NCBI GenBank assembly: GCA_945883815.1
Contig: CAMCYJ010000037.1
Location: forward strand, 1-32,664
Reading direction: 5' to 3'
DNA from: Akkermansia muciniphila
Lineage (GTDB): Bacteria > Verrucomicrobiota > Verrucomicrobiia > Limisphaerales > UBA9464
DNA length: 32,664 nt
The number at the start of each line of letters is the position of its first letter. Position 1 is the first letter of the stretch. Positions 1-32,664 of this stretch are shown here, piece by piece. Both the position numbers and the translations under genes were made by a program. The notes under the pieces were generated by a model. The model was not told the DNA's origin. It did not search any database and saw nothing but the letters and a program-made list of their open reading frames with translations.

Positions 1-521
1 CCACCATCGCCGCCTACATCGACCTCAACCCCGTCCGTGCCGGATTGGTTGCCGATCCGGCCCGTTACCGTTGGAGCGGCTACGGCCAGGCCATGGCCGG
101 ACGCCCCGAGGCTTTGAGGGGCTATCAGGCCCTGGTGGCAGTTCGAGACGGCTTGAGCCTCAATCCTGCTCAGGCCCTCAAACACTATCGTGCAGGGCTC
201 TTTGATTACGCCGAACGAAAGGGCGTCTTCTCATCCAACCGCTCCGGCAACAACACCGACAACACGGCCATGCCCTCAACCTCGGCTCGCCGTCCGCATA
301 AACCATTCAGGGATCCTGGCCTGGTCGGCCAATTGCTCCATCGAATCAGCTATTTCACCAACGGCGCCGTCATCGGCACCCGCAGCTTCGTCGAATCCAT
401 GGCTCTCCATCACCAGCATTGGCTCCAACGAAAACGCCAGCCCTCCCCTCATCCTGTGTCCAACTTGGAAACACACTCACTCTTCAGTCTCCGCCCATCG
501 CGGATTCTGGCTGGCAGTTGA
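1..521 (+). CDS. REP-associated tyrosine (Y1) transposase, C-terminal part
   Basis: The reading frame is open from the left edge (first full codon at base 3) to a TGA at 519-521, so the 5' end and the catalytic HUH/Tyr core are outside the window. The visible part begins with the hallmark of this family, YIDLNPVRAGLV followed by RYRWSGYGQA, which in Y1 (PF01797-type, IS200-like/RAYT) transposases lies just after the catalytic tyrosine helix. The later segment YFTNGAVIGTRSFVE matches the usual C-terminal 'YFTDG-x-x-x-G-S-x-x-F' block. These single-strand transposases are known to mobilise or be co-opted with short repeated extragenic palindromes; no full REP palindrome was seen in 522-786. It may be intact or degraded upstream; that cannot be judged here. 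The unusually basic, Ser/Pro-rich tail after the family block is odd. Confidence 0.85.
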   Translation, partial: TIAAYIDLNPVRAGLVADPARYRWSGYGQAMAGRPEALRGYQALVAVRDGLSLNPAQALKHYRAGLFDYAERKGVFSSNRSGNNTDNTAMPSTSARRPHKPFRDPGLVGQLLHRISYFTNGAVIGTRSFVESMALHHQHWLQRKRQPSPHPVSNLETHSLFSLRPSRILAGS

Positions 522-786
522 ATCCTCCCCATGTAGCCGCCGATCTTACCATCGATTAAGGATTTCGACTGAATGCTTCGCTTCGCGCTTCAGAACGAGA
601 GAACGAGTGCCCCAATCATCTCGTCCTTACCGGCCAACATCGGCAAGCTGAGGCTTTTTGCCAAAAAAAAGTCATGGACCTCTGAACACTTTCCAGCGCA
701 TCGGTTTCCAAGGCTGGCAACAGCGGTGTTTTCAGACGGGGCGCTTGATCCGGTGATTCAGATCAGAGTCTCCTCATAGCAACACC

Positions 787-2862
787 ATGAATTTCTTGAT
801 GCCCACCTCAAGGCGCCCATCGCACTGGTTGCCAAGCCTGTCCCTGGTTTTGGTTTTTGCGTCGGCCCAAGTGATGACGAGAAGCCTCTTGGCTGATGGT
901 CCATCGGACAATTCGTCTCAATCTGTTCGACGTGTACCACCGGTGGGGATCGCGATCTCAGAATCGATACAGCAAGAACTGAGTGCCGAGGCAAAGATGC
1001 TGGAAACCAATCTCTCCGAAGCTCGGTTACGCTGGTCCCGTAATCCACAGCAACTGAATCATTGGGCGGACATCGCAGTTTTCGCCAAGTCAGTGGACTG
1101 GTCGCTGCGCTATCAGGAGATCTTCAAGACCAACGAGGTGGATTTCGCCCGTTTGCAGTTGAAGACAGCTACCGAACGATTGCAGGCACTGGACAAGGGA
1201 CAGGCTCCTTGGACGGATGTTCCTGGGCCCACGGTTGGCGGATATGTGTCCCGGATTGATGGATCCGTACAACCGTTCGGATTGGTGATCCCGCAAGGTT
1301 GGCGCCCCAACTCCGGCAGACAGTGGCGCCTTGATTTTTGGTTCCATGGACGGGGCGAGACACTGAGCGAACTGGCCTTCATCGCAGACAGAATGAGGAA
1401 TGTCGGTGAATTCGCCCCTCCAGATGCGTTCGTCCTGCACCTCTACGGGCGCTATTGCAACGGCAGCCGATTCGCCGGAGAAACCGATTTCTGGGAGGCT
1501 TTCAAGGAGGTCCAACGGCGCTATCCAATTGATGAGAACCGCCTGATCGTTCGAGGGTTTTCGCTCGGTGGAGCATCTGCTTGGCACTTCGCCGTGCACC
1601 ACGCAACCCGATGGGCCGCTGCCGCTCCCGGCGCCGGATTCAGCGAGACGGCCGAATTTCTCCGAGTCTTCCAACAGGAGCAACTCCGCCCCGCTGTGTG
1701 GGAACAGAAGCTTTGGCGACTGCATGACGCGACGGCAAATGCAGTGAATGTATCCATGGTCCCGCTCATCGCCTACAGCGGTGAAGAGGATCGCCAGATC
1801 CAGGCTGCAGACGCGATGCGATCTGCATTGCGGGCCGAGGGCATCGAGTTGACCCATCTGATCGGACCCAGGACAGGTCACAAATACGAGGCAGGGGCCA
1901 AGGCAGAACTGAATCGTCGATTGGATGCATTGGCGGCAGCAGGTCGCACCCGGGTGCCGCGTGAGGTTCGCATGGTGACCCATTCGCTGCGATACCCCCA
2001 GATGGCGTGGGTGACCGTCGACGCATTGACTGAACACTGGGAGCCAGGTCGCGTGATAGCGCAACTCCCGGATGGGGACAGGCTCCTTCGGGTCGAGTCC
2101 GACGGTGTGGAAGCTCTAACTCTTGAATTCGGCCCGGGCGATGCGCCATTTCCAGTCCACCAACCCGTTCGGGTGGCTTTCGCGGGAACGGACAACACGG
2201 TGATCCTGGAATCCACGCGACCCGGAACCGATCGTTCTTGGAAGGCCAGCTTCCACCGCAAAAACGGGGTCTGGAGGACGGGTCCAGATCTGACAGCAGG
2301 GCTGCGCAAACGTCACGGACTCCAAGGGCCCATCGACGACGCCTTCATGGATTCTTTCATGATGGTGCTACCAACTGGAACACCACTGAACACCGCCGCC
2401 GGCAATTGGGTGACAAGCGAGTCAGCCCGAGCCATCGAACATTGGCGGCGTCACTATCGCGGTGATGCCCGACAGAAGTCCGACAAGGATGTCTCGGAAG
2501 CGGATATCCGCGATCACAACCTCGTTCTGTGGGGAGACCCTTCGAGCAACCAACTGCTCGCCAAACTGGCCCCGTCACTCCCCATTCGGTGGGAAAAGGA
2601 TCGAATCGTGGTGGGAGGCCAATCCTTTGCCACCGACACCCACGTTCCGATCCTGGTGTTCCCGAACCCCTTGAATCCCACCCGCTACATCGTGCTAAAC
2701 AGCGGATTCACTTTCCGGGACTACGACTATCTCAACAATGCACGACAAACCCCAAAGCTTCCGGACTGGGCCATCATCGATCTTCGGCAGCAGCCCAATG
2801 CCCGAACCCCGGGCAGAATTTCCGCCGCAGGGTTCTTTGATGAACGTTGGGAACTGCGCTGA
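787..2862 (+). CDS. Secreted alpha/beta-hydrolase (prolyl oligopeptidase-like) of unknown substrate
   Basis: A 691-residue protein with an N-terminal signal sequence (basic start, hydrophobic LPSLSLVLVFASA at about 17-29). The middle third has an alpha/beta-hydrolase fold: FWFHGRGE as the probable oxyanion strand, the nucleophile elbow GFSLGG with Ser259, an acid in GEEDRQ (Asp335) and the histidine in TGHKYE (His365), giving a plausible Ser-Asp-His triad. Residues from about 390 to the end form a beta-rich region with no family I can name. Secreted proteins of this layout are common in Planctomycetes and Verrucomicrobia as 'prolyl oligopeptidase family' enzymes; peptidase versus esterase activity cannot be decided. 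The ATG at 787 has no clear Shine-Dalgarno but is followed directly by the signal peptide. The gene converges on alaS with a 24-bp gap. It contains three copies of the GGGACAGGCT motif, one of them inside the signal-peptide codons. Confidence 0.8.
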   Translation: MNFLMPTSRRPSHWLPSLSLVLVFASAQVMTRSLLADGPSDNSSQSVRRVPPVGIAISESIQQELSAEAKMLETNLSEARLRWSRNPQQLNHWADIAVFAKSVDWSLRYQEIFKTNEVDFARLQLKTATERLQALDKGQAPWTDVPGPTVGGYVSRIDGSVQPFGLVIPQGWRPNSGRQWRLDFWFHGRGETLSELAFIADRMRNVGEFAPPDAFVLHLYGRYCNGSRFAGETDFWEAFKEVQRRYPIDENRLIVRGFSLGGASAWHFAVHHATRWAAAAPGAGFSETAEFLRVFQQEQLRPAVWEQKLWRLHDATANAVNVSMVPLIAYSGEEDRQIQAADAMRSALRAEGIELTHLIGPRTGHKYEAGAKAELNRRLDALAAAGRTRVPREVRMVTHSLRYPQMAWVTVDALTEHWEPGRVIAQLPDGDRLLRVESDGVEALTLEFGPGDAPFPVHQPVRVAFAGTDNTVILESTRPGTDRSWKASFHRKNGVWRTGPDLTAGLRKRHGLQGPIDDAFMDSFMMVLPTGTPLNTAAGNWVTSESARAIEHWRRHYRGDARQKSDKDVSEADIRDHNLVLWGDPSSNQLLAKLAPSLPIRWEKDRIVVGGQSFATDTHVPILVFPNPLNPTRYIVLNSGFTFRDYDYLNNARQTPKLPDWAIIDLRQQPNARTPGRISAAGFFDERWELR
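835..844 (-). repeat. GGGACAGGCT dispersed motif, copy 1 (reverse orientation)
   Basis: Reads AGCCTGTCCC on the plus strand. It lies in the signal-peptide region of the hydrolase gene and is read there as Ser-Leu-Ser(-Leu). Confidence 0.85.
1197..1206 (+). repeat. GGGACAGGCT dispersed motif, copy 2
   Basis: Exact copy in the hydrolase gene, read as Lys-Gly-Gln-Ala, the same translation frame as the tandem copies in the sulfatase gene. Confidence 0.85.
2075..2084 (+). repeat. GGGACAGGCT dispersed motif, copy 3
   Basis: Exact copy preceded by G, in the hydrolase gene. It is read as Gly-Asp-Arg-Leu, a different frame from copy 2 in the same gene. Confidence 0.85.
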
Positions 2863-2886
2863 CCTCAAAAGATCCTAAGGAATGCT

Positions 2887-5628
2887 TCAGAGGAGAGTCT
2901 TGGCCTTGGCTAGGGCCTCCTCGAGTCGGGAAACATCCTTACCACCACCACGAGCCCCATCCGGACGCCCTCCACCCTTACCACCAATGATCGGGGCAAT
3001 GGCCTGAATGAGCTTGCCAGCCTGGACTTTGGCAGTGAACTCCGGAGTCACTGCGGAAACCAAGGCGACGGCGCCGGCCGAATGACCTCCCAAAAGGATG
3101 ACGCCATTAAACTGGGACTTCAGCACATCCACCACGGTCTGAAGGGTTTCGCCATCGGCCTCACCCAGATTCGCGATCAACGCCGGGACACCATTCAGCG
3201 TCTCGGACTTGGCCAACAAGTCCCGAGCCTTGCCAGCCGCCTCGCGCTGGGAGGCGGCCTTGAGGGATTTCTCCAACTCGCGACTATGCGCCAAGAGCCC
3301 CTCTAGCTTTTTCTCCAGTTCACCCAGAGGGCTGTTGAGTTTGGTGGCCAATGAGCGGATCAGAGTCTCGTCGACACGCGATTTTTCGAGGGAGGGCATC
3401 CCGGCGATGGCCTCAATACGACGGACTCCGGCGGCTACCGCCGATTCGCCCAAGATGCGGAACATTCCGACTTCACCCGTGGCTCGGGTATGTGTTCCGC
3501 CGCAGAGCTCCATGGAATACCCGTTGAGCTGGGCGGCCTGTCCGCCGATTTGCACGACACGAACGATGTCGCCGTATTTATCACCGAAGAACTGGAGCAC
3601 ATCCTTGCGATTTTTGACCTCGGCATGAGGAACCTCGACCCACCCCACGTGAGCGTTCTCCAGAATGCGCTCATTGACCAGCCGTTCGATGTCGATCACC
3701 TGCTGAGGGGTCAGAGGGGCACTGTTGAAGTCGAAGGTCAGCTTCTCCGGAGTGACGTTGGAACCTTTCTGCGAGGCTTCTTTGCTGGCCACTTCATGAA
3801 TTGCCCAATGCAGCAGGTGAATCACCGTATGGTGACGCTCGATGGCTCGCCGACGGTCCGCATCGACGCGGAGGCTCACCGATGAACCAACCAACGGAGC
3901 ATCACCACCTTCAATGAAATGCAGCCAGACGTTGCCGGATTTCTGGGTGCTGGCGATGCGCCAGAGATGCCCGGATCCAATGATCTCGCCGGTGTCACCC
4001 ACTTGCCCGCCCATCTCTGCGTAGCAGGCGGAGGCATCGAGGATGATGGCGGTTTTGTCTTTCAACTCGACCACTTCCAAAACCTGGGCCCCGATCTCCA
4101 ATGCGTCGTACCCGAGGAACCGCGTCGCAGACTTGGTCTCAATCTGTGAGAGTTCGATGACCTGCTTTTTCTGAGAGGCTCGAGCACGGGCTCGCTGCAC
4201 CTCCATCAGTTCTTCGAAACCCACCTTGTCCACCGACAGTCCGCGCTCGCGGGCCATGAGTTCGGTGAGGTCCAGTGGGAAACCTTGCTCATCGTACAAC
4301 CGGAAGGCGAACGCGCCCGAGATCTGCGAGGAGGCGGCCTGTGATGATTCCTTTTCGAACAACTCGATGCCTCGATCCAAAGTGCGATTGAAGGCCTCTT
4401 CCTCGAGACGCAGGACATCCTTCACCTGCTGCTTGCGGGTGCGGATCTCCGGAAACACATCGCCCATGGTCCGGGCCAACACGTCGACAAGCTTGTAGAA
4501 GAACGGCTCGTGGAACCCCAGCGTACGCCCATAGCGCACCGCGCGGCGCAGGATGCGACGCAGGACATAATTGCGGTCGCTGTTGCCCGGTTGGATGCCA
4601 TCGGCGATGGCAAAGCTCAGAGTCCGAATGTGGTCGGCGATGACCCGGAAGGCCACGTCCACCTTCTCTTGCTCGGTGTCTCCGGTGCTGCCCTGCTTCG
4701 GCAACGTAGAACCGTATTTCTGGCCACTGAGCTGTTCTATCTCGTCGAAGATCGGTCGGAAGATATCGGTCTCGTAGTTCGAGATCTTCGCGTTCTGGAA
4801 ATCCGTGAGGCCTCGGGTGCCTTGGATGATCGAAGTCACCCGTTCGAAGCCCATGCCCGTGTCGACGTGCTGCGCCGGCAGCGGTGTGAAGGTGCCATCT
4901 GGATTGGCGTTGTACTGGATGAACACATTGTTCCAGATCTCGATGCATCGAGCATCTGAACCGTTGACCAGCTTGGCCCCCTCGGCCTGCTCCTCGAACG
5001 ATGTTTCACGAGCGCCCGGACGCAGATCGACATGAATCTCCGTGCAGGGGCCGCAAGGACCGGTTTCGCCCATCATCCAGAAGTTGTCCTTCTTGCCGCC
5101 GTTGACGATGTGGATTTCCGGATCCAAACCGACCGACCTGAACTTTGCGGCCCACAATTCCCAAGCTTCTTGATCGCGCTCTGCGGGATCCTTTTTGGCC
5201 GCATTGGGCTGATATATTGTGGCGTAGACCCGCTGCGGCGGAAACTTCCAGACCTCGATGACCAACTCCCAGGCCCAATCGATGGCGTCCTTCTTGAAGT
5301 AGTCGCCGAAGGACCAATTCCCCAGCATCTCGAAAAAGGTATGGTGATAGGTGTCCAGGCCGACGTCGTCCAAATCATTGTGTTTGCCACCGGCGCGGAT
5401 GCACTTCTGGGTGTCAGCGGCCCGGGTATCGAGTGCCGGCACCGAACCGGCCCACTTGGAGACATCGGCTTTTCGTTCGCCCAAGAAAATCGGAACGAAC
5501 TGATTCATGCCGGCATTGGTGAACAGCAGGTTGGGGCTGTCCGGCAATAGGCTGGAACTAGGAACGATCGTGTGCTGCTTGGAATGAAAGAAGTCCAAGA
5601 ACGACTGGCGGATCTGGGCGGACGTCAT
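2887..5628 (-). CDS. alaS: Alanyl-tRNA synthetase
   Basis: A 913-residue cytoplasmic enzyme that charges tRNA-Ala with alanine and clears mischarged Ser/Gly. The N-terminus IRQSFLDFFHSKQH and LFTNAGMNQFVPIFLG are standard class II AlaRS catalytic-core blocks, with WMMGETGPCGPCTEIH around residue 180. The editing domain keeps its zinc/catalytic set: His600 and His604 (HTVIH) and Cys709 and His713 (CGGTH). The C-terminal C-Ala domain ends in the glycine-rich GGKGGGRPDGARGG block. The frame is open upstream to 5790, but the codons there encode a Pro/Arg-rich stretch unlike AlaRS; ATG at 5628, giving MTSAQIRQSFLDFF, fits the family start exactly. It is somewhat longer than the 875-residue E. coli enzyme. 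Transcribed divergently from the receiver gene, with a 236-bp gap as leader/promoter. Confidence 0.97.
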   Translation of the reverse strand: MTSAQIRQSFLDFFHSKQHTIVPSSSLLPDSPNLLFTNAGMNQFVPIFLGERKADVSKWAGSVPALDTRAADTQKCIRAGGKHNDLDDVGLDTYHHTFFEMLGNWSFGDYFKKDAIDWAWELVIEVWKFPPQRVYATIYQPNAAKKDPAERDQEAWELWAAKFRSVGLDPEIHIVNGGKKDNFWMMGETGPCGPCTEIHVDLRPGARETSFEEQAEGAKLVNGSDARCIEIWNNVFIQYNANPDGTFTPLPAQHVDTGMGFERVTSIIQGTRGLTDFQNAKISNYETDIFRPIFDEIEQLSGQKYGSTLPKQGSTGDTEQEKVDVAFRVIADHIRTLSFAIADGIQPGNSDRNYVLRRILRRAVRYGRTLGFHEPFFYKLVDVLARTMGDVFPEIRTRKQQVKDVLRLEEEAFNRTLDRGIELFEKESSQAASSQISGAFAFRLYDEQGFPLDLTELMARERGLSVDKVGFEELMEVQRARARASQKKQVIELSQIETKSATRFLGYDALEIGAQVLEVVELKDKTAIILDASACYAEMGGQVGDTGEIIGSGHLWRIASTQKSGNVWLHFIEGGDAPLVGSSVSLRVDADRRRAIERHHTVIHLLHWAIHEVASKEASQKGSNVTPEKLTFDFNSAPLTPQQVIDIERLVNERILENAHVGWVEVPHAEVKNRKDVLQFFGDKYGDIVRVVQIGGQAAQLNGYSMELCGGTHTRATGEVGMFRILGESAVAAGVRRIEAIAGMPSLEKSRVDETLIRSLATKLNSPLGELEKKLEGLLAHSRELEKSLKAASQREAAGKARDLLAKSETLNGVPALIANLGEADGETLQTVVDVLKSQFNGVILLGGHSAGAVALVSAVTPEFTAKVQAGKLIQAIAPIIGGKGGGRPDGARGGGKDVSRLEEALAKAKTLL

Positions 5629-5724
5629 GATATGCAGATCGGGGATTTTAAAACGCCCCGGAAACAGGCCCCGAAGGTTAAAGATCGGCAGGAAAATAGG
5701 AAGAACCCTGTTTGAGCCGCTGTT

Positions 5725-5744
5725 GCGCACCGCGCGGCGTGCGC
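5725..5744 (-). other. GC-rich hairpin in the alaS leader
   Basis: GCGCAC (5725-5730) and GTGCGC (5739-5744) form a perfect 6-bp stem around an 8-base CG-rich loop, 97 bases upstream of the alaS start. It lies in the shared 5629-5864 gap and could shape the alaS leader RNA. No T-box features (specifier loop, TGGN antiterminator) were seen, so any role is a guess. Confidence 0.35.
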
Positions 5745-5864
5745 CGAATGGTATCGCCCTGGGATTCCAACCCACTGTAAAGAGCGGCATCGATCGCTAC
5801 TGGAGTCTCCCCAAATGGCTCAAGACCTAGAATCGGACGACCGATATCCCCCCACAATCAACAG

Positions 5865-6266
5865 GTGCCCACCGCCAAACAATCCAAAGGTCTAATCCTT
5901 CTGGTCGATGACGACATCAACCTGCGCGGCATCCTGCATCGATTCCTCGAACGATCAGGATACTCGGTCGTGACGGCGGGCAACGGTCGAGAAGCTTTGG
6001 AACTGGTGGAGAACCATCGGGTTGGCTTATTGCTCACCGACCTGATGATGCCTGAACTTTCTGGGTTCGAGCTTATACGCACTCTGCGGCACGACCACCC
6101 GTCACTGCCGATCATCGCGATGTCGGCAGATGCGGATCTGCGAAACGATCGTTCCCTGGAATTAGCAACCGAGGCGGGTGCACATGTGGTCTTGGAAAAA
6201 CCGTTCGCCATGAGCCGGCTGATCCGAGAGCTTCAGGGCCTTCTGGCAGCCCCTGAAGGTCAGTGA
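5865..6266 (+). CDS. Stand-alone response-regulator receiver domain protein
   Basis: A 133-residue single-domain CheY/Spo0F-type protein. Visible receiver landmarks are the acidic cluster LLVDDD (Asp15-17), the phospho-acceptor Asp59 in LLTDLMMPE, Ser87 in IAMSAD at the conserved Ser/Thr position, and the invariant Lys112 in EKPF. There is no output domain, so it probably works by protein contact within a phosphorelay; no histidine kinase is in the window. The start is GTG at 5865, and the protein begins MPTAKQSKG before the first strand. Its stop overlaps the start of the next gene by 4 bases (GTGA), so the two are probably translationally coupled. It is divergent from alaS. Confidence 0.93.
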   Translation: MPTAKQSKGLILLVDDDINLRGILHRFLERSGYSVVTAGNGREALELVENHRVGLLLTDLMMPELSGFELIRTLRHDHPSLPIIAMSADADLRNDRSLELATEAGAHVVLEKPFAMSRLIRELQGLLAAPEGQ

Positions 6267-6736
6267 GGAGCGCCAGTCGCTGCATGACTGGATTACAAAT
6301 CTCGTTTTTTTCGCTCACAGCCGCCGTTGTCTGTGGATGCGGCTCACTCAGCGGACCCGCTGTGACCTACACAGCGGCCCGGGTCAGCGGCCGAGTCTCT
6401 GATTCGGTCACTGGAAAGCCTGTCCCCAATGCCATGGTCGGGCGAACTCTCTGGACCCACCGCCGTGGCACGGGCGGTTTCCTGAAGGCAGCCGAAGAAC
6501 AGGTCTTGCGACAGGATTTCGCGGTCAGTGATTCCGATGGACGCTTCGTTCTTCCGGAACAGCGGGTGGCCCTGCTGCTTTCTCTGGGAGAAACCCGTCC
6601 CAATCTGCGACTTGCAGTGAGTCATTCACGGCACTCCTCCTGGACGACGAACTACCCCGTCTCGGCACTGGAAAAAGACCCCAGTCGGCCCAGTCTGAAT
6701 GCCGGCAACATTTTTCTAACCCCCCGCAAACCCTGA
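6263..6736 (+). CDS. Small lipoprotein with carboxypeptidase-regulatory-like fold
   Basis: A 157-residue protein with a signal sequence and a plausible lipobox (V-C-G-C, modified Cys26 with this start). Residues after about 35 (RVSGRVSDSVTGKPVPNAMV, then SDSDGRFVLP) match the start and middle strands of transthyretin-like/carboxypeptidase-regulatory beta-sandwich domains, usually stalk or surface modules. I chose GTG at 6263 because it gives the n-region two arginines and a GTGA overlap with the receiver gene; ATG at 6284 is an alternative that would leave an uncharged n-region. Coupling of a receiver to a lipoprotein is unusual. The codons for KPVP contain a GGGACAGGCT motif copy in reverse. 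Function unknown beyond an envelope location. Confidence 0.7.
   Translation: MRSASRCMTGLQISFFSLTAAVVCGCGSLSGPAVTYTAARVSGRVSDSVTGKPVPNAMVGRTLWTHRRGTGGFLKAAEEQVLRQDFAVSDSDGRFVLPEQRVALLLSLGETRPNLRLAVSHSRHSSWTTNYPVSALEKDPSRPSLNAGNIFLTPRKP
6417..6426 (-). repeat. GGGACAGGCT dispersed motif, copy 4 (reverse)
   Basis: AGCCTGTCCC on the plus strand inside the lipoprotein gene, read as Lys-Pro-Val-Pro in the conserved 'TGKPVPNA' turn of the domain. Confidence 0.85.
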
Positions 6737-6770
6737 CTGGTTCCTAAATAGCAGTTTCCTGCGGCCGTCA

Positions 6771-6785
6771 TTGATCATTGATCAA
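6771..6785. promoter_or_regulatory. Perfect palindrome, possible operator
   Basis: TTGATCA-T-TGATCAA is a perfect 7-bp inverted repeat with a 1-base centre. It lies 34 bases after the lipoprotein stop and about 190 bases before the sulfatase start. Size and symmetry suit a dimeric regulator. It is AT-richer than its surroundings and overlaps a direct repeat of CATTGAT. No -10/-35 boxes could be assigned with confidence. Confidence 0.4.
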
Positions 6786-6808
6786 CCAGCGCTCGTCGTG
6801 GTGAAAAG

Positions 6809-6840
6809 AGCCTGTCCCTAAAGGCTCATGTCCCTAAAGG
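6809..6840 (-). repeat. GGGACAGGCT motif copy 5 within a 16-bp direct repeat
   Basis: An exact AGCCTGTCCC at 6809-6818 is followed by a second, degenerate copy. The 12-mer TGTCCCTAAAGG occurs at 6813-6824 and again at 6829-6840, a 16-base period. It is intergenic, upstream of the sulfatase gene. Confidence 0.8.
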
Positions 6841-6953
6841 CCCTCTAAACGCCCAAGAAAAAACTCTGACGATCCGGCCCGACCTTCTCTATCGTGCCGG
6901 CTCGACCGTTCCATCGCGCGACAGCCTTTCCCTCAGTCCGCCTTCCCACCAAT

Positions 6954-6963
6954 AGCCTGTCCC
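6954..6963 (-). repeat. GGGACAGGCT motif, copy 6, just before the sulfatase start
   Basis: AGCCTGTCCC ends 8 bases before the ATG at 6972, where a ribosome-binding site would normally sit. It is one of only two intergenic exact copies. Confidence 0.8.
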
Positions 6964-6971
6964 CAATTATC

Positions 6972-9900
6972 ATGAACCTGCGAAGATACGTACGTTGCAT
7001 CCTGATTGTTGTATTTGGAGCAGGCTGTTTTTTGACTTCCAGAACGTCAGTAGCTAGCACCCCGACCCAACGCCCCAATGTGGTCCTCATTCTGGCGGAT
7101 GATTTGGGGTTCTCCGATCTCGGGTGTTACGGAGGCGAAATCCCAACACCCCACCTCGACGCCCTCGCCTCGGGCGGACTTCGCTACACCCAGTTTTACA
7201 ATACGGCTCGCTGTTGGCCCTCCCGCGCCGCCGCCCTGACCGGGTTCTACGCGCAGCAGGTGCGACGCGATACCGTCCCCGGCGTCCCGAGCGGCACCAA
7301 CGGAAAACGCCCATCCTGGGCCAAACTCCTGCCCGAATACCTCAAGGACTTGGGCTATCGCTCCTACCATTCCGGGAAATGGCATGTCGATGGCAAGCCG
7401 CTGGCCAATGGATTTGAGCACTCCTATCGATTGGATGATCACGACCGGTATTTCGCTCCCCGGTTCCATTCGGAAGAGGACGTCGCCCTGGAGCCTGTCC
7501 CTACCAACTCAAATTACTACGCCACCACCGCGATCGCTGACCACGCGATCCGGTGCCTAAAAGAACATGCAACCCGGTTCCAAGATCGGCCGTTCTTCAG
7601 TTTCGTGGCGTTTACGGCGCCGCATTTTCCAGTTCAGGCCCCGGCCAGTGACGTGGAACGCCATCGCAATCGCTACCTGAGCGGATGGGATCAACTCCGG
7701 GAGGAACGCTGGAATCGAATCCAATCATCCGGCGTGGTCTCCGGAACATTGCCGCCAATGGAACGCGAAATCGGGCCGCCCTACGACTTTCCCGATGCCC
7801 TGAAATCTCTGGGAGCCAACGAGGTGAACCGGCCAATGCCGTGGGCGGACCTCTCCAGCAGCCAACGCCGTTTTCAGGCCGACAAAATGGCGGTCCACGC
7901 GGCCATGGTGGATCGGATGGATCAGGAAATCGGCCGGATCGTCCGCCAACTCCAGACCATGGGCCACTTCGACGACACGTTGCTGTTGTTCCTTTCGGAT
8001 AATGGTGCCAGCGCCGAGATGATGGTGCGCGGTGACGGACATCAATCCGATGCCTTGTGCGGAACCGGGGCGACGTTTCTCAGCATCGGCCCTGGTTGGT
8101 CCTCTTTGGCCAACACACCGTTTCGCCGTCACAAGACCTGGGTGCACGAAGGGGGCATCGCCACGCCATTCATCGTGCACTGGCCAAGGGGCATCGGCCA
8201 ACGGGGCACGTTGCGAAAGACGCCGGGCCATCTCATTGATCTGGTCCCCACGGTTCTGGAATTGGCCGGAGGAAACTGGCCAGAAAAGGATCACCCCCCC
8301 GAAATGCCGAAGCCGCCCGGCCTCAGCCTGGTCCGGACCTTTGCTCAAGACACCGATCTGAAGCGGGAAGCCCTCTGGTGGCAACATGAGGGTAATCGAG
8401 CCCTTCGACAGGGGGATTGGAAGATCGTGGCCTCCGGCACGAACAGCGCTTGGGAACTCTACAACCTCGGTCGGGATCGGTCTGAAACGATCAATCTGGC
8501 CTCCAAACATCCCGAACAGGTTCTGGCCATGGCCGCGCGGTGGGAGTCCATGACGGCATCGCATGCGGCCACGGCAAAGGCCCGCCCCAACGCTTCCTCG
8601 CTGTTTCCAGAATGGAAACATTCCGCCTCTCTGTTTGTCCTCACGACACCGGATGGTGCCCACCTTCCGGATGGGGTCACGCTGGAGTCTTTCCCCCTCC
8701 TCGTCCGCCTCAGCCGCGACGACTTGGACTTCTCACAAGCCTGTCCCCATGGGGAGGACCTGCGCTTTTCAACACCCGAGGGACAGGCTCTGCCTTTCGA
8801 AATCGAATCCTGGGACACCGACAACGGTTCCGCTGCCATTTGGGTGCTGATTCCCCAGATCCGCGGCAACCAGCGGCAAGAACTCCGCGTCCACTGGGGA
8901 AATCCGACCGCCAAAACCGCCTCTAGCGGCTCTCAGGTCTTCAACCCATCCCATGGGTATATCGGAACCTGGCACCTCGGAGAGTCGATCCAGGATACCA
9001 CTGGAACCTTGGTTTCCGAAAACCGTGGAACCACCCCCATGCCCGGAGTTATCGGAACCGCCCGACGCTTCAAGGAAGGCCATGGCGTCTTTGGAGGGGA
9101 TACCTCCAACCGCTATCCTGCCGGCGCTGGCCCGCACACCTCACAAGCGTGGTTCCGGGCGGATCAACCCAACGGCCGGATCCTCGCCTGGGGCAATGAA
9201 CACGCCCAAGGCAAGGTGGTCCTCCACTACACCAGCCCTCCTCAGGTCCGGTTGGACTGCTATTTTTCTGGAGCCAACGTCGCAACCCAGAATCCGGTTC
9301 CCGCCCATCAATGGAACCATGTCGTCCACACCTGGGAAGCCGGTGAATCCAAGGTCTACATCAATGGAATCCTGGATGGCGTGTCGCGGACACCGAGAGC
9401 TCCATTGAACTTACGACAACCCGCCCGGTTGTGGATTGGCGGTTGGTACGACCACTTCGATTTTGAGGGCGTTATCGATGAAGTTCGCGTTTCAAACCGG
9501 GTTCGCAGCCCTGATTGGATCCGATTGGAATATGAGAATCAAAAGCCGTTACAAACCGTCGTCGGACCCATCGTTCAACCCGGTCGCAATTTCAAAGTCA
9601 CTCTGGATGTAACGTCCGAAACCTCCAAGGGACAGGCTACCTCCAAGGGACAGGCTCCGGTTGTCTTCAAGGGACAGGCTCCGGTTCCGGTTGTCTTGGA
9701 GGAGGGACAGGCTCTGGGGTTGATGGCACAGGCCGGTGGGGCACAGCGGGTTTGGTGGACTCGGCAGGATGCTGCAGGGGCACCGGTGGTGGTGGCGGTG
9801 AACCAGTTCCGTTACAAGCTCGAGGCAGGTCGGGTTTCAGGGGACTCGTCAGTAACCCAGACTTTCCATGCGGCCTACCCAGAAGGAATTCGCCAGCAGG

Positions 9901-11648
9901 AGATCCCTGTGACCATCCGGGAGGCCATCCCGGATCCGGAGTTCTCACTCAAGGCACCCCGTCGCTGGGACGGGCGCAGTCCGCTGTTATTAAAAGCCCA
10001 AATGAAATCGAACGAAGAGGCTCTCGTCGCGGCCGGAGCTTCAAAAATGAAGGTGACCTGGTCCGCGGAGCCACTGGCCACAGTTCGGGAAATCCGAGGC
10101 CATGACCTCATCCTAAAACGGGCACTTCATGGGGGCCAACTGACGGTGGCCGCCACGCTCGACAATGGCGGCACGCCGATCCGCAAATCAGTAACGTTAA
10201 CGGTTCAGCCCCCGAGCCATGACGGATGGGTGCAGCGATCACCCGAATCCGCGGAGTTGCCGCAAGACAACCAATTCTACGCCCGAAACGACCGCAATGA
10301 GGGAACGCTGGTTGCGACGGGCTCCATTCAAGAACCCGCCGAAGCGGTGGTGGTTCGCTTGTTTGCCCAAGATAAGTCGGGGAATGCCGGTGGGGCTAGG
10401 GACAGGCTCGTGATGCAACGCCGGGAACGGTTGAAGGCGGATCGCTCCTTTCGCTTCGATCTGCCCCTCAAGCCCGGGCTGATCCCATACCGCTTCGAAT
10501 TGGCACGCCTTCATGAGGGCCGCGAGACACGAGTGCATTTGGCCACCAATATCGCCTGCGGAGACGCCTACCTCATCGATGGGCAATCCAATGCGGTCGC
10601 CACGGATTGGGGTCCGGACAAACCCGACTTCCGCAGCAATTGGATCCGATCCTTCGGCAGTATGGGCCATGAACCCGCCGAAATAGCTTCCTGGGGCACG
10701 GCCGTCCATCGCGGGCGGGACAACGAACGCCATCAGGTGGGTTATTGGGCCATGGAATTGGGCCGCCATCTGGTCGAAACCCACCAGATCCCCGTTTGCT
10801 TGCTCAATGGAGCCGTGGGCGGTAGCCGTATTGATCAACACCAACGCAACCCGACCCATCCAACGGACCCAGCCACCATCTACGGTCGGTTGTTGGCCAG
10901 AGCGCGCGCCGCGAGGCTGACCCACGGCATCCGCGCCGTGATTTGGCATCAAGGCGAAAACGACCAAGGCGCTGACGGCCCCAGTGGCGGCTACGGCTGG
11001 GAAACGTACCGATCGCTCTTCATCGACCTCGCCGCGGCCTGGGCCACCGATTACCCGAACCTGCGCCACCACTACGCCTTCCAGATCTGGCCCAAGGCCT
11101 GTTCCATGGGCACCGATGGATCGGACAATCGACTTCGGGAGGTGCAGCGCAATCTCCCCTCGGCCGTGTCGCAACTGACGGTGATGTCCACTCTGGGCAT
11201 CCAACCTCCCGGGGGATGCCACTATCCGGCCCAAGGCTATGCCGAGATGGCACGCCTCATCGCCCCGTTGATCGATCGCGATCTGCATAGGCTGGATCCC
11301 AAGAAATCCATCACGGCTCCCCACTTGTTGCGGGCCGCCTATGGGGATTCAACCCACTCCCAACTGGTGTTGGAGTTCGACCAACCCGTGCGCTGGGATC
11401 CCGCTCTGATCCGCGATTTCTGGCTCGATGGCAGCAAGGATCGCATCGCCTCCGGAAGGACCGACGGCAACCGGTTGATCCTGACCTTGGACAAACCTCA
11501 CGAGGCTAAAACGATCACCTACCTCGACAGCGCGTCTTGGGATCCGGGACGCCTGCTGCGCGGCCTCAATGGCATCGCCGCCCTGACCTTCTGCGAGGTG
11601 CCGCTGGAAAGCCCGAAAGCGGCCCTCGAGAAAAAGAGGTCTCGCTGA
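6972..11648 (+). CDS. Secreted sulfatase fused to LamG and SGNH/sialate O-acetylesterase-like domains
   Basis: A 1558-residue exported protein. Signal peptide about 1-30. Residues about 35-530 are a type I sulfatase: LILADDLG (metal Asp), the formylglycine motif C-x-P-S-R with Cys81, SDNGAS, and HKTWVHEGG with the catalytic Lys/His region. Residues about 573-648 resemble DUF2341 and about 663-867 form a LamG/concanavalin-like lectin domain. About 870-1190 is beta-rich and starts with a KGQA repeat. Residues about 1195-1440 are an SGNH esterase: GQSN (Ser1206), WHQGEND (His1326, Glu1329) and GGCHYPAQGY (His1417). Together it should remove sulfate and acyl esters from a polysaccharide in the periplasm or outside. 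ATG 6972 is chosen over GTG 6894 because the signal peptide follows it. No formylglycine-generating enzyme is in the window. The gene holds eight GGGACAGGCT copies. Confidence 0.92.
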   Translation: MNLRRYVRCILIVVFGAGCFLTSRTSVASTPTQRPNVVLILADDLGFSDLGCYGGEIPTPHLDALASGGLRYTQFYNTARCWPSRAAALTGFYAQQVRRDTVPGVPSGTNGKRPSWAKLLPEYLKDLGYRSYHSGKWHVDGKPLANGFEHSYRLDDHDRYFAPRFHSEEDVALEPVPTNSNYYATTAIADHAIRCLKEHATRFQDRPFFSFVAFTAPHFPVQAPASDVERHRNRYLSGWDQLREERWNRIQSSGVVSGTLPPMEREIGPPYDFPDALKSLGANEVNRPMPWADLSSSQRRFQADKMAVHAAMVDRMDQEIGRIVRQLQTMGHFDDTLLLFLSDNGASAEMMVRGDGHQSDALCGTGATFLSIGPGWSSLANTPFRRHKTWVHEGGIATPFIVHWPRGIGQRGTLRKTPGHLIDLVPTVLELAGGNWPEKDHPPEMPKPPGLSLVRTFAQDTDLKREALWWQHEGNRALRQGDWKIVASGTNSAWELYNLGRDRSETINLASKHPEQVLAMAARWESMTASHAATAKARPNASSLFPEWKHSASLFVLTTPDGAHLPDGVTLESFPLLVRLSRDDLDFSQACPHGEDLRFSTPEGQALPFEIESWDTDNGSAAIWVLIPQIRGNQRQELRVHWGNPTAKTASSGSQVFNPSHGYIGTWHLGESIQDTTGTLVSENRGTTPMPGVIGTARRFKEGHGVFGGDTSNRYPAGAGPHTSQAWFRADQPNGRILAWGNEHAQGKVVLHYTSPPQVRLDCYFSGANVATQNPVPAHQWNHVVHTWEAGESKVYINGILDGVSRTPRAPLNLRQPARLWIGGWYDHFDFEGVIDEVRVSNRVRSPDWIRLEYENQKPLQTVVGPIVQPGRNFKVTLDVTSETSKGQATSKGQAPVVFKGQAPVPVVLEEGQALGLMAQAGGAQRVWWTRQDAAGAPVVVAVNQFRYKLEAGRVSGDSSVTQTFHAAYPEGIRQQEIPVTIREAIPDPEFSLKAPRRWDGRSPLLLKAQMKSNEEALVAAGASKMKVTWSAEPLATVREIRGHDLILKRALHGGQLTVAATLDNGGTPIRKSVTLTVQPPSHDGWVQRSPESAELPQDNQFYARNDRNEGTLVATGSIQEPAEAVVVRLFAQDKSGNAGGARDRLVMQRRERLKADRSFRFDLPLKPGLIPYRFELARLHEGRETRVHLATNIACGDAYLIDGQSNAVATDWGPDKPDFRSNWIRSFGSMGHEPAEIASWGTAVHRGRDNERHQVGYWAMELGRHLVETHQIPVCLLNGAVGGSRIDQHQRNPTHPTDPATIYGRLLARARAARLTHGIRAVIWHQGENDQGADGPSGGYGWETYRSLFIDLAAAWATDYPNLRHHYAFQIWPKACSMGTDGSDNRLREVQRNLPSAVSQLTVMSTLGIQPPGGCHYPAQGYAEMARLIAPLIDRDLHRLDPKKSITAPHLLRAAYGDSTHSQLVLEFDQPVRWDPALIRDFWLDGSKDRIASGRTDGNRLILTLDKPHEAKTITYLDSASWDPGRLLRGLNGIAALTFCEVPLESPKAALEKKRSR
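7492..7501 (-). repeat. GGGACAGGCT motif, copy 7 (reverse)
   Basis: AGCCTGTCCC inside the sulfatase domain codons, read as Glu-Pro-Val-Pro. Confidence 0.85.
8738..8789. repeat. Inverted pair of GGGACAGGCT motifs, copies 8 and 9
   Basis: AGCCTGTCCC at 8738-8747 and GGGACAGGCT at 8780-8789 face each other 32 bases apart in the DUF2341-like part of the sulfatase gene. They are read as Ala-Cys-Pro and Glu-Gly-Gln-Ala-Leu. The pair could fold into a 10-bp stem with a 32-base loop. Confidence 0.85.
9629..9713 (+). repeat. Tandem cluster of four GGGACAGGCT motifs (copies 10-13)
   Basis: Exact copies start at 9629, 9647, 9671 and 9704, all in one orientation and frame, encoding KGQA, KGQA, KGQA and EGQA. 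The first two sit in an 18-bp unit (ACCTCCAAGGGACAGGCT), and CCGGTTGTCTT-type spacers recur between later copies, so the block grew partly by tandem duplication. It falls in the linker between the LamG domain and the following beta-rich region (residues about 884-914). Confidence 0.9.
10399..10408 (+). repeat. GGGACAGGCT motif, copy 14
   Basis: Exact copy in the sulfatase-esterase gene, read as Arg-Asp-Arg-Leu, a different frame from the tandem cluster upstream in the same gene. Confidence 0.85.
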
Positions 11649-11681
11649 TTCGTCCGAGCCCCAAGGCAGTGTCCAATCCAA

Positions 11682-11712
11682 TCGCTGGGCCCGTCCAAAG
11701 TGGCCCCCAGCG
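11682..11712. terminator. Hairpin between convergent genes, possible bidirectional terminator
   Basis: CGCTGGG (11682-11688) pairs with CCCAGCG (11706-11712) across a 17-base loop, inside the 78-bp gap between the convergent sulfatase and ubiD genes. Placement fits a shared terminator. There is no T-run on either side, so Rho-independent function is not shown. Confidence 0.4.
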
Positions 11713-11726
11713 TTGAATGGGTCGTT

Positions 11727-13253
11727 TCAGGCCAAAGACGTCATCGAAGAGACCTTCGCCTTCACCGCCGCATCCATCTGGATGATCGGCGGCCAAGGGC
11801 GATCGAATCCTTCGCCCGCCAACTTGCGCGTGGCGTCGAACCCCATTTTGCCGCCCATGCCGATGTGCGAGGTCGCGTGGTCGAGCACATCAGACGGCCC
11901 GCGCGTCAGCAAGGTATCGCGCTGCGGATCGGTGTCGGCGAAGAGGTGGAAGAGCACCTCGCGGGTATCGTGAACATTCACCTCGGCATCCACCACGATG
12001 ATGTACTTCGAGAACATCATCTGCCCCATGCCCCAGAGGCCGTGCATGATCTTGTAGGCCTGCATGGGGTAGGTCTTGCGAATGCTCACCACCACCAGGT
12101 TGTGGAAGGTACCTTCCGCCGGCAGGGAGATGTCCACGATCTCCGGGAAGTTCATCTGGAAGATTGGCAAGAAGAGCTTCACCGACGCGGCTCCGATGTA
12201 GAAATCTTCCATCGGCGGAATGCCCACGATGGTGGCCGGATACACCGCATCCTTGCGATGGGTGATGGCCGTGACATGGAACACGGGATACGGCTCGGGC
12301 AGCGTGTAGTATCCGGTATGATCGCCGAAGGGACCTTCCATTCGCAGGGGTTCGATCGGATCCACATACCCCTCGATGACGAAGTCTGCATTGGCGGGAA
12401 CCTCGAGGTCGTTGGTCTCGCACTTGACCAGTTCGACGGCCTTTTTGCGCAAATACCCGGCCAACAGAAATTCATCCAAGCCATCGGGCAACGGAGCCGT
12501 GGCGGCGAAGGGGAACATGGGATCGCCACCGAGAAAGATGGCGACAGGCATGCGTTGACCGGTCTCGTAATAACGACGGCCATGGCGCGCAGCGACCTTT
12601 TGCAACTGCCAGTGCACACCCGTCGTCCGGTCGTCGTAAACCTGGATCCGGTACATGCCCAAATTGCGGGCCCCCGTGTCCGGATCTTGCGTCACCACGC
12701 ACGGCAACGTGATGAAGCGTCCCCCATCGAGCGGCCAGCACTTGAGAATGGGCAGATCGGCCAGCGTCGGCGGCAACGGATCGGTTCCCTTTCGCCAGTC
12801 GGGCGCATCGGGCCAGGCCTCCCTGCGGCTGGTTGGGGCATCAAATCGATGGATGACCTCCTTGCAAGGGCCGCTCTTCACCGTCTTGGGTTTCGCATGG
12901 CGTAAATCCAAGGCCAGCGACAGGAGCCGCAACGCCTCTTTCATAGAAGCCGGCGGGCGAGCCTTCATGAGTCCACCCAGTTCAGCGGCCACGTCGTCCA
13001 CCGAAGCGGCATTCATGCTCATGGCCATGCGCTTCCAGGAACCGAGCGTGTTGATGGCCACCGGGAAGGGAGAAACAACACCCCGGACCGTGGGTTTCTC
13101 GAAGAGCAACGCCTTGCCGCCGCCCGGTTTCTTCATCTCACGGTCGGCGATCTCCGTGATCTCCAACTCCGTGGCGACGGGATGCGAAATGCGGATCAAC
13201 TCACCCGCTTTTTCGAGCAACTCCACCCAATCTCGGAACGATTCAAACGCCAT
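11727..13253 (-). CDS. ubiD: UbiD-family decarboxylase (prenylated-FMN dependent)
   Basis: A 508-residue cytoplasmic enzyme, close to the usual 490-500 of UbiD (4-hydroxy-3-polyprenylbenzoate decarboxylase). Family blocks are the N-terminal FRDWVELLEKAGELIRI, the cofactor strand ARNLGMYRIQ near the middle, EGPFGDHTGYY (acidic residues of the active site), PEIVDISLP and MFSKYIIVVDAEVNVHD. The family removes CO2 from aromatic or unsaturated acids using prFMN made by UbiX; neither ubiX nor other quinone genes are in the window. In this group it could serve menaquinone or another aromatic acid pathway, so the ubi name is by family. ATG 13253 fits the conserved start. It lies 79 bp after the redoxin fusion gene on the same strand and converges on the sulfatase gene. 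Confidence 0.9.
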   Translation of the reverse strand: MAFESFRDWVELLEKAGELIRISHPVATELEITEIADREMKKPGGGKALLFEKPTVRGVVSPFPVAINTLGSWKRMAMSMNAASVDDVAAELGGLMKARPPASMKEALRLLSLALDLRHAKPKTVKSGPCKEVIHRFDAPTSRREAWPDAPDWRKGTDPLPPTLADLPILKCWPLDGGRFITLPCVVTQDPDTGARNLGMYRIQVYDDRTTGVHWQLQKVAARHGRRYYETGQRMPVAIFLGGDPMFPFAATAPLPDGLDEFLLAGYLRKKAVELVKCETNDLEVPANADFVIEGYVDPIEPLRMEGPFGDHTGYYTLPEPYPVFHVTAITHRKDAVYPATIVGIPPMEDFYIGAASVKLFLPIFQMNFPEIVDISLPAEGTFHNLVVVSIRKTYPMQAYKIMHGLWGMGQMMFSKYIIVVDAEVNVHDTREVLFHLFADTDPQRDTLLTRGPSDVLDHATSHIGMGGKMGFDATRKLAGEGFDRPWPPIIQMDAAVKAKVSSMTSLA

Positions 13254-13332
13254 GCTGGCCCGACGGTACGGCCCGCGGGCAATCCCGCAACGCTGGGATC
13301 GTCGAAAGGTCCTTCTCCCCGCGAGCCCCTTC

Positions 13333-15396
13333 TCACGGTGCTGCCGATGAGGGTTTGGAGCCTACCGCAGCGCGAGTGTTCGACTTCTGCAGAAAGGTCT
13401 TCAATTCCTCACGAGTCACCTCGCCATTGCCATCCACATCGGCCGCCTTGAACTGGGACGGTGAAGGCGATTCATCGAGCGTGATCCGGCCATCGTGGTT
13501 TCGATCCAGGGCATCAAAGGCCTTGGATCTTCCTCGACGCCCCGCAGTAGGACGCGGATCCGCCGGCGTTCCGGGAGGCACCTCGGGCAGGTAATATTCG
13601 ATGTAGCCGAGCATCATCTCCTCATCGGTCTGCTCACCCCACTGCACTCGGCGGGTCGGGTCGGGATTGGCCGGATTGCCGGCGCTGTTATCGTAGCGGG
13701 CGGTACCCTTCAGAACACTGCCGGCCGGCAAGTCGATGTGCTCCGACAATCGGTAGAGCAACTGCCAATTGAAATCATAACGCGGAACATCCAGGAGGGT
13801 CTTGGGCGCGCTCCCAGGCAGTTCAAGTTCGTACCGGTAAGCCTTCCCGCGGACATGCATGTGCGGCATGAAGGACATCAAGCGTGCGGACTCAGGCACC
13901 GGGAGCTGCCCCTCCACCTTGAAGTCCGGATCGCCGGGCGGAATGTCGATGGCGCCGGCGATGGCACTGACACGCACCTCATGCTTTGGTGGTGTCTTGG
14001 AGAACTTCAGTCCCAGGGCGCTCTGGTCGCGGGTCGCCTTGCCCTTGGGAGTGTAATGCAGTTGGAAGTGCAGCGTGGATCCGGCCGGGATGAATTTGGC
14101 CCACCCCTCCGGATACGAGACCGCCTGATAGCCCGGAGCGTAGGCGGCGAGGTAATTGCTCGTCCCGTCGATGCGGCGGTTCTTCTGGGGTTTCCCGTCC
14201 TTATCCGGCGGCAACACGTACACCAGGACATGGTGGACCACATCCCGTGCCGACGGGCGAATTTCCCACCCCTGAACCCATCGATCACTGTCGAAATCCG
14301 TGGGCACCTCGATATTGACGTAGGGCATGACGCCCGAAGCGGCCACATCCACCGGTTCCGGAATCCGGACGATCGCATCGGGCTCGCCCAACTGCCATTC
14401 GGAGGGGTAGGTCCGCACCTTGGGAGCGTGGGCGGCATTCCCTTCGGGCCGGCCCCGGTCCATCCAAGCCAACAAATCCGACTTGTCGGCGGCCGGGAGG
14501 CTGCGGTCATTCAGCCAGGGGCTCGGGCCGTCAGTCGGCGGTGCGGCAAACCACGGTGGCATCACCCCTTGAGTCACCTGCTTGCGGACCATGCCGGCAT
14601 GCGCAGCCAGCTCGGCGGGAGTGGTCAACGCGAACGGAGCGATGCCTCCCTCTCGGTGACACGGCACACACGATTGCTGCAAGATCCGGGAAATCCGGTT
14701 GTGGTAGGTCACCGGCTGGGAAATAGCCACGGGAGCTGCTGATTCGAGCGCGCAACCCGGAACACGAGTACAGGCCGTTTCGACTCCGTTGCCAGCGAGA
14801 ACCGACTCGAGCGCAGACACAAGATACCGTTGGTTGGGCGCAGCCTTGGAATAGGCCAGGCCATACTGATCATCCACGGCTCCACGGAATTGAACCGTGC
14901 GGGCGGCATCCAAGACAAAAACCTCCGCGGTCGATCGGATACCGAGGGCCTTCGCGATGTCTCCCCGCGTATCGCGAAAGTAGGGACCTTGGACTCCCTG
15001 ATCCCGGATCCATTGCCGCACGGAGGCCTTGGAATCCGTTGCCACAGGATTGAGCCAAATAAACCGCACCCCACGGCTGGCATACTCCTTTTCGAGGGCA
15101 GCCAGAGTCGGACCATAGCGCCCGGAAACCGGACAACTGGTGCTGGTCACGGCGATCACCACCGCACGGGCATCTCGGGTAAGCTTGGACAACGACGACC
15201 GCGACCCAGATTCCGGGCGAATATCCAGATCAGGAACCCATCGACCCACACCCCACTCCGAGGCCAATGCCGGCGTTGGTGCTTCTTGAAGGGGATGCGC
15301 ATCGGCCATCAGTGGAGTGCCACCCCAGGCACCCACCAGCCAACCACCTACCCCAGCGACCCAAAGCACAGAACGAACAGAACGCATCATTGACAT
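13333..15396 (-). CDS. Redoxin / cytochrome c / copper-monooxygenase-like / EF-hand fusion protein
   Basis: An exported protein of 687 residues with this start. Signal peptide about 1-30 (ATG 15396; ATGs at 15390 and 15387 are equally possible; the frame is open to 15519 but that stretch looks non-coding). Residues about 50-195 resemble AhpC/TlpA redoxins with a single Cys in TSTSCPVS in place of CxxC. Residues 243-247 are a heme c site, CVPCH. About 370-600 resembles the PHM/dopamine hydroxylase copper fold: HHVLVY (His388, His389), LHFQLHY (His443, His447) and MPHMHVRG (His512, His514). The end has two EF-hand loops, DRNHDGRITLDE and DVDGNGEVTREE. Such fusions are known from Planctomycetes, Verrucomicrobia and Acidobacteria, but their reaction is unknown to me; a periplasmic redox role is inferred. 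Confidence 0.82.
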   Translation of the reverse strand: MSMMRSVRSVLWVAGVGGWLVGAWGGTPLMADAHPLQEAPTPALASEWGVGRWVPDLDIRPESGSRSSLSKLTRDARAVVIAVTSTSCPVSGRYGPTLAALEKEYASRGVRFIWLNPVATDSKASVRQWIRDQGVQGPYFRDTRGDIAKALGIRSTAEVFVLDAARTVQFRGAVDDQYGLAYSKAAPNQRYLVSALESVLAGNGVETACTRVPGCALESAAPVAISQPVTYHNRISRILQQSCVPCHREGGIAPFALTTPAELAAHAGMVRKQVTQGVMPPWFAAPPTDGPSPWLNDRSLPAADKSDLLAWMDRGRPEGNAAHAPKVRTYPSEWQLGEPDAIVRIPEPVDVAASGVMPYVNIEVPTDFDSDRWVQGWEIRPSARDVVHHVLVYVLPPDKDGKPQKNRRIDGTSNYLAAYAPGYQAVSYPEGWAKFIPAGSTLHFQLHYTPKGKATRDQSALGLKFSKTPPKHEVRVSAIAGAIDIPPGDPDFKVEGQLPVPESARLMSFMPHMHVRGKAYRYELELPGSAPKTLLDVPRYDFNWQLLYRLSEHIDLPAGSVLKGTARYDNSAGNPANPDPTRRVQWGEQTDEEMMLGYIEYYLPEVPPGTPADPRPTAGRRGRSKAFDALDRNHDGRITLDESPSPSQFKAADVDGNGEVTREELKTFLQKSNTRAAVGSKPSSAAP

Positions 15397-15638
15397 TACA
15401 CTGCCCCGAAATCCGCACGGGGACAACCACCCGAGGTGTGACATCTGAGGCTCCAAGAAAAAGATCAGGAAAAACATCTCCAGATTCGCCGCCGTCAAAG
15501 ACCGAACCATCGTCAACACCCGCCTCTACCGGTTCGTCACCCGTTGAGACTCCACGGCCGAAATACGGGTTGAAGCGCGGAATCCAAAAACACCTCTTGC
15601 CAAATCACCCGGTTCTGGCGCACCTTCATTCCGTCAAT

Positions 15639-15715
15639 GCGAGTGTAGCTCAGTCTGGTAGAGCGTCACCTTGCCAAGGTGAATGTCGAGGGTTCGAATC
15701 CCTTCACTCGCTCCA
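15639..15715 (+). tRNA. tRNA-Gly (anticodon GCC)
   Basis: A full cloverleaf: acceptor GCGAGTG pairs with CACTCGC, the D arm has stem GCTC/GAGC, the anticodon stem is TCACC/GGTGA with loop TTGCCAA (anticodon GCC), and the T arm has stem GAGGG/CCCTT (one G-T pair) around TTCGAAT. Discriminator T is followed by an encoded CCA at 15713-15715. It stands alone, followed 10 bases later by a strong intrinsic terminator. Confidence 0.97.
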
Positions 15716-15725
15716 GCTTTCCAGA

Positions 15726-15754
15726 AAAAGACCGGCCTAATCCGCCGGTCTTTT
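15726..15754 (+). terminator. Rho-independent terminator of tRNA-Gly
   Basis: AAAAGACCGGC (15726-15736) pairs perfectly with GCCGGTCTTTT (15744-15754) around a 7-base loop, followed by ATTTTTT. It is the only textbook intrinsic terminator I see in the window. Confidence 0.92.
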
Positions 15755-15840
15755 ATTTTTTGAGTGCGACGTGGAGTCGATCGGGCACCTAGGGTTCCTC
15801 CTTGCGGTGCCCCCTCCAAACAGCGTTTCGTTTGCCCGCG

Positions 15841-16527
15841 GTGAATCAGGACTCCTTGCTGTCTTCGCTCGCCCGTGTTGTACGCGGGTTATCCTGCCTT
15901 TTCTGGGGTCTGCCCCTGGCCTTGCTCGCCTGCACCCGAACCGCCCTCGGAGACCTCTGGTCGCAGTTCGGTCTGGGCCTTCCCGTGGCCGCCTGCGGAT
16001 TGGTTTGGTTTGGATTAAAGCAACTGGAACAATTCCAAACTCAGGAAAGGGTCTGGGTGCGTTCGGTGCATCGGGCCGAATTGCTGGCCCTGCTCAATCT
16101 AGCCCTTTCACCCTTCACTTGGTGGTGGAGCCGGAGTCCGGACGTTGCGCTGTTCGGCGCCAGCGTCCTGCTGCTGCTCTTTTCCGGACTGGCATTCCTC
16201 CTGACCTTGAACCATGCGCTGCGACGATTGGCCGCACTGCTCCCCGACGAAACCTTGCGCTCGGACATGCGGCTCTTCACGACGGTCAACACCACCTTGC
16301 TGAGCACCCTGTCGATCTTCGCCGCCGCGTGGACCCTGGCACGTGAATTTCCCATCCTCCCGAATCACCTCCAAGACATCGTCGAGGTCTTGGAACAAGC
16401 CCGGGTGTTCCTAGTGGTCGCCCTCGGACTCCCACCGGTGGCTTTGACCATGACCTTGGTTTGGAAAGCCAAGGAAGCCATCGTCACCGATGTCTACCGG
16501 GTGAATCACCCCGCCCGAACCGTCTGA
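15841..16527 (+). CDS. Hypothetical multi-span membrane protein
   Basis: A 228-residue protein with about six hydrophobic segments (roughly residues 15-32, 43-60, 80-98, 105-125, 148-165 and 190-210) separated by short basic or acidic loops. I recognise no family. GTG at 15841 is preferred because the first helix follows an amphipathic N-terminus; the frame extends to a TTG at 15802, and neither start has a clear ribosome-binding site. It converges on the propeller gene at 16589 with 61 bp between them. A transport or sensory role cannot be told apart. Confidence 0.62.
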   Translation: MNQDSLLSSLARVVRGLSCLFWGLPLALLACTRTALGDLWSQFGLGLPVAACGLVWFGLKQLEQFQTQERVWVRSVHRAELLALLNLALSPFTWWWSRSPDVALFGASVLLLLFSGLAFLLTLNHALRRLAALLPDETLRSDMRLFTTVNTTLLSTLSIFAAAWTLAREFPILPNHLQDIVEVLEQARVFLVVALGLPPVALTMTLVWKAKEAIVTDVYRVNHPARTV

Positions 16528-16543
16528 TTCCCGGGGCACAACA

Positions 16544-16563
16544 ATCCTCCCAGATCCTCCCAG
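16544..16563 (+). repeat. Two-unit tandem repeat in a convergent gap
   Basis: ATCCTCCCAG occurs at 16544-16553 and 16554-16563, followed by ATC, in the gap between convergent genes. It is probably replication slippage. Confidence 0.7.
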
Positions 16564-16588
16564 ATCTGCTCCCGAACCTCTGGGCCGC

Positions 16589-19453
16589 TTATCGCCCGGC
16601 CAAGGTCTTCGGGATGTAGCCGATGGAGGTCTGAATGGCGTGCGTGCATGAGCAACCCGCACTGGTTTCAGGCGCTAGCAGCATGCCGCCTGCCGGGATC
16701 ATGCTGAGCCAACATCCGGAGCGAATGCCCTCGAATTGGGTCCGTTTGTTCGATTCCAAATCCCACATGCCATGGAAGTGATGGCGGAAGAAGATCGCAT
16801 TGCGACCCGCCGACATGACTCCACACCCGCGCCGCTCCGGCAGGTCCTTCCGAACCAAGTCCCCTGAGTTGAGCTTGAAAGCCCGTTGATCGGAATAATA
16901 GGTGTCGCCGATGACCACCGGATGCTGGAGATGCCCGCTGTGATGTCCCTTGTCTTCCTTGTGGGATTCCGACCACAGGACGCGGCCACCGATGGCGCTG
17001 ATAATGTCGTCGCCGGTGTCTTGATTCCCCCGAGGGGACGGAGCGTTGAAAGCGAAGGTGTGGAAATTCTTGGAGGCATCGGTGCCGGTCACTACGACCG
17101 TGTTCTTCCCGTAGACCAAGTAGGTCATGAACTTGCAGGCGCTGAAATCATGGGTCTTCTGCCAGAGTTTCTTGCCGGTCTTCAAATCCAGGGCCACCAA
17201 CCATTGATCGGTCAGGATGTTGGGGTTCTGCCGGGCAAAGGGCGCTGAGATAGCCTCCGGATTTCGGCTCTCGAGGAAGAAGAGCATTCCGTCACCCAGG
17301 GTGATTGTGGAGTTGAGAACGGCTCCGCCCGAGTACTGCCAAACGGGTTTGCCGGTCTCCGGATCTGTGGCGAACAGCAAATCGCTGGTCACGCGGGCGA
17401 TTTGGTCGGCGGCATATTCCTCGTACCACTCGCCGTCATCCCCCAGATAGGCCGATCCCGGCTTCACTCGACTCCCGATCAGCAGACCACCCTCGGCGGC
17501 CACGTAACCCCAGTCACGGGCTTCCTCACCGGCGACCGGAACCGAGTAGCGACGAGACCGCGCGCCGGTCTGGGCATCAATTCCCAAGCAATGACGCCCG
17601 TGGGCCACGAAGAGCCTGTCCCCGGCGGCCGTCATGTTGGAACTGTCGCGAGTGACATTGGCCCGGCGGACTTCCGGACAGGAGAACGACCACAGGATCG
17701 CGCCGTTGTAGGCATCCAACCCGAAGAGGATGCGGTCGCCTTGGATCATCAGACGCCCATTGACGCTCAAAGGGGCCGGGTTGCGATTGCCGCGGTCAGG
17801 CATCGGTCGGGGCCCCGGGTCGCCCCACCAGGCCACCTGCAACTCACCCCGGACCAAGTCATCCTGACTGCAGGAGGAATTGTCGGACCCGCCGTATTGA
17901 TGTGCCCAATCGCCCGCACCCACCAGACGACCCCGAACCCATCGGTGCCAATCGCCCCCGCCCGCCACCGAAGTCCACTGAGCCATGTCGGAACCCTTCG
18001 TCCAACGGGCCCACGCCTCGGATTGGTCGGCCGGCACCTCGGCCATAAATGCCCCGCCCACGGGCCGCAACAATCGGTGCACTTCGGCCGCCGGAACTTC
18101 CGGAGTCCGTCCTGAAGCCACGACAATCAGGTTGGCAGTCAGGCCGCCAAAGGGCAGTTGCGCGGATTCCGATTGCATCACCGTCGCTCGGACACCGTAG
18201 ATCCCAGCCTCGTCCAAACGCGCGCGCAGGCGCTGGATCAACGCAGCCTCCTTCTCCAACAAGACCACTTCCAAGTCGCTTTGTCGGACGAGTTCGATAG
18301 CCAGATCAGCATCGGTTGACCCAAAAATCAGCGCATACCCCTGGCGCACTCCGGAGGCCTGAATCACCTGTGCGGCACGGGAGGCCGCCGGCGTCTTGAG
18401 CGAGGCTGCTGGCTGGGCCGGGCGATAGTAAAACGACGAGTCGAAGAGATAACGGCGGCTGGTCACCGGACGCCCCTCGCGATCCGGGAAAATCAACCGG
18501 TAGTGGTACTCCCGATCGGGCAAGAGTCCGGTGAGTGTCACCGAATGGTTGCGCGCATGGCCCACGCCCCATCGGCGTCGCGTGCCATCCGGCATGTCCA
18601 ATTCCAATGCGGTTGGTTCGTCAGTCAGGGTCTCCCAGACCACGTTCACCGTGGACCGATCCACCCAATCGATGAACGGACCGAAATCCGGCCTGGCGAA
18701 GATCGGCTCGGGTGCGGGTTCCGGAAACAGGCGTTTCCGGGCCTCGTAGTGAGACTGCAATTCCGCCGAGGGCACGGCGCGACGGAATAGTCCTACCTCA
18801 TGCAAGGCGCCGCTCAAACGGAAGTGCTCATCGTCGTCCTGATACGCCCCGATGACCATGGGGCCGGATGGCGCATACAAAATGGGACCCGACTGATCGC
18901 GACTGGTCGCCACTACCGCGCCATCCACCACCAGGCGCATCTCGGCGCCGTCATACACTCCAGCGACATGATACCACCGGTTGGTCTGGAACGCGGTCGG
19001 AGCAGACAGAAGAGTGAGGCGTTTGCCGCCTTCGGAGGCGAGGGCGAACGCGAATTTGGATTCGACGAATCCCAGCACCCAACCGCGCTCGAAGTCGCCA
19101 TTGTCCTGAACCTGTCCGATGAACCCGCCCCACGGAGTGACACGGTCCACGCGGACCCAGGCTTCGGCCGTCATGTCGCGCTCGGGCAGCAGCGCCCGAT
19201 CCGGCGCATTGGCCACCACGATGCGTTCGTCGCGGCCCGGAAGCTCGATCCGCGGCGGACCGGGATCCTTCACCAGTCTGGGTTTGCCCACGAAGGTCAA
19301 CTCCTTGCCGACGGGCGATCGCATACCCGCGTTCTGTGCCCACTCCGGGGCGAAGACCCAGCGCCCGATGCGGCCGGTTTCCTGGGCGCACAAACTCAGT
19401 GCGGTGGAGAGAAGTACGGAGACGCCGAGGCGAATCAAAGAAGCGGAATTCAT
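16589..19453 (-). CDS. Exported LamG / methyltransferase-like / PQQ-like propeller protein
   Basis: A 954-residue protein; ATG 19453 directly precedes the signal peptide MNSASLIRLGVSVLLSTALS and overlaps the upstream propeller gene by 4 bases (ATGA). Residues about 25-220 form a LamG lectin fold, about 240-340 a fibronectin/phosphatase-N-like sandwich (NVVWETLTDEPTALEL, LTGLLPDREYHYRL). About 355-490 resembles a class I methyltransferase Rossmann fold (ALIFGSTDADLAIEL, then LEVVLLEKEAA, LRPVGGAFMAEVP). About 520 to the end is a PQQ/BamB-type beta-propeller (ILFGLDAYNGAILWSF, LVALDLKTGKKLW). The C-terminal part has Cys877, His891/892/894, Cys914, Cys934, Cys936 and His938. It resembles large Planctomycete 'PQQ-binding-like' proteins of unknown function. 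It is the last gene of the nine-gene operon. Confidence 0.82.
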   Translation of the reverse strand: MNSASLIRLGVSVLLSTALSLCAQETGRIGRWVFAPEWAQNAGMRSPVGKELTFVGKPRLVKDPGPPRIELPGRDERIVVANAPDRALLPERDMTAEAWVRVDRVTPWGGFIGQVQDNGDFERGWVLGFVESKFAFALASEGGKRLTLLSAPTAFQTNRWYHVAGVYDGAEMRLVVDGAVVATSRDQSGPILYAPSGPMVIGAYQDDDEHFRLSGALHEVGLFRRAVPSAELQSHYEARKRLFPEPAPEPIFARPDFGPFIDWVDRSTVNVVWETLTDEPTALELDMPDGTRRRWGVGHARNHSVTLTGLLPDREYHYRLIFPDREGRPVTSRRYLFDSSFYYRPAQPAASLKTPAASRAAQVIQASGVRQGYALIFGSTDADLAIELVRQSDLEVVLLEKEAALIQRLRARLDEAGIYGVRATVMQSESAQLPFGGLTANLIVVASGRTPEVPAAEVHRLLRPVGGAFMAEVPADQSEAWARWTKGSDMAQWTSVAGGGDWHRWVRGRLVGAGDWAHQYGGSDNSSCSQDDLVRGELQVAWWGDPGPRPMPDRGNRNPAPLSVNGRLMIQGDRILFGLDAYNGAILWSFSCPEVRRANVTRDSSNMTAAGDRLFVAHGRHCLGIDAQTGARSRRYSVPVAGEEARDWGYVAAEGGLLIGSRVKPGSAYLGDDGEWYEEYAADQIARVTSDLLFATDPETGKPVWQYSGGAVLNSTITLGDGMLFFLESRNPEAISAPFARQNPNILTDQWLVALDLKTGKKLWQKTHDFSACKFMTYLVYGKNTVVVTGTDASKNFHTFAFNAPSPRGNQDTGDDIISAIGGRVLWSESHKEDKGHHSGHLQHPVVIGDTYYSDQRAFKLNSGDLVRKDLPERRGCGVMSAGRNAIFFRHHFHGMWDLESNKRTQFEGIRSGCWLSMIPAGGMLLAPETSAGCSCTHAIQTSIGYIPKTLAGR
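17613..17622 (-). repeat. GGGACAGGCT motif, copy 15
   Basis: On the coding (minus) strand it reads GGGACAGGCT, translated as Gly-Asp-Arg-Leu in a propeller blade of the preceding gene (AAGDRLFVA). It is the only exact copy between 10.4 and 21.8 kb. Confidence 0.85.
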
Positions 19454-20877
19454 GGCCGGGAAGAGGTCGAAGCGTTGGAAGATGCAGAAGGTTCCGAGGC
19501 ACTCGGAGAGCGAAGACACAAAACGGCACCGCGATCGGTGCTAACAAACCCCGCGTCATCGGCCGCGGCCAACCCGTAGGCGATGCCGGGCACCGGGAGT
19601 TTCCATCCCAGTTTTCCTGTCGCTACCGGCAATCCAGCCACTTCGCTGGAGCCGCCGAGGATGAGGGTGTCGCCCGACAAGATCACGCAATGGGGCCAGA
19701 TCGAAGGCACCTTCCACAGCAGGCACTGGTCCATGGCCTGGGTGGCTTCATCAAGGCGTTTGCCCAAGTCGACCAACTGCTTCTTGATGCCTTCCCGCTC
19801 GGCCTCGGTGCCCGATTTGCCTGCGAGGGATTTGGCCTTCTTGGCCAAGGCAGCTTGTTGGCGCGAGATGGATTTCCGCTCACGCGCCAGTTGCAAATAG
19901 CGACCGCGGTCCAAGGCGCTGATTTCCGAATCCGAGTGCAAGTACGAGCGGTCGCCCGTGACGATCATGTGGTTGCCCTGGAAGCTGGCCAATTGATCCG
20001 AACTCCCCTCCTCCACCGCTCCCAATTGCCCGGTCTTGCCTGGGCCAAAGACCAACAAATCGTCGCTCAGGAGCGCGTACGTTCCGCCGGCTCCTTCAAC
20101 GACCCGAACGCGCTTGCCCGTGGCGATGTCGCAAACGGCCGGATTGTTGCGCCCCGCCGGCACGTAAAGGCGACTACGGGAAGCCAGCATGTAGCCCTGG
20201 GCCGGGAGGTCATTCTGAACCTGTCGCCAGACTTCCGTTCCGGTGCCCGCATCCAATGCCACCAAGTGCACTCCGTCGGCCGGAAACATCCCTGCCGTCA
20301 CATACACCTTGCCGTCTTGGACCACCACCGAGGTGCGCACCGGCCAGGCCGAAATGATGCGACTGTTGCCCGGAATCCGTCGATCCGTCGGAACGGCGCG
20401 GGTCTTCCAAATCAACTGCCCATCGTCTGACTTGAGGCAGTAGACGCAGCCATCATCGCTGCCGAAATAGAGGCGATCGCCGAGAAGGGTCGGCGCCAAC
20501 CGGACCGGTCCCTCGCTGAAAAAACTCCAGAGCACTTTGCCCGATCGGGTGTCCAAGCAACGCACTTGATCATCTGCCGACGAACCGAAGTACGCCCGAC
20601 GTCCGGAGACTACGACATGGAAAGCGCGATCGAAGGCTTGGCGCGGCTTCAAGTCGAAGACCTTGTTCCAGCCATCCCACTTGGCTTCCCCCTGCCACGC
20701 GGGTTGCGGCGGGTGCTGGGATTGCCAAGTCCACGAGACCACGGGTGTGCCGGCCAGGCTCTGGGTGGAGACACCACTGCGGGAATAATCTCCGCGGTAG
20801 GTGGGCCAGTCGGCGGCCTGGGCCGTGGCCAAAGCCAATGCGGCGGCCGATGCGATCAAAGTGCAAAATCGGTTCAT
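19450..20877 (-). CDS. Exported PQQ-like beta-propeller protein with coiled-coil insert
   Basis: A 475-residue protein with a clear signal peptide ([21 protein letters not shown]) followed by DWPTYRGDYSRSG, the usual opening of PQQ/BamB-type propellers in this group. Blade repeats include DDQVRCLDTRSGKVLWSFF, DGCVYCLKSDDGQLIWK and HLVALDAGTGTEVWR. At about 326-388 a Lys/Glu/Gln-rich coiled coil interrupts the propeller before the final blades (LPVATGKLGWKLPVPG). Binding of PQQ itself cannot be inferred; these repeats often act as scaffolds. Both ends overlap neighbours by ATGA (with the LolD-like ATPase gene upstream and the LamG-propeller gene downstream), so all three should be made together. 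In related bacteria I recall the equivalent of this protein and the next as one long chain. Confidence 0.85.
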   Translation of the reverse strand: MNRFCTLIASAAALALATAQAADWPTYRGDYSRSGVSTQSLAGTPVVSWTWQSQHPPQPAWQGEAKWDGWNKVFDLKPRQAFDRAFHVVVSGRRAYFGSSADDQVRCLDTRSGKVLWSFFSEGPVRLAPTLLGDRLYFGSDDGCVYCLKSDDGQLIWKTRAVPTDRRIPGNSRIISAWPVRTSVVVQDGKVYVTAGMFPADGVHLVALDAGTGTEVWRQVQNDLPAQGYMLASRSRLYVPAGRNNPAVCDIATGKRVRVVEGAGGTYALLSDDLLVFGPGKTGQLGAVEEGSSDQLASFQGNHMIVTGDRSYLHSDSEISALDRGRYLQLARERKSISRQQAALAKKAKSLAGKSGTEAEREGIKKQLVDLGKRLDEATQAMDQCLLWKVPSIWPHCVILSGDTLILGGSSEVAGLPVATGKLGWKLPVPGIAYGLAAADDAGFVSTDRGAVLCLRSPSASEPSASSNASTSSRP

Positions 20878-21587
20878 GATGCGGAGTCGTTGAAAGAGGT
20901 AAATGCGGACGGAATGGCCCAGCGACCGGCCTCGAGGCGGAGACGTTGGGTGGCATACCGATTGGCGTCGGAACCGTGAGTGACCAGCACCACCGTGCCA
21001 CCGGAGCGACGGTAGTGGTCCAAGTGCTCGAGCACCCGGGCCGCATTGTCGGGATCCAGATTGCCCGTCGGTTCATCGGCCAAAATCAATGGCGGTCGCT
21101 TGACCAAGGCTCGGGCCAAGGCCACCCGTTGCCGCTCACCGGCACTCAGCGTCGCGGGGTTTGCATCGCGGCGCTCGGTCAATCCCAGCGCAGCGATCCA
21201 CCGATCGGCTTCCGTCGGCTCAACAGCAACCCCCGGCGGCAGTCCGGAAAGCACATTGCGGTGCACGCTCAGGTAGGGCACGAGGTGGAACAATTGGAAG
21301 ACGAAGCCCACCGAACGCGCCCGATATCCGGCCCTCTCGATGGCGTTGAGGCGGGTCAACTCCACCCCGTCGATTCGCAAGGTTCCACTCTCCGCCCGGA
21401 GCAGCGCTCCCAACAGGAGCAACAAGGTGCTCTTGCCCGATCCACTGGCGCCTTGGATCACCACGAACTCGCCGCGCTCCACGCGCAGGGACACATCGGA
21501 AACACCGGCTACCACACCAGGTTTGGAGGCGTAATTCCGGGTGAGGCCCGAGGCTTCGATGAGGGGGGAGTTCATGGCGTCATCCAT
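20874..21587 (-). CDS. ABC transporter ATPase, LolD/MacB type
   Basis: A 237-residue ATP-binding subunit. Walker [11 protein letters not shown]-loop [14 protein letters not shown], signature [15 protein letters not shown], Walker [13 protein letters not shown] and H-loop VTHGSD are all present. The EPTGNLD form and short length place it with LolD/MacB/FtsE-type ATPases that partner FtsX-fold permeases, which is what the gene just upstream encodes. These systems extract or push substrates in the envelope by mechanotransmission and do not move them across the inner membrane. ATG 21587 overlaps the permease gene by 8 bases; ATG 21575 would leave a 4-base gap. The stop overlaps the propeller gene start (ATGA). 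Confidence 0.92.
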
Positions 21588-22737
21588 CGGCCCGGAGTGT
21601 TTCGGCCGGGTCTTGCGACACGGCCATCATCGCCGGCAGAAAACTGGAGGCAGCCGCGAACAGCGGCGTCCAGGTCAGGGCCGGTACGATCAGCGTAGGA
21701 TCCATTTTCAACGAGGCCGCCGTCACCGGAAACAGCACAGGCCCCCAGCGCAACGCCACGGTGGTCCCGACCGCCCATCCCAACGCACCGCCCAACCCAC
21801 CCAGCAGCACGGCCTTGCCCAAGAACAGCGCGGCAATGCGCGAGGAGCCTGTCCCCAAGGCACGCCAGAGACCGATCTCCACCCGGCGCTGGCGCACGTT
21901 CAAAATGGCCAGCACCAAAATCCACACGGCCGCCACCAGCAAGGTCATCGGCACGGCAAAGGCGCTCACCCGTTCCGAGGCCTGCCGTTGCTTGGCCCGT
22001 GCGTCGGCCAAGGCGCGCATTTGAATCACCCGAGCCTCCGGCAACAATTGCGACAACGCTTCGCGGATCTTCGGCAAGGGATCCTGATCGGCCGTCAGGC
22101 ACAGGCAGTCGATGGCTTTGATCTCGCTGATGCGACCTGGCAACCCGAGGGCGATTTGTGCATCCGACAAGGCGGTGTAGAGCCGCACGTCTTCGTCCGT
22201 TCCCGCCTCCACCAAAACCCGCTCCACGCGGAGTGTTCGGCCGGCTACTTCCACAGTTCCACCCACCTTCACTCCCAATCGCTCGGCCAAAATGCTCCCG
22301 ACCTGTGCTGTTCCCGGGGCAATGCGAAAACCCATGGGCTGCTTTTTTTCACCCGGCCCCACCACCGTGTCACCCAGACCCGTGAGCAAACATTCATGCC
22401 CACCCACGCGAATGCGCCGCTCCAGCACGGGCGTCAGGTGGTTGAAGGTGATGAATGTTCCAGCACCGGCTGCCAGGCGAGTCACGGTATCCGCCGGCAG
22501 CGTGTTCTCCGAATAGCCTTCCAGAAAAAACCGTTCCGGATCGGTGTCCTTGGGAAGAATGCGCAAGTTGAACCCCATGTCCCGGACCACACGCCGGGTC
22601 TCGCGTTCTGCAGCCGCGGTGAGCAACTGCACCGCCGTGAGCAAGGTCACCGCTCCCGTCAATGCGACGAGCATCAGGGCGGAGTTGAGGCGGGAGTACC
22701 ACCCTTCCCGCAAGATGTTCTGGAGAGTGAAGTTCAT
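21580..22737 (-). CDS. FtsX/MacB-type ABC permease
   Basis: A 385-residue inner-membrane protein. A first transmembrane helix near residues 18-38 is followed by a periplasmic domain of about 220 residues, then three C-terminal helices, the FtsX/MacB_PCD plan. The cytoplasmic coupling segment RRVEIGLWRALG, before helix 3, is characteristic of FtsX-type permeases. It pairs with the LolD-like ATPase encoded next. The frame is open to 22812, but ATG 22737 (MNFTLQNILREGW) gives the usual N-terminal amphipathic helix and an exact ATGA overlap with the upstream gene. The periplasmic domain should define what the complex acts on; I cannot match it to LolC/E or MacB specifically. Confidence 0.88.
   Translation of the reverse strand: MNFTLQNILREGWYSRLNSALMLVALTGAVTLLTAVQLLTAAAERETRRVVRDMGFNLRILPKDTDPERFFLEGYSENTLPADTVTRLAAGAGTFITFNHLTPVLERRIRVGGHECLLTGLGDTVVGPGEKKQPMGFRIAPGTAQVGSILAERLGVKVGGTVEVAGRTLRVERVLVEAGTDEDVRLYTALSDAQIALGLPGRISEIKAIDCLCLTADQDPLPKIREALSQLLPEARVIQMRALADARAKQRQASERVSAFAVPMTLLVAAVWILVLAILNVRQRRVEIGLWRALGTGSSRIAALFLGKAVLLGGLGGALGWAVGTTVALRWGPVLFPVTAASLKMDPTLIVPALTWTPLFAAASSFLPAMMAVSQDPAETLRADG
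21846..21855 (-). repeat. GGGACAGGCT motif, copy 16
   Basis: On the coding strand it is read as Gly-Thr-Gly inside RALGTGSSR of the FtsX-like permease, the third possible frame of the forward motif. It sits in the conserved coupling region, so it is tolerated within a functional segment. Confidence 0.85.
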
Positions 22738-23939
22738 CGCTTGGACGCACGAAACCAAAGACCGAGACCCACAGCAAAGAAGACGGCCAAAGCCCCCGCC
22801 AAGACGAACCAAAGGCCGCGACCCGGGTTCGTTGGCGTAGGAGTGGGCGGTGGCTTTGACAGCGCGGACGATGAGGTCAACGCCGTCGGAGTGATCGAAG
22901 CCGTCGGATCAGTAGAAGTCGCGGAAGTATCCGAAGCCGCTCGGGTATTTAATGAATCGGCTGGATCGGATTCCGACCCGGTCGCCGTTTCAACCGACTC
23001 CTCGGAATAACCCAGCGAGGTCCCGGAAGACGGCGGGCGACGGCGCCCGGGATTCTGCGGTCCGCGTTCGACAATACGGCTGATCTCGGCACGCACCATG
23101 GGGTTGCCCGGATCAAAGCCCAGCGTGTCCAGGGCGGCCTGCTGCAACTCCCGTCCCCAACGGCCGGGCAGGAGCGGCCCCTTCAACCAGGCCCGATCCA
23201 AATCGCATTCGCAGTCCTGACCAATGAGCAGCAACCGATCTCGCAAAGCCGTTTGGGTGATGAGCGGCCCTTCCAACGGTGAACCCAACCGGCGTCCTCG
23301 ACCATAAACGAGGACCACCCTAGGTGAATCGATGGACGCAGGATCCAAGCCCAAACCCCAGACCAACACCTTCTCGATCGCCTGTTCCTTCAGCGACACG
23401 ACCACACAGTGCGGCGGGGTCTCCACCGGCTTCGGCATCGAAGACAGTAATCGCGCCGTGGCGGTGATGGCGGAGTCGACATCCTGACGGACTCGGGCAT
23501 TGGCCACCGCATCGGTGCCTTCGAGCAACAAAACCAACGCATAGGCGCGGAGCCCTTCGCGATACACCCGCTCCCGCAGCGGCGACGTCACCGCCATCTC
23601 GACGCCTCGCAGCACCGCCGGCGCGTCGGAAGGATTTGGCAACGGCAGGCTCAGGATACGCCCTTCCACATCGCGCAAGTACAACCCGGCGGCGCGCGGG
23701 AAACCCCCGCCCGTGGGATCTTCATCCCAAACCACGTTGGATTCGCGCAGCAGCAATTCGGCCTTGGAACGCACTTCCGCCGAAGTTCCCGACTCTGGAA
23801 CCCATCGCAATCGATAGGCTTCCAGCCCCAAATCCACAAAGCCGGTGTCGCGGACCGAGTAGCGACACGCCCAGGCGGACACGGCCACGAAGAACACGAG
23901 CCACCCCAACTTGCTTCGCAATGAATTCAAACCCTTCAT
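22734..23939 (-). CDS. Uncharacterised lipoprotein-like membrane protein
   Basis: A 401-residue protein. The N-terminus has a signal sequence ending A-W-A-C (possible lipidated Cys25) followed by YSVRDTGFVDLG, a motif I associate with uncharacterised PVC proteins next to FtsX-type transporters (recall only). Residues about 35-290 are an ordinary folded region with a Cys-x-Cys (DCECDL) near 245. About 295-370 is a Ser/Thr/Pro-rich, low-complexity linker, and about 375-395 is a C-terminal transmembrane helix (VLAGALAVFFAVGLGLW) with a short basic tail. This topology suggests a periplasmic domain anchored at the inner membrane. It overlaps the E1-like gene upstream and the permease gene downstream by ATGA at both ends, so it is probably an accessory subunit of that transporter. 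Function unknown. Confidence 0.75.
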   Translation of the reverse strand: MKGLNSLRSKLGWLVFFVAVSAWACRYSVRDTGFVDLGLEAYRLRWVPESGTSAEVRSKAELLLRESNVVWDEDPTGGGFPRAAGLYLRDVEGRILSLPLPNPSDAPAVLRGVEMAVTSPLRERVYREGLRAYALVLLLEGTDAVANARVRQDVDSAITATARLLSSMPKPVETPPHCVVVSLKEQAIEKVLVWGLGLDPASIDSPRVVLVYGRGRRLGSPLEGPLITQTALRDRLLLIGQDCECDLDRAWLKGPLLPGRWGRELQQAALDTLGFDPGNPMVRAEISRIVERGPQNPGRRRPPSSGTSLGYSEESVETATGSESDPADSLNTRAASDTSATSTDPTASITPTALTSSSALSKPPPTPTPTNPGRGLWFVLAGALAVFFAVGLGLWFRASKR

Positions 23940-24739
23940 GATGCCTTACCTTCCGCGCTTTGAGCGCAGTCCACACAGCCAGGAATCCGTCCGATCTTGA
24001 GACGCGACAGTTGATAAGTTCTCAAATCCAAGGTGATGAGTCGCCCGGCCAGAGTAGGCGCAACTCCGGTGATGACCTTGATGGCCTCGAGAGCAGCCAT
24101 CCCTCCGGCTGTCCCCGACACGGCCCCCAGCACGGGAAATCTCCGAGTCCAAGTCGGGCTTTGCTGCGGATACAGGCACCGCAGGCATCCGGTGACTCCT
24201 GGCACGAATGTGGTCAGGTGAAACTCGAGATCATAGACGGCCGCTTCCACCATCGGCCGGCCCTGACGCATGGCCTCACGGTTCAGCCGGTAGCGCTCTT
24301 CAAAGAGCGGAGCGCAATCCACCACGACATCCGCCAGGCCCACCAATCGCGCGGCGTTGCCTTCCGAAATGTTGGCGGGTTCGGCTACGATCTCCACCCG
24401 CGGATTCAAGGCCTTCAATCGTGCCACCGCGCTGTCGATGCGAGGCTTGCCGATGTGGTCATGGGTCATGAGCAATTGGCGGTTGAGGTCGTCGGACCGC
24501 AAATTGCCTCCGTGGGCGAGGATCAATCGCCCGACTCCGGCCGCCGCCAATTCGAAGGCAACCATGCCCCCGAGACCACCCACGCGGGACACCAACACCG
24601 AAGCCCCCTTCAGACGGCGCTGGGCCAACTCACCAAAGCCGCCCACGGGAATTTGCCAGCCGTAGGCCTCCACCTCGTCGGCGGTCAGCTCGGGGCATCG
24701 GGCCACGTCCGCTGGAAGCTCAGGATTCAAGGCGACCAT
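23936..24739 (-). CDS. MoeB/ThiF/HesA-like E1-type protein with altered active site
   Basis: A 267-residue cytoplasmic protein with the E1-like adenylyltransferase fold: GGLGGMVAFELAAAGVG (nucleotide loop 54-58), DDLNRQLL (Arg87), GKPRIDSA, VVVDCAPLF, and two zinc-type Cys pairs, CLRC (185, 188) and CVDC (255, 258). True MoeB/ThiF adenylate the C-terminus of a small sulfur-carrier protein (MoaD/ThiS). Aligned by eye to E. coli MoeB as I remember it, Arg14, Asp62, Asp64, Lys86 and Asp130 are replaced by Trp28, His76, Gly78, Arg100 and Pro144; only Arg73 (Arg87 here) remains. Adenylation may therefore be lost or changed. It overlaps the upstream ATPase gene by 20 bases and the downstream gene by ATGA. 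No MoaD-like gene is in the window. Confidence 0.82.
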   Translation of the reverse strand: MVALNPELPADVARCPELTADEVEAYGWQIPVGGFGELAQRRLKGASVLVSRVGGLGGMVAFELAAAGVGRLILAHGGNLRSDDLNRQLLMTHDHIGKPRIDSAVARLKALNPRVEIVAEPANISEGNAARLVGLADVVVDCAPLFEERYRLNREAMRQGRPMVEAAVYDLEFHLTTFVPGVTGCLRCLYPQQSPTWTRRFPVLGAVSGTAGGMAALEAIKVITGVAPTLAGRLITLDLRTYQLSRLKIGRIPGCVDCAQSAEGKAS

Positions 24740-25355
24740 CGCGCAAGTGGAGGATTCGGTCGGCGAGGCGTTCGGCTTCGGACCGGTTGTGGGTGATGTG
24801 CAAAATCGTGATGCCCGTGCGATTCCGGATCTCGGTCAGAACAGCAACGATTTCGCCCCGCGTTTGATCATCGAGGGCCGACAAGGGCTCATCGAGGCAG
24901 AGGACCGGCGGATGGAAGGCCAAGGCCCGCCCCAAGGCGACACGCTGGCGTTCTCCGCCGCTCATGCCGGCCGGCAACCGGTTCATCAGCGGGGTCAAGC
25001 CCAGCCATTCAGCCAGTTCCCGGGAACGGGTTTCGCGGCGCTCAGGAGCCCAGCCACGCACTTCCAAGGCAAACTCCAAGTGCTGACGCACCGTCAGGTG
25101 ATCAAAGAGAGCGCCATCTTGCGGGACGAATCCAATGCCTCGTTGTCCGGGTGGCAAATTGGTAACCTCACGGTCTCCGATCCAAATCGATCCCGACCGA
25201 ATCGAACGCAAACCGCAAATCCCTTCGAGCAAAGTCGTTTTACCCGACCCCGTTCGCCCCATGAGAGCCGTATGACTTCCGGTGGGAATTTCCATCGAGA
25301 GATCCCGCAGTTGGAACCCCCCTGCTTGAACCGTGATGTGGCGGAGGGAGATCAT
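24720..25355 (-). CDS. Molybdate/tungstate-type ABC importer ATPase (ModC-like, short)
   Basis: A 211-residue ATP-binding subunit. Walker A GRTGSGKT (33-40), Q-loop FVPQDGALFDHLT, signature [15 protein letters not shown], Walker B LCLDEPLSALDD and H-loop ITHNRSEA are intact. The signature and DEPLSALD form are those of ModC/WtpC/CysA-type importers, consistent with the ModB-like and ModA-like genes immediately upstream. It ends right after the ATPase core, so the C-terminal TOBE/Mop domain that senses molybdate in ModC is missing. ATG 25355 overlaps the permease stop by ATGA. Confidence 0.88.
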   Translation of the reverse strand: MISLRHITVQAGGFQLRDLSMEIPTGSHTALMGRTGSGKTTLLEGICGLRSIRSGSIWIGDREVTNLPPGQRGIGFVPQDGALFDHLTVRQHLEFALEVRGWAPERRETRSRELAEWLGLTPLMNRLPAGMSGGERQRVALGRALAFHPPVLCLDEPLSALDDQTRGEIVAVLTEIRNRTGITILHITHNRSEAERLADRILHLRDGRLES

Positions 25356-26224
25356 GGGTGTCGAAGGGGTGTTCCGCCCCCCAGGCCCGCCCCGCCCCAG
25401 GCACGCACCAGGAACAAGGCCACCACCGCCGAAGCCATCATGAGCAACGATACGGCCACCGCCGCCTCCAATCGGCCGACCGACAGTTCCAGAAACACCG
25501 TGGTGGGCAGCACCTCGGTCTTCATGCGGGTGGCGCCTGAGAAAACCAAAATCGGCCCGAATTCACCGAGCGCCCGAGCCCAGGCGAGAGTGGCTGCCGT
25601 GAGGATGCCCGGGCGCGCCGCCGGCAACACCACCCGCCAGAAGGCTTGGGCCCGGTTGCAACCCAAGGTCATGGCCACCTGCTCTTGGCGGGGGTTGATT
25701 TGAGCGAAGGTCGTTCGAAGCGTGCGAACCGCGAATGCGCAGGCGACCATGAACTGCGCGAGGATCACCGAGGGCACCGCATAGGTGACGGGAAACACCG
25801 TTTCGAGGGCCCGAAGCGGAGCGGTCTGGAAAAGAATCAACAAGCTCAGACCAATCACCAAGGGCGGGAGCACGATGGGGATGTCCAGCAAGGCATCCAG
25901 GATGGCCCGGCCCGGAAACTCGAAGCGGGCCATCAGGTACCCAATGGGCACCGCCACCCACAGCGAGAGCAACGTCGTGAGGGTGCAACTCAAGAGACTC
26001 AATCGGATCGCATATTGGATCTCGGGCGAACCCAAGGCCCGCCACAAATGCCCCGGCGTGGTGTAGAACAAATCGGCCGCAACCATGGCCAAGAGCAACA
26101 CCACATAGGTCCCACCCAAGAGAATCAAGGCCGCCAGAAACCGACGGTCCGCCGGAGCCACAAGCGCCTTGGCCGGGGCAGAAGCAACCGACGGATCGGA
26201 GGACTGGAGGGATGACGGGTTCAC
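25352..26224 (-). CDS. Molybdate/tungstate-type ABC importer permease (ModB-like)
   Basis: A 290-residue inner-membrane protein with about six helices, starting with FLAALILLGGTYVVLLLAM. The coupling loop EQVAMTLGCNRAQAFWRVVLPAARPGIL is a standard EAA motif, and ALGEFGPILVFSG matches ModB/CysT/WtpB permeases. The frame is open far upstream (to 26797), but that stretch lies over the binding-protein gene and looks like its out-of-frame translation. GTG 26224 gives a GTGA overlap with the binding-protein stop, like the other junctions of this operon; ATG 26242 is an alternative adding six residues. The partner ATPase overlaps by ATGA. Confidence 0.88.
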   Translation of the reverse strand: MNPSSLQSSDPSVASAPAKALVAPADRRFLAALILLGGTYVVLLLAMVAADLFYTTPGHLWRALGSPEIQYAIRLSLLSCTLTTLLSLWVAVPIGYLMARFEFPGRAILDALLDIPIVLPPLVIGLSLLILFQTAPLRALETVFPVTYAVPSVILAQFMVACAFAVRTLRTTFAQINPRQEQVAMTLGCNRAQAFWRVVLPAARPGILTAATLAWARALGEFGPILVFSGATRMKTEVLPTTVFLELSVGRLEAAVAVSLLMMASAVVALFLVRAWGGAGLGGGTPLRHP

Positions 26225-27723
26225 GGAGTCGACTCCTGCCATTGAAATCCCGCCGATATAAACCGGTCGCGTGACACTTTCGATTCCAACGCCTGCTGCA
26301 GGCGGGACATCAACTGCGCATGGTCCGAGTTGCGGCTCACGGCATACGGCTGGATGGCCATGGTTCCCGGTCCCGTCAGGCGAACCACTTCCACCGCGTC
26401 CAACACCGCGGCCGTGTTGGCCTCGTAGACCAAGGCCACATCCAAGGCTCCAGAACGCAATTGGTTGATGAGCAAATCGCCCGTGGGCGCCTGCACCGCC
26501 AGGTTGGATTTCACCGAATCCCACAGACCCACCGAGCGCAGCAACCGGGCACTCAAGGCGCCGAGGGCACTTTGGTCTTCCTGACACAGCCCCACCTTCA
26601 AGGCCGTGCGAGTCAAATCGGACAACCCACCAATGGCCTTTGGATTGCCCTTCCGCACGGCCAATACCAAAGGCGTTCGAGCCAGCGCCACCGCCGGCTG
26701 AAAGTGGCTTTGGACAGTATCCATGAAGGAGACATCGCAGGCGAAGTAGGCGTCGGGCCGCTGACCGGAACGAATTTGGGCCGTGAGGATGCCACAACCA
26801 TTGTAAACCCGGGTGATGTCCACGCCTTCCCGCTGCTCGAACTCGCGCAAGGTAGGTTCCGCGGCCAAGCGATTGACCGATCCGCTGTAGAAGAGCACCG
26901 ACGGATGGGGATTCCAGACATCCCCGGGCATCACCTCAAAACCCGACTCCTGAAAGCGACGCAGCCCTCGATCCCGGGCACTGAGATACCGAGCAAAGCG
27001 CAAAGCCTCGGTGGGTTGAGTGCTCGATTGCAGCACACACACCGACACCTCGGAACGAGCCGTGGACAATTCGGGCACCGCCACCGCCTCCAATTCCGGA
27101 TACTGGGCCACCGTCACATCCCACACGATGCCTGCATCGACCGCTCCGAGCTTCACGTCGTTGGCCACGTCGTTGACCGTCGGCTTGAAGACCAAGGCCC
27201 GAGCCGACAACGCCGCCCAATCACCGCTACGGGTCAGGGCCGCCCGAGCCACCGTCCCGATGGCCACCGAGTCCGGGTTTCCCAGGCTCACCCGAACTCC
27301 GTCTCGGAGAAGGTCCCGAATGGAACGAATGCTCTTGGGATTGCCCTTGGCCACCGCAACGACGGCGGACATGCGAGCCAGTGGAAGCACCTCGGCCAGC
27401 AAGCGATTGGAATTGCCCAAGTCGATGAAGCTGGTGTCGGCCGGAATGAACACGTCGCCGCGTTGGGCCACCCGGAGATTGCTCAACAGCGTGCCCGAAC
27501 CGCCGTACTGGATCTGGACCGACGTCTTCTGTTCGCGCTCGTAGTCCTTCGCAACGGCCTCCACCGCGGTCTTGAGCCCGGCTGCGCAGTACACCACCAA
27601 CGGCTCCCGCTGAGTCGCGTTGGCCGGCGGTCTCTGATTCCAAACCAGCAACCCAACCAAGATCCCGATCGCCACCAGCGAGCCCCACAGAATGGATCGC
27701 ATCGAATTCATCCGATACGGCAT
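26221..27723 (-). CDS. Tandem-duplicated ModA-like oxyanion-binding protein
   Basis: A 500-residue exported protein with an N-terminal helix (ILWGSLVAIGILVGLLVW, about 11-28) and two copies of a periplasmic binding-protein type 2 fold. Repeat 1 (41-264) and repeat 2 (274-497) align throughout: YGGSGTLLSNL (73-83) with YNGCGILTAQI (307-317), VVAVAKGNPKSI with VLAVRKGNPKAI, DAGIVW with DVALVY, and RFQESGFE with RFISAGFQ. ModA/WtpA proteins normally have one such unit of about 230 residues that binds molybdate or tungstate through main-chain and Ser/Tyr contacts. The repeats differ at likely ligand positions (GSG versus GCG, Trp versus Tyr). The helix may anchor the protein to the membrane. Start ATG 27723; ATGs at 27711 and 27702 are possible. 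It is the first gene of the nine-gene operon. Confidence 0.85.
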   Translation of the reverse strand: MPYRMNSMRSILWGSLVAIGILVGLLVWNQRPPANATQREPLVVYCAAGLKTAVEAVAKDYEREQKTSVQIQYGGSGTLLSNLRVAQRGDVFIPADTSFIDLGNSNRLLAEVLPLARMSAVVAVAKGNPKSIRSIRDLLRDGVRVSLGNPDSVAIGTVARAALTRSGDWAALSARALVFKPTVNDVANDVKLGAVDAGIVWDVTVAQYPELEAVAVPELSTARSEVSVCVLQSSTQPTEALRFARYLSARDRGLRRFQESGFEVMPGDVWNPHPSVLFYSGSVNRLAAEPTLREFEQREGVDITRVYNGCGILTAQIRSGQRPDAYFACDVSFMDTVQSHFQPAVALARTPLVLAVRKGNPKAIGGLSDLTRTALKVGLCQEDQSALGALSARLLRSVGLWDSVKSNLAVQAPTGDLLINQLRSGALDVALVYEANTAAVLDAVEVVRLTGPGTMAIQPYAVSRNSDHAQLMSRLQQALESKVSRDRFISAGFQWQESTP

Positions 27724-27835
27724 CGAGCCGGGCTAACTGGGGTTGGGCCGTCCATCTAAGGAAACGTTCGCCGGAAGCACCGGTCCGATTCAACCCCTCA
27801 AGCAACCCGACACCCGATCGTTACGGGACAACCGC

Positions 27836-27871
27836 GGGTGCGGGAGCAACACCGCCGGTTGCCCCGCACCC
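27836..27871 (-). terminator. Long hairpin downstream of the ThuA-DUF1080 gene
   Basis: A 15-base arm (27836-27850) pairs with a 14-base arm (27858-27871) with one bulged A and a 7-base loop; the outer 9 bp are GGGTGCGGG/CCCGCACCC. On the minus strand it starts 15 bases after the ThuA gene stop and about 110 bases before the nine-gene operon. No T-run follows, so it may be a Rho-assisted end, an RNA stabiliser or an attenuator separating the two units. Confidence 0.55.
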
Positions 27872-27886
27872 CGGATTTGCCGAACC

Positions 27887-29251
27887 TCAATCCAACTTGT
27901 GGATGCGGATATTCCGGAAGGCCACCGCTCCGTGGTCTCCCTGGAGGAGGATCGGTCCGGGCTGGTCCACCTGGTCGTCGATCTGACCACCGGTGCCCTT
28001 GGGGCTCAGCACTCCGTCGTGCACCTTCACGCCGTTGAGAGTCAGGGTGATCTTCTGGCCCACAATCTTGGCCTCCGCGGTCTGCCACTGTCCGGCCTTG
28101 CGGGAAACGAAGAGCGAGGTCGGTTGGAGGTTGTAAATCGCGCCGTTGCCACCATTGGAAGACTTGCCGGTCTTCACATCGTCGAGGATCTGGATCTCAT
28201 GACGTCCCCGCAGATAAAGCCCGGAGTTCGATTTCGGAGCCACCTGGTATTCGTAGCGAATGACGAAGTCCTTGAACTTCTCCTCGGTGAGCAAGTCCGT
28301 GCCGTGCTCGGTGAAATTGCCCTCGCGGTCCACCTTGAGCACGTTGCACAGCATCCCATTCTGAACGCTCCACGACTTCATCCCGTCATCGCGGCGGTAC
28401 TTCCAGCCCTTCATGGACGTGCCGTCGAAGAGCAGCTTGAAGCCCGCCTTCTTCTCGGCCGCGCTCAGCGCATTGGCCGTATCGGTCACCGCACCGGAAC
28501 CCTTGGCCAGACCCAAGCCCCAACGAATGCCGCCGAGGATGTGCTTCTGGTAGGCGGCGCTGGTCCACACATCTTCGCGGTGGCCCAGTGAGGTGTAGAA
28601 CATGCGGCCACCGCCCTTGAGGTCTTTGCACCAGGCCACGGGATAATCGCCGGGCAGGTGGTTCTGCGGGTGCTTGTCGAGGGTCAACAACCCGTGCACG
28701 CGATCGCGGTGGAACTCCTTGAACTCGTAGATCTCGTCGTACATCGACCACGTGTCGCCCAGGTGTTGGTTGGCGGGGTGCGCCGGGTCCTGGTTGGCCA
28801 TGTCGACGGTGACTTGCGCGCCGTGGGTCAGGAACAACCCGCCCAACATGCCGTAAAACGCCGGAAACCCATGGAACGTGTCGCTGCACGAGTGCATGCC
28901 GATGAGGGCGTGTCCCTGCTCCACCCAGCGGATGAATCCTTCGCGATCGGGAATCGCCAAATCACCGGTGGTGTTGGCGAAGATCACCGCATCGACCTTG
29001 GCCAGATTGGCCATGGAAAGCTTCTCGCGGACTTCGTTGTCGTCCTTGCCGTCGGCTCCGCCCCGCACGTAATCCACCACGGTGAATTCCCCGGTGGTTT
29101 CACCAAGCGTCGCGATGACGTTCTCGGCGGTGGCGATGGAGCTGTGGCGGAAGCCCTTGGTGGCAGTGACCACGAGGACCTTCTTCGGCGCAGCCGCAGA
29201 AAGGGTCATCGCTGCCAGCAGGCAACTGGATACGAGGGTGACGGTGTTCAT
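27887..29251 (-). CDS. Secreted ThuA-like / DUF1080 (3-keto-disaccharide hydrolase) fusion
   Basis: A 454-residue exported protein. ATG 29251 is followed by a signal peptide (MNTVTLVSSCLLAAMTLSAAA); the frame upstream to 29356 is Arg/Pro-rich and unlikely to be coding. Residues about 23-245 are a ThuA (trehalose-utilisation) flavodoxin/GATase-like domain: KVLVVTATKGFRHSS, DAVIFANTTGDL, GMHSCSDTFHGFPAFY and MFYTSLGHREDVW. Residues about 265-454 are DUF1080, now linked to 3-keto-disaccharide hydrolysis: FKLLFDGTSMKGWK, NSGLYLRGRHEIQILDD and GAVAFRNIRIHKL. The pair is very common in Verrucomicrobia and Planctomycetes and points to periplasmic oxidised-sugar catabolism. Substrate unknown. A strong hairpin follows its stop, so it is probably transcribed separately from the downstream operon. 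Confidence 0.9.
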   Translation of the reverse strand: MNTVTLVSSCLLAAMTLSAAAPKKVLVVTATKGFRHSSIATAENVIATLGETTGEFTVVDYVRGGADGKDDNEVREKLSMANLAKVDAVIFANTTGDLAIPDREGFIRWVEQGHALIGMHSCSDTFHGFPAFYGMLGGLFLTHGAQVTVDMANQDPAHPANQHLGDTWSMYDEIYEFKEFHRDRVHGLLTLDKHPQNHLPGDYPVAWCKDLKGGGRMFYTSLGHREDVWTSAAYQKHILGGIRWGLGLAKGSGAVTDTANALSAAEKKAGFKLLFDGTSMKGWKYRRDDGMKSWSVQNGMLCNVLKVDREGNFTEHGTDLLTEEKFKDFVIRYEYQVAPKSNSGLYLRGRHEIQILDDVKTGKSSNGGNGAIYNLQPTSLFVSRKAGQWQTAEAKIVGQKITLTLNGVKVHDGVLSPKGTGGQIDDQVDQPGPILLQGDHGAVAFRNIRIHKLD

Positions 29252-29491
29252 GAGAGAATGAAAACGGGCGTAGGACTTTGGAATATTCGGCAGCCCGGTC
29301 CGAGAAAAGGCAAGCCTCCGGAAGCGAGAACCTCCGGGGGATCGGCGGGTGTCCACGGCTGTGGGATCGGCCTCGAGGGAGTTGCCCGACGTCCGCCGCG
29401 GCCGGCCGAGCTTGCCAGCCCTAACCTCCGACGCACGATCCGTGGCCCCGGTCCGCTGTGGAAGGTTGGCCCACGCCCCGACTCACCCGCC

Positions 29492-29510
29492 CGGTCTGCG
29501 TGGCGGACCG
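29492..29510 (-). terminator. Hairpin after the prepilin-like gene
   Basis: CGGTCTGC (29492-29499) pairs with GCGGACCG (29503-29510), one wobble pair, around a 3-base loop, 15 bases past the prepilin-like stop on the minus strand. No T-run follows, as with the hairpin after the ThuA gene. The rest of the 274-bp gap 29252-29525 shows nothing else I can name. Confidence 0.4.
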
Positions 29511-29525
29511 ACAGATCCCGACCCT

Positions 29526-30359
29526 TCAATAGCGGCTCCGGAGGCGGCTCAGGACGGGCTCGATCCTCTCGCCGACATCCTCCTGATGGATGTAGGAATC
29601 ACGGCTGCCACCGGCATCCCAGCTATGCAGGAACAGCATCTTCTCGAATCGCACCCAACTAGCCGAACCGTCCATATAAAGTTGGTTTCCGCCGGCGGGA
29701 AGCCGGCCGTTCTTGTGGCCGGGCATGCCCTTGAATGCCGTGTCCCGACCGCCCCCCCACTGACCGTCGACCTTCATCACCGCGTCCGCCGCCAACACCC
29801 ATCCGGGTTGCGCGGTGGTCGATTTCACCGGGCTGCGGGACGGGAAGGTGCCGGCCGGATTGATCCAGGTCTCGATGCCCCCCATGTACTGGTAACCGAT
29901 GATCCATTGGTCGTATTCCGCCTCGAAGGTCGGGAATCCCTTCCGCGTGGGACAGGACCAGATCGTCGAAGCCTCGGAATTGGTCTGGATGGCCAGTCCC
30001 ACGGTGGCCGCGGCCAATCGCTCCGGGGGATTCAGGGCGATCTGCACCGCCCCGCCGCGGGCCTGCAGAAGCGTGCCCTTGTGATCGTCGGCGTAGATCG
30101 TCATGGCGATGCCGAGCTGGCGCAGGTTGTTGAGGCACTTGGATCGCCGGGCCTGTTCCTTGGCCCGTCCAAGGGCGGGCAGGAGCATGCTCGCGAGGAT
30201 CGCGATGATGGCGATCACCACCAGCAGTTCGATCAGGGTGAAGGCCCGACGCAGAGGGCGATCAGTCAGGCCCGCCTGTCGTGGCCTGAGAGTGGTTCCT
30301 GCCGGGTACGGGACTGCCAGTGAGGAACGGATGCGGGCTGGGACTGGAGGAATCACCAC
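29526..30359 (-). CDS. Type II/IV pseudopilin-like protein (prepilin N-terminal methylation motif)
   Basis: A 277-residue protein with the prepilin signature [18 protein letters not shown]: Phe40 would be mature residue +1 and Glu44 the conserved Glu+5. The residue before the cleavage site is Ala39, not the usual Gly, a form common in Verrucomicrobia. The helix runs on into [16 protein letters not shown] and [21 protein letters not shown], typical of the large prepilin-like families of this phylum. Near the C-terminus [10 protein letters not shown] and [12 protein letters not shown] correspond to the His-spacer-Asp-Gly block of the processing-associated domain. It is probably a secreted surface or pseudopilin subunit processed by a prepilin peptidase encoded elsewhere. 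The start is uncertain: GTG 30359 gives a 39-residue leader, longer than usual. Confidence 0.85.
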
Positions 30360-30437
30360 AAGACTTTGGGTGGCGAATATGAACTCAGTGCGCCAAATCG
30401 GCGACCATCTCCAAACATCGATGGAAACGGGCCGGGT

Positions 30438-30803
30438 TCAGGGACGTGGAGCCGCCAATCCATCCGGACGGTATGGGACGACGATCTCCCGAGCCTGGAT
30501 GGGCACCGAGACCTCCTGCGTCCCGCCCCCGGGCCAGCGGATCCGGACCCGGTCAGGAGCGTCCGGGCTGTGCATGACGACCACCGCGGAATCCTGGGAC
30601 CAGTAGTCGGACCCCGCATGGATCTCGCAGACCGGACCGGAACGTCCTCGGGCGACCCACTGGAGCACCGCCCCGGCGCCAGAGGGATTGCCGGAAGGGC
30701 CCTGCAGCCGCACTCGAAGGCCGGGCTTGGCCTGGACGCCAGCGAAAACCCGGACTGGACCGCCACCCGGCAGAATCCGGCGAGTCCGCCGATCCGTCCG
30801 TCG
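30438..30803 (-). pseudogene. ASPIC/UnbV-domain protein, C-terminal remnant
   Basis: The frame is open from just after a stop at 30804-30806 down to TGA at 30438. Its product matches the end of FG-GAP/VCBS proteins with an ASPIC/UnbV domain: GGGPVRVFAGVQAKPGLRVRL, GPSGNPSGAGAVL, SDYWSQDSAVVV and VRIRWPGGG. The expected preceding FG-GAP repeats are absent. Traces of their Asp-Gly signature (TDGSADS, ADDGRIG) appear in the other two frames just upstream of the stop, suggesting frameshift and decay. No good start codon precedes the domain (the first is GTG 30713, inside it). The remaining 30804-31085 shows no convincing gene. Confidence 0.65.
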
Positions 30804-31085
30804 TCAGCGGATGGATCCCGGTCAAGACCGCCCACCCGAGCATCACCAGGTCCGGAGGACGGGCCATCAATGGCGGTCGGGAACCAGTTCGGTGCCGAGC
30901 CTCTCCGCGAAGGATCACCCCGGCAAGCAGTGGGGCGGGATCACCGGCAACGTCACCCACCTGTCACGGTCGCCTTCAGGCGTGCGGGAGCCCCTCCCGA
31001 GCCCGGACAAGACCCGGTGATGGCCCAGAGGCTCCGGGGACGCGCCAAAACCCGGAATACCGGGGCACCAGCACGCGCCGATCGG

Positions 31086-32664
31086 TCATTGCCGCGACCG
31101 TTCGAATCGGGGCTTGCCACCGACGTAGGTCGATTCCACCCGGATGTCAGCAATCCGCAGGGCCTCGGATTTCCGAGGATCCCCCGACAGCACCACAAAA
31201 TCCGCCACCCTTCCCTCGGCGATGGTGCCCTTGACCGCCTCCATCCGTTCGGCAAACGCGGAGCCCCAGGTGTATTCGCGGATCGCTGTCTCGACCGGAA
31301 TCCGCTGGGACCCGCCGTACACCCGTCCCGCCGCACTGGCGCGCGTCACGAGGCTTTGGATCCTCCTCATCGGCTTGCACGCGCTCACCGGCCAGTCCGA
31401 ATTGCCGGACACCACGATGCCCAGGTCCTCCGCGCTGCGGTTCGGGTGCATGAACTCCCATCGTCGAGGTCCGTATTCCTCCATCTTGTCACCATGCTCG
31501 AAGATGTACGAATGGAGGGCGAGCACCACGCCAAGATCCTTCGCGCGTCGCAGCAATGGCTCGGGACAGACGCTGGCATGCTCGATCCGGAACCGAGCAT
31601 CGGCCTTAGGGAGCTTGTGCAACGCGCGCTCGAAGGCGTCCAGCACCATGGCAATCTCCCGATCCCCATTGGCATGGATCGCCGGTTGGAGTCCCGATCG
31701 GTGAACCCGCAGCACCAAGGCATCCAGTTCCTCCTGGGTCCGGGCGGGCGGGATGCCGAAATCGTCGCGACGCCCGGTGACGGGGTTCACACGATCGTAG
31801 GGCTCCGACACCCAACACGTGCGGCCGGACAACGAATTGCCGTGGACGATCTTGATGCCTCCGAGGCGCACCCACTCGTCACCGAATCCGGACTCCATGC
31901 CGGCCGCCTCGACGATGTCGAGGTATGCGGACTGCATCAGCACACCCACCCGGCATCCTCGGCCGCGCCTTGCAAGTTCCTGATAGGCCCGCAGGGCCTT
32001 CGGGGTGCCTGCGGCATCCTGGATACTAGTGATACCCTCCGAGAGGAACCGATCGAAACATCGGTCGTAACCCTCCACAAGCTCCTCCCAAGAAGGGTCC
32101 GACACCTTCGGTCCTGCCGCCTCCACCAGTCGGAGTGCGGGGGGCTCCCGGAGCACACCATCTGGCTCGCCTTCCCGGTTTCGCCCGAACGCCCCGCCCT
32201 TCGGATCCGGTGTCGAACGGGTTATGCGTGCGGCATTGAGCACGACGCTGTTCACGGCCCAGACGTGACCGCTGGAGTGGCGGAGCAGGATGGGATGGTT
32301 GGTCGACACCTGGTCGAGGAGTTCCCTGGTGGGATGTCCGTCCAGACGGGTGTCCTGGTAGTTGAACCCGCGCACCCAGAGTCCGGGAGGCGTGGCCGCA
32401 GCCTTGGATTTGAGGACCGCAAGGAGACGATTCCGGTCCGGCACCCGTTCCGGATCCAGGTCGACTTCACCATGGATGGAATCCTCCGGAAACTCGGGTC
32501 GGGGATGCAGATGGGAGTCGTTGAAACCGGGCAACACAGTCCGACCGTGGAGGTCGATCACGCGAGTACCGGGTCCGCGGGTCTTCAGCACCTCGGCGTC
32601 CGAGCCAACCAGAACGAATCGTCCCCGGTGAACACTAAAGGCGGTGGCCGTCGGGCGCGCCGGG
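31086..32664 (-). CDS. Amidohydrolase 3 family protein (YtcJ-like), 5' end outside the window
   Basis: 526 residues are visible and the frame runs on through the right edge; internal codons before the GTG at 32591 (TATAFSVHRGRFVLVGSDAEV) are typical of the N-terminal composite domain, so the true start is outside. Metal-site motifs of the family are present: SHLHP in LPGFNDSHLHP, HANGD, RIEHASV and SGNSDWPVS (the catalytic Asp region). The C-terminus returns to the small beta-sandwich (GRVADFVVLSGDPRK, YVGGKPRFER). These zinc-dependent hydrolases act on amide, ester or formamide bonds of unknown small molecules. No signal peptide can be assessed. It is probably in a separate unit from the remnant 280 bp downstream. 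Confidence 0.9.
   Translation of the reverse strand, partial: PARPTATAFSVHRGRFVLVGSDAEVLKTRGPGTRVIDLHGRTVLPGFNDSHLHPRPEFPEDSIHGEVDLDPERVPDRNRLLAVLKSKAAATPPGLWVRGFNYQDTRLDGHPTRELLDQVSTNHPILLRHSSGHVWAVNSVVLNAARITRSTPDPKGGAFGRNREGEPDGVLREPPALRLVEAAGPKVSDPSWEELVEGYDRCFDRFLSEGITSIQDAAGTPKALRAYQELARRGRGCRVGVLMQSAYLDIVEAAGMESGFGDEWVRLGGIKIVHGNSLSGRTCWVSEPYDRVNPVTGRRDDFGIPPARTQEELDALVLRVHRSGLQPAIHANGDREIAMVLDAFERALHKLPKADARFRIEHASVCPEPLLRRAKDLGVVLALHSYIFEHGDKMEEYGPRRWEFMHPNRSAEDLGIVVSGNSDWPVSACKPMRRIQSLVTRASAAGRVYGGSQRIPVETAIREYTWGSAFAERMEAVKGTIAEGRVADFVVLSGDPRKSEALRIADIRVESTYVGGKPRFERSRQ

Follow-up and report, generated by a model that had tools for sequence, protein, structure and literature searches.

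The 32,664-nt stretch of DNA analysed here (the window) raises the question of why one exact ten-letter word, GGGACAGGCT, recurs within it on both strands, and whether the cell reads that word as DNA. We noted 16 exact copies, all at the coordinates and on the strands given in a preliminary description of this locus. By comparison, 100 dinucleotide-preserving shuffles of the window held a mean of 0.11 copies and a maximum of 2, and 2.0 copies would be predicted from the genome mean, indicating that the window is a local cluster.

Copies of the word in the window

The base immediately 5′ of the word is A in 10 window copies and G in 6, such that the purine reported to precede every copy is present in 16/16, while the 3′ base is C in 11 (reported as mostly C), T in 3, and A in 2. 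The word is asymmetric and about 10–12 bp long, with a fuller consensus of RGGGACAGGCTC(C), and only one one-mismatch form occurs inside the window. As also described previously, alaS (nt. 2887–5790), ubiD (nt. 11727–13253), and the DNA to the right of nt. 21855 are without copies, and 14 copies are intragenic and cover six frames when judged from their coordinates, with those at 6809 and 6954 set aside. Genes were called with a simple codon-score caller, with uncertain start sites and one short ORF missed (nt. 6263–6736), and an Rfam scan of the window matched a tRNA alone.

The first three copies lie in an S9-peptidase-like gene (nt. 787–2862). The copy near its 5′ end (nt. 835–844, reverse strand) is exact in 4/4 species aligned (flank identity 0.71–0.76), followed by copies on the forward strand at nt. 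1197–1206 (read GQA; exact in 8/10) and nt. 2075–2084 (9/11; flank identity 0.68–0.91). Three reverse-strand copies come next, one within the missed ORF (nt. 6417–6426; 9/10 species), one intergenic and 5′ of a sulfatase gene (nt. 6809–6818; 1/1), and one at nt. 6954–6963 (1/1), just upstream of a likely ATG at 6972, which is probably the true start. When a shorter flank was required, this last copy was exact in G002 and G005 and inexact in G001.

The next copies lie in the sulfatase gene (nt. 6894–11648). The copy at nt. 7492–7501 (reverse strand) is exact in 7/17 rows; nine of the 10 inexact rows have equal length and other bases, and the remaining one, G009, keeps the bases and is flagged for an inserted base. 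In the DUF2341 part, an inverted pair 42 bp apart is formed by a left arm at nt. 8738–8747 (reverse strand; exact in 6/11 rows) and a right arm at nt. 8780–8789 (forward strand; 5/11), the latter replaced by equal-length sequence in G002, G015, and four others. Both arms are retained in G001, G005, G010, and G017. Four forward-strand copies (9629, 9647, 9671, and 9704) then make up an in-frame array with an 18-bp tandem unit (nt. 9621–9713), and a further forward-strand copy (nt. 10399–10408) is exact in 8/8 species aligned. The last two copies, both on the reverse strand, lie in a PQQ/laminin-G gene (nt. 17613–17622; gene at nt. 16589–19519) and an FtsX-like permease gene (nt. 21846–21855; gene at nt. 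21580–22812), and stand outside the orthologue comparison.

Abundance and gene context across the genome

The word is not a peculiarity of the window, given that the genome carrying it (G000, 3.96 Mb) contains 237 copies against 19 for the reversed control. It was also the most enriched 10-mer (117 copies against 0.97 expected) in a sample of 385,885 bases, which includes the window, consists mostly of contigs with listed copies, and served for context and logo rather than for density. Neither outcome that the preliminary description had set against its own reading, a genome-wide count near expectation or copies confined to one duplicated locus, was therefore seen, as many unrelated loci carry the word. 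Forms with a single mismatch occur about as often as chance would predict (35 vs 27 expected), and 23/35 of them lie >100 bp away from any exact copy; the copies are therefore exact, with almost no decayed ones.

Intergenic positions account for 55/117 sampled copies in about 10% of the DNA (p 6e-25 if copies are independent), and a gene start is included in 17/18 classified intergenic regions with the word. Both observations would suit a transcription-factor operator with arrays upstream of genes. However, many copies lie deep inside genes, orientation is mixed (upstream of single genes, 11 same and 14 opposite; within genes, 36 same and 26 opposite), and convergent regions are only slightly under-represented (1/18, where they make up about 16% of intergenic length). 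The genes that carry or flank copies are also diverse (GcvP, PurK, GlgB, MoeA, LpxI, MgsA, sulfatase, RCC1 repeats, and others), and therefore no regulon is apparent. A Pfam scan of 48 proteins at or around copies, which covered 31/33 5′-flanking genes and 16/19 others, found no common function, with several proteins falling in no family, and on this basis we rejected a regulon and regard an operator as improbable.

Conservation and origin of the copies

The exact word is kept at orthologous sites far more often than other 10-mers in the congeners rich in it, namely G010 (16/18, control 0.29), G015 (13/16, control 0.14), G001 (12/15), G002 (12/14), G003 (9/12), G005 (10/15), G014 (14/18), G017 (15/18), and G018 (8/11; controls for these seven 0.14–0.29), counts that include the ambiguously aligned array at nt. 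9600–9720 and come from species that share ancestry and are hence non-independent. Reciprocal comparisons agree; with G015 as the reference, the word is kept in 9/9 sites in G000 (control 0.14). Retention is poor in species that hold fewer copies, as in G011 (0/11, control 0.075), G009 (4/10, control 0.08), and G016 (4/15, control 0.09). Where the encoded amino acids are identical, and with the array at nt. 9600–9720 excluded, the word is exact in 63/67 species comparisons against 38.7% for the control. The conservation of the word thus exceeds what the protein needs, which supports the earlier proposal that selection acts on DNA and not on protein.

Orthologues lacking the word are mostly of equal length, with other bases at the site, and therefore isolated copies arise by substitution and not by insertion. 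Among inexact comparisons, those of the same length outnumber gapped ones with each reference that gave alignments: G010 (27 vs 2), G015 (22 vs 0), G002 (14 vs 6), G001 (15 vs 2), G016 (10 vs 2), and G009 (10 vs 7); G011 has one isolated copy, for which no alignment was obtained. On the strength of these same-length orthologues we rejected a 12-bp frame-preserving insertion (purine, word, and C) for isolated copies. A tree built from partial gene columns was implausible, grouping the motif-poor G007 with G002, and no gain or loss counts were taken from it.

A total of 73/117 sampled copies sit in arrays or close pairs, while the 44 single copies have no flank in common. The arrays mostly have a period of 18–24 bp and a single orientation (44/46 neighbours <60 bp apart are oriented alike), and one of them, L058:1-87, holds five copies. 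In the window, nt. 9621–9656 is an 18-bp tandem duplication, and the array of which it is part (nt. 9621–9713) differs in copy number between species, with several units in G005 bearing GGGAGAGGCT. Given this change in copy number in the one array compared between species, the "minimal mobile repeat" of the preliminary description may partly fit the tandem arrays; it lacks support for the isolated copies, whose orthologues without the word are mostly of the same length. Such variation is also what one would expect of minisatellite expansion, in which the word merely marks slippage-prone arrays spread by duplication, and the word does occur in 10/12 of the strongest tandem arrays (score at least 89, hand count), though in only 14/54 of all arrays with a period of 10–60. 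Expansion alone is nevertheless insufficient, as it leaves unexplained the isolated copies that lack shared flanks, the conservation of these copies, and the recurrence of one core among arrays whose spacers differ, and we consider it very improbable.

The uniform orientation and period of the arrays could instead reflect multivalent binding by a chromosome-organising or repair/recombination protein (nucleoid, segregation, Chi-like, or HIP1-type and methylation-linked), to which the regional clusters (the window and C8) and the retention of both arms of the 8738/8780 pair also lend themselves. Known words of this kind (Chi, KOPS, and matS) are abundant, polar, or palindromic. In G000, however, the strands are even genome-wide (121/116), with the locally G-rich strand holding only 45/71 word clusters (p 0.03; draft contigs), and patchiness inside one genus would be odd for a core chromosome function, leaving this binder possible but rather unlikely.

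Distribution among relatives and likeness to known words

The distribution is patchy, as nine other congeners of G000 hold 132–275 copies each while six have the word near background. GGGACAGGCT is present in the genus g1 and frequent in G024, one member of another genus, whereas a one-base dialect, GGGACAGGCAC, reaches 504 copies in G079, a genome of another class, where it also forms inverted pairs, and occurs in smaller number in its congener G125. G187 gave 103 matches against 13 for the control when one mismatch was allowed, and a 53-kb sample of it contained just two GGGACAGGC, each with a C immediately 3′. Weakly raised counts were also seen in other genomes, among them G087, G261, and G354. 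Viral contigs gave no lead, as doubled words occurred in 15 and 12 stretches that looked, for the most part, like short repeats of coding type.

Intergenic clusters, and the inverted pairs in G079, resemble REP/BIME elements, and some observations in G000 would suit a RAYT (Y1) transposase that spreads a REP or other minimal mobile repeat. Y1_Tnp pieces lie at the ends of contigs C8, C11, C128, C20, and C177, the end of the window's own contig (C37) bears a RAYT C-terminal motif (Pfam was empty for ORF 45–521), and the word lies near two such pieces (the inverted pair L049:261/296 and window copy 835). Y1_Tnp was searched for in 59 genomes including G000, in G000 alone (8 matches), and in 11 chosen genomes; motif-rich congeners had 4–11 matches against 0–3 in motif-poor ones, but G007 had 9. 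However, no match was found in the three genomes tested from the G079 genus (G079, G092, and G125), and the word occurs in 0/30 Y1_Tnp loci of relatives and 1/8 of those in G000. Unlike REP, the word has no palindromic unit and is frequent inside genes in G000, and unit insertion is at odds with the equal-length replacement and unshared flanks of isolated copies. We therefore rejected the RAYT/REP reading, which is largely ruled out and now scarcely credible.

Uptake-sequence and HIP1 systems provide the nearest likeness on our best reading. Uptake words (DUS/USS) of Neisseriaceae and Pasteurellaceae occur on both strands and as intergenic inverted pairs, densely dispersed at about 1 per 1–2 kb. 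In PMC3630211, they are described as over-represented words of ~10 bp, also within genes, with Neisseriaceae dialects that share a constant core and differ at a few positions beside it. The strong genome-wide excess of a single 9–12 bp word on both strands is matched here, as are few-base dialects (GGGACAGGCT in g1 and G024, GGGACAGGCAC in G079 and less so in G125). In contrast, our word is far sparser (1 per 17 kb in G000 and 1 per 6 kb in G079, from whole-genome counts, all complete), clustered, found in tandem arrays, and almost free of near-miss copies. None of the papers that our literature searches listed describes such a genome-wide word for Verrucomicrobiota.

Chi-type recombination words are, like ours, G-rich and asymmetric, though ours is longer, rarer, patchy within a genus, and, on draft contigs, shows little strand bias. 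HIP1 of cyanobacteria is a palindromic octamer, GCGATCGC, with GATC/CGATCG methyltransferases, and is described in PMC4390886 as highly iterated, low or lacking in some relatives, and unsettled in function. The earlier comparison with HIP1 thus stands as a likeness, the present word being iterated, in genes in all frames, and patchy among relatives, and falls short in that the palindrome defining HIP1 is absent.

Taken as a DNA word, GGGACAGGCT is probably read in trans by a putative factor and maintained; we infer both this reader protein and its purpose. Such a factor would recognise GGGACAGGCT (or the fuller RGGGACAGGCTC) in either orientation. Isolated copies would form in place, through base changes at sites already near the word, and would then be held by DNA-level selection or drive, with some multiplied into short tandem arrays. 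The word may serve as a DUS/USS-like uptake- or recombination-specificity signal for self-DNA in exchange, with a specificity gene open to gain or replacement.

We consider DNA uptake or exchange the likeliest mechanism, with somewhat less than even confidence. Against it, the word has a low density for an uptake word and is clustered, and close copies would be redundant, yet both 8738/8780 arms are kept. The poor retention of sites in G011, G009, and G016 and the shared ancestry of the species compared also count against it. ComEC was rejected as a discriminator of carriers, being present in 28/30 genomes tested, motif-poor ones among them; G006 and G008, in which it is missing, are poor in the word, but their assemblies are drafts of only 67% and 86% completeness. 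More tentatively still, we suggest a horizontally exchangeable self-DNA recognition system, new to Verrucomicrobiota, in which a putative protein imposes an exact, asymmetric 10–12 bp word gained base by base in genes in all six frames, and a switch of protein would be a switch of dialect (CT or CA).

Few kinds of genome-wide words maintained at the DNA level are known (Chi, DUS/USS, and HIP1). An exact ten-letter word kept by related species beyond protein need means that the cell seems to read it as DNA, and the spread and upkeep of such words, whether by drive or by function, could be compared here across carriers, close relatives that lack the word, gains at equal length, and a one-base dialect in another class.

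The word in the window and its genome

All 16 exact copies of the 10-bp word GGGACAGGCT listed in the preliminary description were recovered at the same positions in the window, against a mean of 0.11 in window shuffles; its claims of a preceding purine (16/16) and a mostly following C (11/16) held as well. The window is the whole of contig C37 of a 189-contig, 3.96 Mb draft genome (G000), in which the word occurs 121 and 116 times on the two strands, compared to 19 times for the reversed word used as a control. In a 386 kb sample of this genome, taken mostly from contigs known to carry copies, the word was the most enriched 10-mer (117 vs 0.97 expected under a fourth-order Markov model). Its 30 one-mismatch forms summed to 35 occurrences in the sample (27 expected), indicating no halo of decaying copies around the word; 23 of the 35 lay >100 bp from any exact copy, and two-mismatch forms matched expectation (357 vs 367). 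As contigs C8 (end) and C62 (start) break off within word arrays, the real copy number is probably above the count.

Arrays or close pairs hold 73/117 sampled copies (42 intergenic, 31 within genes), with a unit of mostly 18–24 bp (11 bp once among the strongest arrays) and spacers that vary between arrays. The 44 isolated copies (no second copy within 60 bp) are preceded by R in 43 and followed by C in 31 and a weak second C in 21, and no further clearly common flank was noted among them. Overall, 62 sampled copies are genic and 55 intergenic, where intergenic DNA by our own gene calls makes up only ~10%. Genic copies run with the gene in 36 cases and against it in 26, and those upstream of a single gene in 11 and 14, respectively. 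A Pfam scan of 31 of the 33 genes beside copies and 16 of the 19 around them found no shared function. At two places on contig C8 (L049:240-310 and L049:13300-13410), a short CTTTCAGAA or TTCTGAAAG tract comes after copies of the word. Among the matches listed, literature searches by title found no prokaryotic repeat with this word, and the titles and abstract starts of the Verrucomicrobia repeat literature did not contain it; title searches with longer word forms returned no bacterial genome repeat (most subscription journals were outside the scope of all three).

Maintenance and origin of copies

We aligned 787-2862 (S9-peptidase-like gene), 6263-11690 (an ORF and a sulfatase), and C8:12000-18700 with congener orthologues. 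The word was exact at 12/15 aligned sites in G001, 12/14 in G002, 9/12 in G003, 10/15 in G005, 16/18 in G010, 14/18 in G014, 13/16 in G015, 15/18 in G017, and 8/11 in G018, well beyond the 14–29% of other 10-mers exact in the same alignments. Taking other species' copies as reference gave a similar result (e.g., G015 to G000, 9/9 vs 0.14). Few sites were retained in G009 (4/10), G016 (4/15), and the MAG locus L133 (2/7), with controls of 8–9% for these three, none in G011 (0/11; control 7.5%), and none of seven pooled sites in the motif-poor G004, G006, G007, G008, G012, and G013. For nine motif-rich species, comparisons with identical amino acids across the word showed the 10-mer exact in 63/67, versus 22,257/57,484 control 10-mers (38.7%); amino-acid identity at word sites was ordinary (67% vs 62%). 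As these comparisons have ancestry in common, the small p value computed from them cannot be read as a real probability. The word is therefore maintained at the DNA level, as first proposed from its occurrence in all reading frames.

Sites lacking the word in other species mostly carry different bases at equal length, so in these alignments isolated copies arise by base substitution at near-word sites. Site 8780 reads GGGGCGACCA in G002 and CGGACGACCT in G015, and at C8:17744 the word is present in G000 alone of eleven species, several congeners having GAGGCAGGCT or GAGGTAGGCT. Insertion as the source of isolated copies was rejected on these mostly equal lengths. The array at 9621-9713 differs from isolated copies, its 18-bp unit being present in more repeats in some species, in-frame.

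Patchy distribution and dialects

Within the genus, ten genomes carry 132–275 copies, three 53–88, and six 4–24; control words in these six number 8–19, and two of them (G007, 24 copies; G008, 22) are about threefold over control. In the wider family, 31 genomes from other genera were searched: G024 has 349 copies (its eight congeners among them 2–19) and G027 is weakly elevated (71 vs 46), while G049 of the same order has 43 (control 7). The nearest relative of the window UbiD among the matches listed is L133, from a Verrucomicrobia MAG (91% identity), and the other matches are to MAGs, most of them under the labels Limisphaerales, Pedosphaera, or other Verrucomicrobia; across 80 named UbiD loci (1.09 Mb), the word occurs only in L133 (9 copies) and L072 (1).

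A one-mismatch search of 387 genomes of the phylum singled out G079, from another class (544 vs 34), with G187 weaker (103 vs 13) and some others slightly elevated. In G079, GGGACAGGCA(C) ranked top in 226 kb, and GGGACAGGCAC has 504 exact copies (control 1), against 38 and 1 in the congeners G125 and G092. The G000 and G079 dialects are one base apart. In the G079 sample (L227-L238), 39/45 dialect copies are intergenic, mostly in clusters and some as inverted pairs. The RGGGACAGGCTC excess in G187 at ≤1 mismatch, which a 53 kb sample does not account for, is perhaps another dialect.

Candidate readers of the word

RAYT-like transposase pieces lie at contig ends in the window (3-521, recognised only by the motif YRWSGY, outside Pfam) and in C8, C11, C20, C128, and C177 (by Y1_Tnp), suggesting that multi-copy RAYT-like genes interrupt the assembly. 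While this would fit a REP element spread by RAYT, such an origin is unlikely given that G079, G092, and G125 lack a Y1_Tnp protein and that 0/30 Y1_Tnp loci of relatives contain the word. The locally G-rich strand carries 45/71 word clusters, a bias that supports a polar Chi- or KOPS-like role at most weakly.

We infer a trans-acting reader of the word. A chromosome-binding or repair protein, which we consider rather doubtful, explains arrays and clusters better than uptake or exchange does, but patchiness less well. Tentatively, the word may instead be a specificity signal in DNA uptake or exchange, similar to the DUS of Neisseriaceae; this reading is at odds with the low density, the clustering, and the arrays, but it would explain why the word is exact, stands in both orientations, is scattered across unrelated genes, is gained in place, is patchy, and has dialects. 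ComEC, found in 28/30 genomes, is uninformative on the word. Uptake receptors are members of the pilin class (ComP); the window encodes a prepilin-like protein (29526-30359) with an N-terminal methylation-type stretch noted by eye. Eight DUS dialects with a fixed CTG core are described in Neisseriaceae (Frye et al. 2013, PMC3630211), and the word here likewise has two, one base apart; HIP1 is discussed in connection with methyltransferases and is of low frequency in some cyanobacteria (Elhai 2015, PMC4390886). The occurrence of the word in different genera, together with sharp differences between congeners, suggests that genomes can gain or lose the factor behind it, and this factor may have been transferred horizontally.
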